Shown: piece by piece, positions 1-64,000 of the stretch
Numbering within the stretch: position 1 is the stretch's first letter
How the letters are laid out: every line of letters begins with the position of its first letter
Source of the DNA: Straminergon stramineum
Taxonomy: Eukaryota; Streptophyta; Bryopsida; Hypnales; Calliergonaceae
NCBI GenBank assembly: GCA_963920665.1
Contig: OY987273.1
Coordinates: 8,248,501-8,312,500 of the forward strand
Direction of reading: 5' to 3'
Length of the DNA stretch: 64,000 nucleotides
The notes under the pieces: model-generated
The model's database searches: none
Seen by the model: only the letters and a program-made list of their open reading frames with translations
Told to the model about the DNA's origin: nothing
Made by a program: the position numbers and the translations under genes

Positions 1-63
1 GTATGTCTACTTACTATACTATTAATAGTAAAGGCTACGTCAAAACTAAGTACTTCGAAATAA

Positions 64-1099
64 TTACTTGCTTGATGTACCTGTTGATGGCAAAATCTGT
101 ACTTTGTCTATTTCTGTACAATTGCTCCTAGTTGCTTCCAATGCTTTGAGCTTTGCTAGTCCTTTAAAGATATCCTCACATCGAGAATGATAGTGCGACC
201 CACTTCCCTCCCCCAAAGACTCGCATAAGCTCAAGCTTTGAGCTCCATTTTCCTTTTGCTTTGACCTTTGAGTGGCTTGGGGGGCCCCTGGACCCGAAAG
301 CGATCTTGACCCTCGAGGAGGCCGCCTCGGCAGCGACGCATTGACATTGTCTATGTCCAGAAGTGGAGTCCCTCTTGTTTTGGAGTCCAGCGAACGGCAA
401 TGTTCTCTGAAAATTCGTTGCCTAAAAAGATTGTTGGCAAAAAGAGATCGTCTAGCTCCTGCAACTTGCAAGGGACAAGGTTGCTTATCCTTGATCCAAA
501 GAACAGTAATATTAGAAGTCAGCTTTTGTAACACCCCCCCTCTGTCATCCTCCAACGCAGCCGCCAACTTCAATCCATCAATGCGTACATAAGGAACTAC
601 AGACGGAGTTGGAACATCATCTTCGAGCTGAGGATGTTCTGGCACTTCATGCAAGGGTAGTTTTAGTTTGAGACTTGTTGTCACATCCATTCGCGGTTTT
701 GGTGAGAAGGAATTCCCACGACCCGAGGATGCTTGCTTCAACGGCGACGGAGAGCATATGGGAGTCCTCACAAGTCCGCGACTCGAGGGGCTGTCCACGA
801 CCCCGTCTTCAACGTCCCCCTTGGAATAGTCTATGGCCGCGGATGCAACGTTCGCAGCAGATCGCAGTAGGTATGGTTTGAAATATGGAGCGGTGTCGCA
901 ACTCCCTCCTTCAAGTTTCGAGGGGTTGGAGAGTGACCTTTCCGATCCAGAGAGGAGACTCCTAGTCAGCCGTTGCTTTTTCGGGTGGTTCAACAAAGCG
1001 AACACCTCCAACCTGCACTACGTATATGATCAACAAGCCCACCCACATTACCTCTGTCCAACAAATGCAAAAGCATCTTCAATTGAGACTGGGAGACAT
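64..1099 (-). pseudogene. A3, element protein of unknown function (copy 1)
   Basis: I do not recognise this protein. Most of it is one open frame of about 315 codons (1011 down to 64), Ser/Pro/Arg/Leu-rich, with no visible membrane segment or catalytic motif. Comparing the three copies suggests two exons. A short first exon starts at the ATG at 1099 (MSP...) and ends at a GTAATG donor. The second begins after a conserved AG acceptor with the block VGG-[VI]-[RH]-FVEPP. Copy 1 has an extra C in that block, shifting the frame relative to copies 2 and 3, and a TGA in the short exon. The C-terminal part (FKGLAKLKALEATRSNC) is the best conserved between copies. It is the last gene of the A1-A2-A3 group, about 130 bases beyond the A2 stop. 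Being kept in all copies suggests an element function. Confidence 0.5.
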
Positions 1100-1227
1100 G
1101 TATAGTAAACCCTGGAGTACATGGCAAAGATTCAAGGGAAATGCGAACTCAATATATTATTTACAAAAGATCGTAGCATACAAATCGAGGACTATACACA
1201 AAATGTTATCTCACATCTAGAAAGAAT

Positions 1228-2198
1228 CTACTTTACAACGTACTTCCTATGTCGGCCTCGCTCTATGATTAAGCCTATGCCAGGAAGTTCGTATCTAGAA
1301 CCCATGACCTTCGAGGACTCTTTCATCCCGTCTATGAGCAACTCCACCTTGTAGTCCCCGGTTCCCAATGGATTCAAACCAATGCGGTTTTCCTCAACAT
1401 ATGTTTGCATTTGGCCCGGTTGGCAGTTTGAATCTAGACGTCTGAGCCATGGTAGAAGTTCCCCCATGAGGGCGTCGTCTCTGCGATTATGGTGCCTCCA
1501 AGTGTCTAGGAATATGGCATTCCCATTCTCATTACAGACACTCTTGTTCGGAGAGTCGTCAATGAGAAGTGTATTATCCGAGGTGAAGGACGTGCTCCTA
1601 CTCGGATTGCAAAACAAGGTCTCGGAGAGCACTTTGATACAATGCACTTTCTCACCAAGATGAAAGAACTTTCCCGAAGAGTACTCTATCTTTTTGCATT
1701 GCTCCTCACTCAATATATCGTAGGGTGCTCTACAACCGCTGAACAGGTGTCCAGCGATGGGTTCTATGTTGCGCTTCAACATCGTGGTCCACACTAAGAC
1801 CCTATCCGCGATCGCCAAAACCTACCGGAGGAATTCACCCAGATTTTGCCGAGTGAATACCGCCTTGGGTCCGATGATGGTGGGATTTCTATGGCAGAGA
1901 ACATTGTCTTCGAGCTTGTACAGTTTGAATTTCTCCCCATAGGACTTCATCGCCGTATGGTAGAGTATGCCGTTCAAATCGAAGACAATGTTCAGCCACT
2001 TCCTCCGTAGTGGAGGAAGTACGAGAGGCACATTCCTCGGCACAATTTCTCTCCCGCCCTCCAATACTACCTGATAAAAACAGAACAACAAAGAAATGGA
2101 ATTACCTGTTTAAATGCAAAAACGGGAGATCCAGAAAGTGAATAGAAGCATTCAGTTCCCCTAATCGACTGCGGTCTCCCAATAGAAAGTGCTTTCAT
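1228..2198 (-). pseudogene. A2, FCP1/SCP-like HAD phosphatase-type protein (copy 1)
   Basis: The protein is about 311 residues. Its order of motifs matches the FCP1/SCP (NLI-interacting factor-like) HAD family, which removes phosphate from phosphoserine, classically on RNA polymerase II tails. Motif I is LNIVFDLNGIL, then VLVWTTMLKRNIEP, then NTLLIDDSPNKS followed by NGNAIFLDTW. The family motif I is DxDGT; here the second Asp is Asn, so catalysis may be lost. The start used is the ATG at 2198 (MKAL), conserved in all copies; a TAA lies upstream in frame. Residue 31 is followed by a 35-base GT..AG segment (2071-2105) whose removal keeps the frame. One in-frame TAG follows GEFLR, where the other copies have Glu or His. 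It ends at a TAG after KYVVK. It lies about 360 bases after the A1 stop. Confidence 0.6.
2071..2105 (-). other. Ultra-short 35-base intron candidate in A2
   Basis: On the minus strand this segment begins GTAATTCC, is T-rich and ends TTTTTATCAG. Removing it joins FAFKQ to VVLEGG in frame; keeping it leads to a TAG five bases past the acceptor. The equivalents at 33655-33689 and 53772-53806 are also exactly 35 bases. The third copy ends in GAG. Plant introns are usually at least about 70 bases, so this is odd. Confidence 0.45.
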
Positions 2199-2562
2199 TG
2201 GTAGTGGACGGTGCACGCTTTTTTTTTTTTGTAGTTGAGCAACAAAAACATTGAAAGCCAAAGACAATTAGACCGATGCACAAATCCATGGCAATCGGGT
2301 ATAATTTATTTACAAAGTCTACATATTACAGCCGCAAAATTATATTTTGTCTCTAGTGGACTGAAAACTACTCTAAGCACTATGATACACTATTGTACAG
2401 GGATGGTAGCCACAGATAGATTCATCGTCAACGCTAAGCAATCAAGTAGTAGTGATGACATCTTGTCAAGAAGCATGGATACAAATGAGATTCAATAACT
2501 AGTAGAAGACTTCTTAGTTGCTATCACCAAACACAATCATGAAGGACTCCAAGGTTCTGGAA

Positions 2563-5500
2563 TCAATCGAAATCATAAGGGTCAAAAGGTTGTACCTGAG
2601 CGGTTCCTTTAGGATCCTCCGGTGCCACTTCTGCTACTGAAGGTTGTCCCTTCTCGCTCTCCTCCGGATCGTTGTCGAGAAGGTCTTCATCACCAACTTC
2701 ATAGTCCACCCTTTCTTCCTCCACAGAAAAGGGAGATTGCACTTCCACACGGACTTCGCGTGATTCCTCACTAACCGCTAAATTATGAAGCTCAGTCGCA
2801 GAAGTTCGTGCTACCTCCTCGACAACATTATTGTCGCATCGACAATAATGTTCTTCTCCTTCATTGGTATCATCCTGTTGAGCAACGTCAAGAGTAGCCT
2901 CCAGATTCAAGACTTCGAAGGCCCCTTCATCTGGAGATGGAATCCTAGGCATCTGGGATGCTGGAGTTGATATGACTAGGTCCTCATGTCCCAGTGAGAC
3001 CGCCTCATCCTTATCCTCGACTCAAGGATAGGACAACCCACTGACCAAGTGGGCCATTTCTTGCATGGCTAGAGCGCTATCCGACGGCACCTGAGGTTGT
3101 GGAGTCGGAGCAACAGAGAATGTAATCGAACAGCTCTGCGATTGGCTCTTCTAGGACTGCAACACACTCAAGAGCACTACGAATTGGCTTTGCAGCTCGT
3201 CATATTTTGCGTCCGACTTCTCTTGGAGTTTAGTAATTTTCTCATTGGCAGCCTTGTTGCCCGCCAGTAGCTCAACAACCAGCCTTTCTTTTTCCTCCCA
3301 CTCCTTTTGCTTGGCTATCCTCCTCTCCCTAGCTTCTTGGTCTTTCTTCCACTAGTCCTTCTCGACCTTCACCACCACACCTGAGGGTGCGATGACAAGT
3401 TTTAGCTCAACTTGCTTGGGAACACCATCTACGTCATCGTCATCGTCTGATGAGTGTGGATGATCAATATCATCATCATCACTAATGATGATGGGATTAT
3501 CCAATCCCGTTGAGGGATTACTTTCTTGAGCTGCACGATTTCCCTAGGATCCAAACACGTCGGTAATAACGTCCTCAAAGTCTCTCCCTCGTTCCTCTCT
3601 AGTTTGCTCCTCCAGATGTCTCTCAAACTCGGTGTCGATCTCTACATCCTCGTCATCATGTTGAGTTTGCAATATGACCGGAATAGCAGGAGCGTCCATC
3701 CATGTATGGAGCTAGAATGTGTTCATCTCGAATTGATCGATTCCTTCAACACCAGGATCAGTACTTACATGTGGCCTGACAACTTCCCTCTGGCGGTTCC
3801 CCACGACATTACTTTCTAGCGGTGAGTCCATTGTCATGGGTGGTGATGGAGGTGAATTTGAAATCAAGAAGTCATTCTTATCCATCTTATTCACTAGGAG
3901 AGCAATTTTTGAGTATGGCTTTGCATCTTCTCTGTCACTAAAGCCATAGAAGTATGCACCGAACATCTACAGATCACACATAAACATTTCAGATTTTGTA
4001 TTTCCAAATCAATGTTGAATGTATATCCAAGGTACATGATATTATCGTCGACCTGAGGATAACAATGGACTGCACGTACTTCAAAGATAAAGTAAGAAAA
4101 ATTGATGAACTATACAAGATACAAGAATATCATTTCTAGGAGAGAAGATACACTAACCTTCACAGCTAGCATGAACTTTGGTCCTGCGTAGATGCCAAGA
4201 ACATTTTCATCTGGCTTTGCAAAGGCTTGTAGTATGTCCAGATAAAACTCCATCCACAATTCAATAGGATGTATCCTCCACTTTGCTTCCGTATTCTTGG
4301 ATGGATCGCTATAGTATACACATCCGGAAGGTGTGTCATATTTTGATTTGAGGCACATGCGGGCGGCAGTGGCAAAGTCATTATCCTTCTTGGAAAAGAA
4401 GAGGAGCAGCATGTCTGGAGTTTTTCCTCTATTCGTCACATTATTTAACATCTCTGCTCTATTGGGGACGTAGGTGGATATGACGAAGTCATACCCAGTA
4501 AGCCTCAGAGCTGCAAAAGAAGTTATAGCCTTCATGTCCTCCTTCCCACCGAGAATGAAGAGCCAGATATTAGGCTCAGTCATTTTCGGTTCTAGTTTTT
4601 GATCAAGGAAAGTCAGAAAGGGGTCGACAACGCTTTCGGTATCAGTTGGATTTGAGCGTGGCACCACCCTAATATCCAGAACTGCCAAGTTAACCTCTCG
4701 TTGATGATAGGTGTAATTTGTGCTGGTCACGAGCGCCTTGGCAATGAAGTCAATTCCTTGTACCTACACTCCTCCGGCGGGTTTAGGAAGTTGGTACTTC
4801 AGCTTCATAAACCTCCTAAATATGTATAGGACCTGTGGAAACTGTTTGTCAAGATCCTTCACCCGCTTCCGCCACGCATCGTTCTTGAGCCGTTTCTTGA
4901 AATACTCAGCACTAGGATGCATGAGAAGGAAATCCCACGATGCAGAAGTATACTGGTGCCTCGCCTTCCATGCTCTCCAGGTTGTATCAATGACATCACT
5001 GCCATTGTCGATGAACTTCAGAGAGGGTTTGAAGTCCATCAAATCATGGAGAACAACTTTCTTGTGCTTCCTCCTTTCTACCCAATCACCGTGCGCAATG
5101 TTGTCGGGAACTAGTATTTTTGTTCTCACAACAGAGACTTTCGGGTATATTGATTTACGCCCCGGAGTTTCACCTAGCAGGTGCTGCACAAAAACTCCAA
5201 AGTCAATGTCCATGAACCATCCGCGATGCTTGAAAAACTCTCTTTTCAAGGACATGGCTTTGATCTTGAAACCTTTAATTTCCTTGAACAATTTCAAGGA
5301 AATTGGCTCCATCAGCTCACCTTCGAAATGCTTTGTCAAAAATCGATTCCAGTATGTCCAGAGATCATCGAGTAGGGTGATGATCTGAATTTCATTTTTG
5401 AGATCTGTAGTCCCTTTGATAGAAGCACCATCCTTTTCAGGATTAATATTTTGGAATCTTTCGACAACTGCATCTGTGAAGCTCTGCATTTCCCGATATA

Positions 5501-7158
5501 ATAATTCAGTTACAATCCGACATGAAAACGATTGAATTTGTTCTTGTACTATCGTCGGGTCGACGATAAAACTATGTTAATAAAAACATAGATAGTCCAT
5601 ACATAAAGTAATTCACTAAATAGTAGTCAAACGTAGGGTTATTCATATTGGATATGATCAATTTGCATTTACATTCTCACAGGACCTGAAGAAGTTATCC
5701 TCGACTCGATGATAATGAGGAAGACCAATTGCATACCTTATAGTTCATCAAGCTGAAGACGACTTTGTTGTTTCAAGTTAAATCCTCCGAGCGAACGTCT
5801 GTCGGACGCTTACAGGCAAGCCAAATGTTTCGGCAGCTAATGATTTGGTTACCCCACGTTGGTTGAGCATGATCCAAATGATTAGTGCAATTGTAGAATT
5901 TTGAGATGTTTCGTAATTTGTTTGGATCAAGGGTCCAGACAATGAAATCATCCCAAGTTTGAAGTATTACTCGGTGGGATTCTCCACAACCTCCTTTTTG
6001 AAGCTCTTTTGAAGCCGTGATGCTGTGTTGACCGTTGATAATCACGAATCGTCCATTCATGATTTCATCCCACTTCTCTGGCTTTCTTTTCAAAAGCTGA
6101 TTATGAGAATCGACGGGGGTAAGGCAAACCTTCTAGCTCTGCTTCATGTCAATAAGTTGAATGAGTTCATTCTTCACAGCAGCAACGATATCCTTCTACA
6201 TTGTTCGAATGACATATTGATCACTAGCCAAGATGCACTGTTTGATGTCCACAGATACTGTTTCCTGGCTGAGTAAGAAACAGGCCTTGTGGTCAGCCCA
6301 GAAGTTTCTTTGAATTAAAGCAAACTTCTCATAGTCTGGTTGTGGAGGATTGGAGGATGCTGGACTTGCTGATACAATCGTGAGCGCTGATCCTGAACTT
6401 CCAGCACCTGCAACTCCTTCGGGAAGACTTCTCTTTTTCTTCTTGCTAGAGAAAGGTGCTTCCGTTGAGATGTTGTCTCTCTTTCTGGTCGTCGATTTTG
6501 TTTGACCTGGTCTTGTTGCTTTGTTGGCTAAACCACCGGCAACAGACCCATCCTGAAGACAACTCTCGGATTCCCCTCTTTGACCTTGTAAGGGGTTTCT
6601 ACTGATTGATGGTGCAGGCTCGACATTTGCCAAGGCATATCGATCAAGAGTTTGGAAAATACAACACAATCTAGTGGCATTGGACTTTGTTGTGCCATTT
6701 TTCCAGGGAACATAGCCAGATCTCTCAAATTCCTCATTGAGGGACTCCATCTGCGACCCCTCCAAGAATGTCATCAGGTTCTCGAGATCAAACTTTCTAT
6801 AATAAGAATTTATGTTGATTACAATGGAGTGACAGTGGTCTTTTTGGTTTCCATTCTCATCAACTTCGTAGAGCACAATGGCAACATAATTGCTCTAGTG
6901 ATCCTCAATCACTGTCACTTTCTCTTTCATATTCTAGGGAAGGTAGCTTGTTTTTCCCTGAATTCGGTATCTGAGATAGACATAATTTTTCCAGCGGTTC
7001 ACACCGAAGGTCCACGTGCTGATATGATCTTTGAACTCCCATAGCATTCCGTAGCTATTTGCCATTTCATCGATGAAGGGCTCATCGTTCAAGGGGTTTA
7101 CGAAGGGCTGAAGATGATGCGTTGTTACAGAATAATTGTAGAGATCTTGCTTCTCCAT
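2563..7158 (-). pseudogene. A1, ParB-like plus DNA-methyltransferase-like element protein (copy 1)
   Basis: Three phase-0 exons can be placed by comparing copies: 7158-5737, 5483-4158 and 3966-2563, about 1380 codons. Residues about 1-260 are unrecognised; then comes a KKKKR basic linker. Residues about 356-450 carry GRFVIINGQHSITAS, resembling the ParB/sulfiredoxin-fold 'G.QH' motif, followed by VWTLDPNKLR and HLDHAQPTWGNQI. Exon 2 ends with HPIELWMEFYLDILQAF and ENVLGIYAGPKFMLAAK, and exon 3 starts MFGAYFYGFSDREDAKPYS. Together these match motifs X and I and the following strand of beta-class N4/N6 DNA methyltransferases (KPxxLLxRxI, then VLDPFxGSGTTxxAA, then RxxIGxExxxE). No DPPY catalytic motif is visible. 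The tail is coiled-coil and acidic and ends at a TGA after FDPYDFD, shared by all copies. About ten in-frame stops, nine of them TAG, make it a pseudogene. Relative to copy 2, about 25 codons are deleted near 3860. Confidence 0.55.
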
Positions 7159-7874
7159 CTTCAAATCCTGCCAAGTGATTTGTGCGAATCTATCAGAAAT
7201 TGATCTATTGTCGATCCGATGATAAGTTTATTTGGATTGATGGAGGAGAAAATTTATTGATCATATAATTATGTACTGTTTTCTAAACGTTTTATATATC
7301 TTATTAACTCGATGAGAGTTGCAGGCAAGTGAAGATACATAGATTTCATTGAACATTAACATTCATTTCTTTCTATCTTAACGATTTTTTCCTTTGACGT
7401 CGGTTTCTGAGCATGAAATTAGTCATATTTCATATCATGGACGTCCAAATGCTTCTTTTTTATTATTAATTTCTTCATGTTCTCTCTTCTTATTGGTGGA
7501 GGAATCTTTAAATCCTTCTAAACGTATTGTCGGGTCGACAATACAAGTAGAGACTATTATAGAGACTGATATTTTCTTAAATATTTTATATGTCATTTTG
7601 TAAATTTGTTAACTGAGATTTCATCGTCAACTCGATGATAAGGTGGCTGACTCAGGAGATGGTGCTTTTTCTGTTAATTAAAGCATTTTTGCTATTCTTT
7701 GGTGGGAATGTGGGAATTAGAATTTGGAAGTTATCAAGCTTTTCTTTAGATTATCATCGATGACTATATCCTCGAGTTGACGATACGTTTCTTCTATAAT
7801 TAAAACCCTAAACATGGACAGTTTGCATAATAATCTGTTCACTAGGTTTGTAATGTACCCTTGACTTGACGATA
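3011..7874. repeat. 19-bp palindromes in A1 introns and leader, copy 1 (9 sites)
   Basis: Sites close to TATCSTCGASTCGASGATA lie at 4043-4061 (intron 2), 5550-5568 and 5696-5714 (intron 1), and 7206-7224, 7525-7543, 7622-7640, 7767-7785 and about 7856-7874 (between the A1 first coding exon and a putative 5' exon). One further site, 3012-3030, lies within exon 3. Each is an imperfect palindrome of two 9-base arms around one base, so it could form a hairpin in RNA or bind a dimeric protein in DNA. A partial site is at 7751-7763. Confidence 0.8.
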
Positions 7875-8009
7875 CGTGTCTTTGAATAAGCTAAACCCTA
7901 CAATTGGAGAGATTGAAAACAAAAACTGCGTACTAAGATTGAATTGAGATTCTAAAATCCTAAATCATAGACTAATCTATATAAAATAGAATACCTGAAA
8001 CCTGACTTT

Positions 8010-8960
8010 GCTGCAGACTTCTTGAATGTTCTTGGAGATTGAAATTGGAATTCTTCCTGATTGGAGTATAGACCTGCAAGCATTGAAAAGGAATCTCATA
8101 AATTTCAAAAAACTCTAAAATTTCAAGAAACTCAAAACTTTTTGGTAGAAGTCAATGATTTCTAAGAACAGCAGAACTACAAATTCCAAACACAATAGTC
8201 AAAACACAATTCTTATAGAAACCCAACAATCAAAACCCAATTCTTAAACAACAACTCTACTGTGTGAATGCGCCACCACGACAAAATTAGAGAAATGAGA
8301 AAAAACTTTCGGAAAACATTCATTGTACAACAATCAAGCAAAAACAATTGTCAAGTAAGCTAATTCTTAGAAGGAAACTAGCAATGTAGCAAATACTAGG
8401 AATACTACCAAGCAATGCAACAAATACTAGCAAGAATAGTGAGAAACAATGAGAAATCCAGCAAAAAAAAGCTCAAAAATTTCTGAGAATTGTACCGTAA
8501 TTGTGAGCTCCCTGAAGTGGCACGCAGAGCTGAAACTCCACACTTGAATCAAAACCTTGAACTACAACTCTAACCTCACTCCACCACCATCAAAGAAACT
8601 GGTAGCACGTTGAACAAAAAATCGAGCAAGCCTCGGGAACGTCCGCAACCAAATCGTTGGAAAGTGAGGAACTCCACGTTCGCGTACACAAGCTCCAAAA
8701 ACTACTCAATGCTGGCGGAAAGTGATACAAGAACAAGAATCAAAAATTCAAACTCCACATGAAAACGAGAACCTGAACTTCTGAAAACAAATAGTGTCGT
8801 CCACCGCGAGCAAGGAGAGAAAAGACCTCCCTAAGCTAAACCGAGCCGCCATTCCAGGTTCGGACTCCACCGAACCAACCGCGCCGGTTCCAAACCTAAG
8901 GTGTGGTCAACAGGTCCGTTAATTCTCCCGCACTTGAGCTAATGCTGAACCTAGACGTTC
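8010..8960 (-). promoter_or_regulatory. Probable 5' leader and promoter region of A1, copy 1
   Basis: This stretch is conserved with 26650-27736 on the other strand, and its 8010-8960 part is richer in GC than its surroundings. On the minus strand it reads into a leader ending AGCAAAG/TCAGG. The equivalent in copy 2 ends AGCAAG followed by GTGAGG, a good splice donor at 27737. That suggests a non-coding or short-coding first exon here and a leader intron holding the palindromes. No TATA box could be assigned with confidence. Confidence 0.35.
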
Positions 8961-10575
8961 AGAACCAAACGTGAGGTGTGGTAATTTTAGAATTTCTTTA
9001 ACCCCTAAATGCCCAAGGCTTGTTTTGAGTTTTAGGGTACTTGCTCTCAGTTTATCAAAATGCCAGCATTTTGATAAGTTGTATAAGTTTTTTTGAACTA
9101 TAACTATACAAATTCGAAGTAGAAATTTTATAGATCACATAGGGAAAAAAATCACTTATGGAGTGAAAGATTATAAGTCAAATCTAAAAAGTTTGACAGG
9201 TGACCAAAAACATTTGAGGTTAAAAGGGCCTAACATGCATAATCCCAATCAATTTATGGCTTCTCAAAATCTACTGTACAATTCTTTTAAATGAATTTTG
9301 AATGTCATTATTTCTCAAAGATCTAGTGTATTTGAGGCTCATTTCCAAGAGCCCTCAACACTACGGAAAGTCAAGATTGCAATGGGTACCCTTGCAGAAA
9401 ATCTTGGATATAAAAATCAATATCATTCATTTTCAAAATCAGATTTGTGATGCTAAAACTAGACTTCAAAGAGAACTTCCCAAAAATACAAGCTTCTCAA
9501 AATAGCAAATTGTTAGGGTTCACTTTAAGTCCAATGTTTTGCAAACACACTCTAGTGCCTAGGGCATTTAGGGGTTAACCTTTGAATGCTGGGCTGGTGA
9601 CCATGGAAATCAACCATTTCCAAAATGTGTGATATCATTCACTTTAGATCATTCCTTTCCCCCCCTAATTGTGAGGATGAATAGTTGCAATTCTGACCTA
9701 CAGGTGAAAATTCCTTGTCATTCAGTCGACAATAAACATCCATCGTGATGTTTAGAGGTTAATTCTCTATTCCTTGTAAGACGTACTACTAACCATGGAA
9801 ATTTTGAAAATGCATTACATAATGAATTTGTAAGAAAATGAAAGTACTCATTGGATGTCAAAGCATTTTGTATGATTTATGCTTTTTGACAAAGAATCTT
9901 TGGAGTATTTCAAATTTTACTTTTCTTCTACATTGAACGAAAAATTGGTTAGCACTAGCTAAAAAAAGATTGCAACATTGTTTTCTTAAGTCATCTACAA
10001 AGTTTAAGGCCCCTGACCCCTTAACGACTCAGGGTTTGGAGAGACTCACCATCTACTTCACCATATTTTTGATGAAAAGAGAATACAGTAGGCTTTAGGT
10101 CCACAATGAGAGACTATATTGAAGGCAAAAGAATTTTCTATCATACATATTGTAGTTAAGTACATTTTCCAAATGTCAAAACACCAAGTGAAAAAAAATG
10201 TTGAACGTGATAAATTGGGAAGTGTAGGGTGGTTCTAAAATAAGTTGTTTGTATACCATGGAGTCAATCCGTATTATTGGGTAGTGAGATACAACCCTGG
10301 AGAACAAGTCAAGTGTACCTAGAGAAAGGCCACTGTGACAAAATTGATGGCCTCTAGTCATTACTCATCAGACTGAGCGGTATACACAATTCAAGTGTCA
10401 GTTGCAAGGTTTGAGTGTTAGTTGTGAGATTTAGAGATAAACTTTGAAATACCATATCGTGTTTAGGCACAAAATTTCCAATGCCAAATGAATATTTCTA
10501 TTTACTCCTAAATGCCCAATCAACTATTCATGGTTGATATAAAATTTTAGGCTTCACATTGTGTAGGCAAAAAAA
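8960..10575. repeat. Non-coding part of the inverted arm, left copy
   Basis: No gene is visible. The stretch is AT-rich and matches 25040-26650 in reverse complement at roughly 95% over the parts compared by eye. The match fades at about 10575, beyond the block containing ATATCAACCATGAATAGTTG. A 61-codon open frame at 10176-10361 occurs in both copies with one difference, which is expected from overall DNA identity and is not evidence of coding. Confidence 0.7.
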
Positions 10576-13500
10576 AGTGGGTAATTAAGCTAAGTTTAAT
10601 CTCTAAATTTTCTTTTGAGGTTTTGAGGCTCCAAATGTCAAAGTTATGGACACGTTTTAGAGAGGGATTGGAAGAGTTAGACATTTTTTTGGACAATTAG
10701 AAACATTCTCTTTGATATGTGTCCATAACTTTTTATTGGAGTCTTCCAATCTCAAATCCATTTTTGAAAATGAAATTTGGCTTGATTTCACAAATTTTTA
10801 AAGATCAAAGTTTTTTGGGAAAATTTATTCTACTATGCCCCAAATGAGGTTTTAAATTCTACTTTGAGATTATTTCAAATTATTGTGAAATTTTAGGCTT
10901 GACATTTATTTTTAAATTGCTAAATTTTCAACTTCCTCTTGCCCCCAACTTTATAGTTCAACACATTTCCTGTTCATTCCATTTGTGTTATGTAAATGCA
11001 ACCAGAACAAAATCCATAGGGCTAGCCATTTCTAGCCATGTCAACGTTAAAGGGTTAATACCATAAAGAAAAAATGAGAATAGCTATTTTTGTGCATAAC
11101 ACAAATCACAAAAAATATAAATCAAAATCTACTGTGGTTTGTTCCACAAAAATAGTATACAAACATATGTTGACTATGTATGCAAATTGTAAAGTATTTG
11201 CCATTCTAGTGAAAGAATAAATAAATTTAGAATCTTATATTTTTCAATTTCTGAATTTGAACATTAGATCATGTTGTAAACAAAGTTTTGCACAACTAAT
11301 TTATAATTTATATTTGTGGTTGCAAAAAAATTAAATTGATGATGTCCAAATTTTATTATAGACACTCCATTTTCGTATATAATTATATAATAATTATATA
11401 GAGGTATGGTCAAACTTGAGAAATAATTGAAACCACTAAGAGCCCTTACTTATTGAAATGCAACTATAACATAGTAATTTATCGAGTTACATTGTCGTAG
11501 AAAAAGATGTTGACCATGTTTTTGTAATCAAAATATACGTTGTCCATTTTTTTTCTAATTTCATGAACCCTCAAATGTATTTATACATAGGATTAGTTTT
11601 GGGGATCATGGAGAAGAATTGCACCTCCCAGTCCTTAGTGCTTTTGAATCCTCAATCTATAAGTTTGTGGGAAACAAAAATGAAATATTCCTAAACAATG
11701 GTTACACTTTTTTTTTTAACTCAAGGATTTAAGTTGTTGGAATCAAGTTGACAAAAAACATGTAGAAGTTAGTAATTACTTGAAGATTTAAAATTCAAAA
11801 TAATACCAAGTTTATAGAATTTTATTTGCACCCTACATTTAAGATAAATTATACATTACAAAGAACAATCCAGTTAGAAGACAAGACATGTAGGTGCTAT
11901 GAAATAGAGACTATCATTAATAAGGACTAATTAAAAAGCATTTGTAATTGCTACAAAGGTAGGAGCAAAATTGGAAATGAATAGATGTAGTAGCAATTTA
12001 TTCATCACTGAAATGAACTCAAGGGGAAATTGTTTTTTTGGTTGGACATATCTCTATAGGATTGTTCAAGCACTTCAGTTTGAGGAACTGTACTTCTAGA
12101 ACTTAAGGATTTGAAAAAAATTTCCACTGCTCAAATAATGTGAATGTTAGGGTTTATGATAAGTGAATTCAAGGATTGGATTAAATGAAAATGAGAATAT
12201 ATTATTTTAGGTTTCTTTTATAATTTTCAATTTTTTGTTCTTTATATTCTAGTATGTATTTGGTAAATTTTTGCTTCTTTCTTTACCTTTGGTTAGAATC
12301 ACCTTTCGGCCTAAAGAGCTATCCATTTGCAATTTCATTTTTCATTTGTATGGGGGGTTCTTTTAGTTGATTACCTTTTTTTCTCCTTGGGATCACTATG
12401 ATTTTCATGTTATGTCCTTATGTTTTTTTGCTGAAAGCCTTTTATGAACTTGAGAACCCTTTAATAATCTTATTTTTATTTTTAAACTTCTTTCTTCTTG
12501 ACAAAGAATCTTTGTTTATCTCTTTATGGTGGCGTTGATCACGTTCTCTTTAGATTTGTAAAGCAACTACATATAGCGCTCCACCATAAATAAAAGTGTT
12601 TCATGTATTTATAGAATGGCACTAAGTTTTTAAATTGTCACACCATGCAATTTCAATTATGACATCATGGTGCCTCTAGAACATCATTGATTTCAATCAC
12701 ATAGACTCTTATTATACATAAAGGCAATTAGGCATTAATTATATCAATCAATATTTTTCATACCAATGCATGAACATCTATATGAAGGTTATGTCCATAG
12801 TTCTTCAATGTCCTATAACAATATTGATTGCGCCACTAACTTCATTGAAGTGTAATGTAAATTAATTCATTTGTTAGAAGTCTAAAGTTTGAAAAAAGTA
12901 TAAGTATTTGCATTCCATGAAATTATTTTCTTTGCAATGAAGAATATTTTGTAGAGTTCCAATTTTCAAGGTTTATGATTCTTTAATTATTTTTAGTAAT
13001 CAAAATATGAGTACAAAGGAGCATGATTTCATCTCATCATACAAGTAGAAATTGTTTAGTGTACACCAAAATAATTCTTAATGTCTACACAATCTATTTT
13101 GAAAAGTTAAATCATTATAACAAACAATGATTCGAATACTACTAGAATTTCAAATGCATATTACATTGCCATTAGGGAATGATATATGCAAATCACTTGA
13201 CAAATACATATCATTAAATCCTAAACCCTACAAGTATACTATAAATAAATACTACAAATTGAGTTTACATTTCAATGAATAAGAATTATGTAAGTACAGA
13301 AAAACACAGAATTGTAGTACAATTGAAAGATTGAATTCATATCGAATATTCCATGTTGAGTATATGAAGTAGTATTCGTACTCAGAGTAAGAGATGAATT
13401 ACTGTAGCATACAATAATTGTAAATGGATTGCTATATTTCATGTTCACATGAGATTGCTCACAAATGACGGTAAATGAATTAAGGAAAACACTGTAGTAA

Positions 13501-14430
13501 AAAATGTCCCTAAAATGCTAAGCTTTTCACCCCTAAAGTCCCAAGGCCATTTTTCTTTCAAAAACCATTGAAAACTGCTACTTCTATTGCATTCATGTAA
13601 GGAATCAGAAAAAATACTTTTTTCAAAATCTAATCGTAGCATCTTCTACCAAACCTTTCTTGAATCATGTAGTGAAAATTTCATGATATTTGACCAAACG
13701 CATTGAAAGATATTAGCATTCACAGTGAAAGAATTTATTATTTTGAATAAGACGGTCCAATTGCTTGCTAAATAAGAAACTCCATATCGTTCATATCAGT
13801 AATCCAAATGGGATGAATCAAAGCTTCCCAATTAGTCAAAAATATAATCTACAAGAATAAAATAATAAAAAAAAATATTTCAATGTTTTGTAAATTTTGG
13901 ATCGTGCCTGCTCTCCCCATTTTCAGATTATTGTGGCATATCTTTTGCTCCTAACCATTGATTGAAATACAAATTATATTCCCCCAAAGCTAATAAGTTT
14001 TTATATCTTATGAGAAAGTTTCACAAAAAATCACTAACAATTGAGCTCATAGGAACCTACCCGAAATCCATGTTGTCCCTTGTAAGCACATTGGGACTTT
14101 AGGGGTTAAAGAGTACTTCTATACAATCAAGCGATGAACTTCACATAAATTGCATCCCCTAAGAAACTTCGGAGATTCCAAATTTTTCCCCTACAAATCT
14201 GGAATTGTTCACAATCCTAAACTCTAAACCCTAACCCTAAACCCTAAGGCATGAACCCTATAATGCACATAATTAGGATCCCAAACCGTCAAAGGAAGGA
14301 TTTTTTAAGAAACCTAGACACTGGACAAAGTATAAGCAAAGAAGCAATCATTAGGAATCCCCTAGTGATGAGAGTCACATGAACAAAAGTTAAGACAATG
14401 ACATGAATAGCAGATACACTATAAACGAAC
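10576..14430. other. Non-coding spacer between the A and B units, element 1
   Basis: This AT-rich stretch has no credible reading frame. From about 12840 onward it aligns in reverse order and orientation with 43230 down to 42300 in element 3 (for example the blocks with TTCATTTGTTAGAAGTC and GGAGCATGATTTCATC). It is therefore a true part of the element rather than later insertion. The section 10576-12840 is too diverged for me to align securely. Confidence 0.6.
14217..14252. repeat. Interstitial telomere-like repeat (CCCTAAA type)
   Basis: A short run of AAACCCTA and AACCCTA units, the Arabidopsis-type plant telomere word. The homologous place in element 3 (about 42509-42550) carries the reverse complement, so the run belongs to the element rather than marking a chromosome fusion. 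Another degenerate run lies at about 39520-39545. Confidence 0.75.
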
Positions 14431-14431
14431 A

Positions 14432-14640
14432 AATTGTTTTGGTTGGTATTAGCAAAGCCTTTTTTTGGTTGGTATTAGGAAAGACTGTTTTTGGTTGATA
14501 TTAGCAAAGACTTTTTTTGGTTGGTATTAGCGAAAACTTTTTTTGGTTGGTATTAGTAAAGCCTTTTGGTCTAGTATTAGTAAAGCCTTTTTTGGCAGGT
14601 CTTAGTGAAGCCTTTCTGGGCTGGTATTAGAGAAACCCTT
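14432..14640. repeat. Minisatellite of about 8 units, 24-29 bp each
   Basis: Units follow TTTTTTGGTTGGTATTAGCA then AAGCC, with increasing divergence toward the right. Element 3 has three or four units at the matching place (about 42235-42325) in reverse complement. The array therefore predates the separation of the copies and has changed in copy number. Confidence 0.85.
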
Positions 14641-15039
14641 TGGGGGCTGCTTTTGTTCTTCAGCTGCATCTTTATGCCGCAAAGCTGACAAAAAGCGGCA
14701 CATAAAGAGGCATTTAAGTGTTGCCACAGAAAGTGGACCATGAATGTTGTCAGATGCCATGTATTTCCAAAGAATTTGAATTCCCGCACCAATTCCTCCC
14801 CGCCCCTCAATTGGCGGAAGCTCAAGCTCTCTCCCTTGCAACTTTCACGTCGCAACTTTGTTTTGGCTACACAGCTGCGCCATTTGATTGTTCTCATTTT
14901 TTGTTGCTCATCTCTAACCTACAAGACGCTTTAGCATTTTGTTTTCCACATTCCCAATCCACGTTTGTTTCCAATAGGCTTGTTCAGATAGTAGGGACTT
15001 TAAGAAGACGAGTGTGTACATTGACTGCAGTTGCTGGTA
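14641..15039 (+). promoter_or_regulatory. Putative promoter and 5' non-coding exon of gene B
   Basis: This block is GC-richer than its flanks and strongly conserved with the minus strand of 41840-42235 in element 3, although no single reading frame is conserved. It ends GCAGTTGCTG followed by GTAAGT at 15040, a strong donor; element 3 keeps TAGTTGCTA then GTAAGT. The next good acceptor before the gene B start is at about 16661 (GGCTCTAG), which implies a 1.6-kb leader intron. Confidence 0.5.
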
Positions 15040-15283
15040 AGTAGTATTGTGCTTTCACTTCTGATTTGTTCAGTACGCACTACTTCCTATTATTGTTGTA
15101 CCTGACATTCCATTGATTTTTGATTAGTAGTTTCATTAGCAAAACCGTGACACATAGAAATTTGATTGCTATTGTGTCCGATGAGAGTGTTGGTGTTGTG
15201 CATCATTGAGATGGTGAGGAATATGTCTCCCGATATTTTTACCGAAAATTATAGAAGATCCTATATTATATCAATATAGAGTA

Positions 15284-16423
15284 TTTCCTTGAGTTGACGA
15301 TATCAAGAGAACTCAATATATAATTGAGAATAGTGGAGTCCAGGAAAAGATAGAACGGTCTGAATTCCTCAGACTCATCCATCGTATCCTCGAGTCGATG
15401 ATATCAATTTAATTTAGTAATATGTGGGTCTTATCGTCGACACGAGGATAGGACTTAGTTTTATATTCCTACGAATGATATCGATTTTATATTATAAAGG
15501 ATGATATCCGTCTTAATGTGTAATGTTGCAAGGTTTATATTTCAAGAAGTTTTATCGTCGACTCGACAATATTTAAATCTCATAATTTTGGTACCTAGTT
15601 TAATAATTGTAAAATATTTTAGAAAAGTATTTGTCTAATGGTCGTATCGTTGACTCGAGGATAATTCACATTTTCAAGAATAACTTCTATTATCGATAAG
15701 AGTTTATTGGACTCCAAGTTAGATTATAACTAAGGAAGGTTAATATGTTTGTATTCTCAAGAGGATATCGTCGACTCAGTGGTACTCATTTTTACTTCAT
15801 GCATAATCCTTTCATTTTCATTTGTTTTAAAAATTGAGTTTATAAATGATAATATACATGTGTACATTATTCGACTATGTTTTGTTGGTGTTCTTTGGAA
15901 TATCTTTGACACTTTATCTTAGATTTGATGATAGCCTTTATGTCCGTTTAGAGGTATTGTTATCCTCGATTCGATGATATTTATTTTATTTAGGAATACA
16001 TTAGTCTTATTATGTATTTTCTTACGAATGTGAGATTTATATATTCACAATTCATATCTTCTATATATCATAATTGACGATAAGACCTTCATATGATAAT
16101 GTTGGAAGGCTTATATTTTTGGATTTACAGTTGATTATCGTCGAGTCGATGATATGCATTTCTAAATTCCACTGTCACATTGTAGATCGTATATGACTAA
16201 GATTCTGATAATTAATGAAGAGCCATACTCTATGTCACTTAGGAGGAGTGAAAATGTCCCTTACATTATTGGACCAATGATTTTCTGTGTTATGGCTTGA
16301 AGTGTTTTTGAATTTATTACTTCATATGAAAAATACTTTTAGAAATTATTCACGAGGAAACCTTTTGTAGTTACAAATTCTGAGTTAAAGACAATTCTTT
16401 ACTCTATCCTCAGTTCAAGGATG
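15284..16423. repeat. Cluster of ten 19-bp palindromes in the gene B leader intron
   Basis: Sites at 15284-15302, 15385-15403, 15432-15450, 15553-15571, 15645-15663, 15766-15784, 15915-15933, 15961-15979, 16136-16154 and 16405-16423, spaced about 50 to 270 bases. The best match is 15385 (TATCCTCGAGTCGATGATA). They use the same consensus as the A1 introns. The DNA between them is not repeated, so this is neither a tandem array nor CRISPR. Confidence 0.85.
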
Positions 16424-16671
16424 GACATATGTATTTTGTGATTATTCTGTCAACCAATTTGATTTGTGTTATCTACAATTCCAATTGATTATCAGTTTAC
16501 ATCGGTTTCAAGATTAGAATTCTCTTGGAATATGTTCAAAATAGATTGTGTATAATGTATATTTCATATAGTCTTTTGTTTGAAATTGAGTGTGACACAT
16601 TTAGAAGATCATGTGTTGTTATCGTATCTGAGATAATTGTTCTCATTCACCAATTGGCTCTAGCCCGTAGA

Positions 16672-19521
16672 ATGGATATTCACGGACCTAAAGATTTTGC
16701 AAACCCGGTGCCTACATTACACCCTGATGTCTGTACATGTGACAGGATTCCTCGTGCGAAATGGAACTTCAAACCAATCACTCTCCGTAATGAATCAAGG
16801 GACGATGTCGCAAATGCAATCTTACAAAATGTCGACCCAGATGTTGTGGTAGACAGCGATGGAAAGCCTCTTGGTGATGATCGAGTTTCCGTTCAAATTG
16901 CACAGTCCTTGTGTGAGGCAGAAGTCCCAACCGGGTGGATGTGGTCAATTCACTCTTGGTACATCAAGCGAGTTTTTTTCTTTGGTGTCAGTTTGTATGA
17001 CCATGACCAGACGCATATTTACAACACGGCCATGAATGCTACTAATAGAAGAGTTTGTAAAGGGGTTTGATCCTATGAAAGCTTTCAAGAGAGAATAGAG
17101 CTTAATTATCCCAAAAAAGAGATCCTCTTGGTTCCTCAAGCGATCACTGAAGTCTCCACCAAAACTTGTTGCCCAAACAATTGTTTGCAACCTTTTCTGC
17201 GTGGGCAAATTCAAGCCATGCATTCTCAACTCCATGTTAACGATGGGGTATATGCTCGGAAGAAGTATCTTCTTAAGGTGCATAGGTAGGTCCACAAAGA
17301 TCCTGCTGGCAAAGAGTGGATTACCTTGAAAGGAAGGGAAGTGTGTCCCATTGCATGGTGGACCATTCATGGGGTTTCAAAAGCTACCTTTTATAGGTAC
17401 AGAGAAATGGCCAAGGATGGGAAGCAAGCAGAGGTGCATGGGAATTTGGGGTCCAAAAAACCAAGGAAACATACTGTGCAAGCTACTGTGACACTTCGAA
17501 CATTAGTGGTTCCTGAAGCTGACAAAATGACACACAGAACGAGGACACTGGAATTAGGGGAGAAAGTCCCTACAATGGTTTTGCCATCTGCATTTCGCTG
17601 GAGTGATCAATTACCAAAAATCAATGAGGCCAATGCAACTTTAAATTTGCAACCAATTTCTTCAAGTGGCTTGAGCAACATTCGATGTGCTTCTTTCCCA
17701 GAATTTGCTCCAAAAGCACATGGAGACAATTTCGCTCGACGTGGCTTGTGTGATAAATACAAGCAATTGAGGAGCGCATGCACTCCCCTTTCGTACGCAC
17801 AAGAGAGGTAGACCGTTGCTTTGGATACCCACCTTGTGGGCCAAAGGGCCCATAGAGAACTATACTATGCAAATCGGCATATTTCTGAAACATATCCTAA
17901 GAAGATGCTAACCATTATCCATGATAAAATGGATCACTCCAAGACTACTTCTCCACACTTCTCTCACAAGACCAAAGCAATGGATTCCTACATGAAAATA
18001 ATTGTTGCAGTTACGGGTATGATTGCTCATGGGCATGGGGATGTTAGATATGCACACTATGGTTTAGACATTTTTCCAACAAACTCAAATCATACCATTG
18101 GGTCCATTGCAAAGTTGTTGCGTGATGTTGAAGAACCACCAAAGAATTCATCGCGCAAGTTATTCTTTGAAAAGGAGACGCAATCCACATTAACCAAGGT
18201 GATTCTGGTAGAGGCAGATATTTGCTTGGACTCTCTCCTTCCTCCTCCGGAAAAATCAATTCCAGCTCAACCTTTACCACCAATATTGACTTTGCAGTTG
18301 GATAATGCATCAGGGGACAATAAGAATAGATGTGTTTTTGCTTTTTGTTCCCTACTTGTATACAAAGGGATTTTCCGCAAAGTGTACATCAATTTCCTCA
18401 TCGTTGGGCACACTCATGAAGACATTGACGCTCTTTTTGGTCGGTGGAGCACTAAATTGAAGACAAACAACTATCCAACACTTCCGAAACTCATGAAATC
18501 CTTCATGGATTGCGAAACACACCTCGTCATTCCTCATCTCATCAAGGAAGTTCCTGATTTCAAGCGATATGTAGATGGGTATTTGGGCATAGGAGGAGAT
18601 TTTTTGGAAGGTCATTCTAGGTCCTAGCAATTCGAGGTTTACATGGATTCTAGTGGATGGCCTTTGATGGAGTATAAAAATCTATGTACGGACAAGAAAT
18701 GGTTGCGAGAGGACGGCAAAGGAATTCACTTGTGGTCTGAGACTAAAGACGGACGTCCAATACTTCCAAGTAGTGATCCACCACCTCTAATTCTTGAGAA
18801 GATGTGTTCTCTCGATGAGATCAAGAGAGGTTTGAACGGTTTCATTGCACATTGGAGTAGAATGGCAGACAATGACCAATCTGGAGAATTCAGGAGGAAG
18901 AATGGCCCTATAAAAGAGTATTGGAAAGGTGTTCGAGCAACTCTTGATGCACCTCTAGAGCCGCGTGAGACATTACTACATGGATTTTGGTCGGCTTCGA
19001 GGATCATCCATGATGAGGCAGATCGTAGGGAGAAGGATGGTACACTACCTGAAGGGGATGCAGAGGATGCACCCTTTGGTGGACAAAGGCGTGATCGTCC
19101 TCGTGCTTCTTTCCATGTTAATCGCGATACATTCGCAGGTTATTTTGTCATGGTGCGGCCTGCTAACGGTGACTCCAAGCCATTGTGGCTTACTAGAGCC
19201 ATTACAAATCCAAATCCAGATCCAAGGCATATGAATATGATCCACATCCAATATTGGACGCCAGCTTCAGATCGACACATTAACCTAGAAACATATGATG
19301 GATGGGACACAAAAAAAGGGAATGTGTGGCATGAAGATCGAGTAATAACCCCAACATGGTCAAGCATAGACTATATCGTGACTGCTTGGAAGCCACGTAT
19401 GCGAGAGGGGACTTCAGATCCAAGGGTGGCAATTCCAAAGCCACAAATTGACATCATCAAAGCATTAGTGGAAGCCTTCACGGCTAATTCAGATGACGAT
19501 GAGTCTATGGCAGAAGGATGA
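16672..19521 (+). pseudogene. Gene B, putative DUF7869-type transposase (copy 1)
   Basis: One frame of 950 codons from the ATG at 16672 to 19521, interrupted by four stops: TGA at 17068, TAG at 17287, TAG at 17809 and TAG at 18625. The diverged copy begins at the equivalent ATG. Near residue 170 is a Cys cluster (KTCCPNNCLQPF). Around 225-260 is a WWTIHGVSKATFYRYRE block resembling a helical DNA-binding segment, followed by HGNLGSKKPRK. The core has IIHDKMDHSKT (Asp418 and Asp421), MIAHGHGD, LQLDNASGDNKNR (from about 540) and GHTHEDIDALFGRWS (from about 579). Asp-rich blocks of the form 'DN..xNKN' and 'GH..xDxDxxFG' recall the DUF7869 family, often seen in transposon-like plant genes; an RNase H fold is inference. 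It is the element's best transposase candidate. The end is acidic (DDDESMAEG). Confidence 0.6.
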
Positions 19522-20042
19522 ATAGTATATAGGTATATAAGTAGTTTTTGTTGTAGGGTGTGAAGTGGCATGGACTTTGCATTTACATGTTTTGAGATGT
19601 TTGCAGAAATATATTTTGTTGATTTTATTAGGGTAGTTTGATTGTATTACAATTGTTGATTTCTATTAATAGTATATTTTAACTTCTTATTTTTCTCGAA
19701 TGTTCTGCATTAAGTGTATTCATTTGAATTTTTTTGTAATAAACATGTTGTAGATGTTAAAGTTTGGTATCAACAACCTAAAGATTAGTCCTTTCGTAGA
19801 TGCACCTCTCAATTTCAAGAAATGTCGCAATTGATGACATCTTGCATGATTTAAAGTGTATATTTTTAATGAAGTAAAAATGTTCAAAAGATGAATGCGG
19901 CTTCTTCCTACTATTTATAGCAATAATTAAATTAATTAAAAAATTACTTGGACATTTTTAAGTCTCAATTTTTTGAATTGTCTCAATTTAATGAACTCTT
20001 TTGTTTTTCAAATATAGAAGTGAATTAAAATGTGACTGTAGC
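19522..20042. other. 3' flank of gene B inside element 1
   Basis: AT-rich and without a gene. It contains AATAAA-like signals near 19738 (GTAATAAACATG) that could serve polyadenylation. An internal near-copy of the terminal word (GTCTCAATTTAATGAA) lies at about 19987-20003, some 55 bases inside the terminus, giving a subterminal direct repeat. Confidence 0.45.
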
Positions 20043-20067
20043 TTGTCTCAATTTAACGAATAAGACC
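20043..20067. repeat. Element terminal repeat, gene B side
   Basis: A 25-base sequence starting TTGTCTCAATTTAACG and ending AATAAGACC. The same sequence, differing at one or two bases, lies beyond the 3' end of A3 at 36117-36141 and 56236-56260, and similarity stops at its last base in all three places. Because gene B and A3 point in opposite directions within the element, equal outward-reading copies beyond both genes are terminal inverted repeats. Confidence 0.65.
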
Positions 20068-20169
20068 TTCTTCTTTCTTAATATCTACATTGTATTAATT
20101 CACCTAAACAAGATTGGGTCCATTGCTAACTCATAAAGCATCGTATACAAGCACAATGTAGGCAATTCC

Positions 20170-20369
20170 NNNNNNNNNNNNNNNNNNNNNNNNNNNNNNN
20201 NNNNNNNNNNNNNNNNNNNNNNNNNNNNNNNNNNNNNNNNNNNNNNNNNNNNNNNNNNNNNNNNNNNNNNNNNNNNNNNNNNNNNNNNNNNNNNNNNNNN
20301 NNNNNNNNNNNNNNNNNNNNNNNNNNNNNNNNNNNNNNNNNNNNNNNNNNNNNNNNNNNNNNNNNNNNN
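20170..20369. other. Assembly gap of exactly 200 N
   Basis: The sequence is unknown here. The round size suggests a placeholder rather than a measured length. The left end and first exon of the hAT element probably fall in or next to it. Confidence 0.95.
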
Positions 20370-23300
20370 TTATTGTGTCCCTTGCTTGGTAATGCATAGT
20401 TCAGTGGATGGGGGGGCTTTGTTTTGCAAGGCTTTTTACGACTAATTTTATTGATATTGTGAACATTGTTACATTATAGGTTTATGATTAAAAACATTTT
20501 TTGGTTTTTAAATATAGCTAAAAAGTAAGATTGTCACTATAGGGCCCAAACCGACCGGGGATTTTTCTCCTTGGTATAGTGTGACACCGGACAATAAGGT
20601 ACAATGTAGGCTTTGCAAGGTGGTTATGACCAAAAAGCCTTGCCGTATGTTGAGCCATTTAGGGTATTCCGGTCCAAATGGTGTACGCGATACAGGAATA
20701 AGGAATTGTCCGCGATTGACGACAGTAGTCCGTGCTGCATTTCTTCGTTGCGAAGGAATTTTTCCAAAAAGTGTTGTAACCGATAATGTAGATGGCAACC
20801 CTGCACCTATGGACCCCCAAGAATTGTTGATCGGAAGGGGTGTATCGCAGTCAATCCACGAAGACTCGTCTCCAACATCAAGAGAAGTAGTATTTGCAAG
20901 AACTAAAGAAACTTTCACCACAGAAGCTTCTGATGATCATGAAACCCCAAAGGCATCAAGTTCTAGGCCTCATAAACAAAGCAGCTTAGTGAGTGGATTT
21001 GAAGAGGGTCATAAACACAAATTGCATTCTGTGTGGGCGAATCTTTTTTATACGGCAAATATACCATTTTCCGTGGCTCGAAATGTAGCTTTTAAAGAAG
21101 TAGTGAAGCAAACGGTTGCATTCGGTAGACCATACACTCCTCCATCGTACCACGAGCTTCGTTACAAATTGTTGAACGAGGCAAAGACCAACATTCAAAC
21201 ATAGTTGCTTACACGGACTGAAGACAGCATTTGAAAATTGGGAGCAACTGTGTCTATTGATGGATGGAGCTCTATGACCACGCGTCCTTTGATCAATGCC
21301 ATGCTTGTATCATCCGCTGGTGAAGAATTTCTTGGATCAGTAGATACAAGTGGTTGTGAAAAGAATGGAGTGTATTTGACAGCAGTGTTGGAAAAATTCA
21401 TTGAACAAGTGGGGCCCAAGAACCTCGTGTTAGTAACCACAGATAACGCCCCTATGAATTCATCCGCATGGAATATGATATCTAAAAAGTATCCTCATAT
21501 TTTTTACCAAGGGTGTGTGGTTCATGCGTTGAATTTGTTGCTCAAGGATTGGGGGTCAAAGGATTGGATTGCTGAAAAATTGAATGAAGGAATACTTGTA
21601 GCCAAATTTATCAAAAGGAGACATATGCCGCTTGCTCTATTACGAAAGGATTCGCCAAATCTTGGTTTATTGATGCCGGGGGATACAAGATTTGCCTCTC
21701 AATTTATCATGATGGTGCGTTTGATAAAATTGAGAGGACCATTGGAACAAATGGTGGTGGATCCACAATGGACAGAGTACATACGTACGCTCAAGAGGAA
21801 ACGTGGAGCCAAAGTCAACCCAAGAAACCTCGCAGCAGCAGTGAAAAGAATTGTTCTTGATGATCATTTTTGGAACTGTTCTATCAATTATGTGGAGATG
21901 GTTGAACCAATTATATGTGCACTCCGTGATTTGGATTCGAAATCACCATGTATGGGGAAGGTGTTGCATATTATGAGGAAATTAGAAAAGCATGTGTATG
22001 GATTAGAAAGTCCGCCATTTTGTTTGGAAGAGAGCAAGGTAATTCCATTGATACAGTCCTTTCATGTGCGAAGGGAAATGGTAGCTAATGATCTCCAATC
22101 TGCCACAGCTCTCTTGAATCCATACCTTCTATACGACAAAGAACTAGCCAATGATGCAGATGCAATGTCAACATGTAAGCGTGTTTTGGAGAAAATATGT
22201 AAACCGGATGAGTACACAACAGTGGTTCGGGAATTCGTGGCTTTTCGACATAAGAAACCTCCATTCCACAATATGTTGAATCCGGGAGAACAAATGTTGT
22301 CAGCACATGCTTGGTGGGATTTTGAAGGTGCTTGTGGCAAGTTCATAGCTCCATTAGCAAAGAGGATATTGGCTCAACCGGTGTCATCATCTTCATGTGA
22401 ACGGAATTGGAGCAGCTATTCTTTTGTTCACAACAAATCGCGAAACAAATTGAAGCTAGAGAGAGCAGTGGATTTGGTGTATGTGTATACTAATTCCAAA
22501 GTCCTAAACGCATCAAAAGAAAAAGATGAAAAAAAATGGTACGACGATAACATAGAGACAGTGGAGTCGGAGGATTCGGATAGGCTGATGATCGAAGATG
22601 ATAATGAGAATGATGACGAGGATTTGGAAAGGGCCTTTAAAGTAGTAAATGGCGAGGATGACTTGTGTTGTGCAGCACCTTCAGAAGATGAAGACGCTAT
22701 GGAAGACATTCCCAATTTGGTCGATGATACGTATCATAATCGTAATGACCGCTATGCTAATGTTGAAGGCAATGCGAACGATTTGTATGATTTTTTAGAA
22801 GATGAGGACGAAGTAGGGGTAGAGGAGAAACTACCTTCAATAGCAGCATATTGCGACGGAATTGCATACATGAGTAGCGAAACTGTTCTATCGAAAAAGG
22901 GAGTTGTTATTGTTGAGGAGGCGGAAATGAATGGGGATGCTTTTGGCAATGCCAAAACAGATGAAGACGTTCAAATTTCGAAATCTCGATCTGTGGCACT
23001 AGATATGGTAGAAGAAAATGTCGAAGAAAATGATAGAAAAGGACACAAGGTCAGTGAGTTGGACGTCCCAAAAAATGTGGGCCAAAACAGTGGCGACAAG
23101 GGTGAATCAAATATTGAGGTACAGAAGAAGAGTGCTTCAACCAAGATGGCATTCGCAAAATCAAGTATTGTGGACAATGATAAAGGAAAGGAGTCAATGA
23201 AGTCAATTTCTGAGGTACAGAGATCTAGCGCTCTTCCACCAATAGCGTTGAAGCCAACTATCACAAGATTAGAGGGTTTTCAAAGCTTTGGGTATGGAAA

Positions 23301-24413
23301 ACGTCTAATGAACATTTCGAAAGAAATTTCTATAGGCGGTAATGTACAAAAAGTAGTGCCATCACATACATGCCTCACTGATATGGATAGTGATCAACCA
23401 CTGTTGGTAACGTTGCGTGCTCGTCGTTTAGAAAAACGAATGGTAGGAGAACCCATCAAAGCAACAACCAGCACTCCGCCACTTCAAAAGAAAGTCAAAG
23501 TGGAGATAACCGTTCATGGACAGGCCAACTCCAAATCAAAAGCGGTGGTTCGAGAATCCAGGAAGGGGGAAATTAAAAAAGATATGCAGCCTTTTGCTAT
23601 CTCTTCGGTGAAGAAAAAGACCCCTCTTGATGAGGATGTCAATGCTTCCTTCAATAGAAGGAAAAGAAAAGTTCCTATTCAAAAAGCCCGTCATGGTTCT
23701 ATGAAAGTAAATAAAAAGAAATTAAATTCGAAGGAAGGGAGTAAACCTACTTTAAAGAAAGGCTGGAAGAAGACCACGATACTTGATTCAGATGATACGG
23801 AAGATGATTTGGACAATGAAGATTTTGAACGGAGAGCTAACGGAGAGAGTAGTGGAGTTGAGGTGAAAGGAGATGAAGATTGGTGTCCATAGGAATTGAG
23901 GAACTAGAAGCTTAAATATTTTTTTGCTTAGTTTCTCATGATATATTGAGCACATATTGAGAATGTATTGTTCAATCATTTCATTATAAAAATTTTTTGT
24001 TTATTGATGATATACATCTCGTTCGTGTATTAGAATTTTAAATTTGATTTTGTTTCAAAATGAAACTGAAATTTCATAGAAAAATTAAAAATGCACAATA
24101 TGTTTTATCTTTTGAATGAAGCAACATACACTACTACATTACATGACAATTGAAATATATGAAAAACAAAAATCTAAGTTCAAATGACATGTTGCAATTG
24201 GTAAAAACATTGATAAATAAACATTGAACCCCATTACTAAACGGCCTAATCCTTTAACCCCCTGTCCGCCCTCCACCGTCCGCCGTGCCCATCCGCCCTT
24301 CACCATCTGCCCTACCCGGCCGCCCTCCACCGTCTGCTGCGCTAGGGACGTTGCGTCCAGATGTCCGAATGATGGACATGAATTCGAGGCGGACGTTCGG
24401 ATTTGTCAACCCT
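20370..24413 (+). mobile_element. hAT element (left end in the gap)
   Basis: The transposase gene is followed by a GC-rich subterminal region (about 24240-24413) with repeated GTCCGCC/GGCGGAC words, typical of hAT ends. It finishes CAACCCTG at 24413, the reverse of a CAGGGTTG hAT terminus. The expected 8-base target duplication would start ATGGGGAC at 24414, but the left partner is not visible. The element sits between the end of element 1 and the broken end of element 2. Confidence 0.6.
20518..23892 (+). pseudogene. hAT-superfamily transposase with long charged tail
   Basis: The coding exon follows a good acceptor (TTTAAATATAG at 20517). It opens with WYSVTPDNKVQCRLCK and HLGY, a BED-type zinc finger (C-x2-C...H...C). 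After two nonsense codons (TAG at 21202, TGA at 21232) an 884-codon frame runs to 23892. LGATVSIDGWSS and LVTTDNAPMN supply the DUF659/RNase H-fold Asp residues. GCVVHALNLLLKDW is typical of plant hAT cores. AHAWWDFEGA to SSSSCERNWSSYSFVHNKSRN is the hAT dimerisation region. Past it, about 460 residues are acidic and then Lys-rich, with a possible nuclear signal (RRKRKVPIQK). Plant hAT transposases usually stop soon after the dimerisation block, so the tail is unusual. With only two stops it looks younger than the surrounding element copies. Confidence 0.85.
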
Positions 24414-24610
24414 GATGGGGACCTCAACTAAGACTTACTATGATGTTACCTTATAGCATGTCAAGATGTTTTGAAGTCCCCATAGTAGAAGCTATGTTTC
24501 TAAATTATAGGGGAATGCCTCGGTTGAGTGTTGCTATGATAAACCTTGTAGCATTGCAAGATGTTTTGAAGCACATCCTAGCATCATACCTTTTTACATT
24601 TGGATGACAT
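24414..24610. repeat. Two diverged direct repeats, period about 95 bp
   Basis: The word AGATGTTTTGAAG occurs at 24464 and 24559 within longer similar blocks (TTATAGCATGTCA versus TTGTAGCATTGCA). No coding sequence is visible. It lies between the hAT end and the BED-like fragment. Confidence 0.5.
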
Positions 24611-24775
24611 GCATGTCAATGTTTTCACTTACCTATGCACGTGCCCCTATAAAATATTAATTCATGCAAACCATAGTACATATGAGAACGTTTAGAAACA
24701 TTTATTGCTGAAATTACTCTTGTAATGAATTTTTGAAAAGTTTTTTCATCAATATGTTTTATTTCCAATTGTAGG

Positions 24776-24897
24776 ATGGGGAGGAAGCCTAGGTCCTAGA
24801 TGAAGAAGAATAAAGTAGAAAGGTGGAAGGATGTTTGGATTGAAGATCACAACAAATATGAATGTTTGTTTTGCAAATGTATCATATCCAACTTTTA
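24776..24897 (+). pseudogene. BED-finger-like transposon exon fragment
   Basis: A strong acceptor (CCAATTGTAG) is followed directly by ATG and the frame MGRKPRS-stop-MKKNKVERWKDVWIED, then KYECLFCKC. The pattern of an aromatic residue, then C-x2-C after a WKD motif, resembles the start of a BED zinc finger in plant hAT-like transposases. The frame ends after about 40 codons and no second half follows, so this is a remnant. The start of element 2 similarity at about 25040 probably marks the truncation. Confidence 0.4.
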
Positions 24898-26649
24898 ATG
24901 GTACATATATGCCTTTCAAGACCTCTTACACATGAAATATTTACCATGTTTTAGTGAAAAAAAAGTTTTTAATAGTAAACCTTCAAAATTGCCTATAATA
25001 TTTTTTGAAATAGTCAAGGGTATTTTATTGCCCACACAACGTCAAGCTTGGAATTTTATATCAACCATGAATAGTTGATTGGGCAATTAGGAATAAATAG
25101 AAATATTCATTTGGCATTGGAAATTTTGTGCCTAAACACGATATGGTATTTCAAAGTTTATCTCTAAATCTCACAACTAACACTCAAACCTTGCAACTGA
25201 CACTTGAATTGTGTATACCGCTTAGTCCGATGAGTAATGACTAGAGGCCATCAATTTTGTCACAGTGGCCTTTCTCCAGGTACACTTGACTTGTTCTCCA
25301 GGGTTGTATCTCACTACCCAATAATACGGATTGACTCCATGGTATACAAACAACTTATTTTAGAACCACCCTACACTTCCCAATTTATCACGTTCAACAT
25401 TTTTTTTCACTTGGTGTTTTGACATTTGGAAAATGTACTTAACTACAATATGTATGATAGGAAATTCTTTTGCCTTCAATATAGTCTCTCATTGTGGACC
25501 TAAAGCCCACTGTATTCTCCTTTCATCAAAAATATGGTGAAGTAGATGGTGAGTCTCTCCAAACCCTGAGTCGTTAAGGGGTCAAGGGCCTTAAACTTTG
25601 TAGATGATTTAAAAAAACAATGTTGCAATCTTTTTTTAGCTAATGCTAACCAATTTTTCATTCAATGTAGAAGAAAAGTAAAATTTGAAATACTCCAAAG
25701 ATTCTTTGTCAAAAAGCATAAATCATACAAAATGCATTGACTTCCAATGAGCACTTCCAATTTCTTACAAATTCATTATGTAATGCATTTTCAAAATTTC
25801 CATGGTCAATAGTACGTCTTATAGGGAATAGAGAATTAACCCCTAAACGTTGCGATGGATGTTTATTGTCCACTAAATGACAAGGAATTTTCCCTGTAGG
25901 TCAGAATTACAACTATTCATCCTCATAATTAGGGGTGGAAAGGAAAGTTCTAAAGTGGATGATATCACATGGTTTGAAAATGGTTGATTTCCATGGTCAC
26001 CAACTTGGCATTCAAAGGTTAAACCCTAAATGCCCCAAGCACCAAAATGTTGTGTTTGCAAAACTTTGGAGTTAAAGAAAACTCTAACAATTGGCTATTT
26101 TGAGAAGCTTCTACTTTGCGTAAGTTCTTGTTGAAGTCTAGTTTTAGAATCACAAATCCGATTTTGAAAATGAATGATATTGATTTTTATATCTAAGATT
26201 TTCTACAAGGGTACCCATTGCAATCTTGACTTTCTGTAGTGTTGAGGGCTCTTGGAAATGAGCCTCAAATAACTAGATCTTTGAGAAATAATGACATTCA
26301 AAATTCATTTAAAAGAATTTTAGAGTAGATTTTGAGAAGCCACAAATTGATTGGGGTTATGCATGTTAGGCCCTCCAACCTCATATTTTTTTTGGTCACC
26401 TATCAAACTTTTTAGATTTGACTAGTAAAAAGAGGATTGAAAGGCTTCACATCACTTTTGTAGTTTTAACACCCTTGTAGTCAAACATTATAATCTTTCA
26501 CTCCATAAGTGATTTTTTTTTCCTATGTGATGTATAACATGTCTACTTTGAATTTGTACGGTTACAATTTTAAAAAAATTGATACAACATATCAAAATGT
26601 TGGCATTTTCTTCAATTGAGAACAAATACCAAAAAACTCAAAACAGGCC

Positions 26650-27736
26650 TTGGGCATGTAGGGATTAAAGAAGTTAAAGAATTACCGCACCTCATCTTCG
26701 GATTCAAACTTGTAGGTTTGGCATCGGATTAGGTTTGGGAAAATTGATGAACCTCCATATTGCACTTGAGGTTCAGAATCGGGGCGGTTGGTTTAGTAGA
26801 GACCAAACCTGGTTTGGCAGCTTGGCGAAGCGTCTGGAGGTCTTCTCTCTCCGTGCACCGTAGGGACAACTATTTGTGAGTTGCCACGACTTGAAGATTT
26901 TTGTGCAGAGTTGGAAGTTTAGATTATTGTTGTTGCTGTTGTTGTCATTTTTCATCTCTTTCCGCCAGTGTTGGAAGAGTCGCCAGCGTTGGAAGAGTGG
27001 GAAGCTTGTGGCCACGGACGTAGTAGAGTTCTTCACTTTCTGCCAACGTTGGAAGAGTCGGGAGCTTTTGGATTTGTTTCTTCTAGTGGCTGTGGTTTAG
27101 GTGGAGGGAAGCTTGCTCGAGTTTTCATTCAATGTTTTTCGGGTTTTTCATTGTAGTGGAGTGTGGACAGATGTAGAGTTGAAGTTGTTGCTTTAGGTGT
27201 GGAGTTTGAGCTCTATGTGCCACTTCAGAGATCCCACAATTACGGTACAATTATCACAAATTTGTGAGTTTTTCTTTGCTTGATTTCTCACTGTTTCTTC
27301 TAGTATTTGTTGCATTGCTTGGTAGATATCCTAGTGCTTCTAGTTTTCTTCTCAAAATTAGCTTACTTGACAATTGTTTTGTGTAATTGTGTGATTGTTG
27401 TGCAATGAATTTTTTCATAAAGCTTTCTCTCATTTAGTGCGAAGTACCATAGTACCGCATTCACATAGTGAAGTTGTTGTTTAAGAATTGGGTTTTGATT
27501 GTTGGGTTTGGAATTTGTAGTTTTTCTCTTGTGAGTAATTGTTAGGAATAGGGTTTTGAATATATTTTTCTAAAATGTGGTGCTCATGGGCATTGCTGCA
27601 TTTCATGTTGACTTCTAAAACAAAGTTCTATGTTTCGAAATCTCTGAGATTCCTTTTTTGTGCTCACAAGTCTGTACTCCAATCAGGAAGAAGTGCAATT
27701 TCAATCTCTAAGAGCATTCAGGAAGTCTATAGCAAG
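26650..27736 (+). promoter_or_regulatory. Probable promoter and 5' exon of A1, copy 2
   Basis: Counterpart of 8010-8960. GC-richer, with four GTTGGAAGAGT words between about 26970 and 27060 (a short local repeat), and ending AGCAAG followed by GTGAGG at 27737, a good donor. A short open frame here is not conserved in copy 1, so I read it as leader. Confidence 0.4.
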
Positions 27737-27869
27737 GTGAGGTTTCAGATATTCTATTTTATACAAATTAGTCTACGATTTAGGATTTTAGAATCTCAGT
27801 TCAATCTTAGTACTTAGATTTTTGTTTGCAAACTCTCCAATTTTAGGGTTTAGCTTATTCAAAGATATG

Positions 27870-30800
27870 TATCGTCAAGTTGAGGATACACTACAAACCT
27901 AGTGAACAAATTATTGTATAGAATCTACATGTTTCGAATTTTGATTATTGAAGAAACATATTGTTGATTCAAGGATACAATCATCCATGATAATGTAAAG
28001 AAAAGCTTGATAACTTCCAAATTGTAATTCACACATTCCCACCAAGGAATAACTGAGAAAATTTAATTAACAGAAAAAACGCCATCTCCTGAGTCATCCA
28101 CCTTATCATCGAGTCGACTATAAACTCTTAGACAACGAATTTATGGAATGACATGGCGAAAGTTAAGAAATTTTTGCCAATAAGTGCCAGTCCCTACCCG
28201 AATCATCAACTTGACGATACCTTCAGAAGGATTTAAAGATAATTCCACCAATTAGAAGAGAAAACAACATAAAATTAATGATTAGAAAGAAACATTTGGA
28301 CGTCACTGATATGTAATATAACTAATTTCATGCCCAAAAAATGACATCAAAAGAACACATCGTTAATATAGTAGCAAATGGATGTTAATGTTCATAGAGG
28401 TCTACATATCTTCACAATAATTTCAGCCAACAACCTCACCTAAATATAGTTGTCATCGAGTCGATGATTTTTATAAAACGTTTACTAGAACATCACCCAA
28501 TTGTATGACCAGTGCAATTTCTCCTCCAGCAATCCAAATAAACTTATCATCAGATTGACGATAGATCAATTTCTAACAAATACACACAAATTACTTGGCA
28601 AGATTTAAAGATGCAAAAGACAGACCTCTTCAATTATTCCATGACAAAGCATCATCTTCAACCCTTCATTAACCCCATGAACAATGAGCCCTTCATTGAT
28701 GAAATGGGAGATAGCTATGAAATGCTATGGGAGTTCAATGACCATATCAGTACTTGGACCTTCGGTGTGAACTGTTGGAAGAACTATGTCTATCTAAGAT
28801 ACTGAATATAGGGGAAAACGAGCTATCTACCTTGGAATATGAAAGAGAAGGTAACAGTGATTGAAGATCACCAGAGCAATTATGTTGTAATTGTGCTCTA
28901 TGAAGTTGATGAGAATGGAAACCAAAAAGATCACTGTCACTCCATTGTAATCAATGTAAATTCTTATTACGAGAAGTTTGATCTCAAGAACCTCATGACA
29001 TTTTTGGAGGGGTCACAGATGGAGTCCCTCAACGAGGAATTTGATAAATCTCGCTACGTTCCATGGAAAAATAGCACAACAAAGTCCAATGCGACTAGAT
29101 TGCGCCGAATTTTCCAAACTCTTGATTGATATGCCTTGGCAAATGTCGAGCCTGCACCATCACTTGGTAGAAATACGTCATAAGGTTAGAGAAGGGAATC
29201 TAAAAGTCGTCAATAAGATGGGTCTACAACCGATGGTTGAGCAAGCAAAGCAACAAGACCAGGTCAGACGAAATCAACGACAAGAAAGAGAGACAACATC
29301 TCACAGAAGGACCTTTATCTAGTAGGAAGAAAAAGAGAAGTCTTCCGAGAGGAGTTGCAAGTGCTAGGAGTTCAGGATCGGTGCTATTGACTATATCAAT
29401 AGATCCAGCATCCTCCGATACTCCTCAAGCAAACTATGAGAAGTTTGCTTTAATTCAAAGAAACTTCTAGGCTAACCACAAGCCTTATTTTTTACTCGGC
29501 TAGGAAACAGTATCCGTGGACATCAAACAATGCATCCTGGAAAGTGATCAATATGTCATTTGAATAGTGCAGAAGGATATTGTTGCTGCTGTGAAGAATG
29601 AGCTCATTCAACTCATTGACATGAAGCAGAGGTAGAAGGTCTGCCTTACCCCCGTCAATTCTCACAATCAACTTTTGAAAAAAAGCCAGAGAAGTGGGAA
29701 GAAAACATGGATGGACAATTTATGATTATCAACGATCAACACAACATTATGGCTTTTAAAGAGCTTCAAAAAGGAGGTTGTGGAGAATTGCGTCGAGTAG
29801 AGCTTCAAACTTAAGATGCTTTTATTGTCTGGACCTTTGATCCAAACAAATTCAGAAACATCTCAAAACTCTACAACTGCACTAATCATTTGGATCATGC
29901 TCAACCAACGTGGGGTAACCAAATCATTAGTTGCCGAAACATCTGGCTTGCCTACAAATGTCCCACAGATGTTCACTCGGAGGATTTAACTTAGAAGAAC
30001 AAAGCCGTCTTCAACTTGACAAACTATAAGGTATGCAATGGTCTTCCTCATTATCATCAAGTCGAGGATAACTTCTTCATTTCCTGTGAGAATGTAAATG
30101 CATATTGATAATATCGAATATGAATAACTCTACGTTTTACTACTATTTAGTGAATTAATTTATGTATGGACTATCTATGTTTTTATTAACATAGTATTAT
30201 CGTCAACTCGACGATAGTATGAAAACGAATTCAATCATTTCCATGATGGATTGTAACAAAATTATTGTATTGGAAAGTGTAGAGCTTCATAGATGTAGTT
30301 GTTGAGAGATTCCAAAACATTAATCTTGAAAAGGATGATGCTTCCATCAAAGGGACTATGGATCTAAAAAATGAAATTCAGATCATCACCTTGCCGGATG
30401 ATCTCTGGGCATATTGGAATCGATTTTTGACAAGGCCTTCCAAACGAGAGCTGATGGAGCCAGTTTCCTTGAAATTGTTCAAGGAAATTAAAGGTTTCAA
30501 GATCAAAGCAATGTCCTTGAAAAGAGAGTTTTTCAAGCATTGCACATGGTTCATAGACATTGACTTTGGAATTTTTGCTCAGCACCTACTAGGTGAAACT
30601 CCGGGGCATAAATCAATATACTTGAAAGTCTCTATTGCGAGAACAAAAATACTAGTTCCCGACAACATTGCGTACAGTGATTGGGTAGAGTGGACGAAAT
30701 GCAAGAAAGTTGTTCTCTAGGATTTGATGGACTTCAAACCCTCTTTGATGTTCATAGACAATGGTGGTGATGTCATTGATACAACCTGGAGAGCATGGAA

Positions 30801-31726
30801 GGTGAGGCACCGGTTTACTTCCGCGTCTTGGGATTTCCTTCTTTTGCATCCTAGTACTGAGTATTTCAAGAAACGGCTCAGGAACGATGCGTGGTGGAAG
30901 TGGGCGAAGGATCTTGAGAAACAGTTTCCGGAGGTCCTATACATGTTCAAGAGGTTTATGAAGCTGAAGTACCAACTTCCTGAACTTGCCGGAGGAGTGC
31001 AGGTATAAGGAATTGACTTCATTGCTAAGGCACTCGTCGCCAGTACAAATTATACCTATCACCAGCGAGAGGTTAATTTGGTAGTCTTGGATATTAGGGT
31101 GGTGCCACGATTAAATCCAATTGATACTGAAAGCGCTATCAACCCCTTTCTGAGTTTCCTTGATCAAAAATAAGAACCGAAAATGATTGAGCCAAATATC
31201 TGGCTCTTCATTCTTAGTGGGAAGGAGGACGTGAAGGCTGTAACTTCTTTTGCAACTCTGAGGCTTACTGGGTATGACTCCGTCATATCCACTTACATCC
31301 CTAGTAGAGCAGAGATGTTGAATAATGTGACGAATAGAGGAAAAGCTCCGGACATGCTGCTCCTCTCCTTTTTCAAGAAGGATAATGACTTTGCCACCAC
31401 CGCCTGCATGTGTCTCAAATCAAAATGTGACACACCTTCCGGGTGTGTATACTATACCGATCCATCCAAGAATACAGAAGCCAAGTGGAAGATACATCCT
31501 ATTAAATTACAGATGGAGTGTTATCTAGACATACTCCAAGCCTTTGCAATGCTAGATGAAAATGTTCTTGGCATCTATGTAGGACCAAAGTTCATGCTAG
31601 CTGCGAAGGTTAGTGTATCTTCTCTCCTAGAAATCATATTCTCGTATCTAGAATTATAGTTCTTTAATTTTTCTCAGCTTATCTTTGAAATATGTGTAGT
31701 CCATTGGTATCCTCGGGTCAACGATA
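27870..31726. repeat. 19-bp palindromes in A1 introns and leader, copy 2 (9 sites)
   Basis: Sites at 27870-27888, 27959-27977, 28104-28122, 28201-28219, about 28451-28469 and 28545-28563 (leader intron), 30052-30070 and 30198-30216 (intron 1), and 31708-31726 (intron 2). The best is 30198 (TATCGTCAACTCGACGATA). Positions relative to exons match copy 1, although individual bases differ. Confidence 0.8.
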
Positions 31727-33203
31727 ACATCATCTACCTTGGATATACATTCAACATTGATTTAGAAATGCAAAATCTAAAATGTTTGTGTGTGATTTGA
31801 AGATGTTCAGTGCGTACTTCTATGGCTTTAGTGACAAAGAAGATGCAAAGCCATACTCAAAAATCACTCTCCTAGCAAATAAGATGGATAAGAATGACTT
31901 TATGATTTTGAATTCACCTTATTTGCTATTGTACGATCATCCCACAAGTCATGGACTTGTAGTCGTTCACTCCAACTCACCTCCATCGCCACCAATGACG
32001 TTGGAATCATCGCTAGAAAGTAATGTCGTGGGAAACCGCTAGAGGGAAGCTGTCGGGCCACATGTAAGTACTAATCCTAGCATTGAAGGAATCGATCAAT
32101 TCAGGACTAACACATTCTAGGTCCACACATGGATGGATGCTCCTGCTGTTCTAGTTGTATTGCAAAGTCAACATGATGACGAGGATGTAGAGACAGACAC
32201 TGAGTTTGAGAGACATCGGGAGGAGCAAGCTGGAGAGGAACAAGGGAGAGACAATGAGGATGTTGTCATTACTGACGTGATCAGATCCGAGGGGAATTGT
32301 GTAGCTGAAAAAAGTCATCCTTCAATGGGATTAGATAACCCCATCATCATAAGTGATGATGATGATATCGATCATCCGCACTCATCAAACGATGATGATG
32401 ATGTAGATGGTGTTCCCCAGCAAGTCGAGCTAAAACTTTTCATCACACCTTCAAGCGTGGTAGTGAAGGTCGAGAAGGACTGGTGGAAGAAAGACCAGGA
32501 AGCCAAGGAGAAGAGGATAGCTAAGCAAAAGGAGTGGGAGGAAAAAGAAAGGCTGGTTGCTAAGCTATTGGCAAGCAACAAGGTTACCAATGAGAAAATT
32601 AGTGAACTCTAAGAGAAAACGGATGCAAAATATGACGAGCTACAAAGCCATCTTGCAATGCTCTCGAGTGCGTTGCAGTCCCAAAAGAGCCAATCGCAAA
32701 ACTATCCGATTACATTCTCTATTGCTCTAACACCACAACCTCAAGTGCCGTCGGGTAGTGCTCCAGCCATGCAGGAAATGGTGCACGTGGTCAGTGGGTT
32801 GTCCTATCCTCTAATCGAGGGTAAGGATGAGGCCATCTCACTAGCACATGAGGACCTCATCATCTCAACTCTAGCATCCCAAATGCCCAAGATCCCATCT
32901 CGAGATGAAGGGGCCTTCGAAATCTTAGTTCCTGAGGCTTCTCCTGAAGAGGTAGCACGAACTTTTGTGACTGAGCCTCATAATGCAACAGTGTGTGAGG
33001 AATCACGTGAAGTCCTCATGGAGGTGCACTCGCCTCTTTCTGTGGAAGAAGAAAGGGTTGACTATGAAGGGGATGATGAATACCTCCTTGACAATGCTCC
33101 GAAGGAGAGTGAGAAAGGACAACCTTCAGCAGCCGAAGTGGCACTAGAGGATCCATAAGGAACCACTCAGGTACAACCTTTTGACCCTTATGAATTCGAT
33201 TGA
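28611..33203 (+). pseudogene. A1, ParB-like plus methyltransferase-like protein (copy 2)
   Basis: Exons at 28611-30030, 30283-31608 and 31803-33203. Exon 2 is 1326 bases, exactly as in copy 1, with a GTTAGT donor in both. Exon 1 has a net two-base loss, so its frame breaks near 29120. About fifteen in-frame stops (TAG most often, then TAA and TGA). The methyltransferase-like end reads ENVLGIYVGPKFMLAAK, joined to MFSAYFYGFSDKEDAKPYS. Gly to Val in the YAG core is a further decay mark. The ParB-like motif here reads QFMIINDQHNIMAF, with the key Gly changed to Asp. This copy keeps about 25 codons (PYLLLYDHPTSHG region, near 31920) that copy 1 lost. It ends at the shared TGA after FDPYEFD. Confidence 0.55.
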
Positions 33204-33561
33204 TTCTAGAACCTTGGAGTCATTCATGATTGTACTTGGTGACAACGGCTAGGAAGTCCTCTACTAGTTATCTAATTTGTATCCATGCTTCTTGATAGGA
33301 TGTCATCGCCGCTACTTGATTGCTTGGTGTTGACGACAAATCTATCTATGGCTACCATCCGTGTGCGATAGTATAGCATAGTGTTGAGAGTAGTTTTCAG
33401 TCAACTAGAGACATAATATAATTTTGCGGCTGTAATATGTAGACTTTGTAAATAAATTATACTCGATTTCCATGATTCACGCATTGGTCTAATAGTCTTT
33501 GGCTTTCAATGTTTTTGTTGCTCAGTTGGAAAAAAATAAAAGCGTGCATCATCCGTTGCCA

Positions 33562-34515
33562 ATGAAAGCACTTTCTATTGGGAGACCATAGTCGATTAGG
33601 GGAACTGAATGCTTCTATTTGCTTTCTGGATCTCTTGTTTCTGCATTTAAACAGGTAACTCCATTTCTTTGTTGTTTTGTTTTCATCAGGTAGTATTGGA
33701 GGGCGGGAGAGAAACCGTGCCGAGGAATGTGCCTCCTGTACTTCCTCCACCGCGGAGGAAGTGGCTGAACATTGTCTTCAACTTGAACGGCATACTCTGT
33801 CAAACAACGATGAAGTCCTATGGGGAGAAATTCAAACCATACAAGCTCGAAGACAATGTTCTCTGCCACAGAAATCCCATGATCATTGGACCCAAGGCGG
33901 TATTCGCTCAGCAAAATCTAGGTGAATTCCTCCGAGAGGTTTCTATGATTGTGGATAGGGTCTTAGTGTGGACCACGATGTTGAAGCCTAACGCAGAACC
34001 CATCGCTTAACACCTATTTAGCGGTTGTACAGCACCCTATGATATTCTAAGTCAGGAACAATGCAAAAAGATAGAGTACTTTCTAGGAAAGTTCTTTCAT
34101 CTTGGTGAACAAGTGCATTGTATGAAAGAGCTCTCCGAGACCTTCTTCTGCAATCCTAGCAGGAGCACGTCTTTCACCTCGAATAATACACTTCTCATTG
34201 ACAACTCTCCAAACAAGAGTGTTTGCAATGAGAATGGGAATGCCATATTCCTAGACACTTGGAGGCACCATAATCACAGGGACGACGTCCTCATGCGGGA
34301 AATTCTGCCATGGCTCCGACGTGTAGATTTGAATTGCCATTCGAGCCAAATGTAGAGATACGTCAAGGAAATCGTATTGGTCTAGACCCATTGGGAGCCG
34401 GGGAGCTCATAGACGAGATGAGAGAGCCTTGGAAGATCATGGGTTCTAGATACGAACTTCTTGGAATAGGCATAGTCATAGAGTGAGGCAAACGTAGGAA
34501 GTATGCTCTAAAGTA
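33562..34515 (+). pseudogene. A2, FCP1/SCP-like protein (copy 2)
   Basis: Same layout as copy 1: start MKAL at 33562, 35-base intron candidate at 33655-33689, and the HAD-like region after it. Motif I is LNIVFNLNGIL, so both Asp positions of DxD are Asn here, and NTLLIDNSPNKS replaces one Asp of the third motif. A TAA interrupts after NAEPIA and a frameshift lies near 34350. It ends with TAG at 34513. Clearly non-functional. Confidence 0.6.
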
Positions 34516-34643
34516 GATTCTCTGTAGATGTGAGATAGCATTTTGTGTATAGTTCTCGATTTGTATGCTACGATCTTTTGTAAATAATATATTGAGTTCG
34601 CATTTCCCTTGAATCTTTGCCATGTACTCAAGGGTTTCTAGAC

Positions 34644-35670
34644 ATGTCTCCCATTCTCAATTGAAGATGCTTTTGCATTTGTTGGATGGAGGTAATGTAG
34701 GTGGGCTTATTGATTATATACGTAATGCAGGTTGGAGGCATTCACTTTGTTGAACCACTGAAAAGGCAATGACTGAATAGAAGTCTCCTCTCTAGATGAG
34801 AAAGGTTGCTCTCCAACGAGTCGAAATCTGAGAGGGGGAGTTGTGACACTACTCCGTATTCCATATCATACCTACTGCGGATGCTGTATCCACGGCCATG
34901 GACTATTCCAAGGGGGATGTTGAAGATGGGGTCATGGACAAACCCTTGAGTTGCGGACCTATGAGGACTCCAATATGCTCTTCGTCGCCATGGAAGCAAG
35001 CATCCTAGAGTCATGGAAATTCCTTCTCGTCAAAATAACGAATGGACGCGACAACGAGTCACAAACTAAAACTACCCTTGCATGAAGCGCCGGGACATCC
35101 TCGACTCGAAAATGATGTTCCAACTCCGTCTACAATTCCTAATGTTCACATCGGTGGATTCAAGTTGGTGGCTGCATTGGAGGATGATAGAAGGGGGGTG
35201 TTATGGAAGCCGACTATTGATATTACTATTCTTCAAATCAAGGATAAGAAATTTCATCCCTCGCAATCTGTAGGAGCTAGACAATCTCCTTCCGCCAACA
35301 GTCTTTTCAGGCAACGAATTTTCAAAGAACATTGTTGTTCGCTAGACTCCAAAATATTAGGGACTCGACTTCCGGACATAGACAATGTCAATGCGTCGCT
35401 ACCGGGCACCCTCCTCGAGGGTCAAGATCGCTTTTGGGTTCAAGGGCCCCCCAAGCCACTCGAAGGTCAAAGCGAAAGGAAAATGGAACTCAAAGCTTGA
35501 GCTTATGCGAGTCTTTGGGGGGGGGGGGAAGAAGGGTGCACTATCATTCTCGACGTGAGGATATCTTTAAAGGACTAGCAAAGCTCAAAGCATTGGAAGC
35601 AGCTAGGAGCAATTGTAGAGAAATAGACAAAGTAAAGATTTTGCCATCAACAAGTAAATCAAGCAAGTAA
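34644..35670 (+). pseudogene. A3, unknown element protein (copy 2)
   Basis: The first exon starts at the ATG at 34644, and the AG acceptor is at about 34731 (ATGCAG before GTTGGAGGC). The second exon reads VGGIHFVEP-LKRQ before stops. Several frameshifts follow, including one at the poly-G run near 35520. The C-terminal block (FKGLAKLKALEAARSNC) is intact and ends at 35670. The frame agreement with copy 3 at VGGIHFVEP shows that copy 1 carries the one-base insertion. Confidence 0.5.
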
Positions 35671-36116
35671 ATATTTCGAAGTACTTAGTTTTGAGGTACC
35701 CTTTACTATTAATAGTATAGTAAGTAGACATACAAAAATATTTTCAAAAGTTCAATGCTTCATATACAAGAAACCGCTATGTTGATTCCACTGAATCTTA
35801 TGCCTTCATAGTTCATTCACTACAAAGAATATTTACATACTCTTTTTGTATTAAACTACACAAGTAATTCCAACTTACTCACTTTAAAATGACTCCCTTT
35901 CTTTGTACAAAGTACTTCAGGTCCTCTATTTGAAAGAAAGTCTCACATCTTCTGTTGTATTGATGCAATTATAATCTCATGTTTCAAGTCAATTGGGGCA
36001 GCTTGTTCAAAGCTTTCTATCGTTGTTACATGGCCGGCTTTCCAAATCGTTGGGTTCAACAACTCTTAATTCGCTGGAGCTTTGCATCCATTTTTCAAAG
36101 TCTCAAAATTGTCATT

Positions 36117-36141
36117 TTGTCTCAATTTAACGAATAAGGCC
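36117..36141. repeat. Element terminal repeat, A3 side (element 2)
   Basis: Identical to the 20043-20067 copy except G for A near its outer end. An inner direct partial copy (AAGTCTCAAAATTGTCA) lies just before it and is shared with the 56.2-kb terminus. Unrelated, coding-like DNA starts at the next base. Confidence 0.65.
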
Positions 36142-37390
36142 TTAGAAGAAGAACCAAAAGAGGAGGAGTCGCTTATTGACTGCCAAGAGAGAAGGAGGAA
36201 GTCCACCGACTTGACCTCAAGGGGAAAGCTCCCTGTTCCGGAGAAGACGACCAGAAGCATTTTGGCTTTCTACAAGACTGGAATCAATTGGGTACTACAT
36301 GCATAGGAGTACCATGACAACTTGGCAACACTCTTGATTGAAATCAGCAAGGAGCTTAAAGTTGAGTTGGAAAATGTCTTTGACGAAGTAAAGTAACTAC
36401 CAAATTTGGATGACCTGAGATGGAAGGATGAGCGGATCCGAGACCTAGAAAAGGAGTGGGATAACCTCCAATCCTAGGTGAATTGGGTGGATGGAGAGCT
36501 AGTCGCATCAAAATAGAGGGAGAAGGAAGCTTTGCAACTCGTCAAGAATTTGTCTAGCTTGGTGGATAGACGAGCAATAATCATCACCAAAGCAACCCTT
36601 GTCCAGGACCAATTAATCAAGGAGGGGCATTTAACCAGATCAATGGTAGTAAAGATCCTGGTTGATTTCTCAGCTTGGATGGACACAATGCTAAAAGAGA
36701 TGCGACAATTCTTAGGGTGTATTGATCCGGATTAAGTCATGGACTTTGCTCACTTTTCAAAAATTCCTTGCATTACAGGAACTCCGTTTAGGTAGACTTC
36801 ATCGATTCCACTACCACCACTATCTGAAGGACTTAAGGAGACTCTTTGTCACTCTACGGAACCTTTCTCAAGTCAAGTACATAAGGCTATACGAGGAAGC
36901 GGGCAAATACTACTTGAGCCAACAAGGTAGCCGAGCGTATCAAGAGATGTGGTACCCCCAAAAGTTTTCGCCTCACCAATTGCCCCGCCACTCGACTGAC
37001 TATGAAGGACACATTCCAGACACCGAAATTACCAATTCAAAGCAATCTCATTGATTGGATCGAGATGATGACGAATTCGGCAAGAACCAATCTAGAATAC
37101 TTCAAGCACATGCAGTAGCCGCCACCAAAGAAGAAGATAGTCATGATAGACTTGGTTGACACATTGCTAGCAGAAGAAGAAGAGGGAGAGGAAGAAGAGG
37201 ACCGGCTTATTGACAAATCCAACGAAGAGCAATATCAATCCGAAATCGGATCAAATGATGATGACGATCCACCTCCAATTGTGACTCACAACATTCAAAC
37301 CTAGGTAGCGGTTAGGTCAACTCCGGTGAAGGCTCCTAGTAGGGTATCAACAAATTAAGGTGGTAGCAATTCGAAGAAGGCATGGAAGGG
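36142..37390 (+). pseudogene. Degenerate unknown gene next to the element 2 end
   Basis: I do not recognise the protein. Starting directly at the element boundary, frames read an acidic EEEPKEEESLIDCQE stretch, a coiled-coil-like Leu/Lys/Glu segment (IRDLEKEWDNLQS; LQLVKNLSSLVDRR), a Ser/Pro-rich part, and a second acidic run (EEEEGEEEEDRLIDKSNEEQ) that echoes the first. Several stops, mostly TAG, and at least two frameshifts (near 36980 and 37050) break it. The composition could fit a gag-like or structural protein of another TE. The element end falling inside it suggests insertion into this sequence; the left part is not present in the window. Confidence 0.35.
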
Positions 37391-37839
37391 TAGTTAGTTG
37401 GGGATTTCAGTTTGTTGGGATTTTGATTTTCAGTTCCGGAGTGAGTTTCCAAGTATAGGCCTGGATTCTTGATTTTTAGAATCTCATTGCACTTTCCAAA
37501 TTTCTCGGGAGGTTTGTGGTTTGTCGCCGGATTTGCGGGTGGCTTTTTGCCTTTTTTGTTTTGGTTCTAAGGGGTAGGCAGGTCTATTTCCCTCTCATTC
37601 CATCCTTGTGCTTACATTTGTTTATTTTGTTCTCCTTTCTTTAATCTAAGTAGGGTTGTTATGGCAGACAGTTTGAAAACACGATGAACACAACGTCCAA
37701 CACGTCAAGTAGACTCTCTTGTCTGTCTAATAGAGTCAGTCTTAGCTTTGACTTTTAAAAAAAAAATTCACCTTGCCCAAGAGGCCACCTGGATGCTATG
37801 TGGCAAACACGTGTCTTCTATGTGGCATCCTAAAGGGGT

Positions 37840-38285
37840 GCATGCGGGTGTAGGTGACCTCGGGTGTGGGCGACCATAGGTGTGGCGACTTTGGGTTCAA
37901 GCTAGTGGGCAACCGCGGGTGGGGAGTACATGGCAACCTGCAAGGCAAAGACATGAAGTGGGAGCTTGAAGAAAAGTAATGCCTCACAAATACCTACAGT
38001 CGCCCCAAAAGACCCACAATCACCTCCTAAGGGACCCACACGCGCCCTTGAAGCCGCAGTCGCCCCCCAAAAGACCCGCATGCGCCCTTGGACCCGCAGT
38101 CGCCCTGTCCAAGACTTGTAGTTGCCTCCTCAGACCCGAATGTGCCCTACCGGACCCGTGGTCGCTCCCCAAGATTTGCATGCGCCCCCTAGAGACCATG
38201 GGTTCAATCGGTGGTCGCCCACCCGCACGTGCCCCATGACCAACTCTCACCCGCACTCGCCCCACCTATATATCCACTCGCCCAA
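37840..38285. repeat. GC-rich degenerate minisatellite (CCCGCAGTCGCCCC type)
   Basis: Many imperfect units resembling GACCCGCAGTCGCCCC, 15 to 35 bases apart, on a strongly C-rich plus strand. Open frames through it in several directions result from composition. Related arrays at 39050-39310 and 40280-40600 suggest one original array broken up by other sequence. Confidence 0.75.
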
Positions 38286-38455
38286 GACCTTTTGGGTACC
38301 TTTCATTGAGGCTTCTTGTCTTGTATCCTTTAGTAGTTACATGCGTGAACCTTGAGTATTTACTATTTATTATATTCATCCACCCTTCTTACCTTACTAG
38401 TTGTGGACCACCTAAACTCCCAAACGAGTTTTTCGAGCCTTACCCATGACAATCA

Positions 38456-39001
38456 TTGATGGCTAGTGGAGTTAACAATGCTCGGGCATTACCTATCTTC
38501 AATGCTGCACAGAATGGTGAGGCATTACGGAAGGTTGCCCAAGACAAACATCGCAAGCGTAGGGGCACTATTCATCGAAAGCGATTGCATGTACTCAATA
38601 GTGACACCCACCTTGTTTTTAAGGGTTGGAATGAAGAACCAGAGCCTTGGACAATACAAACCTACAAAGACCACATTAGGTGGTGCCACATCGGCAAGTT
38701 CTTTCCTTTATGGCATCATCATTATAATTGGCACAACAATAATGCCAACTTGAAGTATTGCGAGAATCCAACTTTCCTTCAAAGATGCTTTGAATTGTGG
38801 CAAGTCTTCTATAAAACCGCCTTTGTAGATAGGAACGAGGTCCCCCTCTTCCTTCTTAGAGGAGCATATGATGAGGACGCTCTAAACAAAGAGGTTGATT
38901 GGAGTACAATCAAGGGAAGCACATATGTAACTCGTCCAGAAAGTGGTTTCATCCCAAGAGGAGTTCTATTCTTTTCCGAAGGGGGACTTGGTCCTATTTG
39001 A
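38456..39001 (+). CDS. Unknown 181-codon ORF between minisatellites
   Basis: An uninterrupted frame with non-repetitive, protein-like composition: basic N-terminus (KHRKRRGTIHRKR), then aromatic- and His-rich WCHIGKFFPLWHHHYNWHNN, and a C-terminal FIPRGVLFFSEGG. I recognise no domain. The start could be either of the first two ATGs, at 38456 or 38459. It lacks stops in a region where most frames are broken, so it may be a recent TE fragment or a real small gene; the downstream minisatellite begins about 50 bases after it. No intron or promoter signal was assigned. Confidence 0.35.
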   Translation: MMASGVNNARALPIFNAAQNGEALRKVAQDKHRKRRGTIHRKRLHVLNSDTHLVFKGWNEEPEPWTIQTYKDHIRWCHIGKFFPLWHHHYNWHNNNANLKYCENPTFLQRCFELWQVFYKTAFVDRNEVPLFLLRGAYDEDALNKEVDWSTIKGSTYVTRPESGFIPRGVLFFSEGGLGPI

Positions 39002-39039
39002 AGCACATACAAAACACAAACCCCAGCCCTTGGTCACCC

Positions 39040-39310
39040 TTCTGGATTGGAAGGCATGCCCCCACCCGCGGTCGCACAATATCTGAACTCGCCCCCCACC
39101 CAAAGTTGCCCCCTATTCCACCAAATTGGGCTCAACAACAACAAGACCTGAACTCGCCCCCACCCACGATCGCCTAAGACCTGAACTTGCCCTCCACCCG
39201 AAGTCACCCTCCATTCCACCAAATTGGGCTCAACAACAACAAGACTTAAACTCACCCCCACCCACGATCACCTAGGACCTGAACTCGCCCTCCACCCACA
39301 GTCGCCTCTA
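39040..39310. repeat. Minisatellite with a 98-bp tandem duplication
   Basis: The word CCACCAAATTGGGCTCAACA recurs with a period of 98 bases (about 39118 and 39216), inside the same ACCCGCGGTCGC / CACCCACGATCGCC family as the 37.8-kb array. Confidence 0.75.
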
Positions 39311-40270
39311 TCTTAAAGTCACGTTAGTCCAAGAAGCAACGTAGTAGAAGAAGTGAGCCATCTCCAATTCTAATGAAGTCAAGCTTAATTGCATCTTCTA
39401 TATACTATAACTGACATGTCCTTCAATGCTCATAGTTAGTTAATACTAGAGAATCAATTTATAAATACAAAAATTTTAGTATGATTAATTAGACAAATTG
39501 AAGAGGGTTTCCAAACCCTAAACCGTAACCCTATACCCTAACCCCAATAGAAAAACCATGGACCTTCTCCATGTATGCCACTCCAAAAGTAATGTACTTC
39601 TATTTTTTAGGATGGATAAAATAACAAACACATGTGAGTTGCTTTTCATTATATTTTGTAAAAAAGTTTGAACTCCTAAATCTTGTACTTGTAAGATAAA
39701 AACCATTCAAAGTGTCATTTCCTAACTTTTTAATCTTCAATAAATTGAATATTCATTCACCACTTCAAATGTGTTTTAAATCCCCTTGATGTATCAAGGG
39801 GAGGACTATATTGAAATTCCTATGTTGGAGGATGGAAAATGAAATGATGAGGAGAAGGGCTTCCTCAATTCTCCAATTCTTAAACCACTTCTTATGTAGA
39901 TAAAAAGATTTCTTCTTCATGCATCCCATGGTGTTAGTATTTTTTTTGTACATGGTTTCCCCCAAAAGGGAAGGTCTCTTCTCAATGTACTCCCTCTAAA
40001 AATTAAAATAGGAAATGGTCATGTTGAATTTGACATAATCACAAGGATGGATGAAGGAAAAATGAAATGTTAGGAAAAAGGGCTTTTCCAAATCTCCACT
40101 TCCTAAACCAATTTACTTTCTTTATTACTTAATTAATTTTTGATCATGTAGTATTGAATGCCTCAGTTTTAGGATTTTCTAAAGTTATTCCTCAAAAAAG
40201 GAGGGAGGGGTACTTGAAAAGTTTGAACACCTTCCCTCCACTTTGTAAGGGGGGAAAAGTCAAACTCATG
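39311..40270. other. AT-rich intergenic stretch, no gene seen
   Basis: Only a short degenerate telomere-like run (about 39520-39545, AACCCTAAACCGTAACCC) stands out. Two sections (about 39770-39900 and 39960-40110) both contain GGAAAATGAAATG / GGAAAAATGAAATG followed by a C-to-T-rich 'cttcctcaa/ctccaattcttaaacca' segment, suggesting an old partial duplication. Confidence 0.4.
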
Positions 40271-40279
40271 TTATCTGGT

Positions 40280-40600
40280 GCCCTTGACCCGCGGTCACCC
40301 CTAACCCGCGGTCGCCCTATACGCAATTGCCCTTATTGTCAAGAAAAGAAAGATCTTTCAAAATCTTAGACCCACGGTCGCCCCATACGTAGCCGCCCCG
40401 ATCATCATGAAATAGAAGACCTCTTGAATCTGAGACCCAAAGTCGCCCCATCACCCGCAGTCGCCCAAGAAATGACTTGTGGTCGCCCCCCTTTTACCCG
40501 CACTTGCCCCCCCTAGACTCGTAGTCACCTTGGATTGGAACCGCAGTCACCCTCATTCTGGGACCCATGGTCGCCCCACCTTACCTGCAAGCGCCCCAAC
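40280..40600. repeat. Third GC-rich minisatellite block
   Basis: Units such as GACCCACGGTCGCCCC and CCCGCAGTCGCCC, same family as 37840-38285. About 1 kb of unrelated AT-rich sequence separates it from the 39-kb block. Confidence 0.7.
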
Positions 40601-41649
40601 CATAGTTGCTCATGGTGACGTGGTGGAGGCTTTCTATGTCACTGTTGACAACCCACCACGTAAGATTAAATTTTTGGCTGCCTTGCCCAAAAATTTCAAA
40701 CCCTAATTCCGTATTCGTCAAATTTGTCTCATATATGCGACACTCGTCTTTTACGACATGCGACATCAGACAAACAACTCGACACCCAAACCCCAAAACA
40801 TGTTTGACAGAACAACCCTGAATCTAAGCCACCAAGTGGATGTTCAAGAATTGAACTAAGTATATCCAACTTTGTTGTTTTTGGTTGTGAGAGTGTTTAA
40901 GTGTAAGAGGGAGAGAGGAAAGGAAGAATCTGGATCTTCGGTGATTGAATCCAATTTGGAGGGAATGTTTGTGACATAGTTAAGGTTTGTGAATATGGTC
41001 TTGCGTGTGGTGCCTTTAAAATATTGGAACGAAAATCCGGCAAGGAGTATTGTGGATGCGAGTCCAAAATACCAAAGAGGATTTCGTGCGGAGATAAGTA
41101 ACTGCCAATGGAAAGATCCCCATTCTCCGAAAGGTTTGCCAACCCTAAGATTAGTCTAGTGAATGACTAACAATCCTCCATTAATTTCGATTGTTGTTGA
41201 TTTGTCATTGTAGTAGAAAAAGATGGTTATGACCTTGAGTGACCTACTTTCTGGATTGGCCATCCGAGAAGTTGTGAAGGTGTGTTCCTTGTCCGTCCCA
41301 TTACAACATATTGTTAGGTGTGTTTTTTGTAGTTTGAAAGAGAAGAAAGTGTGAAGAAAAAGAGTGGTGAGTCCCTACTCCTCTACAAGATCAAAAGCAA
41401 ACCGTCTAAAGGTAAAACAAAAGAATAGAAAACTAGTGTGTTTGAGAGAAGACGGAATCGAATTCTAAAAAGGAGTGGATCCAGATTGGATTCAAAAAAG
41501 ATAGAGATTTGGAAGAGAAAAAGGGAGTGGAAGGATTGGTTAAGTTGATAATCCGGATAATCTTGGCTTATAGAAACATACTAGAATCCCTTGGGACGAT
41601 ATTTTGAGTCATTTTATGACATTTTGGTGTCGTAAGGATACTTATGCTC
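40601..41649. other. No gene seen between minisatellite and element 3
   Basis: Short frames only, none conserved elsewhere in the window. Purine-rich plus strand at 41330-41530 (AAAGAGAAGAAAG type). I cannot assign a function. Confidence 0.4.
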
Positions 41650-41839
41650 CTATGTGCATACAACAATATACATGACCAATAGTTCCATCGAACACAAAAG
41701 TGATATAATTTCTACATTACACTCTTTTGCTAATGAAACCATGACTCTAAAATGATTGCGACATAAAAGACAACAATAACAACAAGTAGTGCCAACTATA
41801 TCTATCAAAAGTCAATGCACAATAATACTTACTAGCAAC

Positions 41840-42235
41840 TACAATGAATGAATACACTCCTCTTCCTAAAGTCTCCACTATCTGAACAAGTCTATTGCAA
41901 ACAAAGATGGATTGGAAATGAGGAAAACAAAATTTTGAAGCGTCATGTGGATCATAGATGAGAAACAAAATTATGCGAACAATCAAATGGCGCAGGTGTG
42001 TAGGACAAACAGACTTGCGATGTCAAGGTGCAAGGGAGAGAAGCCACAACTTCTGCCAATCGACATGCGGGAAAGGATTGCTTCAACAATTTGGAAATTC
42101 AAATTCTCTAAAAATATATGGCATCTGCTAAGGTTCATGGTCCACTTTCTGTACCAACACTTCAATGCCGCTTTATGTACCGCTTTTTGTTAGCCTTGCA
42201 ATATAAAGGTGCAACTCAAGAACTATAGTAGTCAC
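41840..42235 (-). promoter_or_regulatory. Gene B leader block remnant, element 3
   Basis: Reverse complement of 14641-15039, including the TTGTTCAGATAGT and GTAGTTGCTAGTAAGT words with the donor kept. The coding part of gene B does not follow, so the block is orphaned. Confidence 0.6.
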
Positions 42236-44630
42236 AAAAAGGGGCTTCACCAATACTAGCCCAAAAAAGATTTCACTAACACCGGCCCAAAAAGGACTCT
42301 ACCAATACCAACCAAAAACATTCATCTATTAATAGTGTATATGCTATTCTAATCGATGCCTTTCTTTTTGGTCATGTAGCTCTCAATTATGGGGGATTTC
42401 TAAATATTTGTTTCTTCACTTATACTTTGTTTAGGGTCTAGATTTCTTAAAATATGCTTTCATTAAGGGTTTGGAGTCCTAAGGATGTGCAGTGTACGTT
42501 CCATGCCTTAGGGTTTAGGGTTTTAGGGTTTAGGTTTAAAATTTAGGGTTACAAAAGATTTCAGATTTTGCTCGTGGAAATGTGGAATCTTCTAAGTTTC
42601 TTAGGTTAGTGCATTTTATGTGAAGTTAATTGTCTGATTGTGTGGAATAACTCTTTAGAAGCTTAGCATTTTTTTAGACAATTTTTTACAGCATAGTTTT
42701 TCTGATTTGGTTACGCTAATATATAGAATATTAAATATGTGTTCAATCTTTGAATTCCGTTACAATTCTCTATTATTTTGTACTTACATTGGTCTTATTC
42801 ATTGAAATGTAACTTCAAGTCATTTTTATTATATTTGGAGTTAGTCTTTAATGATTTGTATTTGTCAAGTGGTCATCATATGTCATTCCATAATGGCAAT
42901 GTACTATTCATTTGAAATTTCACTAGTACTAGAGTCATAGTTTGTTAAAAAGATTTAACTCTTCAAAAGAGTACTTATGACATTATGCATTTGGTGTATA
43001 CCAAATAATTTCTAGTACGTTTATTATTTCATCAAATCATGCTCCTTTGTATGCATGTGTCATTACTAAAGATTACAAAGTAGTGATAAACCCTGAATAT
43101 GTGAACTCCAAAAAATATTCTTCATTGTAAAGAAAATCATTTTATGGAATTTACATACATATAGTTTTTCCAACTTCAGACTTCTAACAAATGAATTAAT
43201 TTGCACAATCATGTTTCATATTGTTTTGTTAGAATTGCATAGAATACAAAATTTGTTTGAGGGTTTCAATTTTAGGATGACTTCAATGAGTACACTATTT
43301 ATTTTGTCAAATTTTTAATTTCACCAATTGAAAGCTTAACTCCTTTTAAATTTTCGTGAAGTTCTAATGAAACAATTCTTCTAGTTCAACAATTCTTGCT
43401 TGTTGTTTTATGCTTTAATGTACCTAGACACCCAAGTGCAAATATAAATTCTTTTCTTAGAGAATTAATGCTTTATGATACTTCATTAAGCAAGTGTTTA
43501 GGTTTAGGGCCAAGATTCAAGAAGTTTTCATTAAGTTTCCATGATTATTTTTATGAACTTGGTCCCCTTATAGTTTCAAAGAAAATTTAATTTGATCTCC
43601 CCATAAATGTAGAATTATTGTGTTCTTTTAGTACAAAAGTCTATACAATAGGAATTAATACCCTTGAATATTTGTTTGTATTAAATTGGGTTTAGGTTTA
43701 GACATAAACTTAACACTTGTATGGTTCAATGAAAAGATGATGTTAATTTCATATAAGAAATTAAAATCTAATGTGCATATTTTACCAAAACAACATATTA
43801 GAATAGGTATTAAACTCTTTCAATGCATTCAAGGTTTTAGGTTCTTCTACTTTATAATATGAAATATCTCGGAAATTCCTAGTCACAATAAAATACCTAT
43901 TATGAATAATTTAGATATTGCAAATGATTTAAATTTTGAGAATATGTAAATTCATTGAATTGCTGCTCTTGAATCTCCAATTTTAAATTTAATAAAAAAA
44001 TTATCCTTGTATAATATTCATAATGTCTTTATTTACATTTGATGGCATAGAGAGCATGGGTTTATTCCCTACTATGTTCACATTACAAAAAATAACTTGA
44101 CAAGATTTGCTAATTCCAATATGTTTTGAATTCCTTTAACCTACAAAGTTCCTTCACTATATTATCACCAAAAAAACTCAAAAACTGCCACTTTTAATAC
44201 AAGTACCAAATTGTTCAAAAATATAGTTTCCAGACACATGTAATTGTAGGATCTTGTACTACACTAGATTCAGAAGATGTGGAAAAAAATTTAGAAAATT
44301 CCATCATGTAGGTTGCAAGATATTAGCATTTGAAGTGACAAAAATCCTTTTGGGGGCCCTTTGACAAAGTGGGTAGCTGCACTTCACAAGGTCACATTCG
44401 TATGAAAATATGTCCAACATGGTGATGCTTTTTTAGATTTATTCTTCGATGCAAGTTTGCTACATGCTTGAAAAGTTTTAGATCATTTGAATTTGTGCAA
44501 CACATAGGAAAAAAATTCTAAGTAGAAAGAAGTAGAGAATGATTCAAGATACTAAATTGTTAATAATTTATTTATGGAATTGAAAAATGCCAATCCCAAT
44601 GGTTGTAATGTTGTAATTAACAATCTGCAC

Positions 44631-44683
<53 letters not shown>

Positions 44684-46600
44684 TTTTATTTTTTTTAAAT
44701 ATGACAAATTTAATTAATTAAAGGTCTCCAAATTTTATTTGAGAGTGGAGATTCCAGTATTACCTACAAACTACCCACAACTAAAACTCTTCGTGACTTT
44801 CGTCTCATAAATCTAAATAGAATGATTCAAAGCTTCCATGTATATGTAAAACTAGGAAGCGAATTTCAAATTTTTATTTCAAAATGTACTAATTTTTATT
44901 TCAAGTCACAACAATGATACATTGTTGTGACATGAAATAGAAGTTCGTACTTTGTAACTTTGGAGATTGATTGAATATTCAAATTATTCAAGAATTTTGA
45001 ATGGAAATACGCATCCTATTTAATTGACTCCATCGAGAAGTTCTTGTATGTATTGTTATTATTTTTTTGTATCACAAATAACCCTACACCCTATAAACCC
45101 TAATTGTAGGGATAATTGTTCTCAATTTCTATACTTAGAACTTCTTAATATGCTTAGTAAATTATGATGATCATTTTTATGTACAATTTTTGGGTTGACT
45201 TCTAGTGTAGGTTCTTTTCAATTAGAAACTATTAAATAAAACAATAATGTTGGAATGTTACATTTTCATAAAATTATGTGCATGTTTCATTTTTATTTTT
45301 TGATGATTCATTTCAATGATTGAGTCCAGAAGTTGCTTAGTCAAGTTTCATGATAAATTTTAGGTACAGTCTACTTCCAACTTGTGCCTTAAGTTTAGTT
45401 TTTTGAATATAGAAGACCCAAAGTTCCAATTTTGTTCTTTTCATTTCTTGAAATACAATCCCTACTTTATTGTCCACGTCATGGACATTTTCAATAGATC
45501 CAACACTTGTGAGTCTATAATGTTTGTACAAGCTGAAAATATAGGCAGGATTTATAATTCATGAGCATAGTAAAGTCATGGGTTTAAGGTTTAAATCACA
45601 ATGACGGAAATGATGCCTTAGAATTTGTATTGCAGATTTTGTTAAACTATCAATTATCAAAATTTAAGGAATACACTTACTAAGCCTCAAGAAAAATTGG
45701 GCAACTATTGTTTTTAAAGTTGGTGCGAATGTTTTGACAAGATTTAAAACATTTTCTCCCTTCGAATGCTAATAATTATAGTTACTCAAACCTTGGAGTA
45801 CCTTAAGTTTCTATTTGTACATATAGTATTAATGTTTAGTTTTTATACATGAAGCCTTAACCCCTAACTGCCTAGGCGTCCATTTTTTGGATGATGAATA
45901 AATTGGACATGAAGTTTCAACCTCATTATTGCTTGGATGAAAATCATTCTAATTTGTGGAGATACTTTATGAAGCTATTGTTCTATCCAATGGTTGGATT
46001 TGGTGTTCTTTTAGCACACAATTTTCTAAAATTTCTAAAATACAAGAATGTCTAGTAGTTGACCAAGCTAGAATTGCACTCACTTTAGTTCAAAAATACA
46101 TTAGCCAAAATGAGGTTACAGATTTTAAAAACCCAAACATGTCAAGAAATCATCATGTCAAAATACCCTCATTTGAAATTCCTTCCAACAAATTTTACTC
46201 CTATCTTTCATAATTCTTTGCTAATAATCAAATTTGGAAGGAATTTTGGAATTTTGTTTCAAAATTTTTGAAAAAATAGTAGTAAGAACATTTGTGAATC
46301 TAAACATAGAGATGGAAATTCAATGTACAACTCATAGTTGACAACTTTTATTTCTATATCAATACCAAAATATGCTTCCAAATAGCACTTCCTAATGATT
46401 TTTCTCAAATTGTCAAATTTGGAAATGTATCTAGTCATATAAGGGTTAAAGCTCTATGCCATTTAGGGGTCCACCCTAAAATGTTGAGGTGAACATTTTA
46501 TGTCCGTCAGATAATACAAAAGATTTATGTCCACGATAAAAGTGCATGGAACTATTCATCTTTGTAATACTTTGTAAAATTTAGAGTCATTTTATGAAAC
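42236..46600. other. Non-coding spacer of element 3
   Basis: AT-rich with no credible gene. Minisatellite units at 42235-42325, a telomere-like run at about 42509-42550, and blocks aligning to 12840-14430 in reverse. An (AT)21 microsatellite at 44634-44675 is followed by a T-rich run. The spacer of element 1 has TA-rich sequence at about 11370-11400 but no long array. Confidence 0.6.
44634..44675. repeat. (AT)21 microsatellite
   Basis: A perfect AT dinucleotide run of 42 bases followed by about 16 T, inside the element 3 spacer. Confidence 0.95.
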
Positions 46601-47160
46601 TTTGGATCTATAAGGCTTGGTTGTTAATGGCGGCTTGGCTTTAGGTTTGGCTTTGTATTTGGATAGTCATTTGCACATTTGGTTGGTCATCTCTAGGTTC
46701 GAGTGCGATTGGTGGCTTGGCCTCAAGGTTGGGTTGAATTGCAAGTTCGGGAGGAGGCTTGGTGTGGCCTCAAGAGGTCATCTCCCTTGCATTTCCTCGT
46801 GTTGTGCATGAGTCCCTCCCTCCTCGCGTTGTGAGTTGTGGTTGTACATTGTGAGTTGTGATGTATGAATTGTGAGTGATTTTTCTTTGAGAGTGTTTGA
46901 GTGGTTGCATCTTTTGAACTGCATTTGGAATCATCTAGTTTGTTGAACGACTCTACAAGTGCAACTTTGGAATTGCTAATTCTTTGGTGTTTGCACTTGG
47001 GGAGCTTTGATCTGCAGATTCAGCTCTTCTTCCATTTTCAATCTCCGCTTGCTTCTTGTGGTGTGCAAGCTCTTGTTTGTGTAGGTTTTTTCTTTTCCTA
47101 TATATTTTTTCTTCTTATCTTGTGCCAGTGTTGTACGTTGTGGTTTGGGTTGAGGGTTTA
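46600..47160 (+). promoter_or_regulatory. Probable promoter and leader of A1, element 3
   Basis: GC-richer block upstream of the palindrome cluster, in the same relative position as 26650-27736. A G/T-rich section (TTGGTTGGTCATC, GTGAGTTGTG repeats at about 46820-46860) precedes it. Reading frames here are not conserved in the other copies. Confidence 0.3.
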
Positions 47161-47545
47161 GGGTGTTGGAATTATGGTATTCTTGAATTCTTCCATTCTT
47201 TTGTGCATTTTTGATTTCGTGTAGATTATGGTGTTCATATAAGAAATTTTGAGTTTTGATTCTCTAGTACCAACTCAAAAATCAACAATTAGAATCCTGT
47301 GCTTCTTTGAATTCGGAGATATTCACAAACTTCTCCTCTAATCATTCAAATACACTAATAGTACTTTTGTATGACTAAAGGTTTCTAGTCTATTTTCAAA
47401 TTCACAATTTGGATGGGGAAGGCAATCCACATGGATTTCCATGAATTTACAAGTGAAGGTATGCAAACCATCTACAATACCTAGGGTTCATGCCTAAAAA
47501 TTAGGTTTTTGGTTGTGAACATGAGATATTCAAAGTACTTATCGA

Positions 47546-50500
47546 TATCCTTGAGTCGGTGATATCTAATTTCGACAAAATGAGATATCATTGACTTAAA
47601 GATAATATGAAAGTAGATCGTCTTAAGCCCTTGAACCTAATTAGTAGATTGCTAATCAACAATTATAACGATTCGTTTACTAAAATCTGATATACTAAGA
47701 TTAAAACAACACAACCAACTGTATCATTGAGTCAATAATACAACTGTAGAACTCTCAAACACAACATTAGTAGACTCCTTATAAACAAATATCATTAATG
47801 AAAGAACAGTCAAACACTATGGTCAAAAATTAGGTGGATTCCATATACTCCTATTTGTAAAGCCAATAGAAGACTTCAAAAGAATTTACAATTTCAAAAA
47901 TATAACTTCTGAACTCATAAGAATGTATCATCGAATCAATGATAACCATGCCTTAATAATATACCTTCAAATATTCAACACTATAGTAGACAATTTCTAG
48001 ATGGTTTTGTCTTATCATCAAGTTGATGATAATAAGATACAATGGAGTCGAGACCCATAATTTGTGATTCAATCAATTATAAATAAAATATAGTATTTCT
48101 ATCGAAGTATTAATACAAAAAATAATGATGCATTAATAAGGATTCTCTAATTATTGTTGTATCATTGACTCAGTGATACAATATTTATAACTACTAGATT
48201 CATCAAAAAGTATTGTCGAATCGACGATAACCATGCTTCAACATTATACCATTAAATATTCGACGCTAGAGTAGACAAATTCAAGATAGCTTTGTCTTAT
48301 CATCGAGTTGATGATAATCTAATATAATGTTTTAGAAACTCATAATTTCTAATTTAATCAAATATAAGTAAAGTAAAGTATTGATACTGTAGTATTGATA
48401 TGAAACATAATGATGCACAATCAAGGTCTCGCTAAACATTGTTGTATCATTGACTCAATGATACGATATTTAATTGTGGATCATCCTAAATATTTCTACT
48501 TTAGATATTCTAGAAGTGAATGCAAATGTGGATGTACGAAAGTTATAGAATATACCCTTATCATCAATTCTAACTTCGACAATTCTATATTAATCAAATG
48601 CAAAATGATATTGCACAAAAAAGTAGAAGTGGAAATGGTAGACAACTATGACTACTTTGTGACTAAACATCACCTCTAGCCATTCATCAATCCTCTAAAG
48701 GATGAACCTTTCATTGCTAAGATGGAAGACACATATGGGACGCTCTAGGAATTTGAAGAGCACATCCACACTTGGAGTTTTGGTGTGAATCAATGGACAA
48801 TTTATGTTTATCTCCGCTATTGTATAGCCGGAAAGACAAACTACATGCCTTAGAATCTAAAAGAAAAAGTGACTCTCATCGAGGAACATCAAGGAAACTA
48901 TGTCCTTATTGTTCTACGGGAAGTTCAAGATAGTGGCAAAAATAAAGACCATTGCCACTCTATTGTCATTAATGTGAATTTTTATCACTGGAAATTCGAC
49001 TTGGAGAACCTCATGACATTCTTGGAGGAGTCGCAAATGGAGTACCTGAATGAAGAGTTTGAAAAGAACGAGTGTGTTCCACGAAAGAACAACACCGTAA
49101 AGTCCAATGCCTTGCCATTGCGCCTCATCTTTTAGACGCTAGATCGATTCACATTAGAGAATGTCGAGTAGGAACCTACGATAGGTCGTAACGTCAATCA
49201 AAGAAAAAGAGATGAATTTGATTCCTGTCTGAGACAGATGTCTACTGCTACTAGATCAAGGAGTAGAGGAACTAGGCCCAATCATTCAAGATTAGAGCCT
49301 AAACGGAAAGACAAAGCCCCATCCGAAGGACTTGAATCAAGCAAGAAGAGAAAAAAGAGTCTTCCAAGTGGAACCGAGGCTGCAGGTAGTTCTAGATCCG
49401 TGTTAATGACAGTCTCAGCAAGTCCTCTATCGTCAGTGGAACCTCAAAAAGATTACGAGAGGTTTGCCCTCATACAAAAGAACTTCTAGGCCAACTACAA
49501 GCCATGCTTCCTGCTCAGATCAGAGACGGTATCCATTGACATCAAGCAATGCATCATTGCAAGTGATCAGTATGTCATTTGTACTTTGCAAAGAGATATT
49601 GTTGAGGTTGTAAGAAAAGAGTTGATCCAACTTATTGACATTAAGTAGCGGAAGAAAGTGTGCTTCACGCCGGTGGACAATAATCGGCAACTTCTCAAGA
49701 AGAAGCCAGAAAAGTAGGAAGAAATAGAACGTGGCCAATTCATGATCATAAATGGCTAGTATAGTATAACCACCTCAAATGAGCTTCAAAACGCAGGTTG
49801 TGGCGAGGCCCATAGAGTAGAACTTCAGATGTGGGATGTGTACATTGTTTAGTCACTAGATCATAACAAATTGAGGAACATTTTGAAATTCTACAACTAT
49901 ATTAACTACTTGGACCACGCCCAACCGACTTGGGGAAACCAAATTGTTAGTTGCGGAAACATCTAGTTGGCTTACAAACATCCAATGGACGACCGATGAG
50001 AAGATGTGATGTGGAATAACAAATCTATTGTCAATGTAACAAATTATAAGGTTACAATCAATGCTACCTTTAATCACCAAAAACTTTTTTCATTTATTGA
50101 ATCACTTTCTATATTGTTATGAGTTGGTTTATTGGAATTGTTTTTGAATCAAATATACCGCCGATCCTTTTCTGGGAACATTATTTGTATGAAGGCAAAA
50201 CAAATGATATCCTCGACTTGAGGATACTCTACATTGAAATAAAACATGTCTTTAATTATCATAATTTTATCTAGTGGCATCTTCCAAAAACTTATGGGGA
50301 CGTAGTTATCAAGCGGTTCTAGAATATTAATTTGGAGAAAGATGGAACATCGATTGGTAGAACTACAAATTTGAAGAATGAAATTCAAATAATAACATTG
50401 CCGAATGAGCTATGGAAGTACTTGGAAGCTTTCTTAACCAAATACGCTGCAAGAAAGTTGATTGATCCAATCACCTTGACTCAATTCAAGGATATTAAAG

Positions 50501-52863
50501 GTTTCAAGATAAAGACAGTGTCACTGAAAAGAGAATTTTTCAAACATTGTGGTCATTTTATAGACAATGATTTTGGGACCTTTGCACAACATCTACTTGG
50601 GGAAACACCAAGATGGCAAGTTGTTTATCCAAAAGTCTCTGTGTCGAAAACAAAGAGTCTTGTTTTGGACAATCTTTCACAAGGTGACTGGGTGGAGAGG
50701 AGGCAACAGAAGAAAGCTGTGCTCCAAGATTTGATGGCTATTAAGTCTACCTTAAAGCTTACATATAGTTGTGGGGACATTATTGATGAGACATGGAAGT
50801 TTTGGAAGGCGAGACACAGGTTTACATTAGCGACATGGGATTTTTTGATCTCAAACCCCAAGGCCAAATACTTTAAGAGGTGTCTCAAGAATGATGTATG
50901 GCTAAAGCGTGCAAAGGATCTCAAGAAGCAATTTCATGAGGTGCTTCACATATTCACAAGATTTATGAAGTTGAAGTACCAACTCCTGGACTAGGTCGGC
51001 GGAGTCCAAGTTAGAGGAATCGACATGTCCGCAAAGGTGCTATTGACAAGTACCAATTATCAATAGCACAAACAGGAGGTGAATCTTGTAGTCTTAGATG
51101 CTCGAAAGGTTCATAGAACAACCTTGATTGAAAATATAAGGACCATCGACCTTGTCCTCAATTTCCTCCTTCAGAAATTGAGTCCAAAAATGACTAAGCC
51201 AAATGTTTGGCTCTTGATTCTGGAAGACAAGGAAGACGTCAAAGCTGCAATTAAGTTCGCAACTTCCAAACTTGAGCAGTATGAGTACGTGCTATCTACG
51301 TACATACCAAATAGGGTAGAGATGCTCAATAATGTAATGAATTGAAAAATTCCTCATAACATGTCACTGTTCTTTCTTTTTAAGAAAGGCAATACTTTCG
51401 CAATTGCTGTGCATGGACTACTGAAGTCTAAATATGACACGCCCTCTAATTGCGTGTACTACCTAGATCCTTCAAAGAACACACAAGCAAAGTGGAAGAT
51501 TGAGCCTAGTGAACTTAGATTGGAGTCCTACCTAGACATCCTTCAAGCTTTTGCAATGCCAATGAATAACGTCCTTGGCCTCTATTCAGGTGTGAAGTTC
51601 ATGCTTGCTACAAAGTTAAGTCGACCCCCTCTAGGAACTAGTTATTGTCGGTTCGAGGATATTGATTAGAGTTATGTTTGATTAGACTTTAATTTACTTT
51701 GCTAATTTGTATCTTATCCTTGACTCGAGGATAACATCACATTTATGGGACCTATATGTAGGAATGTGATTGTGATGATAATTACTTAATTATTTTGTTA
51801 TCTGTTGTAGATGTTTGGAGCATTCTTTTACAGTTTTGTTGACAAGGATGAGGAGAATTCATATTTGAGAATTTCTAATCTAGCAAAGAAAATGGATAAA
51901 AATGATTTCATGTTCTTGAATTTGCCATATTTGCTATTATACAAAAAATAGTAGGTCATGGACCTGTGGTTGTTCATTCAAATTCTCCTTTGTCATCGCC
52001 TTTCACACTTGAATCACCACCTACAATTCTTGTCCCCATGAATAGAGAGAGGGAGTCGATGGGTCCTCATGTATGTACTGTTCCTGGTGTGGAGAGCATT
52101 GACAAGTATGGAACCAACACCTTTTAGATTCATATGTGGATGTCAACTCTAGCCACGCCTCTGTTATTGCAAACTATGAACAATGAGGAGGATATGGAGA
52201 CGGATACAGAGTTTGAACGCTAGCAATAGTAGCAAGTGGTGCTTTCATCAAGAGGGGCAAGAATTGAGGCCAAGCAGGATGTGATCATGAACAAAGTTCT
52301 TGGGTTCGATGACATCCATGTACTTGAGGAAACACAACCTACTTTGAGAAATAATTTTCTGATGTCAGAGGAGGCTAGGCTTATCATCATTAGGGACAAT
52401 GATGATATTGATCATCCCCATTCTTTTGACGATGACAAGATGGAGGATGGCATTTTGTCGGTGATGGAGATGAAACCCATTGTTGCACCCTCAGGTGTTG
52501 TTGTGAAGGTGGAGAAGGATTGGTGGCAGAAGGACAAGGAGAAACAAGAGAAAAGAATTGCATGGAAGGCAAAGAGGGAGGCAAAGGAGAAGCAACTAGT
52601 AGATGCAATAGCGAAAAATGCAGAGACAAATGCCCAAATGCTAAAAATGCAAGTGGAGTCAAAGGCTCAGTTCTTTGAGTTGAATAGTCAAGTTGCACTA
52701 CTCTTCTAAGTGATGAATTCGAAGAATAGCCAATCTCAAAGTCAATTGTCATTTCTTTTTAGGGCTCCAACACCACAACCTCTACCTTTGACAATCAATG
52801 CTCCTATGGTGTAGGAAATGCAACATCCAGTGTCTACATTGCCTTATCCTCGAGTCCAGAATA
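47546..52863. repeat. 19-bp palindromes in A1 introns and leader, element 3 (13 sites)
   Basis: Leader sites at 47546, 47586, 47722, 47926, 48013, 48160, 48211, 48298 and 48445; intron 1 at 50208-50226; intron 2 at 51643-51661 and 51715-51733; one exonic at 52845-52863, at the same exon 3 position as 3012-3030. Many read TATCATCGAGTTGATGATA, that is, the consensus after C to T changes at CpG, made on both arms so that symmetry is kept. Confidence 0.8.
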
Positions 52864-53315
52864 ACCAAGATTGTATTTCTCTCGTGCATGATGATCTAAT
52901 CAACTCAACCCTAGCATCCCAATTGCCAAGGGTTTCTTCTCCCAATTAAGTGGCTTTTGAAGTTCTCCTTTTTGAGGCCATGGATGGCTCTCAAACAAGA
53001 GACAACACACAAGTTCTACAAGAGTATCAGCGAGGCGATGATAAGGGCGAAGTGGAATTAGGACCTGTTTCCAAAGTAGTTGCAACGAAGACACCGGTCT
53101 GCAGCACATTGTCTCAGGCCTTGTTGGAGTTGCAATCACCATTGTGTGTAGAGGAAGAAAGGGTTGATAACAAAGCTAGTGATATCAATATCCACAATAA
53201 TGTCCCGGAGGAGATGGTAGGGGGGCCTCCTACTTTAACCGCAGTAGGAGGGGATGAGCCTCAAGAGAGTGGATCTGCTTAGGTACAACCCTCTAACCCC
53301 TATGGTTTTGATTGA
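48635..53315 (+). pseudogene. A1, ParB-like plus methyltransferase-like protein (element 3)
   Basis: Exons at about 48635-50050, 50290-51614 and 51811-53315. The intron 2 acceptor is strong (TCTGTTGTAG), but the intron 1 acceptor AG is lost. The ParB-like motif reads QFMIING-stop-YSITTS. The methyltransferase-like end is PSELRLESYLDILQAF, then NVLGLYSGVKFMLATK, joined to MFGAFFYSFVDKDEENSYL. At least sixteen in-frame stops, fourteen of them TAG, mostly where other copies have Trp (TGG) or Gln (CAG). The exon 3 tail is acidic and coiled-coil (EKQEKRIAWKAKREAKEKQL). The shared final TGA after YGFD is kept. Amino-acid identity to copy 1 is moderate, so the same protein was maintained in a diverged lineage before decay. 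Confidence 0.55.
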
Positions 53316-53678
53316 GTCCATAAAATGTGGTGTCATTACTGATTGTGTGTATGCCTTAGAGCAACAAGGCTTCAAGTAGAGATCAAATCTCATATGTACC
53401 CATGCTTCATGGCAGGATGGTGTAGCCCCTCATTGATTGCTTGCAAGTGGATTACAAATCTGTCTATGGCTCCTTCTTGTGTAAGTCTAGTGTAGCAGAG
53501 TTCTATTAGAATAGATTTTGCGGCCCTATTTGAAACATAAAATTTTCACATGTATTATCTAATCTATGGAAATAAAATATGCACATTTTCATGAATACAA
53601 ATAGTCTAATTGGATCCTACTTTGGATGTTTTTGGTCCCCAGCTTGAAAAACATAAGAGTGTGCATTGCCCGCTGCCA

Positions 53679-54649
53679 ATGAAAGCCCTTCCTAATGGGG
53701 GACCGCAGTCGATTTGTGGAATTCAATGCATCTCTTCCCTTTCTGGCTCACCCGTTTTTGCATTTAAACAAGTAACTCCATTTCTTTGTTGTTATGCTTT
53801 GATGAGGTAGTATTGAAGGGCGGAAGAGAGATTGTGCCTAGGAATGTCCCTCCTGTACTTCCTCCACCTTGGAGGAAGTAGTTGAACATTGTCTTCGACT
53901 TGAACAGCATACTCTGACAAATGGCAATGAAGTCCTATGCAAAGAAATTCAAACCATACAAGCTCAAAGACAATGTTCTCTGTCACAGAAATCCCACAAT
54001 CATTGGACCCTAGGTGGTATTTGATCAGGAAAATCTAGATGAATTCCTTCAACATGTTTTTGCGATCGTAGATAGGGTCTTAGTGTGGACCATGATGTTG
54101 AAGCGTAATGTAGAACCCATTGTCAAACACCTGTTTAGCGATTGTAGAGCACCCTACAATATTCTCAGTCAAGATCAATGCAACAAGATAGAGTACTCTT
54201 TAGGGAAGTTCTTTCTTCTCAGTGAGCAAGTGCATTGTATGAAAGTGCTCTCTGAGACCTTGTTCACCAATCCTAGAAGGGGCATGTCCTTCACCTTGGA
54301 TAATACGCTTCTCATTGACAACTCTCCAAACAAGAGTGTCTGCAATGAGAATGGGAATGCCATATTCCTAGACACTTAGAGGCACCATAATCGCAAAGAC
54401 GACATCCTCTTGGGGGAATTTTTGCCATGGCTCAAACGTCTAGATTTGAACTGCCAACTGGGCCATATGCAGAAATACGTCGAGGACAACCAGATTGGTC
54501 TAAATCCATTGCGAGCCGAGGGCAACAATGTAGACAAGCTCATAGACGAGATGAAAGAGTCCTTGAAGGTCATGGGTTTTAGATACGAGCTTCCTGGAAT
54601 AGGCATAGTCATAGAGCAAGGCCGACGTAGGAAGTACATTGTCTCCTAA
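53679..54649 (+). pseudogene. A2, FCP1/SCP-like protein (element 3)
   Basis: MKAL start at 53679, 35-base intron candidate at 53772-53806, then LNIVFDLNSIL, VLVWTMMLKRNVEP and NTLLIDNSPNKS. TAG replaces Trp in the RKW block before motif I, and three further stops are visible. It ends at a TAA after KYIVS. Motif I again has Asn at the second Asp position, so that change is ancestral to all three copies rather than recent decay. Confidence 0.6.
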
Positions 54650-54775
54650 AGTCATTGTGGATGTGAGATGGCATTCTGTATAGTCTTTGATTTGTATGCT
54701 ACAATCTTTTGTAAATAATATATTGAGTTTGCATTTCTCATGAATCCTTGGCATGTACTTCGAGATTCACTATCC

Positions 54776-55830
54776 ATGACTCCCATTCCCAATTCAAGTT
54801 GCTCTTGCATTTGTTCAATGGAGGGTAATGTGGGTGGGCTTGTGGAATCTGTACATACTATAGGTTGGAGGCATTCACTTTGTTGAACCACCGAAAAGAC
54901 AAAGGCTGAGCAGGAGCCTCCTCTCCATATCAAAAAAGTCGCTCTCCACTCGATCGGAATCCAAGGGCAAGAATTGTGACACCATTTTGTATTCCAAGCC
55001 ATATATGTTGTAGTTTGCCACAAACGCCGCATCTACGACCATAGACTACTTCAAGGTAGATATGGAAGATAGCGTCGTGGATAGTCCCCCAAATTGCAGA
55101 CATGTAAGGACTCCCATCTGCTCTCCTTCGTTGCTAAAACAGGCATCCTCGACCTAAAGGGACTCTTTCTCCCCTGCTCTACAAATCGACATTGCAACCA
55201 ATCGCAAACTAGACCTACTAGTCAACGAACCTGTAAGTAGTCCTCAACTCAAGGATGCCCTTCTATCATCACTCGAAATCCAAGTGTTTCCTAATGACAT
55301 TGCTAGACTAAAGTTGACGCATCCATTCAACCACGAGACAAGGAGTGCATTGCCTATTCCCACAACTACTACTCTTCGACCTCAGCTCGAGTAGAAGCAG
55401 CCTCATCCCTCTCTATCTACCGAAGCCAAGTGATCTCCTTCAATTGATAGTCTTTTTCGGCAATGAATTTTCAAAGATCATAGGAAGTCCTTGGACTCCA
55501 AAATAGCTGGGGCTCGAGTGCTATACATAGACAATGTCAATGCCTGGCTACCAAGGCTACCTCCTCAAGGGTCACAATCACTTTCCACTTTAGAGGTACC
55601 ACAAGCTAACTAGAGGCCAAAGCAAAAGAACAATGGATCTCAAAGTTTGGATTTGCGTGGAGGGTGAACGGTGGAAGTAGGTAAGACTATCATTCTCGAC
55701 ACAAGGATATCTTTAAAAGCCTGGCAAAGCTAAAAGCAATGGAAGCAACCAAGAGCAATTGTACAACCAATAGTGATGCCTAGGCCACCAATTCTAGTTC
55801 TTCAAGCCAAAAGAGCTTTGGGGTCTCTCT
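54776..55830 (+). pseudogene. A3, unknown element protein (element 3)
   Basis: First exon MTPIPNSSCSCICSMEG is open here, confirming the short-exon model. The second exon after the TATAG acceptor (about 54862) reads VGGIHFVEPPKRQRLSRSLLS before a TAG at the 'PYMLL' position. The rest is broken but recognisable through the FKSLAKLKAMEATKSNC block at about 55710-55760. The end is uncertain. Confidence 0.45.
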
Positions 55831-56235
55831 TACTATTAATAGCATGGAAATAATCACGAAAAAATACTTAGAGTCATTGAGTACTATTACATATATGGTA
55901 AGGCTCTTTGTTTCTACTTACACTCTAGGTAATCGTTTGCCTCCATAATTCAATCACGTCAAAGGACATTGTGAACAAAAGTTACGTATTCAAACATACT
56001 AAACTTAAAATCCTTTGCATTTCTTTTTTCCAAGGACTTTGCTACATTACATAAACAAACTTCTCATGTCCCCTCATGAGTTGTTGCAATCAATGAAATT
56101 CTACTTACTTGTTTTAAGTCATTTGAGCCCAACCCTTATTCAAAACTATCTATCATTGGTATTTATCCTTGGGTTTGACAACTATTACTTCAATGGAGTT
56201 TTGCACTCATTTTTCAAAATCTCAAAATGACTATA

Positions 56236-56260
56236 TTGTCTCAATTTAATGAATAAGGCC
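56236..56260. repeat. Element terminal repeat, A3 side (element 3)
   Basis: Starts TTGTCTCAATTTAATG and ends AATAAGGCC. One C to T difference from the 36117 copy. Similarity to the other termini ends at 56260. Confidence 0.65.
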
Positions 56261-57660
56261 ATGTATGGTGATCAATTCAAATTTGGTAATGGGTTTCTAC
56301 ATGCATCCATCTTTTGGACTAAAAATACTTTTCAATCATATTCATAAACCTTTCCATCCTCATTTGGCAACTCTTTGCACATTTTCAAAAGAAATGGAAA
56401 ATTCTTAGCGAAAAAAGATTACTTTAATCTAGTGAGAAATATACATTTGTATTGAAATCCTACAAATTGGCCCAATGGTTCCCCCCCAAGAAGGGCTGGT
56501 AAGTTACTTACTTTAGACGCAACCCCTACCGCTTTCATGTTGTCCTTTTGCAAAGCTATTTTTAATATGTAGAAAAAGTGTAATATTCCACCAAAAGTCA
56601 TGTAATAGTTGTTAGACACTTGTTGAACTACAAATAGAAAATACATCATATCAAGGTTAAATATAGTCATATGTCCCCTACGTAGTCACTTAAACTAGGA
56701 ATGAGAGCAATGTTCTTGACAAGAACACACTTACCACAAAGCAAGAATTCTAGCCACTTTTTTAGAAAAGGTAATTTCTTTACAGAAATACCCTGTGACT
56801 TCAAGCTTACGCCAAGTGGTTTAGGAATCATATTAGTCCTTTTTGGACCTATGGCAATTTGTTGGCTTTGCTCCACTAGTCTAAATTTCAAGGAATGACG
56901 ATAGAGGGGCCACAAAACGGTAGTGTAAGTGAATTATTGCTTCAAAATAAAACCGTTGCATCATACAAAAATAGTGGAGACAGTGGTCCTACTTCTACCT
57001 CAAATAAGAATCAGAAGAGCGCACATAGTGATTCACAATCCCTTCAAATGTGCATGGATCATCCGTACTATGGCTATCATACTTGGCTGTTTGAAATTCC
57101 CTATAATTTATCTTGCCATGATTTTCCCACCTATGTGCATTGGTCTCTTTGCAATGACCTAAGCATTCCATTCTTCTTCTTTCTATGTTTGCTTGCTATT
57201 GTTGTTGGCGTCTTGTGTTGCTTAGTCTGTATTTGCGTTTGTGTGCACTTTGTCACAACCTTGTGTTGTCCTCGATTCCCTTGCAGCCGACTTGAAGTTC
57301 CGTGTAGGAGGTACAAGCTTGAACAAGCCATGTCATTTATTACAGTGTTACATAATTTGGTATGTTCTTTGCAAATATCAATTACAAGGACATTGTGTTA
57401 TTGTTGTATTTGCAAGTCTTTGAATGCTTCTTTAATCACTGACTTAAGTGCAATACAAATGAATGCACTATGTGTATGATACATAATATCGTAAATGCAT
57501 TTGCAATCATGTAGTGCTAATTTCAAATTCTATCATATTGTTGTTTCTTCATATTGGATCATTTGCGCGAAGAGAAAAATCGAGTATTCCCTACAAATGG
57601 GGTGGGTTTTACAAAATTTATTATGTAATGGATGAAAATTACATTTTCCAAGACCAAAGT
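56261..57660. other. Between element 3 and the diverged gene B; no clear gene
   Basis: Short frames on both strands, none with recognisable motifs. The 57160-57330 part is pyrimidine-rich and could be leader or promoter of the following gene B copy. I see no second terminal repeat separating the two units. Confidence 0.35.
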
Positions 57661-57667
57661 TGTGGAA

Positions 57668-58789
57668 ATTCAACTCAATTCGAGATGAATGGTATCCAAT
57701 GACTTGGTCATTAATATTAACTAATATCTATGATTCAACTTAAATTGAGTTGAACTGTCTGTGAGTGGACAATATAGAAGTAGGTAATGAGTCTATGAAC
57801 TAGTACATCAATCACAGTAACTTTAACTCACATCAAGTTGAATAACAGAATTCTTCAATTTTTAGAATGAAAATTTCAAGAACAACATTATAACACATTT
57901 GACATTTCCAATAAGATTATATCTTGAATTATTTAATATTAGTATTTTTGATAACAGAGTTCAAATATAGTAAGAAGTATTGTAATATATTAAAATTGGA
58001 TGAACTCATTTAACTCCTATAGACTTGAATGTATAATTACTTGAATTGTAAGTTTTTTGACAAATTTTTAACTCATGGGAAAGACCCATGAAAAGATCAC
58101 TCATGAATCACTTAATGGATTGCAATGATTATCTAATACAATATTTATTTTAAGAATACCCTTTCAATTAGATTCAAGTTGATTAGACATTTGTCGATGC
58201 ACAATCCTCTGTGACTTTTACGAAGTACTGTGGAATATATTTTTCTGTTCCTATTCGATTGGAATTTAATAGAACAAAATTTTGAAGGAATTATTAGAAT
58301 ATTGTGAAATGTCATCTTTAGCAAATTGAATAGTCTTGTATTGGATGGAATTAACGTCATAGATGGTAGACACAATTTTAGTTTCTCGTCCTCTAGTGCA
58401 TATCTTCTCTACATTATCTACAATTTAAATCAAATCCCACATTCAAAGGTATGGATCTATCAGTTGTATAGTGGTTTTTTATTGGGAATTTCTTTCATCC
58501 ATTAGATGTGTATTTTTCAGCTCTTCTATTTTAGAAGAACAAATCTTGAATTTCATATTTCTTGGTCTTTTGATGCTCAACTTCTCTTCTGTGTCCAACC
58601 GTCTTGGCTTGGTTGTCTTGTTTTGCATTTCATTTTAATGCAATGGATTCTTCACAATTGTTTCAAAAAGAAAATCATATTTCTCTATTTTTAAAATTGT
58701 GATCATGCACTATATATATTAGAACAATATTGACATTGAGAGTATAGTATTTGATATTACTTGGGACTTCAACTCAACTCAAGTTGAAT
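57668..58789. repeat. Cluster of six 23-bp palindromes upstream of diverged gene B
   Basis: Sites at 57668-57690, 57733-57755, 57821-57843, 58008-58030, about 58162-58184 and 58767-58789. The half-site is ATTCAACTCAA, then one base, then its reverse complement. They occupy the same place (5' leader intron) as the ten 19-bp palindromes of element 1 but share no sequence with them. Confidence 0.65.
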
Positions 58790-58881
58790 TTCATGTACTA
58801 ATATGCATTTGAATTTCTGTATGCATTTTATGCCATTCTTGTTGCAGTCATTCAAATAACTCCAATGTTTTTGCAGAGAGC

Positions 58882-61722
58882 ATGGAGTTGACAGGGCTAA
58901 CCATAGAAGAGTACTTGTTTGATGAAGGAGAGGTTGAAAATGCCCCAGAAGTTAATGTGGACATTCCTAACTGCGAAGGCATTCCTAGATGCCTTTGGTT
59001 CAAAAAAGTTATCGCCATACACAATGAGACTCGTTTGTCAGTGGCAAAGAGAATTTGTCACAACGTAAATTTCGATATTGTCTATGGCTATAATGGCCCT
59101 GTGGGGAGACAAGTGTTATAGTCCACATCTTGTAGTCTCTGAATATTGCGGATTTTCCAAAGGAATGGAGGTACTCTCTTCATGCATGGCCAATCGAGAA
59201 GGTGTACTTGAATGGGGCAAGTCTTTGAGATCACGAGGTTTGATATGAGTATAATTGTTGACAAACAAGCCTCTCACAACCTTCAACATCACATACAATG
59301 AGACCATATACAAGCTTGGTCAGAAATCCTCCTACTCAAACTTTTGTAAAGGCCAATGAACTACTCACTCAAGAGTCTATCAATTCCATTTCCAGCAAAG
59401 TTTGTTGCTCAAACAATTGTATTCAACCTTTTCCCAAAGAGAAGATTCGAGCTTTCCGTGAACGTATGTACCACAATAGAATGTTTGAATTCCGATACCA
59501 CGTACATGAAGTTGGATGTGCATCGGTAGGTCCATTGTGATGCTCTAGGTAAGAGGGTGGTCACAATGGGAGGCATTGATGTTTGGATGGCGGCATGGAG
59601 GCAAATTTTAGGTGTCTCTGAATCCACCTTCCATCATTTCCAAGGGTGCACTGCCAGAGGTGAACAAGCTTAGCCGCATGGTAATGTGGGCATGCAAAAG
59701 CCTCGAAAGCTTATTTCGCAAGCCATTGCGACATTGAAGTGCCTACTTGAGAAGTCTGCAAACCATATGCCACACTGCACATAAACTCTTCCTTCTGGAC
59801 AAAAGGTGGTGTCTATGGTTTTACCAACTGCCTTCAAATGGAAAGAGACTATTCTAGAGGTTAATGCTACAAATGAGGTGTTCAATTTAAAAGAAGTTTC
59901 AGCTTTTAATATCAGTAAGATCAAAAAATTGAACTTCCCTCAATACAACGCAAAGAAGCCCGGAGATAACTTCATACGTTGCTCTAAATGTGAAAGATTG
60001 TAGACATTGAAAAGAGTTGTTGCTATGGGCTTACAACAAAAATGGATCCACCTCTTAGAGAAACATTCAGCTATAGCTCGGGTGCATTAGGACCACTATT
60101 ATGTAAGCTAGTATAGGTCATGCTCATACCCTCATGAGTGCTTGACAATTATACACGACAAAATGGATCATGCAAAAACAGCTTCTTCAATGTTTTCCCA
60201 CAAAAGCAAGCAATTGGTTGGACTCATGAAGCTACCAATCTCAATGACTGGGATGATTGCTCATGGGCACAGTCATGTGCATTATGCACATTACGATCTC
60301 AATATCTTCCTTCTTGACTCGAACTACATAGTGGGGTCGTTTGCCAAGCTTTTGCGGGACATTGAACTACCCTCCACATACTCTTCTCAGGAATTGTTTG
60401 TTGGATCAGGCTCTACTCCTCTATTTTAGGCGATACTATAAAGTGCAAACATTTGCAAATCATTGCTTCAACCAACACCTAAAGTCGAAATCCCCACAAC
60501 TCCCTTTCCACCGGTTTTGAATGTTGAAATGGACAATGCTAAAGGAGACAACAAGAATAAATTTGTATTTGTGTTCTAGTCTCTTCTTGTTGCTAAGAAG
60601 ATCTTCTGTAAGGTTTATGTCAATTTCATGTTGGTGAGTCACACACATGACGATATTAACGCTTTGTTTGGGAGGTAAAGTATGCAATTGAAGAAAGAGA
60701 ACTTCCCTACCATTCTATACTTGATGAAGTCCTTCATGGATGTGGATTCAGTGCCTATGATTCTTCATCTCATTGAGGAGGTACCAAATTTCAAATCTTT
60801 CATAGAAGGCTCCATTCTAGAAGAGGAGGATAGACCTGTTGGCCATACCAAGGCGCAACAATTCAAGTTTTATCTTAATTCCACAAGTCTCCCAATCATG
60901 AAGTACAAGTAGTACTACCCTAACAGTGATTGGCTACCTAAGGAAAGTAGGGGGAATAAATTGTGGCATGAGGATTCGGAAGGACAAAATCTATGGCCTT
61001 GTAGGGAGCCAATACCCGTTGTACACCTTCTAATGTAGAGCTTGGATGACGTTTACAAAGGGATATCTAGATTCACCAAGTATTAGGAGACATTATGTAA
61101 TGAAGATGGAAATGGGGAATATAGGAGACAGTTTGAGCATTTGGCATTCTATTGGCGGACGGACAATACAACCTTGAATGAGCCTATTGAACCTTTCGCA
61201 GCTTTGCAAGACAACTTTTGGCCTTCATCTCGAATTGAGGTGACAGAGGATGACCAACTTGATGAAGATGATGAGGTTCATGAGGAGTTTGTTGAGGATG
61301 ATGCATTTGTAGGGCAATTTTGCAATCACCCATTGTCATCTTTCCGAGTGGCACGTGATCTCCTCGAAGGATACTTTGTTGCTATTTGTCCAACTGATGG
61401 TGATACTAAGGCTATATGGATTGCTAAAGCCTTGTCTGATCCTTTCACTAATTTGAATCATTCTAATTGTGTGTTGATTCAATACTTTTGTCCCATGTTA
61501 AGAGAGAAAAATATTCAAGAGTTCTATACTAGATGGGACTTCGCAAAAGGATTGTGTTAGAAAGTTGACAAGACCCAAAACCTTGTTTGGGATGAAACAA
61601 ATTCTCTAATGACAACCTAGAAGTCTAGGGTGAAGAAGGACATAGTGGAGTGTATCTTGAAAATCCCATTTGTTCAAATTGATGTTATCAACAGAAGTTT
61701 GGCTTCATACAATTTTGAGTGA
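58882..61722 (+). pseudogene. Gene B, putative DUF7869-type transposase (diverged copy)
   Basis: The start ATG at 58882 follows a good acceptor (TTTTTGCAG) and aligns with the start of copy 1. Conserved blocks: PRCLWFKKVIAIHNETR, KVCCSNNCIQPFPKEKI, TIIHDKMDHAKTASSMFSHK, MTGMIAHGHSHVHYAHYDL, MDNAKGDNKNKFVFVF, and SHTHDDINALFGR, where Gly and Asp of the copy 1 block are changed. It ends at a TGA at about 61720. A frameshift lies between 59120 and 59510, with many stops. The TAG in the HR-stop-VH context (59527) is at exactly the same residue as the TAG at 17287 in copy 1. Amino-acid identity to copy 1 is only about half, showing an old separate subfamily. No A genes of this subfamily are seen nearby. 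Confidence 0.6.
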
Positions 61723-63776
61723 TTTAGCATGTACGAGTTATTGTGGTGATATTTTATAATTATTGAAGTTATATTTGGTAGTTTGGTTTGGTATTTTATT
61801 CCATGGATTTCCTTCTACATGACCATGAACAATTTGATAAGATTTTATATAGTGTGTTGTAGAGTAATTTTAGAGATTGGAATGTTACAATTTGATTTTA
61901 CAAATTTGTATTGGAAGTATTTCTTCTATTGTATGAAGTTGCTTGTGTAGCAAGTACACTTATATATATTATATAATATATTCTCTATTCCATTATACAT
62001 TTCTTGGTATGTACCGTATGTTGATGTTATTATTCTTATATATTTACTTTGTAAAATTCTTTTAAAAATATAAAACAATTGGGAAAAGTTGGTAGTGGAT
62101 AAGAGCACATTTTATTTGTTAACAAATTAAGCACTTGTCACAATTTTGGAAATTGGGTTGGTTAGTTGTTACAACTTTCCTGCTTGCAAAGCTCACTGAG
62201 CAACACCAAGTCATGTATATCTCATAGATGTTCATATGAATTCAACAGGAATCGAACCTAGACCAACTAAATGAGATAAATAGCCTCTTACAACCAACCA
62301 TCCAGCTCATGACTTGGTGTTCACTGAGGAACTTGATATTCACTTACATAAGAAATGAATATACTCCTTGTCAAGAAAATTTTGTTGAAGACTTTTTGAA
62401 TACCTTAAATTCTCATTTTAATGGAAATTGCACCTAACAAATAAAAATTGAGTTCCCTTCAATTAAAATTTACTTCAACTCTACTTCAATTTTTTGTGCC
62501 TACAAATGGATATGATTATTTTGGGAGGTCCCAATCTCCCATTTTAATGAATATGATGTTTTGGGGGAAATTTCATTATGAACCCATTCCATGTGAAGTC
62601 AACAAATTGGTATTTAAATGAATGAAAAGAAATATGAACAAGTTGTTTTCTTTTTATAAATTATAATTCATGTTAATATGAAATCCATGAAAGCCTTTCA
62701 TTAATTTAAATCATCAATCAAAAATAAAGAGCAATAGTGGATGTACTTTAATGAACCCAATATATGGAAAGTTGTACAATTGGTATCGAAATGAATGAGA
62801 AAAATTGGCCAACAAGTTCTATATAATTTTAATACTTTAAATTCATGCCAATTTGAACCTTACGCAAGGTTTCACCTAATTTTAAGCGTTCATGAAAAGT
62901 AAAATACAGTGTTTATTGCACTTTAATAAAGAACCCAATTCATGTAAAGTCATAGAATAGGTATGCACACTAATGAGAAAAATCAACAAACAAGTTATAC
63001 AAATCATTGATGTTGCATTGTATATGTGGAATTAGATGATTCAACAACTTGAAGTAATCTTTAGGAATGGTATAAAATTCATGACCACATTTTCAATAGT
63101 CATGCAGGAGCTTCACTGCAACTATTAAATCACCCTTTTGAAATTAAGATAAGAAAATGGATGCATTTTGTAGAACTTAATGAAAATAAACCAGACATGT
63201 TGCGTTCAAATGTTGTAATAAAATTAACCAACAACTTTAGATAAATCTTAGGATATGAAATTCATGGCCACATTTCTATTATGAAAGAGATACCTGAGGG
63301 TTCAAGGTAATGCTTCTGAAAAATAAAATAGTGCAGTTGATGTATTGTGTAGAACTAAATCAAAATAAATCACATATATAGCATATAATTGGTGAAAAAA
63401 ATAAACCCAAAACTTGGGATGAATTTTCTACCATACAAAAATTTGGCTATTGAGTTCAGCTTAAGAAACTAAATAATGCAGTTACTATACTTTATGATTT
63501 TAAATGAAAAAAATCATAGATGTTTATAATTAGTTGAAATAAGTGAATTCACAACTTGGGATAAAATAAAGTTTTGCATATTCATTTCATAGTCGTATTT
63601 AAACCATGCAAGGGCAGGGCTATTAAATGAAGTTCCTAAAAACGAAAAAAATTATATTGTTGTATTTTATAGAACTAAATGAAAATAGACCTTTTTTCTC
63701 ACGTAAAGTTGGGGGAATGAAATGAACCCACAACTTCTTCATTCATTTATTTGCATACACTTCCATAAAATTATGT
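61723..63776. other. AT-rich sequence without genes, apart from the 62.2-kb insert
   Basis: Sections at 62500-63700 show loosely similar blocks (AATGAATGAGAAAAAT, 'caagttatacaaat', 'gaactaaatgaaaata...' near 62630, 62790, 62960, 63180, 63350 and 63500), which looks like a very diverged tandem arrangement with a period of about 160 to 180 bases. No expected element terminus was found after gene B here. Confidence 0.4.
62193..62330 (-). mobile_element. Small inverted-repeat element with tRNA-type B box (MITE or SINE)
   Basis: ACACCAAGTCATG (62203) and its exact reverse complement (ending 62320) flank about 90 bases. Outside them are TCACTGAGCA (62193) and TCACTGAGGA (62321), a 10-base candidate target duplication with one mismatch. 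On the minus strand the interior has GAGCTGGATGGTTGG and then GGTTCGATTCC (62249-62259), resembling RNA polymerase III A and B boxes. The TIR and duplication suggest a Mutator-like MITE; the boxes suggest a tRNA-derived SINE core. Confidence 0.55.
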
Positions 63777-64000
63777 GTTTAGGGTTGGGGTTGCACGGAC
63801 ATTTAGCATCCGCGTCCGCCGCTTTCCAAATGTCTAGGGACATAGACATAATACTCTGACTCCGTCCACTCGTTGAGTGGACGAGCGGATAAGCAAATGG
63901 GCCGATAGACGAGGTGGACGGGCAGACACTAACGGATGGATCTCTCAATGAAAAAATCTTAGATGAAATCACGAGATTGTTAATAAAAATCATCTTATAC
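63777..64000. mobile_element. Start of a second hAT-like element (cut by window end)
   Basis: Begins TAGGGTTGGGGTTG, close to the CAGGGTTG terminus of the hAT at 24413, and is followed by GC-richer DNA with GTCCGCC, GTCCACTCG and GGACG words like that element's subterminal region. Sequence past the window is needed to see a gene or the other end. Confidence 0.45.

Follow-up and report, generated by a model that had tools for sequence, protein, structure and literature searches.

What mobile entity, or entities, does a moss chromosome carry where three copies of one gene group, A1-A2-A3, lie within a short distance and a divergently read gene, B, accompanies one of them? We addressed this question in a 64,000-nt window (the whole stretch of DNA analysed; Straminergon stramineum OY987273.1, 8,248,501-8,312,500, forward strand), and searched the window's own assembly for further copies.

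Gene order and element architecture in the window

The initial annotation had described three A-unit copies with one gene order, and these were borne out at 10575..1 (-), 25023-36143 (+) and ~48580-56262 (+). The features are as follows.

1..20069 (.): element 1, complete but for its A-side terminus, with a 4-bp target duplication
67..1017 (-): A3, function-unassigned uninterrupted ORF of 317 aa, outermost A-unit gene
1231..2109 (-): A2, HAD domain resembling FCP1/NIF and interrupted by one in-frame stop; Asn takes the place of the second Asp in motif I (DLNGIL)
2566..3966 (-): fragmented coding segment separating A1 from A2, acidic/coiled-coil-like on visual inspection
4113..5576 (-): C-terminal portion of A1, interrupted by one in-frame TAG; predicted fold of a beta-class DNA amino-methyltransferase
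5776..7227 (-): N-terminal exons of A1; 5998-6045 holds the ParB-like motif INGQHSITASKEL; exon joining and ParB likeness judged by eye
16672..19518 (+): B, DUF7869, probable DDD transposase, ~950 codons, in-frame stops in this copy
17917-17946, 18286-18321, 18403-18447 (+): Asp blocks of B
20043..20069 (+): B-side terminus of element 1 (27-bp terminal inverted repeat), then 4-bp target duplication CTTC
25023..36143 (+): element 2, A half only; A-side terminus 36117-36143
28542-31650, 31803-33200, 33651-34513, 34726-35667 (+): A1, coil, A2 and A3 of element 2
41686..56262 (+): element 3, middle (41686-43202) and A half; A-side terminus 56236-56262
48584-51621, 51811-53312, 53768-54643, 54891-55765 (+): A1, coil, A2 and A3 of element 3
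58945..61689 (+): decayed, older DUF7869 gene from a different lineage, with 19 stops and 39% aa identity to B

The A-side terminus of element 1 lies at C11:8248092, ~0.4 kb left of window base 1, giving the element a full extent of C11:8248092-8268569 (20,478 bp). Within it, B reads toward one end and the A1-A2-A3 group toward the other. The outer sequence that had been thought common to the A3 and B sides was indeed found at 20043 (past B), 36117 and 56236 (both past A3), and its 22-base core did not occur once in 100 shuffles. The two units were found together only in the leftmost copy; no B was detected beside copies 2 and 3 in the window. The gene at 58945-61689 is a relative in the DUF7869 family but, judging from its low identity and many stops, a much older one. 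We left it unassigned to the window copies because the one site past it that resembles a terminus, at 62534 and with 5 substitutions, was judged too weak. The hAT-like gene at 21235-23889 is unrelated and lies outside element 1, and an Rfam scan returned 0 matches.

Termini and target duplications across the assembly

The termini are 27-bp terminal inverted repeats (TIRs) ending in AAGGCC. Searching the assembly with the 27-base terminus (at most 1 mismatch) yielded 219 occurrences, compared with 0 for the reversed-pattern control. A ~10-fold excess was seen on one 17-Mb contig, a point relevant to the influence of giant elements on chromosomes of this kind. The initial annotation had suggested looking for termini at element spacing, with matching ends and a short target duplication. 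Among the 100 termini listed, 25 neighbouring pairs faced outward at 17-27 kb from each other (random mean, 0.25), and an exact 4-bp target duplication (TSD) was present at 29 of the 35 pairs tested, as opposed to 1/380 for non-partner ends.

Two of the three A copies in the window were found without B, as might be expected if A and B were carried by separate transposons that had common termini and were often neighbours. Outward pairs at 12-45 kb comprised 17 A-B, 1 A-A and 1 B-B (40 A-end and 40 B-end places used), and the last two could likewise be read as separate carriers. However, the lone A-A pair consists of window copies 1 and 2, which are 36.6 kb apart and represent two different insertions. 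Moreover, every pair typed at both junctions had one A end and one B end (20/20), and in 18 of these 20 a single duplication spanned the whole unit. We therefore rejected the separate carriers, which we regard as extremely improbable. A and B do lie between the same termini, and the proposal of one large mobile element with both units holds up: a single TIR transposon, in most cases 18-21 kb long, contains two divergent gene units.

Coding content and its possible roles

Conserved Asp-rich blocks had been noted in B, and three Asp residues (D419, D545 and D587, P0005 numbering) are invariant in all 39 aligned proteins; these would constitute the catalytic triad. A predicted DDE-like fold is moderately supported, and B is probably a DDD transposase, which gives Pfam's uncharacterised DUF7869 a probable role. 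Searches with B returned one PDB sequence match (E 0.37) and a best E of 0.13 in a viral fold library, while a piece of B had no match in a phage collection. Pieces of A1, A3 and B gave only weak matches in NCBIfam and PHROGs. In three B copies, 16 of 18 stops differ from the L063 sense codon by one C>T or G>A change (the direction of change is presumed), and on this ground TAG recoding was set aside.

The methyltransferase-like cargo claimed for A1 is supported at the level of fold: its C-terminal part has a DNA amino-methyltransferase fold in the predicted structure. The catalytic (D/N/S)PP(Y/F/W) motif was found in 0 of 35 aligned homologues (of 52 found), and we therefore claim no methyltransferase activity for A1. 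The FxGxG motif was likewise absent in 35/35; by eye, D-x-R and YxGxKF occupy apparently equivalent places to DPPY and FxGxG. Pfam gave scattered weak matches only on 35 A1 homologues. As for the ParB-like cargo, the resemblance persists at the level of the N-terminal motif, but no ParB match for A1 was obtained in Pfam, NCBIfam or PHROGs. A missing fold or ParB match was not counted here as absence of the domain.

The FCP1-like nature of A2 is supported by the Pfam NIF domain PF03031 (E 1.1e-11 and 3.3e-6). FCP1/NIF phosphatases of the HAD family have the catalytic motif DxDx(T/V). Motif I of A2 reads DLNGIL or NLNGIL in the five copies where it was located (copy 1, copy 2, L059, L061 and L064) and deviates from the catalytic motif in all five; in copy 3 it was not located. 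A phmmer search of the PDB with A2 recovered no FCP1 structure, only designed TPR proteins with no single stretch passing. A3 has 30 homologues, all unnamed.

Could such a gene set be what is left of a large, transposase-carrying DNA virus after integration? Several genes together with an adenine-methyltransferase fold, and the methylation-type decay seen in the B stops, would be in keeping with this, and a giant-virus insertion has been published in the moss Physcomitrium (PMC12344493). Against it stand the precise termini with target duplications and the occurrence of one gene set in the four elements whose interiors were read (window element 1, L059+L060, L061+L062 and L063+L064). Furthermore, the scanned ORFs (part of all ORFs) contained no viral hallmark domain, and 0 of 67 (A1) and 79 (B) pattern matches in viral contigs were confirmed, in a scan of limited reach. 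With no viral relative confirmed and precise duplications, we rejected a giant-virus remnant as highly unlikely and retained the transposon.

Divergence among copies of A1-A3 and B falls mainly at synonymous sites, with very different depths, and A1, A2, A3 and B are all constrained at the protein level. We infer that the A genes form an inherent part of the element and are not recent passengers. B, with a putative RNase H-like core, would cut at the termini and insert the element into unspecific 4-bp targets. A1, through its ParB-like part and methyltransferase fold, may bind or mark the element's own DNA and, with FCP1-like A2 and A3, could counter host silencing or assist transposition. More tentatively, and with considerable doubt, the element might be a land-plant giant transposon with a multi-gene self-marking or counter-silencing module (ParB-like part and methyltransferase fold with replaced catalytic motifs, altered-site FCP1-like HAD, A3), whose cassettes were exchanged between element lineages with a shared transposase. 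Selected multi-gene accessory modules of this kind offer a testable system for self-marking or self-protection of eukaryotic transposons.

Relation to known transposons and methyltransferases

Several transposon groups were considered and rejected. The target duplication of piggyBac and Kolobok is TTAA, which accounts for 1/18 duplications here; that of hAT is 8 bp, compared with 4 bp in the moss element. The giant KDZ and EnSpm elements, which count among the closest systems known, have duplications other than those of the moss element. In algae, giant KDZ and EnSpm are similarly large, have accessory genes and are enriched on Ectocarpus sex chromosomes, but use other transposases, as described in PMC12477816. 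Ginger, with TGTNR termini and, in Ginger1, a CCGG/CCGT duplication (according to PMC2836005), was rejected given the AAGGCC termini and varied duplications.

With a probability of roughly 80%, we read the whole as one mobile unit, a giant DNA transposon whose copies are mostly 18-21 kb and which most likely belongs to the Sola superfamily as a Sola1-like member, set beside Sola1 by descriptions. It has the 4-bp TSD, TIRs and three conserved Asp characteristic of Sola. As the superfamily is described in PMC10741241, PMC9033089 and PMC3627910, its members share TIRs, 4-bp TSDs and a DDD transposase, some exceed 15 kb, and they occur in moss (Sola1 in Physcomitrella; PMC10741241, PMC9033089); accessory genes are on record for Sola2, whose amoebozoan elements carry Fanzor1 (PMC3627910). 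These descriptions differ in containing no ParB-methyltransferase cargo, and the comparison with the moss element is by features, not sequence.

That DUF7869 marks out a DDD superfamily of its own, without a name so far, whose 4-bp TSD and ParB-methyltransferase gene arose in convergence with Sola1, seems to us unlikely. It would fit AAGGCC termini and a DUF7869 not tied to a Sola1 sequence, and our literature search found no mention of DUF7869. Yet size, divergent ParB-methyltransferase gene, DDD residues and 4-bp TSD all agree with the descriptions of Sola1-1_Ec32 (PMC12477816) and of Sola, and Physcomitrella, where Sola1 is recorded, has DUF7869 proteins related to B at 45-50% identity.

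Among methyltransferases, A1 is close in fold to the beta-class enzymes M.BceJIV, M1.HpyAVI, RsrI and CcrM, and the bdelloid DNA cytosine-N4 methyltransferase is listed among its closest; unlike them, A1 has neither the DPPY-type nor the FxGxG motif.

The closest described relative of the Sola1-like moss element is Sola1-1_Ec32 of the brown alga Ectocarpus, likewise a DNA transposon (21.5 kb) with a ParB-like and N4C/N6A methyltransferase gene that is read from the other strand than the transposase, the only accessory gene in its description (PMC12477816). Given this element and Sola1 in Physcomitrella, the moss element is, by analogy, not wholly new in kind, and the statement that no described plant element has this gene set needs qualifying: the brown-algal type is in print. 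Apparently new are the occurrence of a larger gene set in land plant DNA, the altered motifs and the mosaic evolution. A giant transposon type reported from algae thus occurs in many copies in a moss-like genome, where it carries a larger conserved gene set, adding to the algal plan an FCP1-like gene, A3 and an acidic segment, with a methyltransferase that lacks the canonical motifs.

Element copies and termini in the window

The group A1-A2-A3 (A1 being ParB-like and methyltransferase-like, and A2 FCP1/NIF-like) occurs three times in the window, once on the minus strand, in a copy that runs to base 1, and twice on the plus strand in copies ending at 36143 and 56262, in agreement with the gene order described in the initial annotation. 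The B gene, a probable DDD transposase of the DUF7869 type, and the other features are:

16672-19518: the one B gene in the window
58945-61689: much older B relative, a DUF7869 gene in decay that belongs to an older lineage (39% amino-acid identity to B; 19 stops)
20170-20369: N gap of 200 bases, close to the hAT-like region
20518-23892: hAT-like transposase region, in which 21235-23889 carries DUF659 and hAT dimerisation domains
39058-39303: 98-base tandem repeat, within 36144-41685
47931-48472: 285-base unit present as a tandem pair, directly upstream of A1 in element 3 (the third copy from the left)

The common outer sequence claimed beyond both A3 and B was recovered as a 27-base terminus, TTGTCTCAATTTAAYGAATAAGRCCTT or near, located beyond B at 20043 and beyond A3 at 36117 and 56236. 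A match to the first 22 bases of this terminus arose 0 times in 100 shuffles. The window spans C11:8248501-8312500, and the leftmost copy is an entire element whose A-side end falls just beyond it (C11:8248092, on the same contig). The hAT-like region is unrelated to the giant element, and no convincing terminus was found within the window for the DUF7869 gene at 58945-61689. The expected place of the B half of element 3 (36144-41685) holds other sequence, partly G+C-richer.

Paired ends and target duplications across the genome

Searching the assembly (326 Mb, 59 contigs) with at most one mismatch, we found the terminus pattern 109 times forward and 110 times in reverse, and the same pattern read backwards, as a control, 0 times. 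Copy numbers from the genome searches are lower bounds, only the best candidates being scored and no more than 100 places being listed. The initial annotation had proposed looking for termini at 18-25 kb spacing. Among 100 listed places, all mismatch-free, and with a range that we set at 15-30 kb, 25 outward-facing neighbouring pairs were detected, 16.8-27.0 kb apart, compared with a mean of 0.25 and a maximum of 3 in 1000 random placements; one neighbouring pair faced inward. The remaining 50 termini had no partner among those listed at 15-30 kb, which truncation, nested insertions or a mismatched partner would explain.

We typed ends using 40 A-end and 40 B-end places (beyond A3 and B, respectively), the best ~40 of 165-175 candidates each; a partial second match to B was excluded. 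At 12-45 kb, the outward pairs comprised 17 A-B, one A-A (window copies 1 and 2) and one B-B, besides one inward and two same-strand pairs. Exact 4-bp duplications flanked 8 of the 12 A-B pairs (from the 17) with both flanks at hand, and 3/3 further pairs taken from the listed termini, as read from their flank sequence. Reading both junctions of the 20 not-yet-seen pairs of the 25 revealed an A end paired with a B end in every case, with an exact 4-bp duplication in 18, compared with 1/380 non-partner junction combinations. Overall, 29/35 tested pairs carried the duplication, and the duplicated 4-mers varied in sequence. These junctions place the element end at AAGGCC..., with the duplication directly outside. 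Both the placement of A and B units between the same termini and the short target duplication anticipated for such copies are supported. Inside four elements (element 1, the leftmost copy, and L059+L060, L061+L062 and L063+L064, each named by its two termini), those whose interiors were read, the A group and B occupy opposite strands (4/4). The first three measure 19-20.5 kb; L063+L064, of common layout, measures about 18.1 kb, a length found in several of the 25 outward pairs.

Exact termini number 16 in the first 5.81 Mb of C11 (17.4 Mb), the stretch that the listed places cover, and 84 in the 307.4 Mb of contigs C1-C10, making them, among those listed, about ten times denser on C11. Similarly, C11 holds 22/40 A ends and 19/40 B ends of the places used from the best-scored candidates. 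C11 might be a sex chromosome.

Gene conservation and a probable mosaic history

A2 encodes a NIF/FCP1-like HAD domain (PF03031, E 1.1e-11 in L059), and no FCP1 structure was matched in a sequence search of structures. Where located, motif I has the sequence DLNGIL or NLNGIL (5/5 copies), and motif IV retains its DD in 4/6; the exceptions, copies 2 and 3, have DN. For A3, 30 homologues were matched, all unnamed, and a domain search returned no recognised domain. B has a stop-free frame of 955 codons in one copy; among the 120 matches listed, its named relatives belong to mosses (Ceratodon purpureus and Physcomitrium patens), on which basis the host is described as moss-like. Equal-sized contigs (46150, 460842, 493283) appear in both the A1 and the B match lists for other assemblies, which suggests that the same unit may also be present there.

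Synonymous divergence from the reference L063/L064 (NG86) differed gene by gene: 0.14-0.16 for B, 0.25-0.34 for A2, 0.55-0.80 for A3, and at or near saturation for A1 (pS 0.74-0.98). From this difference, we read the history of the element as mosaic, with segments probably recombining between element lineages; a clock running faster in A1 only is a less likely alternative. A further sign of patchwork exchange comes from a middle segment that lacks long ORFs (9176-10575 in copy 1, 25023-26423 in copy 2): the two copies are 93.7% identical there, but 77-86% in the parts alongside.

By NG86, dN/dS ranged over 0.29-0.33 in three copies of B; in five copies each of A2 and A3 it ranged over 0.22-0.37 and 0.27-0.45, respectively. 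A1 had a dN of 0.11-0.27, and the acidic segment between A1 and A2, under less constraint, 0.20-0.38. Since all these figures include decay after insertion, working copies are probably under stronger constraint. The A genes thus act as functional components of the element.

Proposed working and known relatives

With the termini, target duplications, gene order and conservation established, a methyltransferase fold supported for A1 and a DDE-like fold moderately supported for B, we propose that B would excise and insert the element, A1 would recognise the element's own DNA, and A2 and A3 may help it escape silencing or move. C>T-type changes account for 16/18 stops in three B copies, which fits cytosine methylation of dead copies; on this view, the A genes might reasonably serve in counter-silencing.

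Searches of an open-access library returned no description of a moss element with this A1-A2-A3 and B gene set. Published accounts describe similar elements. Sola elements have 4-bp TSDs and a DDD transposase and are present in Physcomitrella (PMC10741241), where a Sola1 is tabulated (PMC9033089); amoebozoan Sola2 elements, also with 4-bp TSDs, carry Fanzor1 (PMC3627910). In Ectocarpus, the 21.5-kb Sola1 family Sola1-1_Ec32 encodes a 1104-aa protein with ParB-like and methyltransferase domains on the strand opposite the transposase (PMC12477816). On these grounds we file the element as a Sola1-type giant element, an assignment whose support is good, though indirect.
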